A stretch of 64,000 nucleotides of DNA from Ricordea florida (lineage: Eukaryota; Cnidaria; Anthozoa; Corallimorpharia; Ricordeidae): assembly GCA_949710005.1 (NCBI GenBank), contig OX453281.1, forward strand, positions 28,092,839-28,156,838, written 5' to 3'. The notes under the pieces are model-generated. The model searched no databases and was not told the origin of the DNA. It saw only the letters and a program-made list of their open reading frames with translations. Positions 1 to 64,000 of the stretch are shown here, in pieces (the first letter of the stretch is position 1; each line of letters opens with the position of its first letter). A program made the translations under genes and the position numbers.

Positions 1-210
1 AACCCTCAAGACTTATCAGATGAAGCTATGGCTGGTTCCTCAAACCCTCAAGACTTATCAGATGAAGCTGTCGCTGGTTCCTCAAACCCTCAAGACTTAT
101 CAGATGAAGCTATGGCTGGTTCCTCAAACCCTCAAGACTTATCAGACGAAGCTATGGCTGGTTCCTCAAACCCTCAAGACTTATCAGATGAAGCTGTGGC
201 TAGTTCCTCA
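1..210 (+). repeat. 42-bp coding tandem repeat, five copies
   Basis: Five head-to-tail 42-bp units start at 1, 43, 85, 127 and 169. Each encodes the 14-residue unit NPQDLSDEAMAGSS with small changes (V for M, S for G). The period is a multiple of three, so the repeat preserves the reading frame of the OB-fold gene. More copies probably lie left of the window. Confidence 0.9.
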
Positions 211-1563
211 CAAACACCTCCCAGCAGCCACTCGGATCACAGCACCCTCATTCACACTCCTACTAAACAAGAAGAAAGTAAGTAGCAAAGCCAAAGAACT
301 GAAATAAGTTGAACATACAGGTAGAATAAATTTTTCCTCTTTAAACAGTTGGCAACTGGAATTTTCATATTATGGAATGACTATAAGATTCTCCTGATAA
401 TGCAGATTCTTGCTATTACGGACAGCAACTTGTTATTCTAAAGGTGCCTACTGCAATATGAGTCAACTTTAAACAATATCCTAGACATTACAATCGTTCT
501 GTTCTTATTTTTTTTTTTCTAGATTCACCTTTGATTTGCTATCTGCATAATTTGTCCCCCATGAAGAGGAGCCAAGCAAACAACGACTATTTCGATGCCA
601 CTCTTCAACTAAAAGACAAATCAATGAGGGCTGTGTGTTTTTCGCCAGATAAACATTCCTCCATGAAGTCCAAGTTAGAATCCACATCACCTATCAAAAT
701 AAGTAACTATAACATAAAACGCAACAGATACACCGATCAAGACGAACTGCACATCAATAAAAGAACCAAACTATCAGACCCTAATAAAACTGAAATCACA
801 TTCGACTTCACCAAGATCACAAAAGAAGAGCAGGAAGGCACGGAGTCCACACACAGCATACAAGAAATTATGGCAAATGAGAATGCTAAAAGCAAAGTAA
901 ACATCACTGGGCGAGTCACAAATTGAACTTCCAACCACCATAACATCAAATGGCAAGACTTTGACGAAACAAGAATGCACACTCACTGACGAAACAGGAT
1001 CCATGAGATTAGTGCTTTGGGAAGAAGACACTAAAAGAATACAGTCAGGAAACACCTACAAGTTCTGTAAGGCAATTGTCAAGAGCTACCAACAACAGAA
1101 GTACATAACACTTAATAAGCAGACATCTATCGAATCGTCAACTACTCAAGTACATAGAAAAGATGCAATCACAAACGACAACTCTCAGAACACAGTCACT
1201 TGCCCAGCTGAAGCAGTCGAAAGGCTCACCACTTATCTCTCCTGTACCAAATGCAATTCCTCCTTGCCTTCGAATGATAGCGGCAAGATAATTAGGTGTT
1301 CCAATTGTGGCATGGCAAAACTAAAAACAAAGTGCAAAAAAAGAGCTTTTGCAAAAGTACTGTTTGTCACAGCTGTTCAAAAAGACGTAACACTGACCAT
1401 CTTTGATGACAAGCTTTCAGTGCTGTATGCAATTTACAAAAAACAGTCAGGTCACGACAAAGAGTTTAGCCAGCTGACAGAAGAAGACCTAACAGAGATG
1501 CTTCTAAGTGTGAATGCAACCATAACCTACACTCACAACAACCGAGTTCTAGCAATCTCCTAA
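1..1563 (+). pseudogene. 3' part of an OB-fold (RPA-like) gene, one intron, frameshifted
   Basis: The frame is open from the window edge. Exon 1 ends at 277 before a GTAAGT donor. A polypyrimidine tract and AG end the intron at 522, and the phases agree (one base left over, two supplied by the next exon). The second exon encodes a basic, Ser/Lys-rich segment and then an OB-fold-like region (NITGRVT, then LTDETGSMRLVLWEED), followed by a four-Cys zinc ribbon (CTKC about 1240 and CSNC about 1300). This layout resembles single-strand-binding RPA-type proteins that are common as uncharacterised cnidarian genes. The reading frame breaks near 917-925: the first frame stops at 926 and the OB strand continues in the other frame. 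Either a one-base indel makes this a pseudogene or the assembly has an error. The 5' end is outside the window. Function is inferred from fold resemblance only. Confidence 0.6.
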
Positions 1564-2008
1564 ACTGTCCATCATGTCCATTATACACGGAACAAAACAT
1601 TGAAACAATGCAGATCTTAACTTGCCAATGTTTATTACACTTTTGAAAAGCGTTAGTTTCGGTTACAATCAGAGATTATGAACTTTAACCCCAAAGAATC
1701 ATTTGTCTAGTGCTTCTGCAATGCAGATGGACATTACTTAACATAACCTTGTATGTTCAGTTTACATATTGTTGTTCTTGTTTTTATTGTTCATTTTATA
1801 CGAGTGGACCATTAGAATGTGGAGAGACTACCCCTATTTCTAATCGCCAATCACTTTTATATCGTTCTGTTACAATAGTTCTAAATCTTTGTTAGGATTA
1901 TATTGGTTTGTACACATGTTCATGCTAAATCGTTTGTCTTGAAGTAAAGTTTATTCAGTTGCGTTGAACTTAAACTTATTATGTTCATTTACATTTGAAG
2001 CGGTGCCT

Positions 2009-2130
2009 GGAAAAAAGCCCTAAGTGACTTATAAAAAACTGCCAGATTCTCCTTCTAAATTGTCTTGTATTCTCTTTGAAACACAAGGAGAATTTGACAT
2101 TACATCAAAAGTCACTTAGGGCCTTATTCC
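2009..2130. mobile_element. Short inverted-repeat element (MITE-like)
   Basis: The left arm (GCCCTAAGTGACTT, from 2017) recurs as its reverse complement near the right end (AAGTCACTTAGGGCC), with a second inner pair GATTCTCCTT / AAGGAGAAT. The whole 122 bp can fold into one long imperfect hairpin. It has no coding capacity. No target duplication was resolved. Confidence 0.6.
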
Positions 2131-2637
2131 ACACACCCCTTCATTTTATGCATTTCTTTTACTCAAATCACCTAATAAAACCAATTCAGATTCCTTTTCA
2201 TTCAGCCAGTGCCAACTATCACACCTCCTGAGTACATTTGTCGGTTAGTCATACCTTCCTACCAAAATCCTAGAATTACCTCAGTACTAAATTGTATTGT
2301 TGAAAATTAACCTGTGTTTTGCTTGTACTGAGTTATCGGTACGGTTATTCAAAGCACTAACCGGTTTTAACCCACTTTTGAGCAATTAGATCCTGGCAAC
2401 TAGATAGAAGAAACATTTGTAGCCCTGACAACCCCTTTCCCATGCAATTAAAAGTTGCTGCAGACCGGCAGCCCTCATGATATCTAGAACGCAACATAGA
2501 TTTCAAACCATTGCGTAACATGCTTCAACTGCTGGAAAAGAGGCTGCACAACAAATAGTGGTCTGATTTCAATCTCAATCCCTTTCGCCATACATTACAC
2601 GTCAGCATTCCCTACCAATAGGTATACTAGTTTAGTA

Positions 2638-3037
2638 CATAAGCAGGAGCCCATCACCCGGAGCGTGCAACTGCTATAGGTTCATGCAACGGCGTTTTTA
2701 CAAGTAAGTTTATTTTTAGAGCAGCCTCTCCCGCGAAAAAAGTTGTTTCCGCTGTATCAGTTATCTCATCGGAGCTATTATTCTCTGTGTAAATACCTTG
2801 ACTGTCGTCAGAAATGCTGTCCGTACACTCCGATAAAGACTCGTGTATGTCGGCAGTGTTCGTTGTCGCTACAGGCGGTTATCATGCTACACATCAATCA
2901 TGCACTAGCTTGTGATTGGCTCTCCCAAACCAATTCGCGGGAGAGACGATCTAAAAATAGCCTTAGTTGTGAAAATGACGTTTCACAGACATAGTATGGG
3001 AGTTGCACGCTCCTAGTAATGGGCTCCTGACATAAGT
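2638..3037. mobile_element. Non-autonomous element with about 40-bp terminal inverted repeats
   Basis: Bases from 2638 (CATAAGCAGGAGCCCATC...GGAGCGTGCAACT) match the reverse complement of 2998-3037 with a few differences. The interior of about 320 bp is non-coding. The arrangement fits a MITE or a deleted DNA transposon. The superfamily cannot be assigned, and the target duplication is not clear. Confidence 0.55.
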
Positions 3038-3061
3038 CATAGAAATGCCCGGATTACTTAC

Positions 3062-3422
3062 CGGATCTTTCAACATATCTATTTTATCCAGGTGGTATTG
3101 TTCGCGAGTCTTTGTTAAGGCTTCCACGAAAGGGATCACGTCCCATAGATTATATTCTCGGAGCCAATCGAGCATATTACCCTTAACATAGCCCCGCATA
3201 TATAATTCAGTAACGAAGTTTTCATATTCATCAAGAATTATTATTGTTTTTCTGGAGAGAGGAGTAAAAAGCCTCATAGGGGACAGGGCTTATACGACTT
3301 AGCTTTTCATAACTATCCAACCGCTCAAAGGGAAAACCGGAGCGTTTGCACTTCGCAGCCCATGGATTTGCACCATGCATCAAGAGATAGGTCAGGAGCC
3401 AATTGCAAGTAGTTTCTGACAT
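3062..3422 (-). other. Possible host exon pair of unknown function
   Basis: On the minus strand a segment at 3251-3062 is bounded by a good acceptor (CTCTCTCCAG) and a consensus donor (GTAAGT). It encodes a hydrophilic helix-like peptide (ILDEYENFVTELYMRGYVKG). Upstream, 3421-3290 follows a TTTCTAG acceptor and encodes a peptide including LMHGANPWAAKC, faintly like an ankyrin turn. The two frames cannot be joined in phase with an obvious donor. This may be a decayed gene or exons of a gene I do not recognise. Confidence 0.3.
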
Positions 3423-3530
3423 CTAGAAACTTTGAATTTTACGCAATAAGGAACACATAGTTGTTCTCTCTTTTGGCTAACGGATATATCGCCTTGGTTC
3501 TCGGTAATACGTTTTACAAAATATCGCTTA

Positions 3531-4035
3531 ACAACAACAACAATACTTTATTTAACCACGCTACATGATTAAAACTCGATAAAACATGTGCGTGAAACAA
3601 AAACTGTTAAAATTAAAAAAATAATTTAAAATTTAAAATTGCCATTCTTAAATCTATCTAAGAACTTGCTTCTTTAAAAGACATTTAAAAGTAGAAATAT
3701 CTTTGGCGTTTCTAACATACGTAGGTAACAAATTCCAAAGTTTTGCTGCCAAAAATGAGAATGACTTATGGCGCCATTCTAGATTAAATTTGGGTAGCAT
3801 TAAAAGTGTCCCCGACCCTCTGAAATTATAATTACAGATTTTAATCTTAAAAAAAATTCTTCTATGTACCTTGGGGCTTCTTTATAAATACATTTATATA
3901 TCAAAACTAGGGCCTGGAATTTTCCTCTTTCTTCTAGCGTTCTTATACCAGCCATATTTAATAAATGGTTGTATGCAGGTGTACACTTTCCAAACACTAA
4001 AATAGATCTAAGAATATAATTACTGGTGTCTAACG
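3531..4035 (-). mobile_element. LINE (CR1/L2-like) 3' fragment
   Basis: The minus strand carries the last part of a non-LTR reverse transcriptase ORF2. A peptide GIRTLEERGKFQALVLIYKC is followed, after frame breaks, by a segment resembling the usual end of these proteins (FLAAKLWNLLPTYVRNAKD...TFKCLLKK). The element is 5'-truncated and ends in a GTTGTTGTT tail at 3531-3540, the short 3' microsatellite typical of this LINE group. It is inactive. Confidence 0.7.
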
Positions 4036-5474
4036 GATATATCTTGATGCTGCGAGAGTATTGATCTAAAAATACTTTATTTTCAAATAGTATACATTAT
4101 ACATTTACAAACGTGATATCTTTAAGTATACTATTTTAAATTTTTTGGGGCCTAGAACATATATGGGAATTGCAAAATCTAGCGTGTGCACGAACGTTTC
4201 ATTTTTTTTTTCCAACTTTATTTATACCTACATTCTTGGTAGTCTATGTAATCTACTTAAATTGGCCGAGAATATCCGGTCAGTAGTTCTAACGGAGATA
4301 TTGATTGGTGGAAATCTCTCTGTGTAACAGCTTACATTATACTGACGATCCCGCAATGGAATCAATATTAATCAAGAGTCACTGTTTTAAATCACTTAAG
4401 AGCACTGACATAAGCCAAGAGAAAATGAGGCTATTAAGAGCAGTGTATGGTGATGTGCCGACTAGCGCAACAATACTACATACAGAGTTACAAAAGTAGT
4501 TATATTTTTATACTTTCCAGTCTAAGAAAAATAGCGATACATTTGTATATATGTATGTTGGTTTAAGTGTAAAATTTCACATTAATTAGCTAAGAAAGAA
4601 AACTTTGGAAAGAATCTGCTAAAAATAACCTTGTCCTTTTTCCAACTGAAATCGCTACAACTAAAGTAAAAGAGACTCCAAGGAGGTTGCTAATGAGTCA
4701 GCTAGCAAATTAAGGAAAAAGTCTGTCATTACTAAATCAAAATTGAAGCCTCATATAAAGAAGGAAATTTTTATAAACACCTAAAAAGTACTCCTATGGT
4801 GGTAGAGGATTCAGCAATGAGACACTTTGTCAGCTGGGGACAAGTTTTGATAAGATAAGAGCCCTCTATAAGCATCGTTTTGTTATTTATCTTGCAATTG
4901 TTCGTTTTCATGCAGTTAGATAATGTTGTTGGTTTATTTGTTTGCTGTAATGCGGACAGTTTTGAGGTTGGGAAATCATAAAGATAGAAGCCCATCGTCA
5001 AGTATTGACTCTTCCTTTTCCCGAACCATTGTATTATAAAAACCGATGTCTGACACGATTTCATGTTCCTTCCCAGAAAAATATACGGTAGATGAAAAAT
5101 CATTCCTTTCGGAGCAACTTGAAAATTTGGCACTGTGCAGTGGTTCTTTCGTACGCTGTTCGTATTAGTCAAATTCGTAACGGTCACGCCCTCACCTCCT
5201 ATACACACGTTTTGGAGCTTGACCTTTGATGGAGGCTAACCAGACCCAAGCTGCCACGGTTACTAGGAATGACTTCTGCTTGTCTCATCGTGAGTCTTTC
5301 TGGCCTATGTTGATTTCGGTCCCGGTTTCATCAGGTCTTCGCCTCCGACTCACTCTAGAGTAGATATCGATCGGCCCATCGCAGGTTTTTTCTTCCCGAT
5401 ACCTGGTTACTTCTCTCTTAGCAATCATGGGCTCCCACCTATCAACCTCTGTTCATCTTGTAAGAAATCGACCC

Positions 5475-8400
5475 TCACAAATCAGTCATGTCAACGATAA
5501 CCTTAACGAACATGGCGTCATCTCGAACATAGGCGTGGTTATTCAACTCTGACAACGGGCAGAACAAAGGACAACCGCTGGCCACATTCATCTCTCTTCG
5601 TGGTCGCTGGAATGAGGAGCTGTTGGGATCTGGTCTGAAGGCGTCGATCACGTGTTCTACATTATCCTGGTCCAAAAGCATAATGGTGACCTTCTGTCTG
5701 AATGGCCATCGGAGTAACGCGTCGTGCTGACCACGCATGACCACGAAGAACACCGAGATGTGTGTTCCTCGACCCATGCCGTCGCCGTTTAAGTAAATGC
5801 GCGCGCACATCTTGAAACCATGGCGACCTGTATAAAAACACGGACTGTAGAGCGAAGTTTGCCGCCCAGTTAAGGCATCGTTTCGTCTGCGCGAAAAATC
5901 AGAAATTTTCCACAACAGTATGCCGTCATAACAAGAAGCTTCTTGTTGTCTGATGTATTCCTCCAAATCAGCCAAAGCCACATTTCTCAGGGCCAAGGTG
6001 TGTTCAGTAGATTCCAATCTCCTCTCTTGAACTCTTATAGTCTCCATGGCAGTTTCAAGCTGTCTTCTTAGAGCTGCAATTTGTCGATTAGAGTCCTCCG
6101 AGGTTCGATTGTTCTCGACCATGAGCACTTCATGGTCTGCGGTTCTATTTTCAAGATTTGTAATCCGTCGTGTAAGCTCAGTGTTTGGTACCCTACCTTC
6201 AGAGTCCGATGGCCGCTGACCAGTTGCTGCTGAAGCACCCACATTACCTGAAGCTACTTTCCTCTCCAAGAATAAGATCCTTTCACTCTGTTCTCGGCAT
6301 TTCTGCTGGAGATCCCTGGTTTCCTCCACACCGCATTGAACTTGGGCCAGGAGATCTGCTATAATAGCTTCATGGTTTGACATAAGCTGTGGACTTCTGG
6401 AGATGAAGCCAGGATTTCGCATAACGAGTGACTCCACTTGTTTGTTTAATCTTATGGCGTGTTGCAGAAGAAGTGAAGTGTGACCGGTGTTCGCCTGCTG
6501 GAGATGTTGCCGTTTCTGTTCCTGACTGAGAACCTGTAGAATGTGTAATTACAATCGTGTGAGATGCCAGTGTCATAGTAAGCTTGTGCATGATCACAGT
6601 TGCTGCTCAATTGAGTGATCAAAGGATAAGCATCAGTAGCATAGGGGTGGACGAAGGGGGAGCACACCAACCCCACCCCACCCCACCACACGACCCCCCT
6701 TCCCCCCTACCGCTGCATCCCTTATGCTCCAAAAGCCAACATTCAGATGCTTCTGGAACTTTCAACGCTTTAAGAATTATGAAAGAGAATAAAGAGCTTT
6801 GAACAGTCCGGAATCTACTCACATCTGTTCGTGAACAACCAATGGCAGAGAATGGACACTGGGCTTGGACACCATCACAGTCTCCAAGAAGCGGATCTTG
6901 ATGATCCATCATCTGCAAAGAATAAAACACAAATGAAACACAAACTGGCGTCATACTAGGATGGCCACAATGACAAACGTTCTTAACTGAACAAAAAAGA
7001 AAACTCAGGCAGTCATCCATAATGGTTTGTTGCATGCACAGTGGCGGTACATTGATCCATCTATTATTATAGCTGGTTCCGCGAGCGCGTAAGATGAGGC
7101 CAATCTTGTGTTGGACTACATCTTGGTCAATAAATACGAAAAAAAGAACTCGACCAACATAAAGCCATCTTGACCTAACGCTTGGTCAATAATGCATATA
7201 TCTTGACTTAAAGCTAATGCATATATCTTGACTTAATAAGACATATTTACAAACCTTAGCTCGAGGAATGCCATCCTTGTTGCATTTTGAACAAACTACA
7301 GGATATACTGGACAGTCACTGTCATGATGTTGCTATAGAAAAGAAAATCCAGGGGAAAGCAATCTTGGATAAGTAGAGTACGTTAGGGCGCACACGAGTA
7401 CGAGCGTATCCTGGTTTCAGTAACATGAAGCAACTGAGAGTATTGTTTCTCACCCCGGATGGGATACCAGTGGCATCACAGGTCACCATTAATCGCCGTT
7501 CTCAAAAGTGTTAGAAAAATTAGTTCACGAACAACTTGAACGTTTTCTCGAAAAGCACTTAATATTATTCAACCACCAATTTGGCTTCCGCAAGGGACAC
7601 TCAACAGAACAAGCAATTCTAGAAATTTCCGACCACCTCAAAACCGCAATTGATAACAAAAAAATCACCTGTGGCCTGTTGCTAGACCTTTCAAAAGCTT
7701 TCGATACTGTAAACCACCAAATCCTCCTTGACAAACTCCAACGATATGGAATACGTGGAACACCCCTAGATTGGTTCAATGACTTTCTAAATAACCGCAA
7801 ACAATATGTAAGAATAGCAACAACTGACTCTGACACTCTAACCATGACATGCGGTCTTCCTCAAGGTTCTTCGCTCTCTCCTCTGCCTTTCCTTCTCTAT
7901 ATAAATGATATGCCGAACTGCTCAAAGAAGCTCTTGTTTAGACTTTTTGCCGATGATACTAACGTATTTTATTCTGGGGAAAGCGCCGAAGAAGTTATTA
8001 AAATAATGAATGAAGAATTTGACCAGCTTTTGTAATACTGTTCAGTTAACAAATTATCTATCAACATAAAAAAAAAACAACTACATGATCATAAGTTTCC
8101 ACAAAAAGAAGGCGCCAATTGTTAAAATACATGATATAGAGCAAAAGGACTACATTAAATATTTAGGAATTTATATCGACAAACAAATTAAATGCGGGTT
8201 CAGCAAATTAAACATGTTAAAAGTAAAATTGCAAAGAATACGGGAATAATTAACAAAGTAAGATATTATGTACTAGACCTCAATTCACTCAAGCAGCTTT
8301 ATTGTATATACCCTTATTTATCCTTACTTAAATTATGGGATTATGAGCTGGGGAAACACCTACACCACACATTTAACCAAAATCCGCACTGCACAAAATA

Positions 8401-11400
8401 AATGCGTCACAAACATTTTCTTCGCGCACAAAAGGGAAAATGCCACCGCTTGCCTCAATCTAATGGGAATTCTTAACGTGGACAATGTCTTCAAGTTGAA
8501 AACCGCCAGATTTATATTCACCTTTAAAATACTCAACAATCAAGTACCTTCCGTCTTCGCTAATTCTTTAACCACCGTGTCAACACTTCATTCATACAAT
8601 ACTAGATTTTCTGCTCATTGTAATTTCAGCAGACGGCAAGCACGTACTAATTATGGCAAGTAAACATTTGCATTATATTCATCTCTTCTAAAATCTGGGA
8701 ATCTATAGATCTTCATGTCAAATAATCCAGCTCCGAATTTATATCTGAATCAAAATAGAAAAAGTGCTCCTTTTAAGCCAAACGTAGACTAGCAATCCTA
8801 ACTTCGTCCGAACATGAACACTTTTCTGATCTGCCCCACTGTAGTTTTCCATCGTCAGCAGTGGTCAACTCGAAAGCTTACAGCTCCTTTGGCCACTGCA
8901 CACGATACATCAGCAAAGTAATTCATCTCTTTTTTTCCTTCTTCAATTTTTCCTTTCGGCTTATTATTAATACCTATATTGTAACTATGTTTTTCTCTTG
9001 TAATCGTCGTGTAAAATAAAAATTGAATTGAATAAAATTGAAATTTATAAACCTGGACTGACAGGGACAGTATAGAGTCACGCTGCTAAGGAAACAACAT
9101 ATTGTTATTACCAGGGCTCGCACTCTGGACGTCCTGCTTGGAAGTCCAACAAACTAACCGTTACACCACCTCGTCTCCACAATATTAGCTGTCTATGCCC
9201 TGATCAGGTTTATTTATCGGGGGTTTCACAGAACTCAGCCTTAAACAAAATAATGCTAGCCCAACACAAGTTGGTCATGCAAATCATGAAAATTGACAGT
9301 TTCCACGTGACCAACACTTAAACTGAGCATAAAAATGTTTGCGTCTGCCATGCGCAGCACCGTATTTCACGTCATAATTACAATGAAACACTTGCGTTCC
9401 GTTACCTTCATTGCGCTCCATTTTATTCGCCGTTTGCAAAATGCACAGCTTTGCAGTCTTGATTTGCATTCCTTTTCCAGATGGTTTGTCAAGTCTGCTT
9501 TTTTCACCATCATGCTGCACTCGGGATGTACACATGGCACTCTGAGATACTCACAGTTGCCCATGTGGCCCTGTTTTGAGACAAAAAATAATGAAATAAG
9601 TAAATACATTTAGTTTTTCCCTTGTACGAAGTTGCATCCATGAATATTTTGTTGCTGTTGTTATCACTTTCTGTTGCCGTTGTTGTCGTTGTCATATTTT
9701 GTTGCTGTTGCTGTTGTTGCATTTTTTGTTTCTGTTGTTGTCATATTTTGTTGCTGTTGTTGTTGTTGTCAATTTTTGTTTCTGTTGGTGTTGTTGTCTT
9801 TTTTTGTTTCTGCTGATGTTGTTCCCATATTTTGTTTCTGTTGTTGTTGTTGTTGTCATTTTTTGTAGGTGTTGCTGTTGTTGTCATTTTTTTGTTTCTG
9901 TTGTCATATTTTGTTGCTGTTGCTGTTGTTGTCATATTTTGTTTCTGTTGCTATTGTTGTCATACTTTGTTTCTGTTGTTGTCATATCTTGTTTCTGTTG
10001 TTGTCATATTTTGTTGCTGTTGTTGTTATTTTTTGTTTCTGTTGTTGTTGACATTTTTTGTTTCTGTTGTTGTTGTCATTTTTTGTAGGTGTTGCTATTG
10101 TTGTCATTTTTTGTTTCTGTTGTTGTCATATTTTGTTGCTGTTGTTGTCATTTCTTGTTTCTGTTGTTGTCATATTTTGTTGGTGTTGCTGTTCTTGTCA
10201 TATTTTGTCGCTGTTGCTGTTGTTGTCCTTTTTTTGCTCGTGGATTCACGAGGTATTGGGATGGCGGATCAGAAATGTCTTGGACAACGGGTAACAAAAT
10301 AAACATCGGAGCCAATAAAAACCTTGGATTTCCCATGTAATTAACGATCGTCTTGAAGTTTCGTTATGTCGGTAGCCAATCACAGTCAAGGGGTGGTAAA
10401 TCATGTAAGCCTTTACAAAAATATCCCGAGGGGTAGTGAATCATGTAAGCCTTTACAAAATATCCCGAGGGGTAGTGATTCATGTAAGCCTTTACAAAAT
10501 ATCCCGAGATCTTCTGATTACCCCCCCCCCCCCCTCCCGAGGAGATCTTGGGATATTTTGAAAAGGCTTACATGTTCACTACCCATTAGATTCGTTTCTG
10601 TTGTTGTTGTCAGTTTTTTGTTGCTGATGTTTTTATGTCTTACCTCCAGATGTCGTACTTCCCCTTTCCACTGACAGCCATCTTCCATAAACACACAATG
10701 AACTATGAAAGCAAGTATTTCCCGCCTCATGAAATTGTCAGGAAAAACCTTGGAAAACAAGAAAAAAAAAAAGGGATTCAAAAAATCAACTAGGTTGAGG
10801 TGGTAATAAAAAGTAAAAAGACCTAGACTAGGATTCACAGTGTTTAATCTGCTACAGCTATGTCATCTGTGGTCCATACTGTCATATGTCACTGATAACA
10901 CTCGAACAATGACCCGCCAGAATATTCGCAGGTATTGCATTGTAAAATTGTTGTTGAGGCAACCTGTTATTTGCAGATGACAAGGTACATGAATAAAGAG
11001 TGTTAGGCTGTCGTGCGGGCGCCCAATACAGCATGTCTGTAATCGATGACAAACATACTTCACTCGGCAGAAGAGGTTGCTGGTCATGTGCACAGATAGC
11101 TCCTGAAGTTTTATCCCTTCTGTCAAAAAATAGACACGGAAGTTAGTTCCTATGAAAAGCCAAATGTGCTAAGCTGTACCGAATGTACAAATACAACAAT
11201 TAAATGTGTGTTTTTCAAGTTACGCCTCGAAAGGTGTATGTGTAGGCCATTACTATCGGTCGTGGAATCTGTTCTACATACAATGACAGCAACACATGGG
11301 CCAGAGTCCCAAACGACATAACAGCTACCTTCTTCCTCGTGCCCAAAAATCCTCTTGTCTACTCACTCCTCTCAATATTGATGATGATCAGGATGATGAT

Positions 11401-11750
11401 GATGTTGGTCATCATCATTATCACCATCATCATCAAAACCATGAATGTTTTTCGCTACCTTCAAAAATCAGTGGCAAATTGTCAATAAATGTAACTATGC
11501 AAAGACAAAGTAACTTGGATCGCCCTGTTATTGAATCAGCGTTGATAAATCACGCCTGGCATAAACCATTCAATGTAAAAGGATATGTAAACAAGAATCC
11601 TTACTGGAAAAGATGTCCAAGACAAGACTGGCAGTAAAAATGGCCACAATTCGTCTGCATGGCGTCCCTTAACAACATCTCACAATAGCTACACAAGTAT
11701 TTTTTACTGATTTTCTCTTGGTCCGAACTTGACAAACGATATCCTGGCAT
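5475..11750 (-). CDS. TRAF-family adaptor / putative E3 ligase, seven exons, 567 aa
   Basis: Exons read 11750-11605, 11119-11059, 10748-10644, 9570-9406, 7332-7255, 6912-6823 and 6533-5475. All have GT/AG borders and matching phases. Exons 1-2 form a RING with ligands C20, C23, C35, H37, C40, C43, C58 and D61, the C3HC3D pattern of TRAF RINGs. Exons 3-6 encode TRAF-type zinc fingers (CEYLRVPC..C, CAFCKR, CPVYPVVCSKC, CPFSAIGC). Exon 7 gives a coiled coil (about residues 220-410) and a C-terminal MATH domain from YDGILLW (about 417) to the stop. TRAFs trimerise through the coil and MATH domain and couple TNF/TLR-type receptors to NF-kB and JNK signalling. I chose MPGYRL as the start because the RING follows directly; in-frame ATGs lie upstream to 12056. 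A LINE and several simple repeats sit in the introns. Confidence 0.85.
7500..9040 (+). mobile_element. LINE (CR1/Jockey-like) reverse transcriptase fragment in a TRAF intron
   Basis: The plus strand, antisense to TRAF, encodes a reverse transcriptase core: FGFRKGHSTEQAIL, the DLSKAFDTVNH motif, GLPQGSSLSPLPFLLYIND and the catalytic FADDTNVFYS (7508-8035). A stop at 8033-8035 and frame shifts separate it from the C-terminal part (8192-8663: INKVRYYVLDL..., then NTYTTHLTKIRTAQNKC). The 3' end is near 9040 with an AATTG-rich tail. It is 5'-truncated and dead. It lies between TRAF exons 4 and 5. Confidence 0.8.
9112..9181 (-). repeat. tRNA-like sequence (SINE head or tRNA pseudogene)
   Basis: The minus strand shows an A-box-like GGTGGTGTAACGGTTAG, a small anticodon-like hairpin (TTGGACTTCCAAG) and a B-box-like GAGTGCGAGCCC. 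The two acceptor ends do not pair, so this is not a functional tRNA. A tRNA-derived SINE fragment is the best explanation. Confidence 0.45.
9640..10240. repeat. TTGTTG / TCATATTTTGTTT interspersed minisatellite
   Basis: About 600 bp of irregular tandem units combine TGTTGCTGTTG or TGTTTCTGTTG blocks with TCATATTTTG or TCATTTTTTG. They lie in the TRAF intron between exons 3 and 4. Long open frames on both strands here (Leu/Val/Cys or Thr/Asn rich) are artefacts of the repeat. Confidence 0.85.
10385..10592. repeat. Direct repeats of about 39 bp followed by an inverted copy
   Basis: Three units of TCATGTAAGCCTTTACAAAA plus TATCCCGAGG.. run head to tail from about 10401. After a run of about 16 C residues (10520-10535) the same unit returns inverted (GATCTTGGGATATTTTGAAAAGGCTTACATG...). 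The region can form a long cruciform-like hairpin. It lies in a TRAF intron and is non-coding. Confidence 0.7.
11378..11436. repeat. GAT/ATC microsatellite
   Basis: Imperfect GAT repeats change into CAT/CAC repeats halfway, giving a partly self-complementary tract. It lies in TRAF intron 1. Confidence 0.8.
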
Positions 11751-12580
11751 TGTCAGCAATAAGACCTTTACATGGATTGAAATCTGTTGCTGGTGGAATG
11801 TGAGTACCAGGATCAAAAGGTCATGAAACTTTGCCACGGCTTCAGCGGTGAACCAGGCAAGTAATTTCCCTCTGATTAATCCTTCTGTCAGTCGGTAATC
11901 TGTGTGCGGGTTTCGCTCTTGACCAAGGTACTTAACTGATAAAAAAAAGTTAATAGGAAATCGACGTGAACCATTCTTTGAAAAGCTACTTAAGCTGTCA
12001 AGGCGGGTCCTGTTAAACCTAAATTTTGACTCCGAAGTACAATTTTGTTTTCTCAAAAATCTGACGCTTTAGGCATAGAAGAAAGTCATGAGAAGTGTTC
12101 TACGGTGTTAGTTGACGTGTTCTGGTGTTTGCGAAGCGTTTTCTGTAAGCTAATGAAAAAAAAATATTTGTGGTTACCATGGAACGCAAAGTAGCAGTTT
12201 TCCATTTCACTCCAAATTGAATTTTACACTTATTGGCCATAAAACATTGTGGAGGCAATCACCTATTCAGCTTTTTAACTTTGATGCCTTTTTTCTCAGA
12301 AAAAAAAAACTCAGAAAATGCCTTTTGCGCATTCCAGAAAAGATACTTCTTTGATAACTTAACCGATTGACTTGAAATTTTCACTTTATCGCTTTCAAGA
12401 AGTAGCTGGGGATGAGCGTAGGGTTTTTCTGTAACTCTGCTGTGGCAAGAGTTACAAAGAAAACTGTGATGGAAATTCACCAAAAAATTATTGCTTTACT
12501 TAAAATGGGCGCTGGGACCAAAGTTTAAAACCATCCGACCCACGGTTTCGAACCAGTTGGCCATTTACAAAATATTAATA

Positions 12581-12646
12581 GCTAGACTTGAACTCGGGTC
12601 CTCCAGTTTGCAAGTCCAGCGGTTTAACCTCGGCCACGCTGCCTCC
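12581..12646 (-). repeat. tRNA-like sequence (Ser/Leu-type), probably SINE-derived
   Basis: The minus strand reads GCAGCGTGGCCGAGG (A-box region), CTGGACTTGCAA (anticodon-like arm) and GAGTTCAAGTC (B-box). The acceptor stem cannot close and flanking sequence is degenerate, so it is called a tRNA-related repeat and not a tRNA gene. Confidence 0.45.
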
Positions 12647-12832
12647 ATTTAAGACTAAGCTTGACGAACTGTTCTTTAAAAAGTCAACATTTCGAATTGA
12701 TAACATTCAAAATTCAATTCATGAAATTGTAGCAGTAATAAATTTTCGTGACACGTTTATAATATATGTAAGAACAAACTTAGTTATCGAATTCGACCAA
12801 TCACAAAGCAGATTTGCTGATGCAGCCGAACT

Positions 12833-12833
<1 letters not shown>

Positions 12834-12865
<32 letters not shown>

Positions 12866-13757
12866 CTTTATACAGGAGGCTCACTAATGTGGTTTTCAGG
12901 GAGGTCCTGATATAAAATGATGAAAAATTAAATTAAACCAAAATTATTACAGCGTTGATTAAAACCTGTAAAAGCCAAAAATATAACTAAAAATATGTAA
13001 AGTTAAAACATTGAAACCCGTAGTAAATATAAAAAAGAAATTAGTATTTACGGTTAATACAACTATCTAGCTTATATATATCTAATATTTACATTAATGT
13101 TTTGCGCAGGACATTCTTAAAATCTCTTAAAGATAATTTTGTTGTTGTTGGCAACAGGTCATTCCAGTCAGCCAAAACACTGTTAAAGGATCTAAGAAGT
13201 CCCCAGTTGGTAACTGATTTTATAGTTCGAATGATTTCCTTAGAGCGGGTGTTATAGCTATGATAGTCTTGTCCTCGTACAATAATATTATTTCTACTGT
13301 TCTCATTGACTAAATTATACATATAGATGCAACGTTGCATTTGCCTTCTGGCAGACAGGTTCATCCAATTTAGATCTGAAAGTGCTTCTGATGAAGACGA
13401 ATACGGCAACCTATCCAGGACCAATTTAGCAGCTCTACTTTGGAGAACTTGGATTGAATCCATGAGGACTTTGTTGTTCTTATCGCCCCAAACAATACTA
13501 GCATATTCAAGTATTGGGATGACCATTGTCGTCACATAAATTCTCCTGGCATAGGCAGGAAGCAGATGTTTTATTCTCTGTAAAACCCCCAGCCTTTTCA
13601 AAACTCTTCTTTGAATCTGATCAATATGATCATGCCAGGTTAGGTGCTGGTTTATAGTTACACTAAGGTACTTGAAGTTTGTTACTTTCTCCAGTTGACT
13701 GTTATTAATTCCCGATTTAAGCTCTGAAAATGAAAATAAATATCTAATGAACAACAC
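12834..13757 (-). mobile_element. 5'-truncated LINE ending in an (ATT)n tail
   Basis: The minus strand encodes 222 residues of the C-terminal half of a non-LTR ORF2: VTNFKYLSVTINQHLTWHDH, IYVTTMVIPILEYASIVWG and a final WNDLLPTTTKLSLRDFKNVL. An AT-rich 3' UTR follows to an (AAT)n tract at about 12834-12864, which on the element strand is its ATT tail. The reverse transcriptase catalytic region is missing, so it is inactive. Confidence 0.8.
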
Positions 13758-15745
13758 TCGTTTTCCTTAAGCAAAATAGTCGAAGCGTTTCGTAAAAAGA
13801 CTGTCTTTCATAACTTGCCTTAAGCACAACGAAAGATTTCAGTGGATTGCTTGGTGTAAATCGATTCTAATCTTTGGGAAACTGGTTTCACTCAAATAAA
13901 CAGATGTCTGAACATGGAATCGATTCGCAGTAATATCATTTCCACATATATTACAGCCTGTATCGACAGTTTTCAACGGTGCTCAGTGTTCAGTTTTGAG
14001 CAAAGTGTATTACACGAGAACCTGTTCCGAAGAACGATGTATGTATTGAACAAAGAAAGTCAAGAAAGAACTCTGATATTTGAGATTCGCAGACACGTTT
14101 ACATGCTTCAACATATGAAAATATCAACTGAGCATAATGACAAAGCGCCACACGCTCAAGAAGTAACAAGTGCTAAACAAGATTGGTAATTCCCCCTTGT
14201 TTCCAATTACTGTAGAGCCTCGGTAGCTTACTGTTTAGTTTACTGGGCTACACTGAGATCAAAACTAAGTCCGGGCTTCAAGCCTAAGCGATCGCATTGA
14301 GTTGTTTCCTGAGGCAAGACTCTTGACTGCACACTGTCTCTCTCCACACACAGATATGAATGGGTACCAGCAATATAATATGTTATGGGTGACCCTGCGA
14401 TGAACTGACAAGCCATCCAAGGGGAGTAACAATACTTCTCAGTTCTCAATACAACAGACGTCCGTATAAACCTCGCTCGAGTGGGGTTCCTGTGGATCGT
14501 GTTCCCCTTCAGTAACTCAGGCCTATTATTAGTCTATAGTGAAGCATGGTTTGCCGATTGATGTCCTTTCGTCCAGCAACACAGTTTTTCTGCTATAGAG
14601 CTACAATAATCAAGAGGGAAAAGGAATGACGACGGACACTAAAACATGGTGACTTCAGCATTTTCGTTTCTTGTTACCTGTTGTGTTTGTTTATAACTCG
14701 AACCACATCAAACGTTTGGTGTTCTCCTGTCTTCTTTTCTTAGCTCTCTTTTTCGTCAACCTCAGGACTCCTGCGTTCAAAAAGATTTTTGATATGGTTA
14801 AACTTCCCAGTAAGATAAAAAAGGGCTTTGTAGTAACCATATTATTTCTGAGGAATATGCAAAATTGAAATGTAAATATGTGCTTCAGCTGATCATATGC
14901 CAAAAAAAATGCTGATTACGTTACGCTCGTTTAAGACCTGCTAGGAAAGGCTGAAGCATAGGCTTACGGACCGGGGGGGAGGGGGGGGGAACTTACTTCC
15001 GCAGCACCATGGGGCAACAACGTGTCAGTACCATTGCACTTATTGACACTGACAGGGAATATGCCAACTCTGTAGTCAACAATGATATAGATCGTATCAT
15101 CGATATATTTGGGCGTCGAAATGGCAGAGACAGCTATTTCTTTTAACGTGTTTTATGAGCTCATATGATAGTTTGGTATGTAAGAATATTTTCACCCCAT
15201 ATGTAGGCATACGTTAGTGCATCATATGACCCTCGTTTCTTCTCGAATTTTTCGTAAAAATTTGGGAAACTTGCGAGAAATTTTGGGCAAATAGTTCACC
15301 GCCCCCCCTGGTCAAAAATTTCCCGTACGCCTATCTGTTGAAGCTGGCTTCATCGCGATCTTCCAGCCCTCTATACATAGCCATACCCATAAGCTAAATA
15401 CCATACCCATATTTAGCTAAATAAAGTTGTTGTTGTTGTAAGCTTGTCCAGATTCAGTATTTCTTTAGTATGCGGCGCTTATAGTTAACATAATAATAAC
15501 AAACAATAACAATAACATTAACAATAAACATTGACAACATCAACATCAATATCAATAAACAAATCCTCGAATTTGACTGGCTAATCACACGCGTGCAACC
15601 TCGTTTCCAAAAGGAAAAATGGCGGATGGGAAAAAGTCCTGTTTCGGAGTTGTTCGCGCGTGACCGGTCTAGCTCTTCACGGGCCGGATTTTTTCCCCGC
15701 TGTAGCAATTTCCTACCACTTTTCTTAAAAAAAATAAATAAATAA
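13758..15745. other. Gene-free stretch
   Basis: I see no supported gene. There is a G-rich run at about 14972-14990, a GTTGTTGTTG tail at about 15425-15440 that may mark the end of a LINE relic, and AAC/AAT-rich microsatellite sequence at about 15490-15560. A 91-codon open frame at 13914-14189 has no recognisable features. Confidence 0.5.
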
Positions 15746-15916
15746 ATAAGTTATTTACCGGGCTAGGTTGGTCTGTATAGGAAATATTGTGCTCTTGGTC
15801 TTGAGAACTTCTTGGCTTCATAATTCATTGGCTTCATAACTTCATAATTTCTTGGCTACTCAAGATCTCGGGCACAGTTTTTCCCATACAGACCTCCCGC
15901 CCGGTAAAAAACTTAT
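15746..15916. mobile_element. 171-bp inverted-repeat element (MITE)
   Basis: The ends are ATAAGTTATTTACCGGGC and its near-complement GCCCGGTAAAAAACTTAT. The pairing continues inward (GGTCTGTATAGGAAA / TTTCCCATACAGACC; CTTGAG / CTCAAG). It is non-coding and the whole element folds on itself. Confidence 0.7.
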
Positions 15917-18900
15917 AGATACTGAGTACATATACAAAGCGGAAGCAAATCGACAAAAATGTTACGTAACCCTCCAGTGATATCATACATGTGGGGTATC
16001 ATTTGTATCGATTCGATTCTCACGTTAAAGCACTAGAATTTACATAATCTGATTTACTTAAGTCACTGAACTTGCAGTTTATACAAACTAGGATCTAATG
16101 TAGATAATTACTACAATACGATATAATCACGGCAATAAGAAATAAAATCACAACATCTAACTAAGTAGCGAGTCGGAATCAATTAAACTTGAACAATGAA
16201 GGTTGGTGTTATGTATGACTCTAATAAAACAAAATTACACCCAACAATGACAATATACTTTAAGATAAATAGTATTGAGAGCGCTCACTATATCACTTGT
16301 GTGGCACTCACTGAGGCTACATATAAGAATTCCGGCACATGATTGATGTCAGTAATAAACAGAAGTTGTAAATTTGAATCGCTTGGCGAAACACGTGACT
16401 AGTATACATGACAAACATTGATAAACAAAATCGAGTACCCTTAAATTGAGTTCGATTGAGTCCTCTCTAGAGCGGTGATTTCTTATGAAAGGAAGATAAA
16501 GCAATTTTTGAATTCATAGTCTGAAATAAGACAGGTTAGTAATGTACTTTAAGAAGTTTCTCTTTCATTAGTTTCAGTTTCAGAGTTGGAATCTCTACCA
16601 ATCGAAAATTCAAACCGTGTAAAAGACTTCCTATAATAGAAGCATGAGCGTATCACATTTCTAACAGATAAGAAACCAAATGATATGAAACAAGCAATTT
16701 ACTGCATGATTCGTCACAAAAATTCCCCGCAAATTTTCGAGGTTTCGCACTGCGGAGGTCAATTAGAGCAATCTCATTCTGTCATTGAAATCAAGGTCCA
16801 AACCTTTCTGTGAGTTTTCAGTGCTAAAAAATACCACAGTTATTTTCTGCAGAAAGTAGCAGTATTGTAATTATCTTTGTGATTCCATGGTAACGTAAAT
16901 AAAATCAACACAAAATAAAATAGAAAAAGTAAGCTTTGCCAATAGTTCTCGGGATCCGCCGTGCGCAAAGTTTACGCATGCTCTGCTCGGTTCGAATCCT
17001 ATTGTCACCCAGGTTCCCATAGTCCGTGTGCTGGTCACGGGAACGCAGGCTCTGGGAAGAAGAAAGGTTCTCACCTTATAATCTTCAATGGAACCGATTA
17101 GCTAAAAGGGAGTCCATACGATCTACTGTACAGCGGAGAAGTTCATGTTGACAATAGCGACTCCTGCTAACACATTGCACCTTTGGTAAATACCACAGAG
17201 CGATTTCTTTCAAGTCGCTCGTCCTGTATGACGTAACGTCAACCGCAAAATAAACCGACTTACGCAAAGTTTCAAATCGACCTGCGATTTAACCAGTAAA
17301 CACCTGCAAAAGGCCTTATTAACCTGTCACGATTTAAACCTGTTGTTTTCATCTTATACAGGCATGACTAAACCTTAGCGATAAAGTTTCCAGTGATAAG
17401 AAGAGAGCATATGGGGACAAAGAAGGACACTCCCAGTCCAGCCCTTGGGATATGGGGACTTCAGAAAAGTTATTTTTGGACAAGGAAGTCTGTTTTCCCA
17501 GAGATACACATTCCTCACTGTTATGCTCATGGATGCTCATAGTCTACCGCATAGGACTCTTATTTTGTAAATTCAGCCTTAATAATCAATCATAAGAGAA
17601 AATTAAACATATTGAAGAGTCATGAGCGGCCATAAAATACAGATGGCTCGAAGGACTGGGTCACAGTGGAGTCATGCGGACCTCTCGGAAAACGTACTTC
17701 CGTTTGTATAAAAAACTTTTCTGAAGTTTACGTATCCCAGCCCTCGCGCTGAGTGTCCCTCCCTGTCCCTTGATAATCATCAATTCACGATGAGGACAAG
17801 TGAAATCCAGTAAATTCCAGCATGCCTGGAGGCCATGAGCATATTATTCCTAAGAGGAGAGGGGAAAGGAAGGTACTCCCTTTACGGGGTGGGTCCGTCA
17901 AAAAGGTAAACCTTTCGCAGACTTCATGCCGGGATGTAAAAAAATACGCATTTCACGTCTTAAAGTGTAGAAACGCGGGTTAAAATCACGGATTGAACAG
18001 TTGGTGGATTTCACCCATCATGAGTGACAAAGCATAGAGAGAATTGGGGCAAGCCCAAAAACTGATTTTATGGGGGGAGGGGATGATCCCAATCCTCCTG
18101 GCGGCGCTTCTAACGTGGCGGCCCAGCGCTAAGTCTAAACGAGCGTTTATATACCACAGATCGTCTGCATGATAACACTTTACGGCCAAAATTCAATTAT
18201 GCGCAACGCCCGGACTTAACATTTAACGCTTCTACAATAAAACAAGCTGAAAGAAAGCATCTCCTGATAAAAAAAAAAGTCCCTTCTAGTAGGATGGGGG
18301 TACATGTTTCCATGTTCCCTTAATCTTTTTGCATTTTCTCCGTTGTTCCCTGTCAATAAAACCACTTGTTACCTAAAATTTGTTCTCTTGTTCTCAGCAA
18401 TTTAATCAGACGTTCCCTAGTTCCCTGAAAATGATTCAAAATATTCACTCTTTCTCTTCAGTGAAAATAAATGCCTGTTCCTTTGTTCCCTAAAAAACCT
18501 TGTGAGGGACACTCGACTGAGTGGTTATAGTTTCCGCTGGACAACAGATGACTGTCTCCCTTTTCCAACATTTCAATTTAGTGTAATGATTTGAAACACG
18601 ACTTTCTTGATATTGGCTCTGACTAAAACCAATCAATGAAGACTTTGTGAAGTTAAGGGGCAATTGTTTTCTCTTGAAAGTGCCACTGAGTTAAGAGACA
18701 AAATGGTGAATATGTTTATTCACAAATATCATTAAGCAAGCATGTAGCTCAGAAAAGTCAGTTGATTTTAATGTACTTCGTCTTTAAACAGAGTGTTTAT
18801 AACGCTATTAATGGTAAACTTGCCACTTCGCACTTTAAAGAGGAATCCAATCACGTTTTCTTCAAACACGTCGTCGAAAGTCACGCGTATACGAGAAGGG

Positions 18901-21900
18901 AACAAAGTTCGATACCCTGGCAATATGTTATAATTGTGAATGCAATACATGATCGGGAATGAAGAATTGGTTGTAGATAGATAAATGATCTCCTGGCTCC
19001 TACAAAAAAAGAAGACGGTAAAAAACTTCGAAATCAAACGAAAAAATTGTCCCCAGTTAGAGAAAATTTATATTAACCTTAGACCCCTGCTGAAATGTGC
19101 TTACCGAAGCAACTTATATTTTTTAGATGCAACTGCCATTTTAAGAAAGCGCAATGCTCGCAATTCCCTACTATTTAAAACGTCGTGCAACTAATTATAA
19201 TCGACAGTGTTGTTTTGTGGTGAATAAAATTCCCACAATTAAGGCTGCAAACTACTAAAATTGAATATGACATTGACAGGAGACATTGACAAAGGAGTCC
19301 ATTGTATTCACGCCGACTTGCAAAGGGAATTCAAGAATCACTGAGCAAGCAAGCCTGCACAAACCAGCGTCTTGCTTACATCGATTAACTAATGATTTCA
19401 TTTTCCACTGTATACTGTGCGCCTCAAAATAACGACTGACATTACTTTTACACAAATTCTTGAGTTATCGAAGTAAGTAGTTCATTCTTCGATTATGTTT
19501 ACCTTTTAGCTGTTGCATGGTCTGCGCATCAGTTTGATCACTTTATGGACACCATAAGTTACCGGTGGGTGTCAGTCAGAGACATGCGTCTGAACTGTCA
19601 CTGTCACTGTGTGTCGATCATTTCATTAGTTGGTCGGCAGCACAAACCAGTAACTTCACCGAATTTGGTTCACTGTCTGTCAAGCCAAGACACCGACATA
19701 GCTACTTAGAATGATTGACAGCAGTCACACAATATTTTTTTAAATGTGTTCGACCGAGAATCGTACATACTTGTAATATTTAAAATTTGCATGAGTTATT
19801 CAGTCGCCCACATTTTTTTTTTTTTTATTATTATTGTACTTCAACGTTTTTGTTTTCTATTTTATTACCCGGTTGAGTTGCAATAAAAGTAGAACGGAAG
19901 CATGAACAAAAAAGCCAAGGACGTTCAAGTAAGGATTGCAAAGGCATAAAATATCCTGAACAGACTCAAACTTGCACGAAAGTCATTCTTTTCTGACAGT
20001 TAACAAAAAGAGACAATTTTATAATGGTTCTTCAGCATGGACCTTAAACAAGCGAAGACCATGAAGGAAGAAACTTGTTGAAAGTTATATGAAAATACTA
20101 CTTGCTGTGTCAAATGTATTGTGGTAAAAAATGCCATAAATATAATCTAGTCACATGTTTAGTACTCGAAATTCCTTTTGTATACTCAGTGTATTCTTAG
20201 GACGCCTGGTCATAGTCTATAAGTCCCTCCAAAGATATATAATGTCAATGATTTACTTATATTTAATATATTACACTCAATAAATATGCCTTGATTATCA
20301 GGGGCGTGCGTAGCGTGATATTTTGAAGGTGTACGCACAGGAAGAGAAGTATAACGTGTCTTGCCGTCCTTTTATGGACTAATAAAACGATAGAGGAAAT
20401 ACTAATATAAAGACACCAATATAATACGAAACATTTGTAAGTCATCCTGATTTATTGATAAAAATGCTCTCGGGGAATAAAAAATAATATTTTTCCAGAC
20501 TTCACCTGTACACACGGGCGTATGTGCGCATATGGGCGCTACGCCCTTGATAATTGTATATGTTTTGTGGTTTGTGTCAAAATAAATAAATGCATGTATG
20601 TAAATTGTGTCTTTGTACCCTGATAAACCAGAACCATCACTTTGACAATCAGAAAAAGAAGCTGAACACACAATTGTTGGAGATGTAAAGATCAAATTCT
20701 ACGGGATCTTCTCAAGAGACCTTTGACACCTTTGCATGGACACAAATGCATCAGAGGCCTCACAAGAACAGAAAATAATCAACTAGAAGAGAACATAGGT
20801 TACCTAGTTGAAGACTGTCCAGAGGAGCATTATGTAAGATTAAAACGTGGCCTAAGAGTTACACACTGATCCCGGCAGGCCCTTCGACCAGCCGTGCTAA
20901 GCTGGTACCGGGAGCTGGTCAGTAGCACTGTACTAAACGCAACGTCCTTAAGGGTTATAATGGACTTTTTGGGAAATCCATGAATAGCATTGATTTTAGG
21001 GCAAAAGCAAATTGCCTTAAATACGTGTAACCAAAACATTTCATCATCATCCTGATTCCAGGGGAATCCCCCTTAGAGAAATTACTCACCTGCCTAACTG
21101 AATAAGTCAAACCAAATATGATTGAGTGTTCTCTGTGAATACGCGAACGAGGAAACGGAGTCTTAAAGTAAAAATAATTGTAGCTAACTCGGTGTAACCA
21201 GCTACACCTTGAGTTCACTAATATATGAAGCCTCAGTCTCACTCAAATAACCAGCTGTAAAACACAAAGAAACCTCGTGTCACTATTGTCGCGGAAACCT
21301 CGCTGCCGGTCTTCCGCTTCGCTGGTCTAACAAACACTTGGACTGTACATCCGTTAACTTGTGATTTATTCCCTAAAAACTCTCGATTACAATATTCTGA
21401 ACCTGTATTTATATGTATCCTTACGCAACGGTATTTCGCTCGTATTACACATTGAGCAATGTCCTATGTTGTAAGGTAACTAAATTTGATAAGCATATTT
21501 CTCAATTTTGCATGTTCCTTGACCTTATTTAGTGATCTAAACGTGTTTAACTACTACGGTTCTTTAACGTGCTAAATCAGACTTGTTATGGTTTCGCAAT
21601 CTGACTCAGTGTAATCAACACCGTAGTCCCTTGGTTTCGACAAGTTGCGTGATGAATCTAATTATAGATAACCTAGTGTTAACTTTCATGACAACTATTT
21701 ACAATAGTTTCTATGTGTATCACGTTTACATTTCCGGTGTAGTCGGATTGCCTAGGAGAAAAGGGTTTTAAGCGCAGACTAGCACATGTACGTTGGACTC
21801 CTACGTTAGGATCAAATTAATCGATCACGCTTACATTGTAAGAGTTCGACCGGAAAAAGAGGTACGATACTTTTCTAGTGATTCAGTTATTCGCTTCAAG

Positions 21901-22180
21901 TTATCCCGTTTAGTGTTGTAGTCTTAATTACACGCATGTAGTCGTCAGCACATGCTATTGTATATTGATTTAACAGTCCTCAGTATTCGCCTCTGATTTC
22001 CCTTATGCTTATTGTAATAAAATATTTCCTTAAATGATTGTTCTTTCAGTTTTAACGTTGTCCAGTCTACATGACTTAAGAAATAAAGGGAGGAAAGATT
22101 ATTTTGTGGCCTCAGTAAGACTCTCTCCGCGATACGAAAACATTACACCACGTGCTCCTTTTGATCAAGAACAGGTGTTT
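15917..22180. other. Long gene-free interval
   Basis: No exon, RNA gene or autonomous transposon could be supported. A perfect B-box-like GGTTCGAATCC lies at about 16989 beside a short inverted motif (CCCAGGTTCCC / GGGAACGCAGG), suggesting another small repeat. Short open frames are all without recognisable motifs. Confidence 0.4.
20294..20553. mobile_element. Possible small inverted-repeat element
   Basis: TTATCAGGGGCGTGCGTAGCG near the left is echoed at the right by the reverse complement of GGCGCTACGCCCTTGATAA. The pairing is imperfect and short, the interior is non-coding, and no target duplication is evident. Confidence 0.35.
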
Positions 22181-22762
22181 CATGGCCAAGCAGTTTATTG
22201 TGTTTCTTTAGCGTCACAACAGTAACGCTTTTCCTTATTACACGATATGCACATGTTTGTAGAAGTAGAACAACTGATCACTGTCACGTGTGTTCACAGC
22301 TTGTCCAGATTCAATATTTCCCCAGTACCATATTTGAAAGCTCGCCAGTCTTTGAGCTTGTTGGCACTGATTTGTTCATTGCTTTCCTACGATACCTGGT
22401 AGATGGAATGTGGACAAGCTGTGGCTGAAGACGTTCAAAGACAGTTACATGTTTCAGGTCTTGTGGGTTTCTGCTAGTATTGTACTGTGAATAAGTGTTG
22501 GTCGTTCAATAAAGTAGAGTTGACTAAAAGCAATGAAAGAAGTAATTTGATTGTAGTAGTACCGTGGAGGGACACCACAACAAAGATTGTCTCCCACATA
22601 TTCCGAGTGTAACGCTGACCAGTGTGCTGCGTTGGTCTTCTAATTGAAGGCTCATTACTGAAGACCAGCATTTTCACACATCGCGATGGACGCGTCCTCG
22701 ACACGTACAGTCTGTCAATATTCTAGAGACATTTTTAAATGCGTACCAGTTCAGAATTTATA

Positions 22763-22948
22763 AGTCAGCTATTTGCTCCTACAATTTCCACATCTTTCGA
22801 TTTTTGGGATTTGGTAAAGGGGAGATTGATGGGTATCGTTTTATGTCCAAACATAAGTCAGCTTTTTGCTACTACAATTTCCACATATTTCGATTGTCCC
22901 AATCTGGTAAAGGGAAGGTTAATGTGTATCGTTTTATATCCAAACAGA
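22763..22948. repeat. 93-bp tandem duplication
   Basis: AGTCAGCTATTTGCTCCTAC... at 22763 recurs at 22856 as AGTCAGCTTTTTGCTACTAC..., with the block continuing through TTTCGATT, GGTAAAGGG and TATCGTTTTAT. It is a direct two-copy repeat and non-coding. Confidence 0.7.
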
Positions 22949-24322
22949 GTCACACCTCGCCATCGATGCGTCACCATGCATGAAGTTGATACACACCAGG
23001 ACAGATTTTAAGTTACATAATCGTTGTTTTTTTTTCCTGCAGACAATGATGTAATGACTTCATTACACCATAATAGTTAACCGTAATAATGAACAGAATG
23101 GATTTTGTGCGTTCTAGAGGAAGCATTTTGCCCATGATTTGGGAAATTAAGAAAACTAAGACCCTGGAAAACTAACACCTATAGACCCGTCAGCGTCTTA
23201 GTGTAAAGTCAATGACTGAAAACAAAACTATATAAACCTAGACCTGATGTAGTTTTAATTTTCCTTCATACTTGTCGAATTCTAAATTTTTTGGTGGGGA
23301 GTGGCAGGGGGATCTTAAACCACATTTCGTAACGCCAAGATTTGTGACGGCGATTTTGAGAATTAAAGGTGCTCTAACAAGTTTTGGGACACGCAGGTAG
23401 ATGGAACACTGCCTAAACTATGTCAGTATCAACAGAATGTGCCGCAGCATCACTATCTTTTAGATACCCTAGTTTAAAAATATAATTAACAACGCTGTAG
23501 TCAACGAATTTTTGTCACCATTATTCCTAAGTTGTCAGTTTAGTTAGCGGCTTATAAAATATGCATTTTTTAGCTGTGTGTACTTTTCAGGTACACTGAG
23601 AAATCGCTAAGTGTCACGCAATACGTGAAAACATTACTACCACTCATCTGGCTCATTCGCACAGAGCTTCTCGTCGATTTAACTCTTTTAAAGGGAAAAA
23701 CAGTAAACGACTCACCTTAGACTTACTTGTATTATTCCTAGCCTTTTTACACTCATGCTGCAGTAAATTTACTCATGTTTTATTTGTATTTTTGCATGAA
23801 GTGAGTCACGAGTTCTGCCATGTAAATGTCCTGTGACTTTCTCATCACAGCCCCAAGTAACTATCTGGATGTTTTCAGTTTGTCTCTCAGCGCTAGAGTC
23901 ATCCCTAAGCAGGGGCTCCTGCACTAAGTCGAAAATTATATTAAGTATGGCATTCGTTGGAAACGCGGCTACAGGGGTTCTCGGACTCACATTACTCTTC
24001 GTTTTAAATGTGGTGTTAAAAACGTTAACACATTTTTTAAAGAACGGCACCAATTTATTACGTCCCATTTTCTTAGGCATTGAGTCATAGTCGATACTTA
24101 AAGACATGATTCATGATAATGTTGTTTTGTTTTTGAGCCACGCCAAACACGTGTAAGTCACATGGTAAGTTATGACGCCCAAGTCTGGAGAGAGTACCCA
24201 CCCCTCCCTACCCTGCTTGCTGCCCACAAGCACCACTGACCATACAAAAGCTAAGGATTAGGCAATGCCTACAGCAAAGTCTGAACAAAGGTGTATCACA
24301 GGAAATAACCATGTTCTCTTAG

Positions 24323-24655
24323 GTCGTCTACCATTTACCACAAATTCCCAGAAATTCTGGTTGGGATGTAAATGGTTACCGTTTTTTAGGTTCTTCCCAC
24401 TGGAAAATTCCCGGGACAAACGGGAGTTCTGAAAAGGTAGTCCTGTTTTCCCGGTTGGCGCGTTCCAAATGGAAATTCGTTTATCATAACAAGTTTCTCA
24501 TGTTTCGTACTAGTTTCAGGCCTTTTGGATTTTGGCCGAGCGCAAAACGCGACAAAACGGAAATTTTGGCCAAATAGTAAACGACATGTACCGTTCTTTG
24601 CCAACGAAAATTCCCAACCGAAATTTCCGGAATTTTTTCTAAATGGTAAACAACC
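24323..24655. mobile_element. Non-autonomous element with GTCGT(T/C)TACCATTT termini, copy 1
   Basis: The left end GTCGTCTACCATTTACCAC... and the right end TTCTAAATGGTAAACAAC are inverted. Internal GGTTGGGATGTAAATGG and TCCCAACCGAAATTTCC strengthen the pairing. A second copy at 36293-36552 shares the interior (TTCCCGGGACAAAC.GGAGTTCTGAAAA). It is non-coding. Confidence 0.6.
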
Positions 24656-26469
24656 TTATTAACTTAAACTGGCCATTTTCTAGCCGCAAATGTCCCTTAT
24701 CGTAGTCACATTTATGGCAGGTCGTTATCAGATTCGTCAAATCAAAAATAAACTAAGAAACCATACATTCAAAAAATAAAATCAAGAATCAGATTCAGGT
24801 CTGTGCGATTTCTCATAGGCAAGATACGCATCCAAATTTATAGAGCTTTGTATGAAGACCCCATGTTCAAGTGGTGTCCGTTTTAGTTTCAGGGCCAACA
24901 AACTTGCTCACAGGATAGAAAGTACCAGAAAGGATTTAAAAAAATTCCCAACCTACTTGCTACGTTCAACACGAGAAAGATGTTTCTCTAAGAAATACTA
25001 TTCAACAAGCACCAGGCAAATATTATTTAAAGCGCGCCTTTTCTTCGAATTGTTCTTCAACGGTGCATTGCGCCTTTTTGCTCGCCAACTTTCCGGCAGT
25101 TCTTTGAATAGTTGAGGAAAGGCAGAGTCTGTATGAAATCTACAAGCTACTCAGAGCCAGCAAAAAATTGTTTTTTACTTGAATAATTTTAAACCTTTAA
25201 AACATTGCCAATAAAAAATAGCAAAGTCGGCAACTGTTTGATTTAGCATTTTGAAATGCATAAAGTCAAAGCTATACTCATAACGACATAACACAAGTAA
25301 CAATGATCCCATGGCCAGTTTAAGAATTTAGCTACTGAATTCGCTCATACCACTGAGAATTTAGAGGCTACCCATACCAGAGCAAACATATCATTAGCTG
25401 TAAATCTCAGCCACTGCAAACTTACCTCTGCTTTTACACTTCTCGACTAATTAATGTTAATATATTTTTCGCTCAAGACCAGAAAAATTGGAAATATAGT
25501 TAAATATACATAATGATGGAGTGCGAAACATTCAAATTGGTATTTGACAGGTTCAGTTTTAACCAAGAAAGGATGGTTTTAACTAAAATATCAAAATTGA
25601 AAGTATAGAGCGTCTGCAGATTAAAGAGGAAGTAACACTTTGGAATTGCACTGAAGCTGAGCTGATCTTTGTTGCCATGATGTGGGTGGATTTATATCGA
25701 CATAATTATAGTGTACACTATAATTCATTACAATTTTAACAATGCCTTACTTTGTCTTACCTCGGGTTTCAACTTTAAAATAAAATTACTCCCAGACCGT
25801 AATAGAGGCGCACAATCGGTTTTTGAAAGCGGAACTGCATGCCGCCAAAAACCGTGCTCTACTACGCATAACTCTGAAACTTACAACAAAAACAAATTAC
25901 GTGTAACATGGTTTTTTCAGAGAAACCTGTGTTTCTTCGAAATGTCGGAAGTTTACCATTCGACCTGAAAATGCGGAAATCAACTTCGGTTCGGTCCGAC
26001 CGGGTCTCCGACCGGGATATCTGGAACCACCTTTGAGTGACCGGTCGCTCAGACTCTACCGAAATGGCGCGTTCCATTTCTATTTTGTTTTGGCTCTCTC
26101 CTCGTTTCAAAATGTCGAAGAAGGTATCGAAACGCGTAGGAACTTGGAGCTGGTTTTTACATTCAGCAGACAAAGACAGCTCAGGTTGTCGACACAAACA
26201 GTTTAGGCAGCCGGAGAATTTCTCCAGCTAAATTAGTAGCCTTAACTGTGTATTTGTGAAAGGAATTAAAACTAAACAACAACATGTTTTACTTCCTTGC
26301 AACAAACAATTAATCTAAACAGTTACTGCTATTAAAGCATCACGTATCGTTCATTGCATCGTAACTGGCGTCCCTCAGATAACTACAACAACTTGGATAA
26401 ACACTGGCCTTCCATGGTAACTGAAAGCGCAGGCGAACTGAGGCAACAGAGCATCCAAAATTAACACTC

Positions 26470-27930
26470 CACACCTTCACAGAGACTGAGATAAGAAGAC
26501 TAATTGAGCTATTGCATCATTATAGGACACATTTCAGTTAACAAAATCTCCCTTTGGTCGAGGAAATCTACAATCATTTATTTCTAGGAAATATTACACC
26601 GCAAGGGTCATTTTCAGATCAGTGGTTAGAAACAACAAAGAAAGGAAAATACTGTACAAAGTGAAAGTTTTCCATCCAAAAATTAAAATTCTATCGATAT
26701 GCTTTTTTCATTATTAAAGGCGACAAATCATAAAATTACTTTGAAGGGGTTTTCACACCAAGGACGTCTACAAACCGACCGTCAAGTAAAACATTCTATT
26801 CACTATTGTAAGTACAATGTGATGTATTTCAGATTCGATTCTCGGTCAGAAAAGTGGAAACCATCTTCCATCCATAAACGTTCGCATCTAAGAGTCACTT
26901 GAGTTAGCTCAGTTCACTTTCGATCACTGGAACATCATGATTCTGCTTTGCTGTATTGCTTCAGTTGTTTTCCATTCTGTTCTTTTAAAGACTGAGCTGT
27001 ACAGAGGGCTCTCAGTCTCGACAAATCTGAGCTCCAGCAACGAGAATCTCTGATCTAAATTTGACTCTGAGGAATCTGCAATAGCTCACGATACACTCCT
27101 TTCGAATCCCTGTAGAAAATCGACAATCGATATCAGTACCTTTCTTCACGATATTCCAAGTCGTTTTCTTTTTTGACAATTTAATCAAGAACTTGTATCT
27201 TTACCGCAGTCTGACACCTGGCCACCGGAACTCTGTCCGCAACTAAACCCGCTTGTTCCGTCTCAGTCTGTAATTTAATCTTACCAACTGAGTGCATATG
27301 CAAATATCTTTCGTCTCATTGTTTAGTTTGCTTTCATGATGATATTGCATTTTTGAATTACCATAAAAGCAGCTCTTTGATTCGTTGCAATAAATCGAAC
27401 ACTGCATCTTCGTGTGTCGGGGATTCCCCTGGTTCCGCGACAACCTGATGTCACCGCGAACTGTGAGTAAGCTGGCCTACTACGCAAATTCGTTCTTTGG
27501 GCATCGTTGCGCGTTCGTGTTCCTCCTGCGTTCGTGGAGGAGGAATTGGTACGCACCTAGATGACCAAAGATCGTCTGCATCGTAGGGTCTGAATAATCG
27601 TGCGGAAATGCGTGTATCAGATACACGATGAGGCAAAGCTTCAGTTTTCTTCGGAATATGCGTGTTTGTTTTTGAGGATGCTTCATTTCCTCATTTAAAT
27701 AAGGCATTAATTCCCTTAATAAATTGTTTATATTTCTGTTTTCATTGCCAAATGAGCTCTTTGAAATTTCACACATGCAACCGGATCGATTCCTTCAATT
27801 AGGAGAAAAAGTGTCCTGTGCTTAAGGCAGGAATCGATCCGTTGATTACTTGTTTTTAATCGTTTTACGTTTTACATTTACATTGCTTTGTACTTCAGGT
27901 GCTGTATGAATAAAATAAAGATGATTTGAG
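26470..27930. repeat. Segmental duplication block A, copy 1
   Basis: This block aligns along its length with 29030-30420: GACTAATTGAG.TATTGCATC at the left, AGCAACGAGAATCTCTGATC in the middle, and GGATCGATTCCTTCAATTAGG at the right. Differences are small indels and substitutions. Its right end has a third partial copy at about 33300-33540. Confidence 0.75.
27480..27776 (-). CDS. Hypothetical open frame conserved in two duplicate blocks, copy 1
   Basis: This 98-codon frame begins MCEISKSSFGNENRNINNLL and stays near-identical to the frame at 29976-30308 for about 67 residues (through FPHDYSDPTMQ). Beyond that point the copies diverge by indels, so the rest of copy 1 continues in another frame (IPPPRTQEEHERATMPKERI). 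I do not recognise a family. Conservation may only reflect recent duplication. It could be a fragment of a once longer gene. Confidence 0.25.
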   Translation of the reverse strand: MCEISKSSFGNENRNINNLLRELMPYLNEEMKHPQKQTRIFRRKLKLCLIVYLIHAFPHDYSDPTMQTIFGHLGAYQFLLHERRRNTNAQRCPKNEFA

Positions 27931-28799
27931 AAGACTTGGGTTTAGTGTGCACACCAGATTCACTCAAAAAGAGAGATACGCCTAGGCCAATGAAATGTGA
28001 GCAAGCTAATTGAGGACAAATCGTGATTCCCGAAACCGTGCTTTTTTTTCTACGTTGGATTTTATCTCAGTTTTTTTTGACAGCGAAAGCAAAATCAAAT
28101 TAAACTAAGTAATAACAAACCCCATCATCACATGTTTTTTTTTGACTTTTAAAAATAAGTACATGGAATAACAAATAACCTAATCCATACATCGCACGAT
28201 ATATAATTCACAATACAAAAAAAAGGAAAAGAAAAAGGAAAACGAGGAGACAAATGTGGAGGACGCCCACCCTAAGAGCTCATGTACGGCAAAAGCCTTT
28301 CCAACTTACTTAAATGTTTCGTTAATTTGTTCCGCCTTCTTGCTATTTTATGTTAAACTTGGTAAACAGCCTTGATCTTGACTTTATAAACACGCAAAGA
28401 TTTATGAACTCTATTTAACTTACACTTATAGATATATGGAACATGCACCCGTGAGACATCTCAGTACCAGCAAAGGACGGTCCACTGCAAACATGCTTAG
28501 ACATGACTTCCGCTCAGGCTGTCAAAACGTCAGTCAACGTCATCTACAACAGTTCTTTTCAGGACTAAATCCACCTGGACGTCCGCACTCGACAATCAAC
28601 TGCTGAGACTTTTTGTTGGTGATGGATCTGGCAAGAGGTTACCATCGCTGTTCAGTATGTTTCCCAGCGATACTGATTTCGGTTCTATAGTGAACCTCGT
28701 CAGCGGTTACACCTATGTATTTGTGCTCTAGCTGACGTGGAGTGGCTGAGACATTTCTGATTCTCTCCAGACTATTCCACACTTCCATACTTCTCAGAA

Positions 28800-29038
28800 G
28801 TGTAAAACTAAGTAAAGAATAACAAGTGGTTCATGACTGGGGGAAAAGTGCGACAATATCCTGACTTTCTCAGACTATTCCACACTTCCACTGCTCTGAG
28901 AACTGCAGAACTAAGTAAAGAATAACAAGCGGTTCATGACTGGGGAAAAAGTGCGACAATATCCTGACTTTCTCAGACTATTCCACACTTCCACTGCTCT
29001 AAGAACTGTAGAACTAAGTAAAGAATAACAAGCGGTTC
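28800..29038. repeat. About 103-bp tandem repeat, array 1
   Basis: Units run from AACTAAGTAAAGAATAACAAG through TTCATGACTGGGG, GTGCGACAATATCCTGACTTT and TCAGACTATTCCACACTTCC to the next unit, at about 28806, 28909 and 29010. The same unit forms array 2 at 34490-34870 and single copies near 31440-31560. Confidence 0.75.
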
Positions 29039-30420
29039 AAAGAGACTAAGATAAAAAGACTAATTGAGTTATTGCATCATTATAGGACACATTTCATTTA
29101 ACAAAATCTCCCCTTGGTCGAGGAAATCTGCAATCATTTATTTCTAGGAAATATTACACCCCAAGGGTCATTTTCAGATCAGTGGTTAGAAACAACAAAG
29201 AAAGGAAAATACTGTACAAAGTGAACGTTTTCCATCCAAAAATTAAAATCCTAGCAATTTGCTTTTCCATGATTAAAGGCGACTAATCATAAAATTACTT
29301 TGAACCAAGGACGTCCACAAACCGACCGTCAAGTATAACATTCTATTGTAAGTACAATGTGATGTATTTCAGATTATTCTCGGTCAGAAAAGTGGAAACC
29401 GATTTCCATCCGTAAAAGCAAGTATCTTCAAGTCACTTGAGTTAGGCGCTTTCGATCACTGGAACATCATGATTCTGCCTTGCTGTATTGCTTCAGTTGT
29501 TTTCCATTCTGTTCTTTAAAAGACTGAGCTGTACAGAGGGCTCTCAGTCTCGACAAACCTTAGCTCCAGCAACGAGAATCTCTGATCTAAATTTGACTCT
29601 GAGGAATCTGCAATAGCTCGCGATGCACTCCTTTCGAACCCCAGTAGAAAATCGACAATCGATATCAGTACCTTTCTTCACGGTTTTTACATTCCAAGTC
29701 GTTTTCTTTTTTGACAATTTAATCAAGCATTTCTATCTTTACCGCAGTCTGATACCTGGCCACAGGAACTCTGTCCGCAACCCGCTTGTTCTGTCTCAGT
29801 CTGCAATTGAATCTTACCCACTGAGTGCCTATGCAAATATCTTTCCTCTCATTGTTTAGTTTGCTTTCATGATGATATTGAATCACCATAAAAGCAGCTC
29901 TTTCATTGGCTCCAATAAATCCAACACTGCATCTTCGTGTGTCGGGGATTCCCCTGGTTCCGCGACAACCTGATGTCACCGCGAACTGTGAGTAAGCTGG
30001 CCTACTACGCAAATTCGTTCTTTGGGCATCGTTACGCGTTCGTGCTCCTCCTGCGTTCGTGGAGGAGGAATTGGTACGCTACTCGTCGATGACCAAAGAT
30101 CGTCACTCTGCATCGTAGGGTCTGAATAATCGTGAGGAAATGCGTGTATCAGATACACGATGAGGCAAACCTTCAGTTTTCTTCGGAATATGCGTGTTTG
30201 TTTTTGAGGATGCTTCATTTCCTCATTTAAATAAGGCATTAATTCCCTTAATAAATTGTTTATATTTCTGTTTTCATTGCCAAATAAGCTCTTTGAAGTT
30301 TCACACATGCAAGTGGATCGATTCCTTCAATTAGGGGAAAAAGTGTCCTGTGCTTAATTATAAGGCACAAATCGATCCGTTGATTATTTGTTTTTAATCG
30401 TTTTACGCCTACACCAATGA
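29030..30420. repeat. Segmental duplication block A, copy 2
   Basis: Paralogous to 26470-27930, with which it is collinear. It carries the second copy of the conserved open frame and ends in the same GGATCGATTCC...TTAATCGTTTTAC sequence. Confidence 0.75.
29976..30308 (-). CDS. Hypothetical open frame conserved in two duplicate blocks, copy 2
   Basis: This 110-codon frame (MCETSKSLFGNENRNINNLL...) keeps open the part that is frameshifted in copy 1, ending IPPPRTQEEHERVTMPKERI and a short tail. It is rich in charged residues with no visible domain, signal peptide or membrane segment. It lies just downstream, in transcript sense, of a TRAF coiled-coil remnant at 30466-30538, so it may be part of a decayed TRAF-associated transcript. 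Coding status is unproven. Confidence 0.3.
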   Translation of the reverse strand: MCETSKSLFGNENRNINNLLRELMPYLNEEMKHPQKQTRIFRRKLKVCLIVYLIHAFPHDYSDPTMQSDDLWSSTSSVPIPPPRTQEEHERVTMPKERICVVGQLTHSSR

Positions 30421-30465
30421 AATGTGAGCAAGCTAAATGAAGACAAGTCGTGATTCCCGAAACTT

Positions 30466-30538
30466 TGTAGGAACGGGAAGCTTCTAGCTCTTGCTTTAAT
30501 CGTTTCAGCTTTGGCACGTTCATTCCTTTCTTTCATGA
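30466..30538 (-). pseudogene. TRAF coiled-coil remnant
   Basis: The minus strand reads FMKERNERAKAE, then a deletion, then bases matching the AGCTTCCCGTTCCTAC stretch of the TRAF-like genes at 32332-32400 and 35630-35700. It is an isolated piece of the coiled-coil exon with no MATH domain beside it, evidently left by duplication and deletion. Confidence 0.65.
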
Positions 30539-30829
30539 AGTTTTACATTTACATTGCTTTGTATTTCAAGTGCTGTATGAATAAAATAAAGATGATTTGA
30601 GAAGACTTGGATTTAGTGTGTACACCAGAATAACTCAAAAAGAGAGATACGCCTAGACCATTGAACTGAAGTTTTACATTTACATTGCTTTGTATTTCAA
30701 GTGCTGTATGAATAAAATAAAGATGATTTGAGAAGACTTGGGTTTAGTGTACACACCAGAATAACTCAAAAAGAGCGATACGCCTAGACCAATGAAATGT
30801 GAGCAAGCTAAATGAAGACAAGTCGTGAT

Positions 30830-31560
30830 TCCCGAAAGCGTGCTTTTTTCTACTTTGGATTTTATCTCAGCTGTTTTTTAACAGTGAAAGCAAAATCAGA
30901 TTAAACTAAATAATAATAAATCCCATCATCACATGTTTTTTTAATAATTTTTTTTATTTTTTTTACTTTTAAGAATAAGTACATGGAATAACAAATAACC
31001 TAAACCATACGTCCCACGATATATAATTCACAATACAAAAAAAAGGAAAATAAAAAGGAAAACGAGGAGACAAATGTGGAGGACGCCCACCCTAAGAGCT
31101 CATACGCTGCAAAAGCCTTTCCAGCTTACTTAAATGTTTCGTTAATTTGTTTCGCCGTCTTGCTTTTTTATGTTCAACTTGGTAAACAGCCTTAATCCTG
31201 ACCTTATAAACACCCAAAGATGGATGAACTCTATTTAACTTACATTTATAGATATGGAACATGTCCCGCGAGACATCTCAGTACCAGCAAAGTATGGTCC
31301 ACTGCAAACATGCCTAGACATAACTTCCGCTCAGGTTGTCGAAACGTCAGTCAACGCCATCTACAACAGTTCCTTTCAGGACTAAATCCACCTGGACGTC
31401 CGCACTCAACAATCAGACTATTCCACACGTCCATTCCTCTGAGAAGTGAAGAACTAAGTAAAGAATAACAAGCGGTTCATGACTGTGGGGAAAAGTGCAA
31501 CAATATCCTGACTTTGTCAGACTATTCCACACTTCCACTCCTTTGAGAAGTGTAAAACTA
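30830..31560. repeat. Segmental duplication block B, copy 2
   Basis: Collinear copies are at about 28010-28740 and 33640-34480. Shared landmarks are the GACAAATGTGGAGGACGCCC segment, the CATCTCAGTACCAGCAAAG segment and GAAACGTCAGTCAACG. Each copy lies upstream of tandem-repeat or TRAF-like sequence. The blocks are non-coding. Confidence 0.7.
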
Positions 31561-31731
31561 AGTAAGAATTAAAGAAACTCTGGATTCCATAGCCAGGGTT
31601 GGACATGCCCCAGACTCCTGAGTCCACACCATTTACCGATGATCTTACAATAAAAAGTTGAAATGATTGTTTTGATTATGACAAAAGTCACGACGTCATG
31701 TCTGTCTCTGGAAGTGGTGCTAATCATGAGT

Positions 31732-32487
31732 TTAACCATCGTTTTCTGATGGAGACGCAGTATCCGATGTATCCACAATTATCTTGATGTACATCGTGTC
31801 ATCTCGAACGTAGGCGTGGTTATTCAACTCTGACAGCGGACAGAACAGAGGACAACCGCTGGCCACATTCATCTCTCTTCGGGGTCGCTGGAATGAGGAG
31901 CTGTTGGGATCAGGTCTGAATGCATCGATCACGTGTTTCACATTATTCTGGTCTAGCAGCATCATAGTCACCTGCTGTCTGAACGGCCAGCGCAGGAAAT
32001 CGTCGTACTGACCGCACATGACCACGAAGGACACTGAAATGTGAGTTCCCTTTCCTATGCCATCGCCGTTTAGATAAAGACGAGCGCACAATTTATAACC
32101 AGGACGGCCAGTGTAAAAGGGGGGACTGTATATTGAAGTTTCCGGCCCAATAGAAGAACAACATCGTTTCCTAGCGAAGTCGGACACTCTCCAGAACAGG
32201 ACGCCGTCATAGGATAAAACTTCCTGCTGTCCGCTGACAGTGTTTAATCTTTCCTCAAGTCTAACGGACTCGCGTTGCAGAGATTCTAATCTGTCCTCAA
32301 GCATCCTTATGTAGGAGCGGGAAGTTTCTAACGCTTGCTTAAGAGCCTCTTGCATCATTTCAGCTTTGGCACGTTCATTCCTCTCTTTCATTAAGTCCTC
32401 TTCATAAAACCTTTGTTTTTGTCTTAAAATCTCATTCTCATTGCCAAGTTCAACAATCTTCTGCAACATGTCCTCAGGGCTGGACAT
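31732..32487 (-). CDS. TRAF-like protein lacking RING and zinc fingers (coiled coil + MATH), 251 aa
   Basis: From MSSPED the frame encodes a coiled coil (about residues 10-95, heptad-like NENEILRQKQRFYEEDLMK) and then a MATH/TRAF-C domain from YDGVLFWRVSDF to the end. Its C-terminal half is close to that of the full TRAF at 5475-11750 (PNSSSFQRPRREMNVASGCP is identical). An upstream extension of 15 codons is open after an AG at 32533, so an earlier non-coding or lost exon is possible. No RING or zinc-finger exon was found within 3 kb upstream. Such a protein could trimerise and bind receptors without ubiquitin-ligase activity; this is inference from domain content. The paralog at 35044-35799 is about 90% identical by eye. 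Confidence 0.8.
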   Translation of the reverse strand: MSSPEDMLQKIVELGNENEILRQKQRFYEEDLMKERNERAKAEMMQEALKQALETSRSYIRMLEDRLESLQRESVRLEERLNTVSGQQEVLSYDGVLFWRVSDFARKRCCSSIGPETSIYSPPFYTGRPGYKLCARLYLNGDGIGKGTHISVSFVVMCGQYDDFLRWPFRQQVTMMLLDQNNVKHVIDAFRPDPNSSSFQRPRREMNVASGCPLFCPLSELNNHAYVRDDTMYIKIIVDTSDTASPSENDG

Positions 32488-32739
32488 CCTTCTTCTTACT
32501 GCGGCTAACGAAGTGTAAGCTACCTTTAGCACCTAAAAAATGTGATGTACCATATAGGATCTAAACATGATGGAAAAGTATCAATCAAAATTAGAATGTA
32601 CCCTCAGTGTGTAACACAGCAAACCATGAACAGAGTTCTATTGATTAGAATGCTGATGTATCAGAACGAGGCTAGTCTGATGCGTATTTTCAGTTTAATG
32701 CGCATATAATCGCGCAAGCAATTTACTTTATATGAAACC

Positions 32740-33300
32740 ATGAATTATATCAAACTATGAATTATATCAAACCATGAATTATTTCAAACCATGAATTATA
32801 TCAAACCATGAATTATTTCAAACCATGAATTATATCAAACCATGAATTATTTCAAACCATGAATTATTTCAAACCATGAATTATATCAAACCATGAATTA
32901 TTTCAAACCATGAATTATATCAAACCATGAATTATTTCAAACCATGAATTATATCAAACCATGCATTATATCAAACCATGAATTTTATCAAACCATGCAT
33001 TATATCAAACCATGAATTATATCAAACCATGAATTATATTAAACTATGAATTATTTCAAACCATGAATCATATCAAACCATGAATTATTTCAAACCATGA
33101 ATTATATCAAACCATGAATTATTTCAAACCATGAATTATATCAAACCATGAATTATTTCAAACCATGAATTATATCAAACCATGCATTATATCAAACCAT
33201 GAATTTTATCAAACCATGCATTATATCAAACCATGAATTATATCAAACCATGAATTATTTCAAACCATAAATTATTTCAAACCATGAATTATATTAAACT
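32740..33300. repeat. 17-bp AT-rich minisatellite, about 33 units
   Basis: Units of AAACCATGAATTATWTC, W alternating A and T, run almost without interruption. Alternation gives a 34-bp higher-order period over much of the array, and a roughly 290-bp longer pattern is suggested because the CATGCATTATATCAAACC variant cluster occurs twice (about 32960-33010 and 33183-33230). It sits just upstream of the TRAF-like gene at 31732-32487. Confidence 0.9.
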
Positions 33301-34074
33301 ATATAACAAATATCCTCATTTAAAAAGGGCATTAATTCCCTTAATAAATTGTTTATATTTCTGTTTCCGTTGCCAAATAATCTCTTTGAAGTTTCACACA
33401 TTCAACCGGATCGATTCCTTCAATTAGGGGAAAAAGTGTCCTGTGTTTAAGGCACGAATCGATCCGTTGATTACTTGTTTTTAATCGTTTTACTTACATT
33501 GCTATGTAGTTTAAGTGCTGTATGAATAAAATAAATATGATTTGAGAAGACTTGGGTTTAGTGTGCACACCAGAATAACTCAAAAAAGAGATACGCCTGG
33601 GCCAATGAAATGTGAGCGAGCTAAATAAAGACAAACCGTGATTCCCGAAACAGTGCTTTTTTTCTACGTTGGATTTTATCTCCGTTTTTTTTTTTTAACA
33701 GCGAAAGCAAAATCAAATTAAACTAAATAATAACAAATCCCATCATCACATGTTTTTTTAATATTTTTTTTATTTTATTTTTTTTTTACTTTTAAGAATA
33801 AGTACATGGAATAACAAATAACCTAAACCATACATCTCACGATATATAATTCACGATACAAAAAAGGAAAAGGAAAACGAGAAGACAAATGTGGAGGACG
33901 CCCACCCTAAGAGCTCATGCGCAGCCAAGGCCTTTCCCACTTACTTAAATGTTTCGTTAATTTGTTCCGCCTTCTTGCTATTTTATATTCAACTTGGTAA
34001 ACAGCCTTGACCTTGACCTTACAAACACGCAAAGATGGATGAACTCTATTTAACTTACATTTATAGATATGGAA

Positions 34075-34151
34075 CATGTCCCCCAACCTCGTTCTTAGGG
34101 CTTTTCCCTAGTAGGAAAAGGAAAAGCCCTGGGAACGAGGTTGCATGTCCC
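34075..34151. mobile_element. 61-bp hairpin element with 8-bp target duplication
   Basis: CATGTCCC at 34075-34082 and again at 34144-34151 flanks a 61-bp insert that is almost one perfect hairpin (CCAACCTCGTT...AACGAGGTTG, inner arms GGGCTTTTCC / GGAAAAGCCC). The paralogous block at about 31255 reads straight through with a single CATGTCCC, giving the empty site. An 8-bp duplication fits hAT- or P-type mobilisation. Confidence 0.85.
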
Positions 34152-34489
34152 AGCGAGACATCTCAGTACCAGCAAAGTATGGTCCACTGCAAAATGGCCT
34201 AGACATGACTTCCGCTCAGGTTGTCGAAACGTCAGTCAACGTCATCTACAACAGTTGTTTTCAAGACTAAATCCACCTTGACGTCCGCACTCAACAATCA
34301 GCTACTGAGACTTTTTGTTGGTGATGGATCTGGCAAGAGCTTACCATCGCTGTTCGGTATGTTTCGATACTACTTTCGGTTCTATAGTGAACCTCGTCAG
34401 TTACTCCTATGTATTTGTGCTCCAGCTGACGTGGAGTGGCAGAGAAATTTCCGATTCTTTCCAGACTATTCCACTCCTATGAGAAGTGT

Positions 34490-34870
34490 AAAACTAAGTA
34501 AAGAATAACAAGCGGTTCATGACTGGGGAAAAAGTGCGACAATATCCTGACTTTGTCAGACTATTCCACACTTGCACTCCTCTGAGAACTGAAGAACTAA
34601 GTAAAGAATGACAAGCGGTTGATGACTGGGGAAAAAGTGCGACAATATCCTGACTTTGTCAGACTATTTCACACTTGCACTCCTCTGAGAACTGAAGAAC
34701 TAAGTAAAGAATGACAAGCGGTTGATGACTGGGGAAAAAGTGCGACAATATCCTGACTTTGTCAGACTATTCCACACTCCCACTCTTATGAGAAGTGTAC
34801 AACTAAGTAAAGAATAACCAGCGGTTTATGACTGGGGAAAAAGTGCGACAATATCCTGTGTAAAAAGTGT
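34490..34870. repeat. About 103-bp tandem repeat, array 2
   Basis: Three to four units of the same family as 28800-29038 (AACTAAGTAAAGAAT.ACAAGCGGTT...CTGACTTTGTCAGACTATT). Two adjacent units (about 34540-34750) are nearly identical to each other, indicating recent local amplification. Confidence 0.75.
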
Positions 34871-35043
34871 AATACTAAGTAAGAAGTAAAGAAACTCTGG
34901 ATTCCATGGCCAGGGCTGGACATGCCCCAGACTCCTGAGTCCAAACATTTACAGATCTTACAATAAAAAGTTGAATGATTGTTTTGATCACGGACAGAGT
35001 CAGGACGTCATGCCTGTCTCTGGAAGAGGCGCTAAACATGAGT

Positions 35044-35799
35044 TCAACAACTGTTTTCTGATGGAGAAGCAGTATCCGATGTATCCACAATTATCTTGAT
35101 GTACATCGTGTCATCACGAACGTAGGCGTGGTTATTCAACTCTGACAGCGGACAGAACAAAGGACAACCACTAGCCACATTCATTTCTCCTCGGGGTCGC
35201 TGGAATGAGGAGCCGTTGGGATCAGGTCTGAATGCATTGATCACGTGTTTCACATTATTCTGGTCTAGCAGCATCACTGTCACCTGCTGTCTGAACGGCC
35301 AGTGCAGGAATTCGTCGTACTGACCGCGCATGACCACGACGAACACTGAAATGTGAGTTCCCTTTCCTATGCCATCACCGTTTAGATAAAGACGAGCGCA
35401 CAATTTATAACCAGGACGGCCAGTATAAAAGGGAGGACTGTATATTGAAGTTCCCGGCCCAATAAGAGAACCACATCGTTTCCTCGCGAAATCGGACACT
35501 CTCCACAACAGGACGCCGTCACAGGATAAAACTTCCTGCTGTCCGCTGACGGTGTTTAATCTTTCCTCAGATCTAACGGACTCGCGTTGCAGAGATTCTA
35601 ATCTGCCCTCTAGCATCCTTATGTAGGAACGGGAATTTTTTAACTCTTCCTTATAAGCCTCCTGCATCATTTCAGCCTTGGCACGTTCATTCCTCTCTTT
35701 CATGAAGTCCTCTTCATAAAACCTTAGTTTTTGTCTTAAAATATCATACTCATTGACAAGCCCATCACTCTCCTCCATCCTGTCCTCAGGGCTGGACAT
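35044..35799 (-). CDS. TRAF-like protein lacking RING and zinc fingers (coiled coil + MATH), 251 aa, paralog
   Basis: It starts at the same MSSPED as its paralog at 31732-32487 and has the same length. The coiled coil (NEYDILRQKLRFYEEDFMKE) covers the first 95 residues, and the MATH domain from CDGVLLWRVSDF covers the rest. The upstream open extension seen in the paralog is broken here by a small indel, which supports MSSPED as the start in both. The frame is intact, arguing for retained function after duplication. No RING exon lies nearby. Expression would need a promoter in the duplicated flank. Confidence 0.8.
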   Translation of the reverse strand: MSSPEDRMEESDGLVNEYDILRQKLRFYEEDFMKERNERAKAEMMQEAYKEELKNSRSYIRMLEGRLESLQRESVRSEERLNTVSGQQEVLSCDGVLLWRVSDFARKRCGSLIGPGTSIYSPPFYTGRPGYKLCARLYLNGDGIGKGTHISVFVVVMRGQYDEFLHWPFRQQVTVMLLDQNNVKHVINAFRPDPNGSSFQRPRGEMNVASGCPLFCPLSELNNHAYVRDDTMYIKIIVDTSDTASPSENSC

Positions 35800-35917
35800 C
35801 CTTCTTCTTACTGCGGCTCACGGCGAAGAGTAAGCTACCTCAAGCGCCTAAAATATGTGCTGTACCAACTAGGATTTAAACATTTTTATGTAAATTGTTG
35901 GGATTGACCGAACACGT

Positions 35918-36985
35918 AGTTTATTGTGTTACTTTAGCGTCACAACAGTAACGCTTTTTCTTATTACACGATATGCACATGTTTGTAGAGGTAGAACAAC
36001 TGATCACTGGTATTAGAAACCCTTAGACTTGAAACGTGTCACGCGCGTTCAGAGCTTGTCCAGATTCAATATTCAAAATTCAATGTTGTTTTGTTTCTGA
36101 ACCAAGCCAAATACGTGTAAGTCATATGGTAAGTTAAAATTCAGGTCGCCAAAGTCTGGAGAGAATACCCACCCCTCCCTACCCTGCTTGCTGCCCACAA
36201 TCACCACTAATCATACAAAAGAGTTAGACAATGCATGTCCACTGCAAAGTCTGAACAAAGGTGTATCACATAAAATAATTACGTTCTTCTAGGTCGTTTA
36301 CCATTTACCAGAAATTCCGGTTGGGATGTAAATGGTTAACGTTTTTTTTTGGTTCGTCCCCCTAGAAAATTCCCGGGACAAACAGGAGTTCTGAAAAGAT
36401 AGCCCTGTTTTCCCGGTTGGCCCGTTCCAAATGGAAATTCGTTTACCATTTACAAATTTCTCATATTTCGTACTTAAGTTTCAGGCCTCTTGGTTTTTTT
36501 TGCCGAGAGCAAAACGGGACAAAACGGAAATTTTGGTCAAATGGTAAACGACATAACCCAGTACCTGATGACAGTTTCAATACATAAAGAACGAAGGATA
36601 ACCCGAATACGTTCATTGTGCCCAATAATTTAGACAACAGATCTTGATAACTAAACTGTAATATTTCGGTATAAGCTATACCATCACCAGACTAAGAAAA
36701 TTAACGTACAAGCGTTCCATTTCTATTTTGTTTTGGCTCTCTCTTCGTTTCAAAATGTCGAAGAAGGTGTTCGAAAGCGTAGGAGCTCAGGTTGTTGAAA
36801 AACACAGTTTAGGCAGCTGGAGAATTTCTCTAAATAAATCACTAGCCTTAACTGTGTATTTGTGAAAAGAACAAAAGCCTAAAAACGACATGTTTTACTT
36901 GCAACAATTAAACAATTAATCTTGGCAGTTACTCTGATTAAAGCGTCACGTATCGTTTATTGCATCGTAACTGGCTTCCCTCAGA
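35918..36985. repeat. Right copy of the segmental duplication at 22,186-26,400
   Basis: A condensed version of the left copy: the three homologous blocks are adjacent here and separated by 1.5-2 kb there. It contains copy 2 of the GTCGT-TTACCATTT element (36293-36552). No gene was found. Confidence 0.7.
36293..36552. mobile_element. Non-autonomous element with GTCGTTTACCATTT termini, copy 2
   Basis: The left GTCGTTTACCATTTACCAG and the right CAAATGGTAAACGAC are inverted. Its interior is collinear with the copy at 24323-24655 but shorter, lacking the region after AACGGAAATTTTGG. The ends pair better than in copy 1. Confidence 0.65.
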
Positions 36986-36989
36986 TAAA

Positions 36990-38721
36990 TATTAACGACT
37001 CGAACTAGAAATACGACTCCCGCAAAAACCTCGCGAAGCTAGTTTTTGAAGAAGTCACAATGCTTTTATATTTTATTTTATATTTTATTTTTTATATCAG
37101 CGTAGTCCCCATTATTTTATTTGTTGTGCTGTGTTTGGTACATAATTAGTGACACCTGGTGCAAATTACATTATCAGTATACCCGTCAACACAGTGCTTA
37201 AAAATTGACCATCATTTAGCTCTGTCACTGCCACTGAGATTGCACCAGAGGGAATAGAAGTAAAATTATTTATTATCTTGACAGGGAATACAGAGTCGAT
37301 GAAGTACCACAATAATATTCACTTAACACAAATTGAAAATGATTGTAAATCTTTTGCAGGTGAAATCTTGAAGAGTTGATATGAATGCTTGTGTTTACCA
37401 TGGTGTAAAAACCTGTTTTTTTTAGTTTTATTTTCTTAGTCTCTACTGCTTTGTCTTCTTTGTTGTACATCCCTTTTAAGCACAATATGTTCTTACACCA
37501 AGGATGAGTTGAATGTTCCAATTATTTTCTGTTTATGTTTTTTGGTTATAATTGCATGAGATTCATTGTAAGAAGAATCTCCTGATTAGATATTTTATTG
37601 TCTACTGCAGTCATTATTTCATTCCTAGGTATTCACAATTGAGAGCATTATGAATAGTGCATGTTTCAATTTGTGTACTCTCTTCAGTTGCAATGGTACC
37701 CCCAGTGGTAGATAGAAAAATTCCTCTTCCCTCAAAAGAGACGCCATATAAAGAGAAGTGTGAGATACAATGTCATTACATCAAAAAAAAAAAAAATTGG
37801 GGGGTAAAACAATTGGATTCTACAAAAACTTTGAATAAAGGTTTGGTAATAGTGAGTGCCGACTGTATAGTATGTGGTTGTGCTATTTTTAGGTCATATC
37901 ATAAAAACAGTACATGTAAGAAAGAGTTATTGAAACCTAAATATGTTGAAAAAGATTGCTGCACTATGTACTCCTGTAAAAAAATAATGTGAAATCAACA
38001 TCAATATGTCAAAAGTATATACCACATGAAAGTTTAATTGTGCTGTTACAGAAACAGGCAAAATATCCATACCCAACAAGAGAAGATTATATTATTTTGA
38101 ATATATGCAAATTTCTATTATAAAAACTGCAGAAGAAAGATTTGATATAAGGATGGCATTTCATCAAAAAAGTCACGGCAGCCAGAGGTATTGAACTGTA
38201 ACCAATGACATATAGTAATGAGAAGCACTATCATTATATTATTATTATCATTACTATTATTATTACTGGTATTGATATTATTAATATTGTTATATTTTTT
38301 ACGTTTAACATAATATATTTTTATGGGGTGGGATGCATGTCCTAACCTTTGTTACAAGCAATACAAAAATCTTCTTAATAGGCTTTCCATCAGAGGTGGT
38401 AGTAATCAAAACAGCTCCAAACAATACCATTTCTTCTTAAAGGCTTAGAATCTAGTGCAGTCATTTGTCTATAAAGTTTGTGTGGAAAATCATTATTGAA
38501 AACTTGAAACACTTGTTACTACAGACAGCACACTTGCAATGAATATGTGAGAAAGATCATAAACATTTTGGCATTACAAAATTTATTTTATTCTTTATAA
38601 AGTTTTTTCAATGTAAAACGTTAACTGTATATTGTAGTTGTTATTAAATATTGATATTTGACATCATAAAAATGAAGTAAACAGCAGAAAGTAACAAGGT
38701 TAATATCTTAATTACGGCTTG
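36990..38721. other. AT-rich stretch left of the provirus, no supported gene
   Basis: Low-complexity TATTTTATTT (about 37070-37100) and ATT-rich (38225-38300) tracts occur. A 111-codon frame at 37657-37992 starts with GTG, is Cys/Lys-rich and follows a possible CTCTTCAG acceptor at 37686; I could not assign it. The final five bases GCTTG (38717-38721) are the left target duplication of the provirus. Confidence 0.4.
38717..38721. other. Left target-site duplication GCTTG
   Basis: Identical to 54914-54918. The reconstructed empty site would read ..ATTACG-GCTTG-AATTAAC.. The next base is A on both sides, so the duplication could be counted as six bases. Confidence 0.85.
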
Positions 38722-39217
38722 AGAGAGGGAGAAAACTGAGGGTTTGGGACACAGGAATTTTGACAAGGATTTTCTAGCTTATAAGCTAAATTGGTTTTTC
38801 AAATTTGATCAGGAATTTAACCAACAGCATAAAAGCCAACAAATACTTGTCGAAATACCAAAGACCCAAAAGACCTAGTCAAACCCTCAAGCCTTCACAA
38901 AGTCTTCATAAAGCCGTTGCTAGGCATTGTTGAAGTTGTAACCAAGTTTCCACAAGTCTCTGCAAAGTTTCAGCCAAGCCCGCTCGTCAAGAGGGGCCGA
39001 CAGGCGGAGTGAGCGGAAGAGGGCGGAGGGTGTCTCAGGACCTGAGGCCAAGCTTCTGCAAATTCCGGTGAAGCCGTTAACAAGCCGACGGCGCTGAGAC
39101 ACAGGAATTTAATCAGAGATTTGTTGCGCAATATTTCTAGGACAGGTGGATTAAAAATTTGAAAAAGGGCTTAAAGATTTGATATTTTCTACAAAAGTAA
39201 TTATGGATCGGTTAAGA
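38722..39217 (+). repeat. Left terminal inverted repeat (496 bp)
   Basis: Near-identical in inverse to 54418-54913; I saw a single mismatch (GGTGGATT versus GGCGGATT). The outer part has the tract AGAGAGGGAG, the middle has a GC-rich segment (about 38980-39100), and the inner end includes a TTAAAGATTT promoter-like box, the ATG at 39203 and the first five codons (MDRLR). A 60-codon frame inside it is mirrored in the other repeat and is probably not a gene. Confidence 0.95.
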
Positions 39218-39658
39218 GAATTATATATTTTTGAACTAAGAATAATAGCAAAAGATCTTAAAATTAAAGGAAGAGCAAAAATGAGTAAGCAAGAATTAAT
39301 TGATGAAATTTCAAATTTTAAAGATGCGGAAATTACTGATTTAATTGAAAAAGTTTTGCCCATTAGCAGAATTATTTGCGATCATGAGAAAATAAAAAAA
39401 TTTTGTAGTGAATGTACTGGATATAATTGTTTGCATAATAAATATAAATATCGATGCAAGGAATGCGTGGGATCACAAATATGCGAACATAATAAACAAA
39501 AACAACATTGTAAAGAATGCGTTGGATCCCAAATATGTGAACATAATAAACAAAAACAACAATGCAAAGAATGCAGAGGATCACAAATTTGCGAACATGA
39601 TAAGCAAAAAGCTTCTTGCAAGGATTGCAGAATGAAATTATTTTATGATTTAAAATAA
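39203..39658 (+). CDS. SAP-domain protein with Cys/His (ICEH) zinc-binding repeats, 151 aa
   Basis: I start at the ATG inside the terminal repeat, 22 bases after TTAAAGATTT; a TTG upstream is less likely. Residues 1-40 look like a SAP/Rho-N helix-turn-helix (ELRIIAKDLKIKGRAKMSKQ), a DNA-binding fold. Residues about 58-145 hold about five 18-residue repeats of the form C-x2-C-x5-C-x-H (CKECVGSQICEHNKQKQH), predicted to bind zinc. Repeats of this ICEH type are frequent in Mimivirus relatives. It could be a replication or transcription factor acting at the viral ends. The homolog in element 2 is at 55401-55793, with a diverged sequence. A hairpin (39680-39709) follows the stop. Confidence 0.7.
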   Translation: MDRLRELYIFELRIIAKDLKIKGRAKMSKQELIDEISNFKDAEITDLIEKVLPISRIICDHEKIKKFCSECTGYNCLHNKYKYRCKECVGSQICEHNKQKQHCKECVGSQICEHNKQKQQCKECRGSQICEHDKQKASCKDCRMKLFYDLK

Positions 39659-39679
39659 AAGCAAAGAATGGGTAATTAT

Positions 39680-39709
39680 GTTATGAAACCTTTATTTTGG
39701 TTTAATAAC
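39680..39709 (+). terminator. 3' hairpin after the SAP/Cys-His gene
   Basis: GTTATGAAACC and GGTTTAATAAC form an 11-bp imperfect stem with an 8-base loop, 22 bases after the stop codon. It is the same hairpin type as at 40360, 45000 and 56347. Confidence 0.6.
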
Positions 39710-39746
39710 AAAATTGATATTTAAAAATAAAAATATAAAATATAAA

Positions 39747-40355
39747 ATGAAACTCAAGTATTTGAACAATAAGAATCTCAATATTTGCGATTTTATAGAG
39801 GAAATAAAAGAAGATTTATTAAAAAATTTGGTGAAAAATAGGGAATTTATAGAGAAAGAATACTTTTTTCGCGAGCCAATAGATTTTGATGTAGAATATT
39901 ATAATAAAAATTATGATTTTACGGATAGTATTTATTGGTATGAAAAAATAAATTTTGGGGTTGGTGGAATTAAAACTAATAAATTCGCAAAAAAAATTTT
40001 AGAAGTAGCCAATGAAGGTTTTATTGAAAATGAATATAGATATGGGTATGATCCAAATTATGGCTGGATTATTGAAAACGGACATGTAGTAGATCATTTG
40101 TATGAAAATGGAGTTTATCTTGCTTATCATGATGCGGCGTGTAGAATTGAGGAATTTGATAAAAACTTTGTGTTAAAAAAATTAGTTTTTTGTTTTAATT
40201 TAAATGAGCATAAGATTGCGCATAAAGAGTTATTTTTCAAACCATTAGATGCTGAATTAATCAAGGTAGCAATGCATCCATCTAGATATTTTGATTGGTG
40301 TCTGGATTTTGAAGAAAAAAGGCTTTTGGAAGAAGAAGTATTTTGTGAAGAATAA
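39747..40355 (+). CDS. Conserved protein with C-terminal WCLDFEE motif, 202 aa
   Basis: The first ATG follows the AT-rich leader AAAATTGATATTTAAAAATA; an upstream TTG in frame is rejected. The protein is acidic and aromatic-rich with no membrane segment. Its C-terminus, AELIKVAMHPSRYFDWCLDF, matches in character a motif (xVAxHPxRxxxWCLD) that I know from giant-virus proteins of unknown function. Element 2 has a counterpart of 162 aa (55858-56346) sharing this tail (VAWNPDRFMDWCLDFEE) but little else. It is probably an early-type plus-strand gene. Function unknown. Confidence 0.65.
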   Translation: MKLKYLNNKNLNICDFIEEIKEDLLKNLVKNREFIEKEYFFREPIDFDVEYYNKNYDFTDSIYWYEKINFGVGGIKTNKFAKKILEVANEGFIENEYRYGYDPNYGWIIENGHVVDHLYENGVYLAYHDAACRIEEFDKNFVLKKLVFCFNLNEHKIAHKELFFKPLDAELIKVAMHPSRYFDWCLDFEEKRLLEEEVFCEE

Positions 40356-40359
40356 TTAT

Positions 40360-40389
40360 GTTATATAACCCAATTACTGGTTACATAAC
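40360..40389 (+). terminator. 3' hairpin between convergent genes
   Basis: GTTATATAACC / GGTTACATAAC, a stem of about 11 bp with an 8-base loop, starts directly after the stop of the WCLD gene and ends nine bases before the stop of the opposing 211-aa gene. It may serve both transcripts. Confidence 0.65.
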
Positions 40390-40397
40390 AAAAAAAT

Positions 40398-41033
40398 TTA
40401 TCTAAATCTTAAACTAAAAGTTATGGGTGAACCCTTAAGATCAAGTTTTCCCCATTCATTGTCTAAGATAGTTAAATCAAAGTGGTTTATGGGACTTTCA
40501 TATTTTAGAATCGGAATTGTCGGATAATCCTTTGAGGGTATGTTTGCAAGTAGGTTTGACGGCGCGAGTTTCAAAAGTTTTCCATATTTGTCGTTATTCA
40601 TATATGAATATTTATTATCCACTATACTACACATAAGTCTCAACGGCTCCCTAATCTGTATATTTATGGGGTATAATTTACCAGGATTTATAACTTCAGG
40701 CACTCCTAAACCAATCGCTAACCCTCTCGTAAGTTTTATTTTAAAGTTCTTATTGGAATAAAGATAGTCAACAGTGTCTGTCTCAATGATTGTTAGCTTT
40801 TCCCTATCGGTATCATTAAGAAAGATTGTTTGAATATTAAGCAACGAATATGTGCCAGGTTGTATTATTATTTTGGGTTGATTATTATCATTGAATAATA
40901 TCTGTTGATCTTTGAAATTAATCAATCTTTTGGTATTTAAATTACAATCCAGGAGCTGTATCTCACGAAGATTTTTCATCGGTGGATCTAAATAAATTCT
41001 AGTTTCTGAATCGAACATTGTGATACTGAACAT
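40398..41033 (-). CDS. Candidate minor capsid (jelly-roll-like) protein, 211 aa
   Basis: The protein is beta-rich with alternating hydrophobic residues. Its N-terminus (DSETRIYLDPPMKNLREIQL) and C-terminus (LTILDNEWGKLDLKGSPITF, ending LRFR) are typical of small Polinton-like virus virion proteins with an edge-strand finish. Element 2 carries a homolog of the same length at 56408-57043 that is about 80% identical by eye. It sits next to the 512-aa structural candidate, supporting a virion role such as penton base or spike. The fold is inferred, not shown. The TCTAAAGATG box lies about 15 bases before the ATG. Confidence 0.45.
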   Translation of the reverse strand: MFSITMFDSETRIYLDPPMKNLREIQLLDCNLNTKRLINFKDQQILFNDNNQPKIIIQPGTYSLLNIQTIFLNDTDREKLTIIETDTVDYLYSNKNFKIKLTRGLAIGLGVPEVINPGKLYPINIQIREPLRLMCSIVDNKYSYMNNDKYGKLLKLAPSNLLANIPSKDYPTIPILKYESPINHFDLTILDNEWGKLDLKGSPITFSLRFR

Positions 41034-41084
41034 TTTTTGTTTTGATTACACCATGTTCATCTTTAGATTTATATAATCAAAACA

Positions 41085-42623
41085 TTAACGAAACAAAAAC
41101 CAGGATAATAATGCCCCGCCAATCGCAAAAACAATAAGATTATTTTGATGAGGAGTTGTTTCTATATTACCAATTTTTTCTTCTTCCTGTTTTTCATTTA
41201 CTTTAGGCGCCATTGGCTGCGGTTTGGTATTTAATGAAACCTTTGTTGTTCCCAGACTACTCGGGATTCCAACAGCCTTTGTTTCTGCATTTACAGAATT
41301 ATTTTTTCCGAATTTCATATCACCAGTCGCTTTCATAAGTTTGTTATTATATCCAACCACGCTTTCAGTATTGATTATCATATTACTTGGCATCAACCAA
41401 ACACCAGGAGCAACAGCCAAATCAAGCCGCAATTTCGCTTCTTGTACAGATAATTGATATCTTTGGATAGAGCTAGAAATATCATTCACTTTGACAGAAC
41501 TTTCAAATAAATATAAGAATTCTTGTTGTGTCTCGATTGCTCCTCCGCCACTTCCATAAATGGGGTTTCTTGTGTTAACTTGCGCTCCCAGTATACAGTA
41601 AACAAAAGCTTCAACGGATCGATTTAATCTTCCGAGTCCAGCTTTAGTGACCCCTTGTCCACTTGTTGGAATAAACCAAGCATATCTGAAATCACCAAAT
41701 ATATCATTACGAATAAATGAAACTAATTTAACGTGATCATAATCTGCTCCCTTTTTAAAAAATTTTTCTAATCCTTTAGCAACAGTTTTTTCTCTCTCAG
41801 TTAGGTCATCTGAAAATTTATTATCACCTCCAGGATAATGTTCTTTTTTGGGTGAACTTTCATCGTATTTATAAAATATATCTCCCAATCCATTGTTTGT
41901 TCCAATTTTAAACCTAAAATCTTCTGTGTTACTAATCCCAAATTCTGTGCACAACCGTTTATACGCTGTTTTATTACATTGATTATTATTTATTACAAAA
42001 GAGTCCTCATCAGGAGTAGGAACATCTAATTCATATATTATCCGTCGTATTGTGAAATATATATGAAACTTAATGAAGCTATTTATTACTTTGGGGTAAT
42101 TTAGGCTTTCAAAAGGACTAATTCCGCAACCAGATGTTGCGCACCAAACTGCAAAGTTAAGTTGTTGCGGCCAGTAATTGAAATCTTGTGACTTCAGCCA
42201 TTTCCTGCTTTGTTTTCCAGATTTGAAAGTTACAATTTGATTTGTAAATATGTTTCTCATTGGGGCTGTGAATTTCTTTGTATCTGAAACATAGATATCT
42301 AGTGAGGTTAGCATTTTTGTTATGTCACTTGTAAAGTCATCGAAGTTAATGGCAGGTATAGGGTAAATTTGAGTAGTCATTGTTAAACTCTTTGGAAATG
42401 AACCCAGCTTATTTGATTCATTTAAACCTAAATCTTGCGATAATAGTGTTTTTAAATTATTAGAAAGATTTTCTGTCCAGGTTTTTCCGGAAGGATCATC
42501 ATCCGACATGATTATTGTTCCATTGACTTTCCATTTTATATATCCTCCGAATGAGTCATTAACAAATGTAAATTTTTCCAAGTTAGATTTTGGATACCTA
42601 GTTTTGAAATCGTCCAATAACAT
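41085..42623 (-). CDS. Large conserved virion-associated candidate with C-terminal membrane anchor, 512 aa
   Basis: The body is conserved with element 2 (57403-58992), with strongest blocks QQLNFAVWCATSGCGISPFE, FIKFHIYFTIRRI and GLGRLNRS.EAFVYCILGAQ, then IAPGVWLMPSNMIINTES. The last 20 residues (NLIVFAIGGALLSWFLFR) form one membrane segment, shared in character with the homolog. A variable linker (about residues 440-490, Lys/Glu-rich) separates the two. Proteins of this family are common in cnidarian Polinton-like elements, but I know no assigned function. The membrane anchor suggests an internal membrane or a scaffold role. TCTAAAGATC lies about 35 bases upstream. Confidence 0.6.
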   Translation of the reverse strand: MLLDDFKTRYPKSNLEKFTFVNDSFGGYIKWKVNGTIIMSDDDPSGKTWTENLSNNLKTLLSQDLGLNESNKLGSFPKSLTMTTQIYPIPAINFDDFTSDITKMLTSLDIYVSDTKKFTAPMRNIFTNQIVTFKSGKQSRKWLKSQDFNYWPQQLNFAVWCATSGCGISPFESLNYPKVINSFIKFHIYFTIRRIIYELDVPTPDEDSFVINNNQCNKTAYKRLCTEFGISNTEDFRFKIGTNNGLGDIFYKYDESSPKKEHYPGGDNKFSDDLTEREKTVAKGLEKFFKKGADYDHVKLVSFIRNDIFGDFRYAWFIPTSGQGVTKAGLGRLNRSVEAFVYCILGAQVNTRNPIYGSGGGAIETQQEFLYLFESSVKVNDISSSIQRYQLSVQEAKLRLDLAVAPGVWLMPSNMIINTESVVGYNNKLMKATGDMKFGKNNSVNAETKAVGIPSSLGTTKVSLNTKPQPMAPKVNEKQEEEKIGNIETTPHQNNLIVFAIGGALLSWFLFR

Positions 42624-42750
42624 CTTATTCTTTTGTTTTCCAATTTATCTGATCTTTAGATCTTTTAGAATAAGATGTAAATTTAATTAACCTCTCTATT
42701 AACCCCCGCGAAACAATTGCACCCCACTTCGGTTCTTTCAAAAGAAATTT

Positions 42751-43368
42751 TTAACCAGCCGGATTGGTTAATTCTTTTAATAGATCTTCTCGAACTTTCT
42801 TCCTTATCATACTCATGTCGAAGTTTTTTTCTGAATCTTTTCTGAATTTTTGTCGTATTTCTTGTTTCAGTTTTTGAAACTTTTCCAATTCCGCTAAAAT
42901 TATGGAAAATTCTTGATCGGATATATCATTATCTTTCAAAGCTTTTGAGACTAAATCGCTAATGGTGTTTAATTTTGATTTCGCAATTGCAACGGTTTGT
43001 TCGTGTTTACTAACTTTACCAGAAAGACTTTTAGAGGCAAAACCAAATCCAATCGACAAACCACCAAAAATACCACCAACCACACCCAAAGGCACACCGA
43101 CAATAGCTCCAAAACCTGTGAGAGAAGTTCCTAATCCGCTTGCTGATAGAAGAACTGAAATAAATCCGCCAGAAACACTAATTTTTGTACATATTCCTCT
43201 TGCTCTATTATATTTTTTCCTTACTTCTTCGTAATGTTTTATTTCCTTCTCGAGATTTTGCAATACTTCACTCGATTTTTGCAGTCTGAAATTAATCAAA
43301 TTATTTCCGTTTTGCGTTTGGAAATTATTATTAGGTAATTGAGGATAAATTCCATTGTAGTCACCCAT
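42751..43368 (-). CDS. Coiled-coil protein with glycine-rich hydrophobic hairpin, 205 aa
   Basis: Residues about 25-60 are a coiled coil (QKSSEVLQNLEKEIKHYEEV). Residues about 65-115 form two small-residue-rich hydrophobic helices (SGLGTSLTGFGAIVGVPLGV), like a pore-forming or membrane-bending hairpin. The C-terminal third is another charged helix. The homolog at 59146-59832 is highly similar except for in-frame GC-rich inserts near its N-terminus. TTTAAAGATAT lies about 30 bases before the ATG. It may be a membrane-active virion component; function unknown. Confidence 0.6.
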   Translation of the reverse strand: MGDYNGIYPQLPNNNFQTQNGNNLINFRLQKSSEVLQNLEKEIKHYEEVRKKYNRARGICTKISVSGGFISVLLSASGLGTSLTGFGAIVGVPLGVVGGIFGGLSIGFGFASKSLSGKVSKHEQTVAIAKSKLNTISDLVSKALKDNDISDQEFSIILAELEKFQKLKQEIRQKFRKDSEKNFDMSMIRKKVREDLLKELTNPAG

Positions 43369-43407
43369 ATTGTGTTTTTACTGAACGGCATGATATCTTT
43401 AAACTTG

Positions 43408-44625
43408 TTACTTTCTCTTCTTCTTCATTTGTTCCACAAAATACAGAACCACAGCCATTATCAAAAGCCAAGCATTCTCACCTAAAAATCCAATGGCCTG
43501 CCCCGCGGTTTTGAAAAGAAAGCTGACTATTGCCCCGACCATTCCCGGCAATATTTCACCCAGTTTTTTACCAATAGTTTTCAAACCATTTCCCACTCCT
43601 TTCCCCAAAGCAGATAAACCCTTTGAAAGATTAGAAACTATAACTCCAATTACCACACCAACCGCGCTTAGAACAGAAAAAACTGTAAAACCATATTTTT
43701 TGAATATATATTTTAGTTTCTCCCGTAACGGCAAATTTTTAAATATTTCATCTTTTCGGTCCTCAATATCTGATAATCGTTCTGCGTTTGAAATTTCTTT
43801 ATTTCTAAGCTGTTCTCTTAATTTATCAGCCTCAGATTTTAATCGTTCATTGCTTTGTTTTAATTTTGATTCATTTGATTTACCCTTCTCATATTTGTCT
43901 ATTTCTTCTTTGTTTAATTTTACCTCTTCCAAAAGTTTTTCCGCTTGTATTTTTAATTCTATATTCTGTTTGATGGTTTGATCGAAAAGGCTTTTAGTCT
44001 CTGCTTTTTGTTCCTGTTGTCTCTCAATGAATTCCCTAAGTTCTTTTTCTCTTTCCGCATATCGTTCAATCTCTAGGGGATATACTTCTACTGTTGCTTT
44101 AAATCCTTGCAATACATTATCTAATTCCTTAATTTTTTCACCGGTCTGTTTTAATTCTGAAGCGGCATTATTATATTTTTCAAACATTGTTTCATAATCT
44201 GCGCCTAGTTCTTTTCTCATTCCTTTTGGTAAATCTTCGATCCTAAGATTACCATCTTTGTCAAGTATGATATGTGTTGTGGCGTTTGACCTATTACTTA
44301 ATATCCCGATTATACTACCATCTTCTCCAAATTCAACATTAAATGACGCATCCCTTGGATTGAAGTCTGGAAAATAACGTTTTAGGTATTGCCCCGCTTC
44401 TACCCTTCTATCATAATCCTCATCGCCCAAATTAATTCTTTCAGATGGGATATCCCATTCTTCTCGTCTTCTTACTTCATCCTCACCATAACCGGGATAT
44501 TCTATGGGGTTTGTAGATGTGTTTGTGGGTTGGAAAGTTGTATCATCCCAATCCCAGTCATCATTATCATCATCCTCATCCTCATCATCTCCTGGTAAAT
44601 CTTTTAATGGTATATATTCCGCCAT
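43408..44625 (-). CDS. Long coiled-coil protein with C-terminal membrane segments, 405 aa
   Basis: The N-terminus is very acidic (PGDDEDEDDDNDDWDWDD). A central coiled coil covers about residues 150-300 (ERLKSEADKLREQLRNKEIS). The C-terminal 100 residues contain hydrophobic helices (TVFSVLSAVGVVIGVIVSNL and AWLLIMAVVLYFVEQ) separated by a Gly/Lys-rich amphipathic stretch, ending in KKKRK. This layout recalls fibre-like or tethering virion proteins. The homolog at 59885-61072 is nearly identical in the last 110 residues and much more diverged in the coil, so the membrane end is the constrained part. TCTAAAGATTTCTTACT lies upstream. Confidence 0.6.
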   Translation of the reverse strand: MAEYIPLKDLPGDDEDEDDDNDDWDWDDTTFQPTNTSTNPIEYPGYGEDEVRRREEWDIPSERINLGDEDYDRRVEAGQYLKRYFPDFNPRDASFNVEFGEDGSIIGILSNRSNATTHIILDKDGNLRIEDLPKGMRKELGADYETMFEKYNNAASELKQTGEKIKELDNVLQGFKATVEVYPLEIERYAEREKELREFIERQQEQKAETKSLFDQTIKQNIELKIQAEKLLEEVKLNKEEIDKYEKGKSNESKLKQSNERLKSEADKLREQLRNKEISNAERLSDIEDRKDEIFKNLPLREKLKYIFKKYGFTVFSVLSAVGVVIGVIVSNLSKGLSALGKGVGNGLKTIGKKLGEILPGMVGAIVSFLFKTAGQAIGFLGENAWLLIMAVVLYFVEQMKKKRK

Positions 44626-44676
44626 GATTTTTTACTCAACAGTAAGAAATCTTTAGATCCCTTTGAGCTGATTAAA

Positions 44677-44720
44677 AGATAAAAATTGATATTTAAAAAG
44701 ATAAAAATTGATATTTAAAA
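44677..44720 (+). promoter_or_regulatory. Duplicated AT-rich leader upstream of the 84-aa gene
   Basis: AGATAAAAATTGATATTTAAAA occurs twice head to tail (44677-44698 and 44699-44720), 22 bases before the ATG at 44743. The core AAAATTGATATTTAAAAA also precedes the WCLD gene (about 39712-39730). It looks like a second promoter class used by plus-strand genes. Confidence 0.5.
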
Positions 44721-44742
44721 AGATAAAATATAAAAGAAAAAA

Positions 44743-44997
44743 ATGGATGAAAATATAGCAAAAAGACTTTTATGGGGATCTATACTTAAAGATTTTGATG
44801 AGGAAGAAGGGGAAAAAAGAAAAAAATTTGGCTTATTATATGATTTAGCTGTTGGAACAAAAGATAATAAAGAAAAAGAAGAAAAACTAAATTTTTTATT
44901 TAATTTGGTTAAGAATATTGATGATTTTGAAGAAAAAGAAAAAAATGTGGTAAAAATTATGATAACTGAGGAATTATATGGTATACGAATACTTTAA
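44743..44997 (+). CDS. Small charged protein, 84 aa
   Basis: A helical, Lys/Glu-rich protein (DFDEEEGEKRKKFGLLYDLA) with no membrane segment. It is the only plus-strand gene in the middle of element 1 and has no counterpart at the same place in element 2. The duplicated AT-rich leader before it and the hairpin after it support a real gene. I do not recognise the family. Confidence 0.55.
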   Translation: MDENIAKRLLWGSILKDFDEEEGEKRKKFGLLYDLAVGTKDNKEKEEKLNFLFNLVKNIDDFEEKEKNVVKIMITEELYGIRIL

Positions 44998-44999
44998 TT

Positions 45000-45046
45000 A
45001 TGTTATTTAACTTATTCTAATTTCTGGATTACAAGTTACATAACAT
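45000..45046 (+). terminator. 3' hairpin after the 84-aa gene
   Basis: ATGTTATTTAACTT / AAGTTACATAACAT gives a 14-bp stem with a loop of about 19 bases. Its right arm touches the stop codon of the converging 130-aa gene. Confidence 0.6.
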
Positions 45047-45438
45047 TATAATACTTTACTTATTGCATATCCTAATCCCATCATCCCCGCTCCGACATAT
45101 GCCATTTCTCCTGTCTTTTGACTATCGCTTGGTTTGTAATAATCAGAGAATTTTGGTTCCGTCATTTTGGCGTACAATTCAAAAGCCTGATTTGTAGTTG
45201 AAATATTTTTTGATGCTTGATATTTTTCATCTTTTCTTTTCATTTTCCAATCAAGCATTTTTTGTCTTTTTTCCTGGTATGCCGCGTAATCTCTTTGGTA
45301 TTTTTCCATTGCTTTATCGTGTCGTATTTTTTCTGTATCCACATTGCGCCCAGATAAATATTTTGCAAGATAATTTCCTCCGGTAAATGCTGTTGCATTC
45401 AATATTGCCCCGCCAATCATCATCGCTATTGCTGCCAT
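45046..45438 (-). CDS. Small two-membrane-segment protein, 130 aa
   Basis: The N-terminus (MAAIAMMIGGAILNATAFTG) and C-terminus (GAGMMGLGYAISKVL) are hydrophobic. The middle is a basic helix rich in Tyr/Gln/Lys. The homolog is 61168-61587, which carries a short internal duplication (EPKFS...EPRFA). The 72-aa gene upstream ends two bases before this start, so the two are probably cotranscribed. Likely a virion membrane protein; function unknown. Confidence 0.6.
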   Translation of the reverse strand: MAAIAMMIGGAILNATAFTGGNYLAKYLSGRNVDTEKIRHDKAMEKYQRDYAAYQEKRQKMLDWKMKRKDEKYQASKNISTTNQAFELYAKMTEPKFSDYYKPSDSQKTGEMAYVGAGMMGLGYAISKVL

Positions 45439-45440
45439 TT

Positions 45441-45659
45441 TTATTTTGGTAAAATCTTTTGTTCCTCTAAATATGATTTAAGATACATGCTTCCGGATAA
45501 TACCACAACCCATTTTGCATAATTTGTGATACTCGCGGACGGGTCACTCAAAAAGGATTCTTTCATTACCTTTTTAGCCACATAACCAACCCCAGCTCCT
45601 AATCCTATAAGTACCGCAGAATCAGTTACAGTTTTTACAAGTTTGTTTTCCGTTGACAT
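45441..45659 (-). CDS. Small membrane protein, 72 aa
   Basis: Two hydrophobic stretches (SAVLIGLGAGVGYVA and YAKWVVVLSGSMYL) flank a short polar loop. It is about 89% identical to the 72-aa protein of element 2 (61619-61837), with 8 differences that I counted, so it is one of the best-conserved proteins of the pair. TCTAAAAGATAC lies upstream. It is probably a virion or host-membrane component. Confidence 0.65.
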   Translation of the reverse strand: MSTENKLVKTVTDSAVLIGLGAGVGYVAKKVMKESFLSDPSASITNYAKWVVVLSGSMYLKSYLEEQKILPK

Positions 45660-45702
45660 AATTTTTACTGTATCTTTTAGAAACTTTTAAATGACTTTAT
45701 GA

Positions 45703-46134
45703 TTATTCCATCCCCAAAGATTTTGGGGTTGCAGAAAATGGTATCTTTTTTGGTTGCGGTAATTGAGGAACTTGCGATAAATCAGCTATCCTATTTGAAT
45801 ATTCAACCCTTGCTTTTTCCTTATATCTCATAAAAAGATCAAATGCTGTAAACCCCAATCCAACAACTGATAAAACAGTAGTAAAAGATAACTCTGGAAG
45901 CCACGATTTCGCTTCACTATATGTATTTTCATTTGCTCCGCGGCCCGCCGGGGCCGGCTCTTCTTCTCGTTTCATTTCTCTAGCTAATGCTTCTTTTGCT
46001 TTTTTATTATATTCCGCTAATTTCTTTCCAGCAGCTACCTTTTTGGGATCCTTCTCCCTCTTTTTAGTATCTTTATTTTCGGGTTTGGGTTCTGCAGTAA
46101 TCTGCTCAACACCTTGTTCAGTTTGTTCAGTCAT
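45703..46134 (-). CDS. Basic protein with one membrane segment, 143 aa
   Basis: A Lys-rich block (KKREKDPKKVAAGKKLAEYN) covers about residues 20-60, and a single hydrophobic segment (FTTVLSVVGLGFTAFDLFM) lies near residue 95. The basic part resembles DNA-condensing or NLS-like tails. A GC-rich palindrome encodes PAPAGRGA in frame (45936-45960) at a point where the element 2 homolog (61878-62306) has unrelated residues. Possibly a DNA-binding membrane protein of the virion. Confidence 0.55.
   Translation of the reverse strand: MTEQTEQGVEQITAEPKPENKDTKKREKDPKKVAAGKKLAEYNKKAKEALAREMKREEEPAPAGRGANENTYSEAKSWLPELSFTTVLSVVGLGFTAFDLFMRYKEKARVEYSNRIADLSQVPQLPQPKKIPFSATPKSLGME
45936..45960. repeat. 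GC-rich palindrome in frame inside the 143-aa gene
   Basis: CTCCGCGGCCCGCCGGGGCCGG stands out sharply in AT-rich sequence and is largely self-complementary (GGCCCGCCGGGGCC). It is translated as part of the 143-aa protein. Confidence 0.6.
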
Positions 46135-46171
46135 TGTTATTTAGATGCAGAAGATAAGTTTTTAGATCTGC

Positions 46172-46732
46172 TTAGTGCGCAGTATCAACACCTTCAGCAG
46201 ATTGCTTAGTTTCTTGTTCAGTTGCGCCACCATTTACTGTTTCTTCTCTTGGAAATTGCTGATTTTTGTTGAATTTTATGTGTTTAGCAACCTGAAATAC
46301 TACGCTAGCAAGTGCTGTCAGTCTTCCTCCTTTTAACGCCAAGAGACCTACAAAGTTTGTTAATTCTCGATTAACCAAATTATCTTTCTTCAAATCATCG
46401 CAAAGAGCATCTATGTCATCTACCGGAACTAAATACGAAATAAGTTTGGAAACTAATTCCAAGGAAGAATCCACCAATCCTCCGTTAATTTTTTTACCCA
46501 TTACCGATTGATAACGATTAAAATATTTTTCAACATCTTTTGCGGATAATTTCTTTACATCTCCCAGACTCATTTCAATCCCTAAATATTCTTTTGTGGT
46601 CCCGAGAACAGCGAGAATGGCTAATGATTCTTGTTTTATTTCAAGTTCGTCATACTCAATCTTTTCTGTTCCTCCCTTTGGTTGGTCAGCTTTTCCATCT
46701 GTTTGGTTAATGTAATCTTCCGGCTTTGCCAT
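46172..46732 (-). CDS. Conserved helical protein, 186 aa
   Basis: The core (about residues 28-155) is well conserved with 62373-62966: ELEIKQESLAILAVLGTTKE, KYFNRYQSVMGKKINGGLVD and LVNRELTNFVGLLALKGGRL. The N- and C-terminal tails are variable. One moderately hydrophobic helix (LTALASVVFQVAKHI) occurs near the end. It starts seven bases after the ATPase stop, so the two probably share a transcript. Function unknown. Confidence 0.6.
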   Translation of the reverse strand: MAKPEDYINQTDGKADQPKGGTEKIEYDELEIKQESLAILAVLGTTKEYLGIEMSLGDVKKLSAKDVEKYFNRYQSVMGKKINGGLVDSSLELVSKLISYLVPVDDIDALCDDLKKDNLVNRELTNFVGLLALKGGRLTALASVVFQVAKHIKFNKNQQFPREETVNGGATEQETKQSAEGVDTAH

Positions 46733-46739
46733 CTTTTTG

Positions 46740-47366
46740 TTAAATCACTTCGGGTATCTCTAAATAGCAATTAAATGGGTACCGCAAACTCAAACATAAC
46801 CTAGAATATTTTTCTGTTTTCAGGAGTTTTACAAACTTTTTCCCCAATTCATAATCCAAATCTCCGCCGTAATCTTCGAAAAACATTTTCATCCCTTTCT
46901 GCGACGGATTATGAAAAGTAACAACGCAAGCTACATTTTCGCGGAATGGTTTTGCTATGGATGTCAATTGCTGAGTTAGAACCCAAACTGATAAACCATG
47001 ATGTCTTCCGGAGAATGCCAAATCTATGAACTTATTTGATCTTTTCTTCAGATCGTTTGAAACGGCGCAATCATCCAAAATTATTAAAGTATTAGTTCCG
47101 GAGAATAAAGTTTGGCAATCATTCAGCAATTCATTGATCTCATCCTGATTACTTGAATCTGGGGATAATACATAGAAATTTTTATCTCCTCGAGCAAAAT
47201 TATGATAAGTTTTATTTTTGGAATAGGTCGGACAAATTAAAACAATATATTCAAAAACTTTTCTGAAAGTTCCCCGGAGCTGTTCAATTAAGTACTTTGT
47301 CTTTCCGCAATTTGTCGGTCCTGTTATTATACAGTGAAATGGGATTTTATCACGCAAATCTTCCAT
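46740..47366 (-). CDS. Packaging ATPase (A32/FtsK-HerA type), 208 aa
   Basis: Walker A is GPTNCGKTKY (residues about 15-24) and Walker B is TLIILDDCAV (about 92-101). The downstream GRHHGLSVWVLTQQL matches the sensor region of the poxvirus A32 / virophage / Polinton genome-packaging ATPases. It is expected to pump viral DNA into preformed capsids at a portal vertex. It sits beside the capsid gene, as in most viruses of this lineage. The element 2 protein (63020-63652) is about 85-90% identical. Upstream is TCTAAAAACATAA. Confidence 0.85.
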   Translation of the reverse strand: MEDLRDKIPFHCIITGPTNCGKTKYLIEQLRGTFRKVFEYIVLICPTYSKNKTYHNFARGDKNFYVLSPDSSNQDEINELLNDCQTLFSGTNTLIILDDCAVSNDLKKRSNKFIDLAFSGRHHGLSVWVLTQQLTSIAKPFRENVACVVTFHNPSQKGMKMFFEDYGGDLDYELGKKFVKLLKTEKYSRLCLSLRYPFNCYLEIPEVI

Positions 47367-47409
47367 GATTTTTGTATCATAACATTATGTTTTTAGATTC
47401 TCCCTTCGG

Positions 47410-48651
47410 TCAGTACTTAATTGATCTCAAACTTGAATTCATAATCTCCATCATTGCATCTGCTACGACAAACATATGACAGGTTATGGTTCCAGTTCCG
47501 CCTTGTTTCCTTTTAATTTCTATTTTTACGCCGTCATGAGTATTATTTAGAGCAAGTCCCCCGCCATGAATACCATTATCTGGATGAGTTCTAGTATCAA
47601 CCCAAAGAGCAAACTTATCCGCGTAAAATTCTTTTTCTTTCAATGAAATTTGTAAACCATCATCCCGCTGGAATCTTTTTTTTACTGATTCCCAAAGATC
47701 GGATGGAATCATTCCCCTAGAGTATATTCTATTTGGTACGCCATCAACATCAATTTCAACTGAAGATATACCTGGATTATAAAAATTTTCAGAATCCCTT
47801 GCTCCTGTGGTTTGAGGTGATAAAAACAAAAACAATATTCCTGTCATTGATCTTCTCGGTAAATTAATATGCTGATTAATAACGCCATCTCCAGCAATGG
47901 AAAATGTAAAAGTTTTGTGCAAAGTAACATTTTCATAAAAAAATCCTTTACCCACTTGATAAGCTGCTTGAGCCTCACGGGCTAAGTATTCACTAGAAAT
48001 TGAAGAATATTCCAACTCTAAGTTTTTGATTGAATATGATGGTGCTTTAGTTGTATCTGAATAAATAAGAATATTAGCGACCGAGGCAAGCGTAAGCTCA
48101 AATATAAGATGATTTTCCAACGCTTTTGGGTAAAAAACTCCATGATCATTTAGAATAGGATGATTTAATGGTATTCTGTACTTTGTGCCGTGAACATTAG
48201 CTAAGACAACTTCTTTTGTATCTTGGGTTTTCATATCTCCAGCCTTTGTTCTAATTTTTCTGATATTTAACGAAGAAATACCTTGTTTTAATCTATCTTC
48301 TCTCTCTTCTTCGGTTAAGAATAAATCGTGATAGGTTTGAAATAAATCATATCCTTGAGTATCTTGCAAAGTTTCTCCTCCAAAAAGAACTTTCAGTCTG
48401 GTTACAAGATTGCGGCCTAAATTATTCACAACTGTGTTATTAGCATGACCCTCAACATCCAAATCAAATAGAAGAGATACACTTCCTGGAACAATCACCA
48501 AATTCTCGGCGAGTTTTGGAATATTTATGTATAATGTTTCTCCAGGGCTGGCTGAGGATGGGTTAAGAGTAATTCGATTCAATGTTGATTCTGCTTTCAA
48601 ACCAAAGGGTTCCTTGGGAATTCTATTTGGGTTAATTTTTTCAGACGTCAT
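47410..48651 (-). CDS. Probable major capsid protein (double jelly-roll), 413 aa
   Basis: The protein is beta-rich with no membrane segment. Landmarks are NNLGRNLVTRLKVLFGGETL, LNHPILNDHGVFYPKALENH, FTFSIAGDGVINQHINLPRR, VDGVPNRIYSRGM and FALWVDTRTHPDNGIHGGGL. The length, the repeated strand-rich halves and the position next to the ATPase fit a compact Polinton-like virus hexon protein. Element 2 has the same gene, cut by the window edge. The alternative that the 512-aa protein is the hexon cannot be excluded by eye. AAAGTATCTTATAAAT lies before the ATG, identical to the box before the 59-aa gene. Confidence 0.7.
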   Translation of the reverse strand: MTSEKINPNRIPKEPFGLKAESTLNRITLNPSSASPGETLYINIPKLAENLVIVPGSVSLLFDLDVEGHANNTVVNNLGRNLVTRLKVLFGGETLQDTQGYDLFQTYHDLFLTEEEREDRLKQGISSLNIRKIRTKAGDMKTQDTKEVVLANVHGTKYRIPLNHPILNDHGVFYPKALENHLIFELTLASVANILIYSDTTKAPSYSIKNLELEYSSISSEYLAREAQAAYQVGKGFFYENVTLHKTFTFSIAGDGVINQHINLPRRSMTGILFLFLSPQTTGARDSENFYNPGISSVEIDVDGVPNRIYSRGMIPSDLWESVKKRFQRDDGLQISLKEKEFYADKFALWVDTRTHPDNGIHGGGLALNNTHDGVKIEIKRKQGGTGTITCHMFVVADAMMEIMNSSLRSIKY

Positions 48652-48681
48652 TGTAAATTTATAAGATACTTTGGTTAACCT

Positions 48682-48861
48682 TTAAACCTTTTCTAACTTG
48701 GAAATATGTTTTAATAAACCTTCTCTCGCCTCGGGGATTAAAATCATAATTTTTAAAATTTGATCGCCATCTTCCATATATAGAATTTTTTTCCTAATAA
48801 TTTTTTTCATAATGTTGATTTGGTATTCGGTAAATTTTATTTCTTCTTCCTCCTCAACCAT
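48682..48861 (-). CDS. Microprotein, 59 aa
   Basis: ATG GTT GAG... encodes MVEEEEEIKFTEYQINIMKK and a further 39 residues, charged at the start and helical after. It is supported by an upstream box (AAAGTATCTTATAAATC) matching that of the capsid gene and by filling the gap between capsid and integrase. No family recognised. Confidence 0.5.
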   Translation of the reverse strand: MVEEEEEIKFTEYQINIMKKIIRKKILYMEDGDQILKIMILIPEAREGLLKHISKLEKV

Positions 48862-48892
48862 TTGATTTATAAGATACTTTGTTTATTTTTAA
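48862..48892. promoter_or_regulatory. 31-bp bidirectional promoter region
   Basis: It lies between the divergent starts of the 59-aa gene (-) and the integrase (+). It contains ATTTATAAGATACTTTG, a 17-bp sequence also present upstream of the capsid gene (48657-48673). Confidence 0.5.
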
Positions 48893-49933
48893 ATGAGCAA
48901 CGAAAATATACTCTCAAAAATATCGCTCCTTGAGCGGATATATTATTCAACTAGGGGATATTGGAAAGGATATTCCGCAATTCCTAAATTAGCTGAGAAA
49001 GCGAAAGTAAGTGAAAATGAGGCAAAACAATGGTTGCAAAAACAAGCAATATGGCAAATCTATCTACCTGCTCCTAAATATATACCTAGGCCTCATTGGA
49101 CTGTGGATAAACCCAATCAGATTCACCAAGCAGATTTATTATTTTTACCGCATGATAAAGTCGGAAGAAAAACTTATAAATATGCGTTAGTTGTGGTTGA
49201 TATCGCCTCGAGATATAAAGATGCTGAGCCATTAACCTCAAAAGAAAGTCGAGAGATATCAGAAGCTTTTAAGAAAATATATTCTAGAAGATTGAAATAC
49301 CCAAAAACATTAATGGTTGATCCTGGGAAAGAATTTATGGGCGAGGTTAGTAAACTCATGAATTACCATAATGTGAGAATGCAAAGAAGTGAAGCTGGTA
49401 ATCATAGAGCTCAAGCATTTGTGGAAAACGCAAACAGAATATTAGGAGAAAAATTATTTAGTCATCAATATGCGCAGGAAATGATTAGTGATGATCGATC
49501 AAGAGTATGGGTGAAAAGATTACCAGATATTCTAAAAACTTTGAATAATACGAAAAAGAGAATAACCGGCAAAGAGCCCGATGAGGCTATAAAAATGAAA
49601 GAGGTTGATATTGAACCCAAAAATTACAAACGCGCGGTGGGGCTTGATGAGGTTAGATTGCCGCCTATCGTTAAAGTTAGATATTTATTAACACCGGGCG
49701 AACTTGAAGGTGGAGAAAGAAGACGAGCTACTGATCCTATTTGGAGCATCAAAGTTTATGATATCTCCAGAAGCGTTATTTCATCCAATCAGCCGGTTTT
49801 ATATTATTTAATTGATGGGCCGCGGCGAGGATTTGTAAGGGAAGAATTACAAGTTATTCCTTATGATACTGAGTTGCCACCCAATTCTGTTTTGGTAAGA
49901 TCCAGCTCTGCCGGGGAGGGCGAAGCCCGATAA
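48893..49933 (+). CDS. DDE (retroviral-type) integrase of Polinton family, 346 aa
   Basis: The N-terminal helical region (about residues 10-60) has no HHCC zinc finger. The rve core carries D80 (QADLLFL), D143 (MVDPGKEF) and E178 (AFVENANR), a D,D34E spacing. The C-terminal domain is SH3-like (IWSIKVYDISRS...YLIDGPRRGFVREEL). It should insert the linear viral DNA and create the 5-6 bp target duplication seen at the ends. Its last 73 bases overlap PolB convergently. The final residues (SSSAGEGEAR) are encoded by a GC-rich palindrome, suggesting a replaced C-terminus. Confidence 0.9.
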   Translation: MSNENILSKISLLERIYYSTRGYWKGYSAIPKLAEKAKVSENEAKQWLQKQAIWQIYLPAPKYIPRPHWTVDKPNQIHQADLLFLPHDKVGRKTYKYALVVVDIASRYKDAEPLTSKESREISEAFKKIYSRRLKYPKTLMVDPGKEFMGEVSKLMNYHNVRMQRSEAGNHRAQAFVENANRILGEKLFSHQYAQEMISDDRSRVWVKRLPDILKTLNNTKKRITGKEPDEAIKMKEVDIEPKNYKRAVGLDEVRLPPIVKVRYLLTPGELEGGERRRATDPIWSIKVYDISRSVISSNQPVLYYLIDGPRRGFVREELQVIPYDTELPPNSVLVRSSSAGEGEAR

Positions 49934-52900
49934 TGGCCATATGGAAGAGTATGTATTCCGTCTTTTTGAATGATTCTCTTATCATCATAGGCGGATAGCG
50001 CTTTCTTATTAACTGTTTTTGTGTAAATATTGTGTAGTTTTGATCCTATTAAATTTTGCGATCTCATTTGCGGTTCTTTAGTATTCAGACAATTTTTGAA
50101 ATCATTAAAACTTATTGTTTTCTTAATAACTAATTTCTTTGTTCCTTTATTCTTCTTTATCTCTTTGCCGTTGTCCATTAATAGGGCATATTGTTTAGCT
50201 CCCAAACCCACAAATTCTGTGGGGATACTTCCGCCAAACTCATCTTTGAACTTGCCAATTACTTTTTTGTTTGTTTCATCCCAAATACCAGATTTGTGGT
50301 TTTTTGGATAGTTGCTAGTGTCGAACTTTTCCCGAACATCTTGGCTTATATCTTCATAGAAATCCTCCGTTTCTATATTATATACGAGGCTATCAGTATC
50401 AGTCATAAGTAATTCGGCTTTTTCTCCATATTTCTCTTTGATATAATTATAATGAAAGTCGTACATTATTTGTTTACTTAGATCTAAAATGGAAAACCCC
50501 ACATAAACCGGTTTATTAAATCTTATTTCTGTTTTCTTCATATTTATGGCGGCAAGATCCTCAGAAAAGATGGTAAAATGATTAAAGTTCGGTTTTCTTA
50601 TTAATTTTTTAGCTGATTCTATATTATTAACTAATCTAACGTCTATCCTTTTTCTCATATTTTCCATTGTTTTACCAAATACGGAGTTATTCATTAGTTT
50701 GAAGAAATCCTTTTCAAAGTCGTTCTTCGCATATTTTCTCAATTCAGTATTCCGATCGATGTAAACCTGTAACCACTCAGACTCTTGAAATTTAATTCCC
50801 TTATAAATCTTTGTTATTTTTAATCCTTGTTTTTCATAAAATTTAAGGGTTTCATGATGAACTACATATCTTTTCTTATCAAATAGGTTTGGTATTAATT
50901 TCTTGACTTTATTAACAGTAAGTCTTTCTGGAGCTAAAGGCAGATCTTTATGGCTATCATGAAGATTTTTTGGGTATTCCAAATCAACCTCAACTACGCA
51001 AGGTATATCTCTCCAATTTTCGAGCTCTTCATTTGGAATCCATTTAAACCCCCGTTTGGGTAATTTCTTGCTCATTGCAGCTCCGTATAAGTTATTCGCG
51101 TCAAGATAAATTATATAACTTATAAGCTGATTTATTTCAAAATCTGTCATATAGGGGTTATTAGCTTTGGCATATCTTTTCGATATTTGGGATGTTCCAC
51201 CTCTAATCCCTTTCTCAATAAAAAGCAGCATATTAACGTCTGTGAACAATTCCAAACTAACTTTAGTTAATTTTAGCTTTGCGTCCCAAGATAATCCTGG
51301 AGATGTAAAATAGTGAGCGGGATCTAAACTATAATTATTAATACACACATCCCTAAATTTCTCAAATACGTCGGCAAGCTGTAATACATCTATTTTTAGG
51401 TATAAATCATGATAATCGCTCATTGTTTTCATGCCAAATGTTTCCCACACCTTTTTAGCGTGTTCATAATCTTCATCCGAAATATCTTGATTATTTAGTT
51501 TTGAGAAAAACGCTTCCTTTGGTGGGAGTTGGGTTTCATTAAGTTTATCAATGCGATCAAAATAATCATAAGGGAACACACCCTTTCTCAACAATAGTTT
51601 TAACTTTTCTCCCGCGAAATGTTTCTTAATTTCTGTCATATTTTTATCTATTGGGGAAAAACACATACTGCCTAATAACTTGCAATTCTTACATTGATCG
51701 CAATTACCAACACCATTAAAAGTAATAATCTTCCCATCTTTTATGTATCTTTTCAAACATTTTCCAGGCTTGCATGACTCGCATTTTTCACATTTTGTAA
51801 GATTGTCAACCAAAGCGCAAAGAGAGTATGGCATAAATTTATAAGAATCAATGAATCTTATTGTTCTAGTAATGGGCTTTTCGCTGTCATCTTCATCCTC
51901 ATCGCAATCGCAATCATGCCCACAATCATAGTTAATTAAAATTTTCTTTGAGAAACTAATATACTTTTCATCGGTGTTGGCTAAACAGCTCATTTCACCC
52001 TTTGTTTTACCAAGATTCTTAATGAACAGATGGGAATCATACCCTGACAGATTATGAATTACAACTGGAACGAATTTGGGAATAACATATTTTAAGTTAC
52101 AGATATTATGCGCCGCTCCCCTATATTTTCCAGTAAGATGGCAATGATCTATTACTTTTTTAAAATCTTCTTCTTCACTTTCAGAAAATTCGCGCTCACA
52201 TATATGACAATGAGTTGCATTTTCATAATCTTTTTTATCCATTTCTGTCATATTCTTTTTATCATAAACTTTAAAATTTTCCTTTTTTTCTTCTATTAGC
52301 TCAAAAATTTTCCTAACATCTCTTTCTAAATATTCTGTAAATATCTGCGAGACATCCTCATCATCGGATTTTGCGGTATAATTCACACAGATTTTAAAAT
52401 CCTTTGGCAATATACTTTCATCGAAACATTTAATATAATAGCAGAACCCCGATGCTTTGTGCATTTGGTAATTTTTTGTAAAGCTTTTAATTTCACTTGG
52501 CGAACAAGTATGTATTGGTATTAGCCGGCCTTCAAAATCTACATAAACAACAAAAGGCGCTCGCATTTTATTTTTAAAATTTTTAAAGTAAATAAATTTT
52601 GGGCTACCATCTTCATTCCTAGGCATTTTAATTTTAACTTCGCCGTGCGAATCGCAGTATTCTTTGTGTTCTTGTAAAATCCTTTGATCATAAAATGAGT
52701 TGAAACATCTAAGGCAGAAATGTTTTTTGTGTTTATTTTTATCATTTTCGGATGATAAAAGTCTGCTAACATTATTTACTAAAATATAGTGGTGTTTTTC
52801 GCCATTATTTATTAAAAGTAATGTTATAAATTTGCAATCGCATAACTTGCATTCGTGGTTATTGCAATCGCATTTCTTGCATCCGCATTCTTCGCATTCG

Positions 52901-54432
52901 TGTTTTGTGCAGTCTTTTTTCTCACATTTCTGTTTTTTCTTGCACTCTTTTTTCATACAGCCGCAATTCTTACATTTTTCTTCTTTCTTGCAATAACATT
53001 TGTCACTCAATCTCGCGGTATATATTTCATCAGCTTCTTCGTCATATTTCAATACATTAACTGGATATGGGTTTTGTTTTTCAAACTTGGCAAAATCTTT
53101 TAATTTCATTGCGCCCTCTATACCAGAAAAGTTTAATTTTTTGCAATTTTTAAGCAATTCATTATTTACCCTCTCTCTATGATGTTTTCTTGGAAACACC
53201 GCCTCAGCTAATGAAAGTTGGCCGCAATCTTCGCACTTATTTTGTATATTAATAGTAGCTTTTTTTGCCGCTAATCTTTCTGGAGTAGGTATATATGAAC
53301 TCCCAGAAATAACTGTGTAAGGCGCGATTCCGACGTCAAATCTTGCAACTGAATCAAATTGAAAAACCCCAGAATCTGTATTTTCTTGAAATCTTTCAAC
53401 CTCAAAGAATATATCTTTAATTATATCATCATATTCTTTTGACAAATCGCTTGCCTCTGTAATTATTTTTGGTTTGGCGCCAAAGTATTTTTCAACCTCT
53501 TCTGTTATTTGGTTATTTTGCAAAGGTGATTTTACAAACTTGGATGATAGTATAACCTTAACCTTTTTTGGTTTCTTATCCTTATTAATAATATCTATAA
53601 CCTTTGGTTTTATTTTCCTCATGAATTCTCCAATAGTATATCCTTTTTTCCCATCTATGTTGTGTTGCTTCAAATAGCCATTTTTGAATTTTCTCGTAGT
53701 TTCTTTGATAATTAATTCTTCTTCTTTCAGCCTTTTTGTTTTTGGCCTTGCTCCCTCCTTCTCGTAATCTCTTTTTGATTTTGACCGGTTTGGCTTATTT
53801 TTGGGTTCATTCGCTTTTTTGTATCTATCTATAAAATTTTTAGCTAATTCCTCTGTTTTATTTTTTACTTTTTCTGGGATATATGGTTTCACAAAATCCC
53901 AAAACTTGTTTAGTACATTTCCCAAAAAGGGAGTATTTTTAACTGATTCATTTTTTATTACTTGTTTTTTGGGTTTTGTTGGAATGGGAGGTGGTGGGCG
54001 CGTTGGTTTGGGCGGAGAAGGTCTTTTTGGATTATATTTATTAATATTTATTCTAGGTTGGTTTGGTGGCGGTGTTCCGGGAGGGGTCGTTGGTATAAAT
54101 CTTTCTGGCGAACCTGGCGGCGTGCCTGGAATTTGAATTGGTCGAGGAATATTTAGAGGCGGTAAATTCGGTCTGTTTCTTGATCTTATTTGCGGTATTG
54201 GAAGAGGAGGTTGCGGTTGATTCGCTCTTCTCCTCGGCATATTATCAATTGTTCTAAAAATTTCTGTTCTATTATCTATGATTTGTTGAATATTATTAAT
54301 TACTTCTGGTATAATTCCCAATGCTATCACTTTATCCTCTTTAGTAGTCATTTCTGATCTACCCGGAATTTTATAAAATGTGAGCAATTTGGTTAATTGC
54401 TTAAAATTCAATTCTCTTCTTAACCGATCCAT
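49861..54432 (-). CDS. polB: Protein-primed type family B DNA polymerase, 1,523 aa
   Basis: The start is the ATG in the terminal repeat (MDRLRREL). Order (approximate residues): SAP-like helix pair (1-40), Pro/Arg-rich region with NLS-like tracts (65-240), conserved Polinton N-terminal domain (290-475), a Cys/Lys cluster (480-535), zinc finger HFCLRCFNSF (570-590), exonuclease Exo I YVDFEG (630), an HNH-like finger CHIC...DHCHLTGKYRGAAHN (740-785), HNLSGYDSHLF (790), Exo III region YLKIDVLQLADVF (1010), motif A YLDANNLYGAAM (1110), motif B KLMNNSVFGKT (1245), and motif C MTDTDSLVY (1342). It is longer than most Polinton polymerases (about 1,100-1,300) because of the Pro-rich and Cys-rich parts. 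It would replicate the linear genome from its ends. Confidence 0.92.
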   Translation of the reverse strand: MDRLRRELNFKQLTKLLTFYKIPGRSEMTTKEDKVIALGIIPEVINNIQQIIDNRTEIFRTIDNMPRRRANQPQPPLPIPQIRSRNRPNLPPLNIPRPIQIPGTPPGSPERFIPTTPPGTPPPNQPRININKYNPKRPSPPKPTRPPPPIPTKPKKQVIKNESVKNTPFLGNVLNKFWDFVKPYIPEKVKNKTEELAKNFIDRYKKANEPKNKPNRSKSKRDYEKEGARPKTKRLKEEELIIKETTRKFKNGYLKQHNIDGKKGYTIGEFMRKIKPKVIDIINKDKKPKKVKVILSSKFVKSPLQNNQITEEVEKYFGAKPKIITEASDLSKEYDDIIKDIFFEVERFQENTDSGVFQFDSVARFDVGIAPYTVISGSSYIPTPERLAAKKATINIQNKCEDCGQLSLAEAVFPRKHHRERVNNELLKNCKKLNFSGIEGAMKLKDFAKFEKQNPYPVNVLKYDEEADEIYTARLSDKCYCKKEEKCKNCGCMKKECKKKQKCEKKDCTKHECEECGCKKCDCNNHECKLCDCKFITLLLINNGEKHHYILVNNVSRLLSSENDKNKHKKHFCLRCFNSFYDQRILQEHKEYCDSHGEVKIKMPRNEDGSPKFIYFKNFKNKMRAPFVVYVDFEGRLIPIHTCSPSEIKSFTKNYQMHKASGFCYYIKCFDESILPKDFKICVNYTAKSDDEDVSQIFTEYLERDVRKIFELIEEKKENFKVYDKKNMTEMDKKDYENATHCHICEREFSESEEEDFKKVIDHCHLTGKYRGAAHNICNLKYVIPKFVPVVIHNLSGYDSHLFIKNLGKTKGEMSCLANTDEKYISFSKKILINYDCGHDCDCDEDEDDSEKPITRTIRFIDSYKFMPYSLCALVDNLTKCEKCESCKPGKCLKRYIKDGKIITFNGVGNCDQCKNCKLLGSMCFSPIDKNMTEIKKHFAGEKLKLLLRKGVFPYDYFDRIDKLNETQLPPKEAFFSKLNNQDISDEDYEHAKKVWETFGMKTMSDYHDLYLKIDVLQLADVFEKFRDVCINNYSLDPAHYFTSPGLSWDAKLKLTKVSLELFTDVNMLLFIEKGIRGGTSQISKRYAKANNPYMTDFEINQLISYIIYLDANNLYGAAMSKKLPKRGFKWIPNEELENWRDIPCVVEVDLEYPKNLHDSHKDLPLAPERLTVNKVKKLIPNLFDKKRYVVHHETLKFYEKQGLKITKIYKGIKFQESEWLQVYIDRNTELRKYAKNDFEKDFFKLMNNSVFGKTMENMRKRIDVRLVNNIESAKKLIRKPNFNHFTIFSEDLAAINMKKTEIRFNKPVYVGFSILDLSKQIMYDFHYNYIKEKYGEKAELLMTDTDSLVYNIETEDFYEDISQDVREKFDTSNYPKNHKSGIWDETNKKVIGKFKDEFGGSIPTEFVGLGAKQYALLMDNGKEIKKNKGTKKLVIKKTISFNDFKNCLNTKEPQMRSQNLIGSKLHNIYTKTVNKKALSAYDDKRIIQKDGIHTLPYGHYRASPSPAELDLTKTELGGNSVS
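49899..49933. repeat. GC-rich palindromic unit at the integrase/PolB overlap
   Basis: GATCCAGCTCTGCCGGGG plus AGGGCGAAGCCCGAT encodes the last residues of the integrase on one strand and RASPSPAELD of PolB on the other. A related unit lies at 59098-59136 with the central hairpin flipped (ATCGGGCGAAGCCCTCCCCAGCT). Confidence 0.7.
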
Positions 54433-54913
54433 AATTACTTTTGTAGAAAATATCAAATCTTTAAGCCCTTTTTCAAATTTTTAATCCGCCTGTCCTAGAA
54501 ATATTGCGCAACAAATCTCTGATTAAATTCCTGTGTCTCAGCGCCGTCGGCTTGTTAACGGCTTCACCGGAATTTGCAGAAGCTTGGCCTCAGGTCCTGA
54601 GACACCCTCCGCCCTCTTCCGCTCACTCCGCCTGTCGGCCCCTCTTGACGAGCGGGCTTGGCTGAAACTTTGCAGAGACTTGTGGAAACTTGGTTACAAC
54701 TTCAACAATGCCTAGCAACGGCTTTATGAAGACTTTGTGAAGGCTTGAGGGTTTGACTAGGTCTTTTGGGTCTTTGGTATTTCGACAAGTATTTGTTGGC
54801 TTTTATGCTGTTGGTTAAATTCCTGATCAAATTTGAAAAACCAATTTAGCTTATAAGCTAGAAAATCCTTGTCAAAATTCCTGTGTCCCAAACCCTCAGT
54901 TTTCTCCCTCTCT
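54418..54913 (-). repeat. Right terminal inverted repeat (496 bp)
   Basis: Inverse of 38722-39217. Its inner end carries the TTAAAGATTT box and the first codons of PolB, so the two repeats drive inward transcription of PolB and of the SAP/Cys-His gene from the same promoter sequence. Confidence 0.95.
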
Positions 54914-54918
54914 GCTTG
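54914..54918. other. Right target-site duplication GCTTG
   Basis: Matches 38717-38721 and is followed by AATTAACATTT. Confidence 0.85.
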
Positions 54919-55079
54919 AATTAACATTTCATTTGTGGGAAATAGGCCAGGTTTCTAGATTGCAATATTATCAGGGGGGGGGGGGGGTCCTTGAACTCTA
55001 AGGTAAAACTGACCCATTGTGAAAAGGCTATGAAACTTGTTGTCTATACGTAATATTATTGAAACCTTTCAATCAGAGA

Positions 55080-55116
<37 letters not shown>

Positions 55117-55400
55117 GAGCAAAGAGAAATACTACTCAGAAGTAAGTTATAACATTTGCTTTATTTTCAAAAGAGAGTAGTAATTCACTGATACGGGGAC
55201 AAAATATTTAATAAAAAAATTGTTCAAGGATTTATCAGAAAATTAAACAGAGATTTTTTTCCCGTTTACAAAAGTATCCGCAAATCCGCAAAAAATAACC
55301 AAAGATTTATCAGAAAATTAAACAGAGATTTTTACCAAGAAAGAAAATAAAATTTTGAATTTTTAATATTAATTTAAAGACATAACTTACGAAAGTATAA
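54919..55400. other. Spacer between the two elements; possible terminus of element 2
   Basis: It holds a run of about 14 G (54975-54988), a TA dinucleotide tract (about 55090-55117) and a direct repeat of about 33 bp (55225-55260 and 55299-55333; core GATTTATCAGAAAATTAAAC) 74 bp apart. The last part contains ATTTAAAGACATAAC about 20 bases before the first gene of element 2. The end of element 2 must lie here, but its other end is outside the window, so the terminal repeat cannot be drawn. Confidence 0.45.
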
Positions 55401-55793
55401 ATGGAAAAGTTAAAAAGATTAAAATTTGTGGAATTAAAAAAAATTTCAAAAGAGTTGAAAATTAAAGGGCGATCTAGAATGCGTAAAGAAGATTTTATTA
55501 AAGAGTTAAAAAATTTTACATATGAGGAGATTATTAAATTAATACCAAAAGATACTATAAATAATAAAAATAATTATAATTATATTTGTATTCATGGAAA
55601 GTGTAAATATTTTTGTAGAGAGTGTGGAGGTACACAAATATGTGAACATAATAAAATTAAGTCATACTGTAAAGAATGTAAAGGTTCTCAAATATGTGAA
55701 CACAAATTACAAAGGTATATATGTAAAGAGTGTAAAGGTAAAGGAATATGTAAACACAATAAACAGAAGAGGCAATGTAAAGAATGTTGTTAA
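55401..55793 (+). CDS. SAP-domain protein with Cys/His repeats (element 2), 130 aa
   Basis: Residues 1-45 (FVELKKISKELKIKGRSRMR) form the SAP-like domain. Residues about 65-130 have three to four C-x2-C-x5-C-x-H repeats (CKECKGSQICEHKLQRYICK). It is one or two repeats shorter than the homolog at 39203-39658, and outside the motif positions the sequences differ widely. It is the first gene at the left end, as in element 1. TTTAAAGACATAAC precedes the ATG. Confidence 0.7.
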   Translation: MEKLKRLKFVELKKISKELKIKGRSRMRKEDFIKELKNFTYEEIIKLIPKDTINNKNNYNYICIHGKCKYFCRECGGTQICEHNKIKSYCKECKGSQICEHKLQRYICKECKGKGICKHNKQKRQCKECC

Positions 55794-55857
55794 ACATAAC
55801 AAAAAAAATGAATTTTTTAATGTTAATTTAAAGATAAAAAAATAGTATTAAGAATAA

Positions 55858-56346
55858 ATGGAGAATAATAGTATTAAATTTAAATATATTAATGAAAAAG
55901 GGTTTTGTTTGCATGAATTTATGGATTCAATAAATGAAGATTTGTTAAAAAAGATCTCAAAAAATCGTGGTTTTATTATTGAAAAAGATGGAGATTATTG
56001 TTTTTGCAAAATTTATTTTCAAAAGAATAATATTATTCGTTGTAGTAATGAATTTATTTTATATTTTGATTTGGGTTTGGTGTATGATGAAGATTTGTTT
56101 GATAAAATAATTTATTATAGAGGTGATGAAGATGATGATTATTATGATGATATTAATGGTTTAATTGTTGATTCATTTGTAATCGAAATAAAAATAGATA
56201 AACATAAGGTATTACATAAAAAGAAATTCTACAAAGATTTTTATGATGAACTAATGTTTGTAGCATGGAATCCGGATAGGTTTATGGATTGGTGTCTTGA
56301 TTTTGAGGAGTTAAGGGATTTGAAAGAACGTTGGGGGAAAAATTAA
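55858..56346 (+). CDS. WCLD-motif protein (element 2), 162 aa
   Basis: An acidic protein (GDEDDDYYDDINGL) with the C-terminal signature ELMFVAWNPDRFMDWCLDFE, as in the 202-aa protein of element 1. The N-terminal start also aligns (LHEFMDSINEDLLKKISKNR against CDFIEEIKEDLLKNLVKNRE). The middle differs in length and sequence. ATTTAAAGATA lies about 26 bases before the ATG, and a perfect hairpin follows the stop. Confidence 0.65.
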   Translation: MENNSIKFKYINEKGFCLHEFMDSINEDLLKKISKNRGFIIEKDGDYCFCKIYFQKNNIIRCSNEFILYFDLGLVYDEDLFDKIIYYRGDEDDDYYDDINGLIVDSFVIEIKIDKHKVLHKKKFYKDFYDELMFVAWNPDRFMDWCLDFEELRDLKERWGKN

Positions 56347-56376
56347 GTTATATAACGCAAGTAAGTGTTATATAAC
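56347..56376 (+). terminator. 3' hairpin between convergent genes (element 2)
   Basis: GTTATATAAC occurs twice, ten bases apart. Since this decamer is itself palindromic, the pair forms a perfect stem. It starts at the stop codon of the WCLD gene, in the same position as 40360-40389 in element 1. Confidence 0.65.
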
Positions 56377-56380
56377 AAAA

Positions 56381-56403
56381 GACCTGAAGGACCAGCTACG
56401 CGG
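56381..56403. repeat. GC-rich insert GACCAGCTACGC family, copy 1
   Basis: GACCTGAAGGACCAGCTACGCGGAAAT stands between the hairpin and the 211-aa stop. Element 1 has no such bases here. The GACCAGCTACGC.GAAAT core recurs at 63014-63030. Confidence 0.6.
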
Positions 56404-56407
56404 AAAT

Positions 56408-57043
56408 TTATCTAAATCTTAAACTAAAAGTTATGGGGGAACCCTTCAGATCGAGTTTTTTCCATTCATTATCTAAAATGGTTAAATCGAAGTGGTTTAT
56501 AAGACTCTCATATTTTCGAACTGGAATTGTTGGATAATCCTTTGAGGGTATGTTTGCAAGTAGGTGTGATGGTGAGAGTTTCACAAGTTCTCCATATTTG
56601 GTTTTATTCATATATGAAGACTTATTATCAACTATACTACACATAAGTCTCAGCGGTTCTCTAATCTGTATATTTATGGGGTATAATTCACCAGGATTTA
56701 TGACTTCAGGCAACCCTAAACCAATAGAAAACCCTCTAGTAAGTTTAATGTTGAAGTTCTTATTTGAATATAGATAGTCAACAGTATCAGTCTCAATTAT
56801 TGTTATCTTTTCCCTATCAGTATCTTTAAGAAAGATCGATTGAATATCACGCAACGAATATGTACCCGGTTGAAATATTATGAAGCCTCGATTCTTATCA
56901 TTGAACAATATCTGTTGATCCTTGAAATTAATCAATCTTTTGGTTTGTATATTACAATCCAGGAGCTGTATCTCTCGAAGATTTTTAAGTGGAGGATCTA
57001 AATAAATCCTGGTTTCAGACTCATACATGGTAATACTCAACAT
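56408..57043 (-). CDS. Candidate minor capsid protein (element 2), 211 aa
   Basis: Same length as 40398-41033, and conserved throughout, with matching ends (YESETRIYLDPPLKNLREIQ; LKGSPITFSLRFR). The uninterrupted frame and conserved length argue for purifying selection. A jelly-roll fold and virion role are inferred. The upstream box TTTAAAGATG is followed directly by a 109-bp GC-rich insert. Confidence 0.45.
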   Translation of the reverse strand: MLSITMYESETRIYLDPPLKNLREIQLLDCNIQTKRLINFKDQQILFNDKNRGFIIFQPGTYSLRDIQSIFLKDTDREKITIIETDTVDYLYSNKNFNIKLTRGFSIGLGLPEVINPGELYPINIQIREPLRLMCSIVDNKSSYMNKTKYGELVKLSPSHLLANIPSKDYPTIPVRKYESLINHFDLTILDNEWKKLDLKGSPITFSLRFR

Positions 57044-57075
57044 TTTGTTTTGATTACATCATATTCATCTTTAAA

Positions 57076-57184
57076 TCGAGCTTTGCTCCCCTTTGGGGTT
57101 CCAGCTCGGGCGAGACCCTCCGGGCCGCGAAGCAAGCCCGGGAGACCTCCGGTCCCGACCAGCGAATCGACCGGCTACGCCGTA
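57076..57184. repeat. 109-bp GC-rich composite palindromic insert
   Basis: It splits the promoter region that is continuous in element 1 (CTTTAGATTTATATAATC). It contains CCCCTTTGGGG, AGCTCGGGCGAGACC, GGGCCGCGAAGCAAGCCC and CCCGGGAGACC modules. Its first 34 bases with flank (57073-57106) are identical to 59751-59784. Confidence 0.75.
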
Positions 57185-57402
57185 ATTTCTATAATCAAAA
57201 CATTAACAAAAAAAAAAATTTGCATTGACGTAATCGCATTCCTGAGCGACGTTAGAAACCGACCTTTTTAAAGTAAACATAAAATCTACTTTTCGATTTC
57301 AAATCCACTTTACATTTTGCTTGTTGCTATGTCGTAAAAGTATGCAATCTATTGTTCTACACGTGAACACTAATCCAAAAAACAATGATAATCACGTGAA
57401 AT

Positions 57403-58992
57403 TTACCGAAATAGATACCACGCCAACCCTCCACTGATAATTATAAATGTTAATATACGCACTTCATGCTCGCTTCGTGCATTGGTTTCATGTTGCGTGG
57501 TCACGTCAGACTTTTTATTTTGCGTTGGGGGGATTTTTGGTTTTGGATTTGTCTCAACTATTGAATGAGGTAACTTTCGGCTTTGCCGACCCCGATCTTC
57601 GATCGGTTTTACCTTTGAAGATCCCATGTTATGACTTATTCCAACCGGTTTTGATTCCGTGTTTAGCGAATTATTCACCCCAAATTTCATATCACCAGTC
57701 GCTTTCATAAGTTTGTTGTTAAAACCAGTCACGCTTTCAGTGTTGATTATCATATTACTTGGCATTAGCCACACACCAGGAGCAATAGCTAAATCAAGCC
57801 GTAATTTCGCTTCTTGTACAGCTAATTGATATCTTTGGATGGAATTGGAAATGTCATTCTCGATCACACTACTTTCAAATAAAGCTAAGAATTCTTGTTG
57901 TGTCTCAATCGCTCCACCGCCATTACCATAAATTGAATTTCTTGTGTTAACTTGTGCTCCCAATATACAGTAAACAAAAGCTTCAGCAGATCTATTCAAT
58001 CTACCAAGTCCAGCTTTAGTGAGCCCATGACCACTTGTTGGGATAAACCAAGCATATTTGAAATCAGCAAAGTCATCATTACGGATAAATGAGATTAGGT
58101 CACCCTTTTCTTTTTTACCTCCTTCATCAGCGAATTTACCACCCTCACCGGGCCACTTATCTGCTTCAACATCATAATTCCTTATAATATGTACATTTTG
58201 ATATCCACCTCCTTTTCCATGATATCCTGCACCATAATCAAGGAATATATCTCCCAATCCACCGTTTCTACCACCTTTCCATCTAAAATCAGCCGAAGTA
58301 CTAACCCCAAATTCAGCACACAATCGTTGATATGCTACTTTATTATAGGGATTATTATTTATTACAAAAGGTTGCTCATCAGGTAAGGGAAGACTCAATT
58401 CATATAATATCCTCCTTATTGTGAAATATATATGAAACTTAATGAAACTATTAACTACTTTGGGGTAATTTAGACTTTCAAAAGGACTTATACCACATCC
58501 AGATGTTGCACACCAAACTGCAAAGTTAAGTTGTTGTGGCCAATAATTCATATCAGGAGCGTTTAACCATTTTCTACTTTGTTTTCCAAATTTGAATGTT
58601 ACAACTTGAGATGTAAATATGTTTCTCATCTTTGCTGTGAATTTCTTAGTATTTGAAACGTATATATCTAGAAAGGTTAGCATTTTTGTTACATCAGTTG
58701 TAAAGTCATCAAAGTTAATAGCAGGTATAGGATAAGATTGATTGGTTATGGTTAAACTCTTTGGAAACGAACTAACTTTAACTTTCTTTTCTAAACCTAA
58801 ATCTTCCCATAACAATGTTTTCAAATTAGGAGAAAGATCATCAGCCCATGTTTTTCCAGTAGGATCATCATTTGACATGATTGTTGTTCCATTAACTTTC
58901 CACTTAATATATCCTCCATATGAATCATTCACAAATGTAAATTTACTTAGATCAGCATTTGGATACCTATTTCTGAAATCTTTTAGTGTCAT
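57403..58992 (-). CDS. Large conserved virion-associated candidate with C-terminal anchor (element 2), 529 aa
   Basis: Collinear with the 512-aa protein of element 1 over the first about 430 residues (QQLNFAVWCATSGCGISPFE identical; AWFIPTSGHG.TKAGLGRLN). The linker after about residue 440 is longer and unrelated. Part of it (PIEDRGRQSRKL) is encoded by a GC-rich hairpin module, and NARSEHEV by another. The C-terminal membrane segment (ILTFIIISGGLAWYLFR) is retained. The conserved body and anchor with a freely evolving linker suggest a tethered structural protein. Confidence 0.6.
   Translation of the reverse strand: MTLKDFRNRYPNADLSKFTFVNDSYGGYIKWKVNGTTIMSNDDPTGKTWADDLSPNLKTLLWEDLGLEKKVKVSSFPKSLTITNQSYPIPAINFDDFTTDVTKMLTFLDIYVSNTKKFTAKMRNIFTSQVVTFKFGKQSRKWLNAPDMNYWPQQLNFAVWCATSGCGISPFESLNYPKVVNSFIKFHIYFTIRRILYELSLPLPDEQPFVINNNPYNKVAYQRLCAEFGVSTSADFRWKGGRNGGLGDIFLDYGAGYHGKGGGYQNVHIIRNYDVEADKWPGEGGKFADEGGKKEKGDLISFIRNDDFADFKYAWFIPTSGHGLTKAGLGRLNRSAEAFVYCILGAQVNTRNSIYGNGGGAIETQQEFLALFESSVIENDISNSIQRYQLAVQEAKLRLDLAIAPGVWLMPSNMIINTESVTGFNNKLMKATGDMKFGVNNSLNTESKPVGISHNMGSSKVKPIEDRGRQSRKLPHSIVETNPKPKIPPTQNKKSDVTTQHETNARSEHEVRILTFIIISGGLAWYLFR
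57461..57606. repeat. GC-rich hairpin modules in frame in the 529-aa linker
   Basis: TTCATGCTCGCTTCGTGCAT at 57463 and CGGCTTTGCCG followed by CCGATCTTCGATCGG at 57578-57606 are short hairpins inside the coding linker, absent from the element 1 homolog. Confidence 0.6.
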
Positions 58993-59097
58993 TTTATTAC
59001 TTTTGAATAAGATGAATATGTTTTTAGATCACCTCTTTTCTAATACCTGCAAAACAATTACATCCTACATCAGTTTTCTCATATGAAATTTTTAATG

Positions 59098-59136
59098 AGC
59101 GGGATCGGGCGAAGCCCTCCCCAGCTAAGCTGGAGT
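59098..59136. repeat. GC-rich palindromic unit between the 529-aa and 228-aa genes
   Basis: AGCGGGATCGGGCGAAGCCC then TCCCCAGCTAAGCTGG: two hairpins in a row. It is the same family as 49899-49933 in element 1, with the GGGCGAAGCCC hairpin in the opposite orientation. Confidence 0.7.
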
Positions 59137-59145
59137 GGTTCCTCT

Positions 59146-59832
59146 TCAAGGTTCTCCGACTAGCTCTTTTAATAGATCCGCACGAACTTCTCTTCTTATC
59201 TGCGATATGTTTAAGTTTTTTTCTGTATCTCTCCTAAATTTTTGACGGATTTCTAGTTTTAGTTTTTGAAACTTTTCTAACTCTGCTAAAATTATGGAAA
59301 ATTCTTGATCAGATATAACATTATCTTTCAAAGCCTTTGAAACCAAGTCGTTAATGGTGTTTAATTTTGATTTCGCTATAGAAGCAGTCTGTTCATGTTT
59401 GCTAACTTTATTTGAAAGTCTTTTTGAGGCTGCACCAAATCCAACAGATACTCCACCACAAATTCCACCGACAACACCCAACGGAACACCAATAATAGCC
59501 CCAAAACCGGTAAGAGAAGTTCCAAGTCCACTTGCAGATAGAATAACTGAAATCACACCACTACAAACACTGATTTTTGTAAATATTCCTCTTGCTCTAT
59601 TGTATTTTTTCCTTACATCTTCATAATGTTTAATTTCTTTCTCAAGATTTTGTAATACTTCACTCGATTTTTGCAGTCTGAAATTAACTGGATCAACATT
59701 ATTTTGCAATCGTCCGGAGGACGGGCCCGGTTGAGCCGGAATTTGCGGATAAATCGAGCTTTGCTCCCCTTTGGGGTTCCAGCTTCTCTGGTCGGGACTG
59801 GCTGTGCCATAAATTCTATTGTAGTCTTCCAT
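59146..59832 (-). CDS. Coiled-coil protein with glycine-rich hydrophobic hairpin (element 2), 228 aa
   Basis: From residue about 50 it is nearly identical to the 205-aa protein of element 1 (LQKSSEVLQNLEKEIKHYED; SGLGTSLTGFGAIIGVPLGV). The N-terminus is extended by about 23 residues, because GC-rich palindromic modules are translated in frame (SPDQRSWNPKGEQSS and QPGPSSGRLQ). This shows the modules are tolerated in a disordered tail. TTTAAAGATATCG lies about 25 bases before the ATG. Confidence 0.6.
   Translation of the reverse strand: MEDYNRIYGTASPDQRSWNPKGEQSSIYPQIPAQPGPSSGRLQNNVDPVNFRLQKSSEVLQNLEKEIKHYEDVRKKYNRARGIFTKISVCSGVISVILSASGLGTSLTGFGAIIGVPLGVVGGICGGVSVGFGAASKRLSNKVSKHEQTASIAKSKLNTINDLVSKALKDNVISDQEFSIILAELEKFQKLKLEIRQKFRRDTEKNLNISQIRREVRADLLKELVGEP
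59703..59812. repeat. Two in-frame GC-rich palindromic modules
   Basis: Module 1 is at about 59710-59740 (CGTCCGGAGGACGGGCCCGG). Module 2 is at 59751-59812 and begins with the 34 bases shared with 57073-57106 (CGAGCTTTGCTCCCCTTTGG...). Both interrupt the alignment with element 1 without breaking the frame. Confidence 0.75.
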
Positions 59833-59884
59833 ATTGTATTTTACTGATCAACACGATATCTTTAAATTGATACGAACAGATTTG

Positions 59885-61072
59885 TTACCGTCTCTTCTTT
59901 TTAAACTGTTCCACAAAATATAGAACCACAGCCATTATCAACAACCATGCGTTCTTTCCCAAAAATCCAATAACCTCACCTGCTGTTTTGAATAGAAAGC
60001 TCACGATTGCACCAACCATTCCTGGTAATATTTCACCTAGTTTTTTACCTATAGTTTTCAAACCATTACCAACACCTTTACCCAATTTGGCTAGACCTTT
60101 GGAAAGATTAGAAACGATAACACCAATTACTACACCAACAGCACTAATAACAGCAAAGACTGTAAAACCATATTTTTTGAAGATAGCCTTCACACGTTCT
60201 TGTAATGGTAGATTTTTAAGTATTTCTTCATTTTTACTCTCCAGATCAGCTATTTGTTCTTGGTTGTAAATAATACTCTTTCTTGTTAGTTCCCTAAATT
60301 TATCAACTTCAGCTTTTAATCTTTCATTACTACGTTCTAACATTGTTAAATTTGACTGTCCCTTCTTATACTTATCTATTTCATCTTTGTATCGATTTAA
60401 TTCACTTTTAAGTTTCCCAACCTCTGTTTTTGCATCAGTCTTCTGTTTAACAGCTGCATCTAAATAGCTTTCACTTTCAGCGATTCTGGTTTGTTGTTTT
60501 TCAATTATAGCTCTCAACTCTTTTCTATCAATTGTAACATATTGTTCTATCTCCTTTTCACCTGTTTCTACAACTGCTCTTAACCCATCTAACGCGTTAT
60601 GTAAATCCTTATTTTCTTCATTTTTTTCATTCAATTGTGACTTTAGCTCATCATTTCTTTTAATCAAGGTTATCGAATCAACCCCCAGAGCCTTTTTTAT
60701 GGTAGGTGGTAAATTATCATTCAATTCACCATCCAGTGTGAATAAATTGTATTTCTTACTTCCTTTTATTTTTAATCGAACTTCCACACGATCATATTCA
60801 TCTAGACCAGCTGTGAATGGAGCTTTAGCAGGATCAACTTCAGGGAATTTACGTTTAATCTCATTCCAAGCATAATCTTGATCTCTAAATTTAGCAACTA
60901 ATAAGGGATCAGTTTCACTAAATGATGTTTCTTCTTCATCATAACCAGGGTAATTTAGGCGAGTGGTTGATGATATTGGATCCATTTCCATATTTTCTCT
61001 ATCAACATCATCGTCTAGATCAGTTGGTTCAAAGTCTGGTATTTCTTTAGGTATATCTCCTCCTTCTGCCAT
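59885..61072 (-). CDS. Long coiled-coil protein with C-terminal membrane segments (element 2), 395 aa
   Basis: I chose MAEGGDIPKE as the start because TTTAAAGATTTCTTACTGA lies about 25 bases upstream and the 405-aa homolog begins MAEY; a 15-codon upstream extension is open but unlikely. Coiled coil about residues 130-290 (RSNERLKAEVDKFRELTRKS). The C-terminal 100 residues (GYTVFAVISAVG-like, then GKGVGNGLKTIGKKLGEILP and AWLLIMAVVLYFVEQ) are almost unchanged from element 1, in contrast to the coil. Confidence 0.6.
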   Translation of the reverse strand: MAEGGDIPKEIPDFEPTDLDDDVDRENMEMDPISSTTRLNYPGYDEEETSFSETDPLLVAKFRDQDYAWNEIKRKFPEVDPAKAPFTAGLDEYDRVEVRLKIKGSKKYNLFTLDGELNDNLPPTIKKALGVDSITLIKRNDELKSQLNEKNEENKDLHNALDGLRAVVETGEKEIEQYVTIDRKELRAIIEKQQTRIAESESYLDAAVKQKTDAKTEVGKLKSELNRYKDEIDKYKKGQSNLTMLERSNERLKAEVDKFRELTRKSIIYNQEQIADLESKNEEILKNLPLQERVKAIFKKYGFTVFAVISAVGVVIGVIVSNLSKGLAKLGKGVGNGLKTIGKKLGEILPGMVGAIVSFLFKTAGEVIGFLGKNAWLLIMAVVLYFVEQFKKKRR

Positions 61073-61105
61073 GATTTTTTTACTAATCAGTAAGAAATCT
61101 TTAAA

Positions 61106-61159
61106 CGTGCAAAGCACGCCGCTGCATAGCAGTAGACCCCTTAGGGCCGCGAAGCAAAC
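61106..61159. repeat. GC-rich palindromic insert before the 395-aa gene
   Basis: CGTGCAAAGCACG, GCTGCATAGCAGT and ACCCCTTAGGGCCGCGAAGC are three hairpin modules in a row. The last is almost identical to 62336-62361. It lies directly upstream of the TTTAAAGAT promoter box, where element 1 has the 84-aa gene and its leader. Confidence 0.75.
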
Positions 61160-61167
61160 ATTTTTTT

Positions 61168-61587
61168 CTAAAAGAATTTACTAGTCATATATCCCAACGC
61201 TAACATACCACCACCTACATATGCCATTTCACCCATCTTTTGATTGTCACTAGGTCTATAATAATCCGCAAAGCGGGGCTCTTTCAGAGTTTCAGAGAAT
61301 TTTGGTTCATGTGTCTGACTATACAATTTCAAAGCTTCATCGGTATTAGAAATATTTTTTGAAGCCTGATATTTATTATCATTTTGTTGAGATTGCCAAT
61401 CAATTAGTTTCTGTCTTTTTTCCTGATATTCAGCATAATCTTTTTGATATTTTTCTAATGCTTTATCGTGTCGTATTCGTTCTGTATCTGTTTTATCACC
61501 TGATAGAGATTTTGCAAGATATGAACCACCAACAAAAGCGGTAGCATTCAATATAGCTCCACCAATCATCATTGCTATTGTTGCCAT
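61168..61587 (-). CDS. Small two-membrane-segment protein (element 2), 139 aa
   Basis: Homolog of 45046-45438, with the same hydrophobic N-terminus (IAMMIGGAILNATAFVGG) and C-terminus (GGGMLALGYMTSKFF). The nine extra residues come from an internal near-duplication (EPKFSETLK, EPRFADYY) around a CCGCAAAGCGGGG hairpin at about 61266. It follows the 72-aa gene as in element 1, but here the gap holds a GC-rich module. Confidence 0.6.
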   Translation of the reverse strand: MATIAMMIGGAILNATAFVGGSYLAKSLSGDKTDTERIRHDKALEKYQKDYAEYQEKRQKLIDWQSQQNDNKYQASKNISNTDEALKLYSQTHEPKFSETLKEPRFADYYRPSDNQKMGEMAYVGGGMLALGYMTSKFF

Positions 61588-61589
61588 GT

Positions 61590-61606
61590 TTCTTCGCTTC
61601 GCTCAG
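61590..61606. repeat. TTCGCTTCGCTC module
   Basis: Its complement contains GCGAAGC. It occupies the short gap between the 139-aa start and the 72-aa stop, which is only two bases in element 1. Confidence 0.6.
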
Positions 61607-61618
61607 GTCTATAAATCC

Positions 61619-61837
61619 TTAATTTGGTAAAATCTTTTGATCCTCTAAATATGTTTTTAGGTACATACTACCAGACAATACAGCTACCCACTTGGCATAA
61701 TTTGTAATACTTGAGGATGGGTCGTTCATAAATGATTCTTTCATAACCTTTTTAGCTACATAACCAACACCAGCTGCTAATCCGATAAGGACTGCAGAAT
61801 CAGTAACAGTTTTCACAAGTTTGTTTTCAGTTGACAT
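61619..61837 (-). CDS. Small membrane protein (element 2), 72 aa
   Basis: MSTENKLVKTVTDSAVLIGL with two hydrophobic stretches, about 89% identical to the protein at 45441-45659. The promoter-like TTTAAAGGTTTCTTACTGA precedes the ATG at about 20-35 bases. Confidence 0.65.
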   Translation of the reverse strand: MSTENKLVKTVTDSAVLIGLAAGVGYVAKKVMKESFMNDPSSSITNYAKWVAVLSGSMYLKTYLEDQKILPN

Positions 61838-61877
61838 AATTTTTACTGTATCAGTAAGAAACCTTTAAATCGCTTAC

Positions 61878-62306
61878 TCATATCATTCCTATTTTTGTAG
61901 TTTGCTGAGGCTGAGGTTGGGTGGGTTGTGGTAAAGAAATATTTGATGTTTTAGGTTCTCTATTTTTATAATATCTCATAAACATGTCAACTGCAGTAAA
62001 TCCTATTCCAACAATGGATAATACAGTTGTAAAAGATAGCTCTGGAATCCAGGCCTTTGTGTTTTCTTTGTCTTCATTGGAATTTTCTTCCTTTTTACTC
62101 TCCGCCTGTTCCCTTTCACGTTTCATTTCCCTGGCTAACGCTTCTTTTGCTTTTTTATTATATTCAGCTAATTTCTTACCAGCTGCGACTTTTTTAGGAT
62201 CTTTCTCTTTCTTTTTAGGAACATTACCTACGGTTTTTTCTTCTTTTGTTGTATCCATTGTAATTTGCTCAACACCTCCGGTTCTTTCTTCTACTTCTTC
62301 AGACAT
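61878..62306 (-). CDS. Basic protein with one membrane segment (element 2), 142 aa
   Basis: The Lys-rich core (KKKEKDPKKVAAGKKLAEYN) and the hydrophobic segment (FTTVLSIVGIGFTAVDMFM) match the 143-aa protein of element 1. The tails differ: the end here is Pro/Gln-rich, and the middle is acidic/Lys-rich where element 1 has the in-frame GC-rich module. TCTAAAGATTTCTTAATGA lies upstream. Confidence 0.55.
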   Translation of the reverse strand: MSEEVEERTGGVEQITMDTTKEEKTVGNVPKKKEKDPKKVAAGKKLAEYNKKAKEALAREMKREREQAESKKEENSNEDKENTKAWIPELSFTTVLSIVGIGFTAVDMFMRYYKNREPKTSNISLPQPTQPQPQQTTKIGMI

Positions 62307-62335
62307 AATTTTTTACATATCATTAAGAAATCTTT

Positions 62336-62361
62336 AGACCCCTTTAGGGCCGCGAAGCAAA
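62336..62361. repeat. GC-rich module ACCCCTTTAGGGCCGCGAAGC
   Basis: Nearly identical (one extra T) to 61134-61158 and related to 57114-57131. It lies upstream of the 142-aa promoter box and next to the 197-aa stop codon. Confidence 0.75.
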
Positions 62362-62372
62362 TCATATCATGC

Positions 62373-62966
62373 TTAGTAGACGGTATCATACCCACCAGCA
62401 GCCTGCTCAGTTTTGTTCAGCGGAGCTGGTTGAGTTTTAGAATCATCAGTATTAGTACTTGAAACTTCTTGTATTCCTTCGAGGCCCTTCGGGTCTTTGT
62501 TTAATTTTATGTGTTTAGCAACCTGGAATAGTCCGCTGGCAAGTGCTGCTAATCTTCCTGCTTTCAATGCTAATAAACCTACAATGTTTGTCAGTTCGCG
62601 ATTAACCAAATCATCATTCTTCAAATCCACACAAAGAGCTTCTATATCATCCAAGGGAACAATGTAAGAAATTACTTGAGAAACTAATTGAAGAGATGAA
62701 TCTACTAATCCACCACTAATTTTCTTACCTAATACCGCCTGATATCGATTATAATATTTTTCAATGTCTTTTACTGATAATTTTTTTATATCACCCAGAC
62801 TAATATCAACCCCCAAATATTCCTTCGTAGTTCCAAGAGATGCGAGAATAGCTAGTGATTCTTGTTTGATTTCAAGTTCCTCACTTCGTTCGGTATCTTT
62901 TACATCACTAATATCGGCGGAGCCGGGCCCGCCTTCCAGGCGGATATAATCTTCAACTTCTGTCAT
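62373..62966 (-). CDS. Conserved helical protein (element 2), 197 aa
   Basis: The core matches the 186-aa protein of element 1 (ELEIKQESLAILASLGTTKE; LVNRELTNIVGLLALKAGRL). The N-terminal RLEGGPGSAD and the C-terminal DPKGLEG are encoded by GC-rich palindromes (62915-62943 and 62476-62495) absent in element 1, again in variable tails. Function unknown. Confidence 0.6.
   Translation of the reverse strand: MTEVEDYIRLEGGPGSADISDVKDTERSEELEIKQESLAILASLGTTKEYLGVDISLGDIKKLSVKDIEKYYNRYQAVLGKKISGGLVDSSLQLVSQVISYIVPLDDIEALCVDLKNDDLVNRELTNIVGLLALKAGRLAALASGLFQVAKHIKLNKDPKGLEGIQEVSSTNTDDSKTQPAPLNKTEQAAGGYDTVY
62476..62495. repeat. In-frame palindrome CCTTCGAGGCCCTTCGGGTC
   Basis: A GC-rich hairpin module translated as DPKGLEG within the 197-aa protein; the element 1 homolog has an AT-rich segment there. 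Confidence 0.6.
62915..62943. repeat. In-frame palindrome near the 197-aa N-terminus
   Basis: CGGCGGAGCCGGGCCCGCC followed by TTCCAGGCGG; it is translated as RLEGGPGSA in the 197-aa protein. Confidence 0.6.
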
Positions 62967-63005
62967 CTTATAATTTTCTAATAATACAAAGATTCTTTTA
63001 AAACG

Positions 63006-63030
63006 GTTTTGCCGACCAGCTACGCTGAAA
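63006..63030. repeat. GC-rich insert GACCAGCTACGC family, copy 2
   Basis: GTTTTGCCGACCAGCTACGC then TGAAAT lies at the ATPase stop codon. It matches the module at 56381-56403 and alters the last residues of the ATPase (ends ISA, where element 1 ends EVI). Confidence 0.6.
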
Positions 63031-63652
63031 TCACCTCAGGGATCTCTAAATAACATTGGAATGGATAACGTAAACACAAACAGAGTCTAGAATATTTTTT
63101 AGTTTTCAGTAGTTGTACAAACTTTTTACTAGTTTCAGGGTCTAAATCACCTCCATAATCTTCGAAAAGCATCTTCATACCTTTTTGTGATGGGTTATGG
63201 AAAGTAACAACACAAGCTACATTTTCACGGAATGGTTTTGCTATCGATGTTAATTGCTGAGTTAGAACCCACATTGATAATCCATGATGCCTTCCAGAGA
63301 ATGCTAAATCAATAAACTTGTTCGATCTTTTCTTCAGATCATTCGAAACAGCACAATCATCTAAAATTATTAGTGTATTTGTTCCAGAGAATAAAGTTTG
63401 ACAATCAGTTAATAACTCATTAATCTCATCAATGTTACTAGCATCTGGTGATAATACATAGAAATGTTTATCTCCTCTAGCAAAATTATGATATGTTTTA
63501 TTTTTAGAATAAGTTGGACATATTAAAACAATGAATTCAAACAATTTTCGAAATGGACCTCGGAGTTGATCTATGATGTACTTTGTCTTTCCACAATTTG
63601 TTGGGCCAGTTATAATGCAGTGAAAAGGAATTTTATCTCGTAATTCTTCCAT
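63020..63652 (-). CDS. Packaging ATPase (element 2), 210 aa
   Basis: Walker A GPTNCGKTKY, Walker B TLIILDDCAV and the sensor segment GRHHGLSMWVLTQQL are intact. It is about 85-90% identical to the element 1 ATPase. It lies next to the capsid gene and is expected to drive DNA packaging. Confidence 0.85.
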   Translation of the reverse strand: MEELRDKIPFHCIITGPTNCGKTKYIIDQLRGPFRKLFEFIVLICPTYSKNKTYHNFARGDKHFYVLSPDASNIDEINELLTDCQTLFSGTNTLIILDDCAVSNDLKKRSNKFIDLAFSGRHHGLSMWVLTQQLTSIAKPFRENVACVVTFHNPSQKGMKMLFEDYGGDLDPETSKKFVQLLKTKKYSRLCLCLRYPFQCYLEIPEVISA

Positions 63653-63664
63653 CTTTTCTTTTAA

Positions 63665-64000
63665 CTAATACATGATTGATCTTAAGTTTGAATTCATAAC
63701 CTCCATTAACGCATCAGCTACAACAAACATGTAACAAGTCATAATACCAGACCCACTAACTTTTCTTTTCATTTCTATTTTTACACCATCTTGTGCGTTG
63801 TTTAAGGCCAGACCCCCTCCATGAATACTATTATCTGGGTTAGTTCTCAAATCTATCCACAGAGCAAACTTATTACCATAAAAATCCTTTTCCTTTACCG
63901 ACTGCCGCCCTTCTGTCGATCCAAAACGTTTCTTTACCGACTCCCATAGGTCTGAAGGTACCATTCCCTTAGAGTAGAAACGATTTGGAACACCATTAAC
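63665..64000 (-). CDS. Probable major capsid protein (element 2), C-terminal part
   Basis: The frame is open to the window edge and reads VNGVPNRFYSKGMVPSDLWE and then FALWIDLRTNPDNSIHGGGL, collinear with the last about 112 residues of the 413-aa protein of element 1. The N-terminal three quarters lie beyond the window. No disruption is seen in the visible part. Confidence 0.75.
   Translation of the reverse strand, partial: VNGVPNRFYSKGMVPSDLWESVKKRFGSTEGRQSVKEKDFYGNKFALWIDLRTNPDNSIHGGGLALNNAQDGVKIEMKRKVSGSGIMTCYMFVVADALMEVMNSNLRSIMY

Follow-up and report, generated by a model that had tools for sequence, protein, structure and literature searches.

Some bacteria harbour palindromic micro-elements that colonise coding sequences, and organelles harbour double-hairpin elements, those of Allomyces among them, while the GC clusters of yeast mitochondria are short GC-rich stem-loops regarded as preferred recombination sites. 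How palindromic micro-elements and double-hairpin elements move is, to our knowledge, unsettled. As described in the cited excerpts, Rickettsia palindromic elements (RPEs) are bacterial repeats of 100-150 bp inserted in open reading frames without destroying them (PMC3767692), and sponge mitochondria carry repetitive hairpin-forming elements, with repeats in rRNA and some protein genes and a 90-bp hairpin insert in nad5, beside which the yeast mitochondrial GC clusters are named (PMC2800124). The palindromic repeats of Volvox carteri organelles, mutually inserted, found in both orientations and having conserved loops of 3-5 nt, are judged selfish in the section cited (PMC2670323), and the REP palindromes of bacteria are palindromic repeats of 20-40 bp in high copy number (PMC3733652). 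The excerpt on the MITE submariner of Pandoravirus salinus speaks of presumed parasitic palindromic elements that invaded the genome of a eukaryotic DNA virus (PMC5799277), so that mobile palindromes have a precedent in viruses of that kind.

The DNA analysed here (the window, the whole stretch of 64,000 nt) comes from Ricordea florida (GCA_949710005.1, contig OX453281.1, 28,092,839-28,156,838, forward strand), the host genome being of 538 Mb and the host part of the window holding TRAF/MATH genes and weak RING matches. Family profile matches identify the carrier of the modules as a Polinton-like virus by an rve integrase (PF00665) and an A32-type packaging ATPase (PF04665), both above cut-off. 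A double jelly-roll major capsid protein was also sought: Capsid_N gave a weak match below cut-off to a 413-aa protein (E 0.0011), and a 512-aa protein had no match in profile or sequence searches. The 1523-aa polymerase-like protein, whole or in pieces, matched no polymerase family in profile searches; the motifs D..NLYG and DTDS, seen in it by eye, are presumably those of PolB. Among the provirus pieces compared (L numbers), L037 overlaps element 2 of the window, and L087-L118 were chosen for carrying a half-element and are hence ascertained for it.

A first-pass annotation had listed 16 places with short GC-rich hairpin modules, and a GC-rich hairpin-like module could be read by eye at all 16. 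In 41-nt windows 13 places reach at least 0.49 GC, but only 10 lie above the 95th percentile of the provirus they belong to (element 1, 0.46; element 2, 0.51; mean GC 0.33-0.34); the lowest values, at 56381 (0.41), 61590 (0.37) and 62476 (0.41), belong to modules shorter than the 41-nt window. The features referred to in the text are the following, with the strand where one is assigned.

45936..45961: type C-like module that keeps the frame within the 143-aa gene of element 1
48893..49933, + strand: rve integrase gene of element 1; in other proviruses, type A elements lie at two sites within this gene
49901..49930, - strand: type A element of 30 nt, TC-GGGC-TTC-GCCC-TCC-CCGGC-AGA-GCTGG-A, in the 3'-end overlap of the integrase and 1523-aa genes
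52093..52224, - strand: endonuclease VII domain in the 1523-aa polymerase-like protein (PF02945, E 1.8e-6; phrog_423, E 4.8e-7)
56381..56403: short hairpin module (by eye) adjoining the 211-aa gene
57077..57182: nested array of hairpins in the gap that separates the 211-aa and 529-aa genes
57463..57481: hairpin module (by eye) in the C-terminal part of the 529-aa gene
57578..57606: double hairpin CGGC-TTT-GCCG plus CCGATC-TTC-GATCGG in the C-terminal part of the 529-aa gene
59105..59134, + strand: type A element of 30 nt, TC-GGGC-GAA-GCCC-TCC-CCAGC-TAA-GCTGG-A, between the 529-aa and 228-aa genes
59711..59740: double hairpin CGTCC-GGA-GGACG plus CCGGT-TGA-GCCGG in the 228-aa gene
59755..59809: type B array in the 228-aa gene, with direct repeats TAAAT at 59750-59754 and 59810-59814
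61106..61155: CGTGC-AAA-GCACG hairpin and a type C copy, both upstream of the 395-aa gene
61271..61297: GC-rich in-frame insertion of 27 nt in the 139-aa gene, in 5/20 aligned sequences
61592..61606: short module with a GCTTCGC hairpin, upstream of the 139-aa gene, lacking in several copies
62338..62358, + strand: type C element ACCCCTTTAGGGCCGCGAAGC, upstream of the 142-aa gene
62476..62495: GC-rich hairpin insertion in the 197-aa gene
62915..62943: GC-rich hairpins in the 197-aa gene (CCGCCT-TCC-AGGCGG at 62929-62943)
63005..63027: type B element GGTTTTGCCGACCAGCTACGCTG, then AAATC, overlapping the 3' end of the ATPase frame

Type A is the best-defined module type and reads, in order, TC, hairpin, TCC, hairpin and A, the two hairpins having 3-nt loops with a TCC/GGA linker between them and the copies measuring 26, 28 or 30 nt. 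The set of 54 copies used below demands a final A and a G as first stem letter, so that some copies fall outside it, such as that of L062 at 61310, which ends in T. An A precedes the element in 39/41 flank contexts; beyond this the flanks have little in common, and the borders are exact. The unit occurs at many non-homologous sites, in both orientations and also nested in other units, nesting being seen among the modules at large.

The stems covary. Genome-wide, the letters of one stem pair of the half-element were G-C in 963 and A-T in 329 copies versus 16 A.C and 9 G.T, with 0 in reversed controls. Among 14 distinct copies, drawn mainly from matches preselected for two hairpins (27 of the 34 distinct regex matches listed), 98.4% of cells were paired versus 90.7% after shuffling and 15 cells had both sides changed versus 5.1, values matched by 0/500 shuffles in either case; further pair types showed no excess (6 versus 6.7 in shuffles). 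The genome-wide counts are the fairer test because of this pre-selection. The four copies with 5+4 stems, whose register is different, do not enter the pair count on 14 sequences. The fold z-score of the inserts was uninformative (median -0.32 versus +0.29).

In a strict test (25 nt or more on either side, identity of 80% or more, and a partner without the element at that place), an empty relative was found for 48/54 type A copies and no partner for the other 6. The best pairs, L056/L058 and L063/L097, are 100% identical over 140 nt with a net insert of 30 nt, followed over the same length and with the same net size by L038/L042 (99.3%), L083/L078 (97.9%) and L049/L050 (97.1%); the copies of L056 and L049 lie at the site of the 59105 element. 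The site of 49901..49930 is likewise empty in L094, net 30. Net inserts of 30 or 27 nt account for 32/48 copies and 23/35 distinct contexts, and the other sizes (16/48 copies) partly reflect additional indels that set the nearest relative apart. A looser test, superseded by the strict one, had given 53/54 copies, with net 30 or 27 in 36/53, some of its partners themselves carrying the element. Clean insertion, claimed from comparison with element 1, is seen also in other module types: element 1 has an empty site where element 2 has the 57073 array, and site 63005 is empty in L059 (TTTAAATCACCT). Ancestral sequence at fixed sites is rejected as an account of the modules, since empty and filled relatives coexist at one site. 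Around type A copies any target duplication is of 0-2 nt and not constant, and type B copies are flanked by direct repeats of 4-5 nt, which may belong to the element itself. A preference for hairpin loops, which would speak for a hairpin-cutting enzyme, is weak in both tests applied and makes a poor general rule (3/47 versus 2.5 expected in the first; in the second, 10/41 versus 4.4 with stems of 3 bp or more and 3/41 versus 0.7 with 4 bp or more).

The genome places sampled, 40 in number, for type A only and on contigs of 36-49 Mb, are without exception inside or next to genes of Polinton-like viruses. A relaxed search gave 57 matches in 259 kb of provirus pieces, 12 in 321 kb of GC-richer IMG/VR phage loci, and two chance-like matches in 46 kb of host DNA (two random pieces and the 38-kb host part of the window). 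An ordinary host repeat or MITE scattered in host DNA is rejected on these 40/40 type A places and the two chance-like host matches. Scans of IMG/VR with the 30-nt array sequence and a degenerate type A pattern returned 0 matches, which says little because the ATPase has no confirmed relative there; 36 scattered matches of a 15-mer were taken as chance. No Rfam family reached its gathering score for the elements, and PDB sequence searches gave no useful match.

The first-pass annotation had further held that modules within genes are always in frame and always in variable tails or linkers. The frame bias is borne out, as lengths in multiples of three were found for 40/40 GC-rich insertions in genes versus 9/22 between genes in the aligned region (5.7 kb, without the non-collinear L049 and L057 and without insertions 6 nt or less from a gene edge). 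The restriction to tails and linkers fails, a copy lying in mid-integrase in proviruses L094 and L095. In total 35/54 type A copies lie in an open frame of a viral gene, on either strand, and that at 49901..49930 falls in the listed frames of both the integrase and the 1523-aa genes. The 29 distinct 30-nt copies leave 5.48 of 6 frames open versus 5.02 +- 0.16 when shuffled; it is by preserving the frame and mostly lacking stops that inserts survive within genes. For the 529-aa protein, the 120 relatives listed of 936 show no type A peptide signature; for the integrase, 8 of the 120 relatives listed of 3417 do (seven found by pattern, P0141 by an eye check of the first 45), all eight belonging to the 32 listed with at least 80% identity. 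Seven more pattern matches in integrase relatives, of the VGE..ARDW type and with P0176 included, are ancestral sequence and were left out of the count.

Recurrence of the other modules within the window was largely as first described: an identical stretch is common to 57072 and 59750, with a length of 35 rather than 34 nt, ACCCCTT(T)AGGGCCGCGAAGC is common to 61136 and 62338, and GACCAGCTACGC to 56390 and 63014. The array at 57077..57182 has the base unit CGAGC-TTT-GCTCG-GGAC-CGGC-TAC-GCCG, enlarged through elements inserted in it; in L048 a type A element sits in the AAA loop of the CGTGC-AAA-GCACG hairpin (61106 site), and double hairpins similar to that of 57578..57606 occur in L070 and L075. 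Palindromy was compared with 20 dinucleotide shuffles in three hairpin classes, for both proviruses and two host halves. GC-rich hairpins were in excess in both proviruses in two classes (stem of at least 5 and GC of at least 0.75, 4 versus 1.1 in element 1 and 5 versus 0.4 in element 2; at least 6 and 0.6, 4 versus 0.75 and 2 versus 0.2), but little or not at all in the third (at least 7 and 0.5, 1 versus 0.35 and 0 versus 0.4). The host halves were mostly at chance (2 versus 2.5, 1 versus 1.55, 1 versus 1.7), one of them showing 5 versus 2.1 in the first class with a shuffle maximum of 4.

Taken together, the modules are probably a family of very small, non-autonomous and presumably selfish mobile elements living in Polinton-like proviruses. 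Such elements would be copied into new places of the viral DNA during replication and recombination, may be recognised as folded single-stranded or cruciform DNA, and as selfish DNA would be tolerated because they are nearly harmless. Our guess, from sequence, is that an enzyme supplied in trans could be the virus's own structure-specific nuclease, making the endonuclease VII domain of the 1523-aa polymerase-like protein a candidate mover. Ectopic recombination or gene conversion between proviruses could spread elements without a transposase. Possibly, and this we advance tentatively, the modules form a distinct element class with a virus family as host, a frame-keeping double hairpin of net 30 or 27 nt, which selection would have made translatable in nearly every frame and hence able to live within genes of a compact viral genome, and which the virus's polymerase-linked structure-specific endonuclease would move in trans; if so, few known mobile elements would be smaller, and it would be the parasite of a genomic parasite.

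An unlikely alternative is that the modules are not mobile in their own right and spread solely via homologous recombination or gene conversion among co-resident proviruses, one rare accident per site being copied sideways thereafter. At least 150 ATPase copies of 95-100% identity in one genome would favour such exchange, and site 59099 (EL2, L049, L056, L093) has differing, well-paired stems and loops, as whole-hairpin exchange predicts. Counting against it, the 30-nt type A unit has exact borders, many non-homologous sites, both orientations, places nested in other units and flanks with little in common beyond the A, none of which homologous exchange creates. Functional virus parts (e.g. transcription terminators, processing signals or protein linkers), selected and exchanged between viruses, are quite improbable: paired changes do maintain the stems, and type B and C copies directly adjoin the upstream TTTAAA motif of several genes, but presence varies among relatives at the sites compared, most type A copies lie inside genes on either strand, and Rfam offers no family at gathering score. 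Repeated local origin in AT-rich DNA, through viral polymerase errors (foldback or template switching) that typically yield short hairpins, is hardly credible, being contradicted for types A and B by the 963 and 329 copies of one unit against none in reversed controls, the recurrent size and TCC linker and the 35 identical nt at two sites, though it could hold for the smallest modules, several of which (61590, 62476) are simple hairpins.

With more than 1,200 exact copies of half a unit, borne by an abundant provirus family, a single genome offers filled as well as empty sites, a graded series of relatives and a small number of candidate enzymes that the virus itself encodes, and target choice, border precision, stem covariation and rates are measurable by comparison alone. 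The modules are also a route to short new peptides in virus proteins, and frame-keeping hairpin elements within viral genes represent a lifestyle known mainly from bacteria and organelles.

With regard to known systems, yeast GC clusters differ from the modules in being mitochondrial and not limited to a virus family, and REP palindromes in being extragenic by name and bacterial (PMC3733652, cited excerpt). Submariner differs as an inverted-repeat transposable element of a giant virus, and neither a 30-nt double-hairpin unit nor in-frame life in genes appears in the excerpt cited (PMC5799277). The Volvox carteri repeats, according to the section cited, occupy intergenic or intronic organelle DNA except for one rRNA module, their nuclear copies being judged inert; a chloroplast motif given there, TCCCCTTTAGGGA, resembles the type C core CCCTTTAGGG, probably by coincidence (PMC2670323). 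The proposed parallel with RPEs holds for behaviour, that is in-frame insertion in genes, but not for membership (26-30 nt versus 100-150 bp). In the part of PMC3767692 cited, RPEs and Wolbachia palindromic elements are, like type A, palindromic and lodged in open reading frames without breaking them; unlike RPEs, the modules are 26-30-nt double hairpins with covarying stems and nesting in an animal's integrated viruses, and where RPEs belong to Rickettsiales genomes the host part of the window carries TRAF/MATH genes. The double-hairpin elements of Allomyces and the hairpin-forming elements of sponge mitochondria (the latter in PMC2800124, cited excerpt) share with type A the tandem stem-loop pair and scattered copies, and with the modules conserved stems, varying loops and a suspected mobility or role in recombination. 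They differ by their location in organelle DNA, the sampled type A places being all viral, and some sponge elements are very AT-rich; the same excerpt contains no fixed 30-nt unit lying in frame in many protein genes. The modules resemble both RPEs and organellar double-hairpin elements and belong to neither, the organellar elements being the closer in form.

GC-rich hairpin insertions had been reported by the first-pass annotation at 16 places, and all 16 were found to carry such modules, with slightly corrected coordinates. Of these modules, 10 exceed the 95th GC percentile of their own provirus and 6 do not. GC-rich hairpins were more numerous than in dinucleotide shuffles in both Polinton-like proviruses, in two of three hairpin classes; of the two halves of the host part, one was also above its shuffles in one class (5 vs 2.1). 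Both window elements were aligned with 18 collinear pieces, out of 20 homologous 5.7-kb pieces fetched from elsewhere in the genome; minority insertions 12 nt or longer number 159, and 52 of these have a GC content of at least 0.55. Viewed one by one, the insertion sites displayed empty next to filled copies.

Type A, the form with the clearest definition, starts with TC and ends with A; in between, TCC joins two hairpins with 3-nt loops, the first of 4-5 bp and the second of 3-5 bp. The split between the hairpins varies (4+5 or 5+4 bp) at a constant total of 30 nt, and short forms of 28 nt and 26 nt occur. Types B and C are double hairpins resembling type A, located at TAAAT/AAATC and TTTAAAC sites, and several of their copies adjoin the upstream TTTAAA motif of genes. 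The features concerned are as follows.

43374-43404, 44628-44658, 59837-59867, 61076-61106, 61840-61870 and 62309-62339, minus strand: conserved, promoter-like upstream motif GTTTAAAGATTTCTTACTG..., preceding several viral genes and a frequent direct neighbour of type B and C insertions
49861-49933: stretch in which the integrase gene and the polymerase-like gene overlap at their ends; a type A element inside it belongs to the open frame of each
39203-39658 and 55401-55793: gene whose start resembles Rho_N (PF07498, matched in the element 1 copy), with repeated Cys/His-rich units of 54 nt downstream, unequal in number between elements 1 and 2

The carriers begin about 38.5 kb into the window, which spans 28092839-28156838 of contig C10; they have the same orientation, element 2 being incomplete as cut by the window end. 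The first 38 kb are host DNA coding for TRAF/MATH proteins and reverse transcriptases, with a weak match to RING, and on this content the host is taken for an animal, perhaps a cnidarian. Their integrase (PF00665) and packaging ATPase (PF04665) scored above Pfam cut-offs, and the Capsid_N match of the 413-aa protein below. The 1523-aa protein, which matched no polymerase family, is presumed polymerase-like from motifs read by eye. By protein search, at least 150 ATPase copies were scored in the assembly (537.8 Mb in 48 contigs; 5040 first-look candidates), those listed being 95-100% identical and free of internal stops; the true number is probably above 150, and the copies represent a large and probably recent provirus expansion. 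Near 59016, two homologous pieces (L062, L064) carry about 200 additional nt in which, by eye, the N-terminal part of the 529-aa gene seems to be partly repeated in diverged form.

In 82 provirus pieces, 54 type A copies were found (42 distinct), and for 48 of the 54 there is a relative, 80% or more identical, that is element-free at the same place. The clearest empty/filled pairs, L056/L058 and L063/L097, are 100% identical over 140 nt and differ in net length by 30 nt exactly; the same net size was given by L038/L042 (99.3%), L083/L078 (97.9%) and L049/L050 (97.1%). Net sizes are mostly 30 for the 28-nt form and 27 for the 26-nt form, with 7 copies in each case. Altogether the net size is exactly 30 or 27 in 32 of the 48 copies (23 of 35 distinct contexts) and a multiple of three in 39; a looser, earlier empty-site test had given 30 or 27 in 36 of 53. 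An A directly precedes the element in 39 of 41 flank contexts.

An origin as ordinary host repeats is contradicted by location, since all 40 sampled places of the half-element, a part of type A, lie in or beside Polinton-like genes (the first 12 matches on one contig, C1, 20 hand-picked there, and 8 of the A-T form on C2-C4). With a mismatch allowed, host DNA (38 kb from the window and two pieces taken at random) gave just two chance-like matches, while 57 were obtained in the provirus pieces (259 kb), none in the reversed pieces and 12 in IMG/VR loci (321 kb). Elements within elements were also observed, as a series at 57077 and in copies of L052 and L056. The precise borders and recurrent size, the occurrence at many unrelated sites and in both orientations, and the nesting speak for a unit that is copied to new positions, not for slippage or host repeats.

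Hairpin loops were initially considered as the target. A first test gave 3/47 vs 2.5 expected; a second, with triloops only, gave 10/41 vs 4.4 with a stem minimum of 3 bp (2 of 500 shuffles) and 3/41 vs 0.7 with a minimum of 4 bp (17 of 500). Given both outcomes, any loop preference is at most moderate. Between L037 (57101-57182) and L038, a segment between GGTC/GACC inverted repeats appears by eye to be flipped, like an inverted cruciform.

In 14 distinct type A copies, drawn from a list already requiring hairpins, 98.4% of base-pair cells were paired vs 90.7% in shuffles, with 15 two-sided paired changes vs 5.1; the count of further pair types was not above shuffles. Because of that entry condition, the independent covariation test is the genome-wide half-element count, which by the letters of one stem pair gave 963 G-C, 329 A-T, 16 A.C and 9 G.T, with copies of common descent at a site left in, and zero matches for reversed controls. 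Judging from these sequence comparisons, the double-hairpin structure is under constraint.

Placement in frame, also claimed initially, was borne out: GC-rich minority insertions are multiples of three in 40/40 cases inside genes vs 9/22 between them (33/33 vs 9/21 when only distinct ones are counted), and those below 0.45 GC in 34/48 and 6/17 respectively. For type A this bias is partly built in, since intergenic copies (L038, L049, L056, L093, L100) also net 30. Of the 54 type A copies, 35 fall within a viral gene's open frame, on one strand or the other, and the 29 distinct 30-nt copies keep 5.48 of 6 frames open vs 5.02 when shuffled. The integrase offers the cleanest cases, with 9 or 10 residues added between aligned blocks at two sites.

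As the 30-nt unit encodes no enzyme, its movement depends on something that acts in trans. Scanning the polymerase-like protein in pieces, the only way in which it was detected, revealed an endonuclease VII domain at 52093-52224 (PF02945, E 1.8e-6; phrog_423, E 4.8e-7). T4 endonuclease VII cuts branched DNA, including cruciforms; by analogy, this domain is a candidate actor, as cruciform cutting would suit hairpin elements.

Type A-like peptides occur in 8 of the 120 integrase relatives listed (of 3417), all among the 32 with at least 80% identity, and for the 529-aa protein in none of the 120 relatives listed (of 936). These protein matches tentatively suggest that the type A expansion is young and lineage-limited. 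A literature search by title and abstract start found no such elements in Polinton-like viruses. In the collection searched, no paper combines the terms Polinton-like virus, palindromic and GC-rich, and words beginning with palindrom or hairpin were absent from the main texts of two Polinton-like virus papers. In the parts consulted of a Pandoravirus paper, MITEs are presumed parasitic and Polintons are named in the reference list only (PMC5799277). To judge from parts of the respective papers, the closest known kinds are Rickettsia palindromic elements (PMC3767692), sponge mitochondrial hairpin elements (PMC2800124) and Volvox organelle palindromes (PMC2670323); the hairpin elements of the proviruses are rated a variant, in a new place, of a kind already known.
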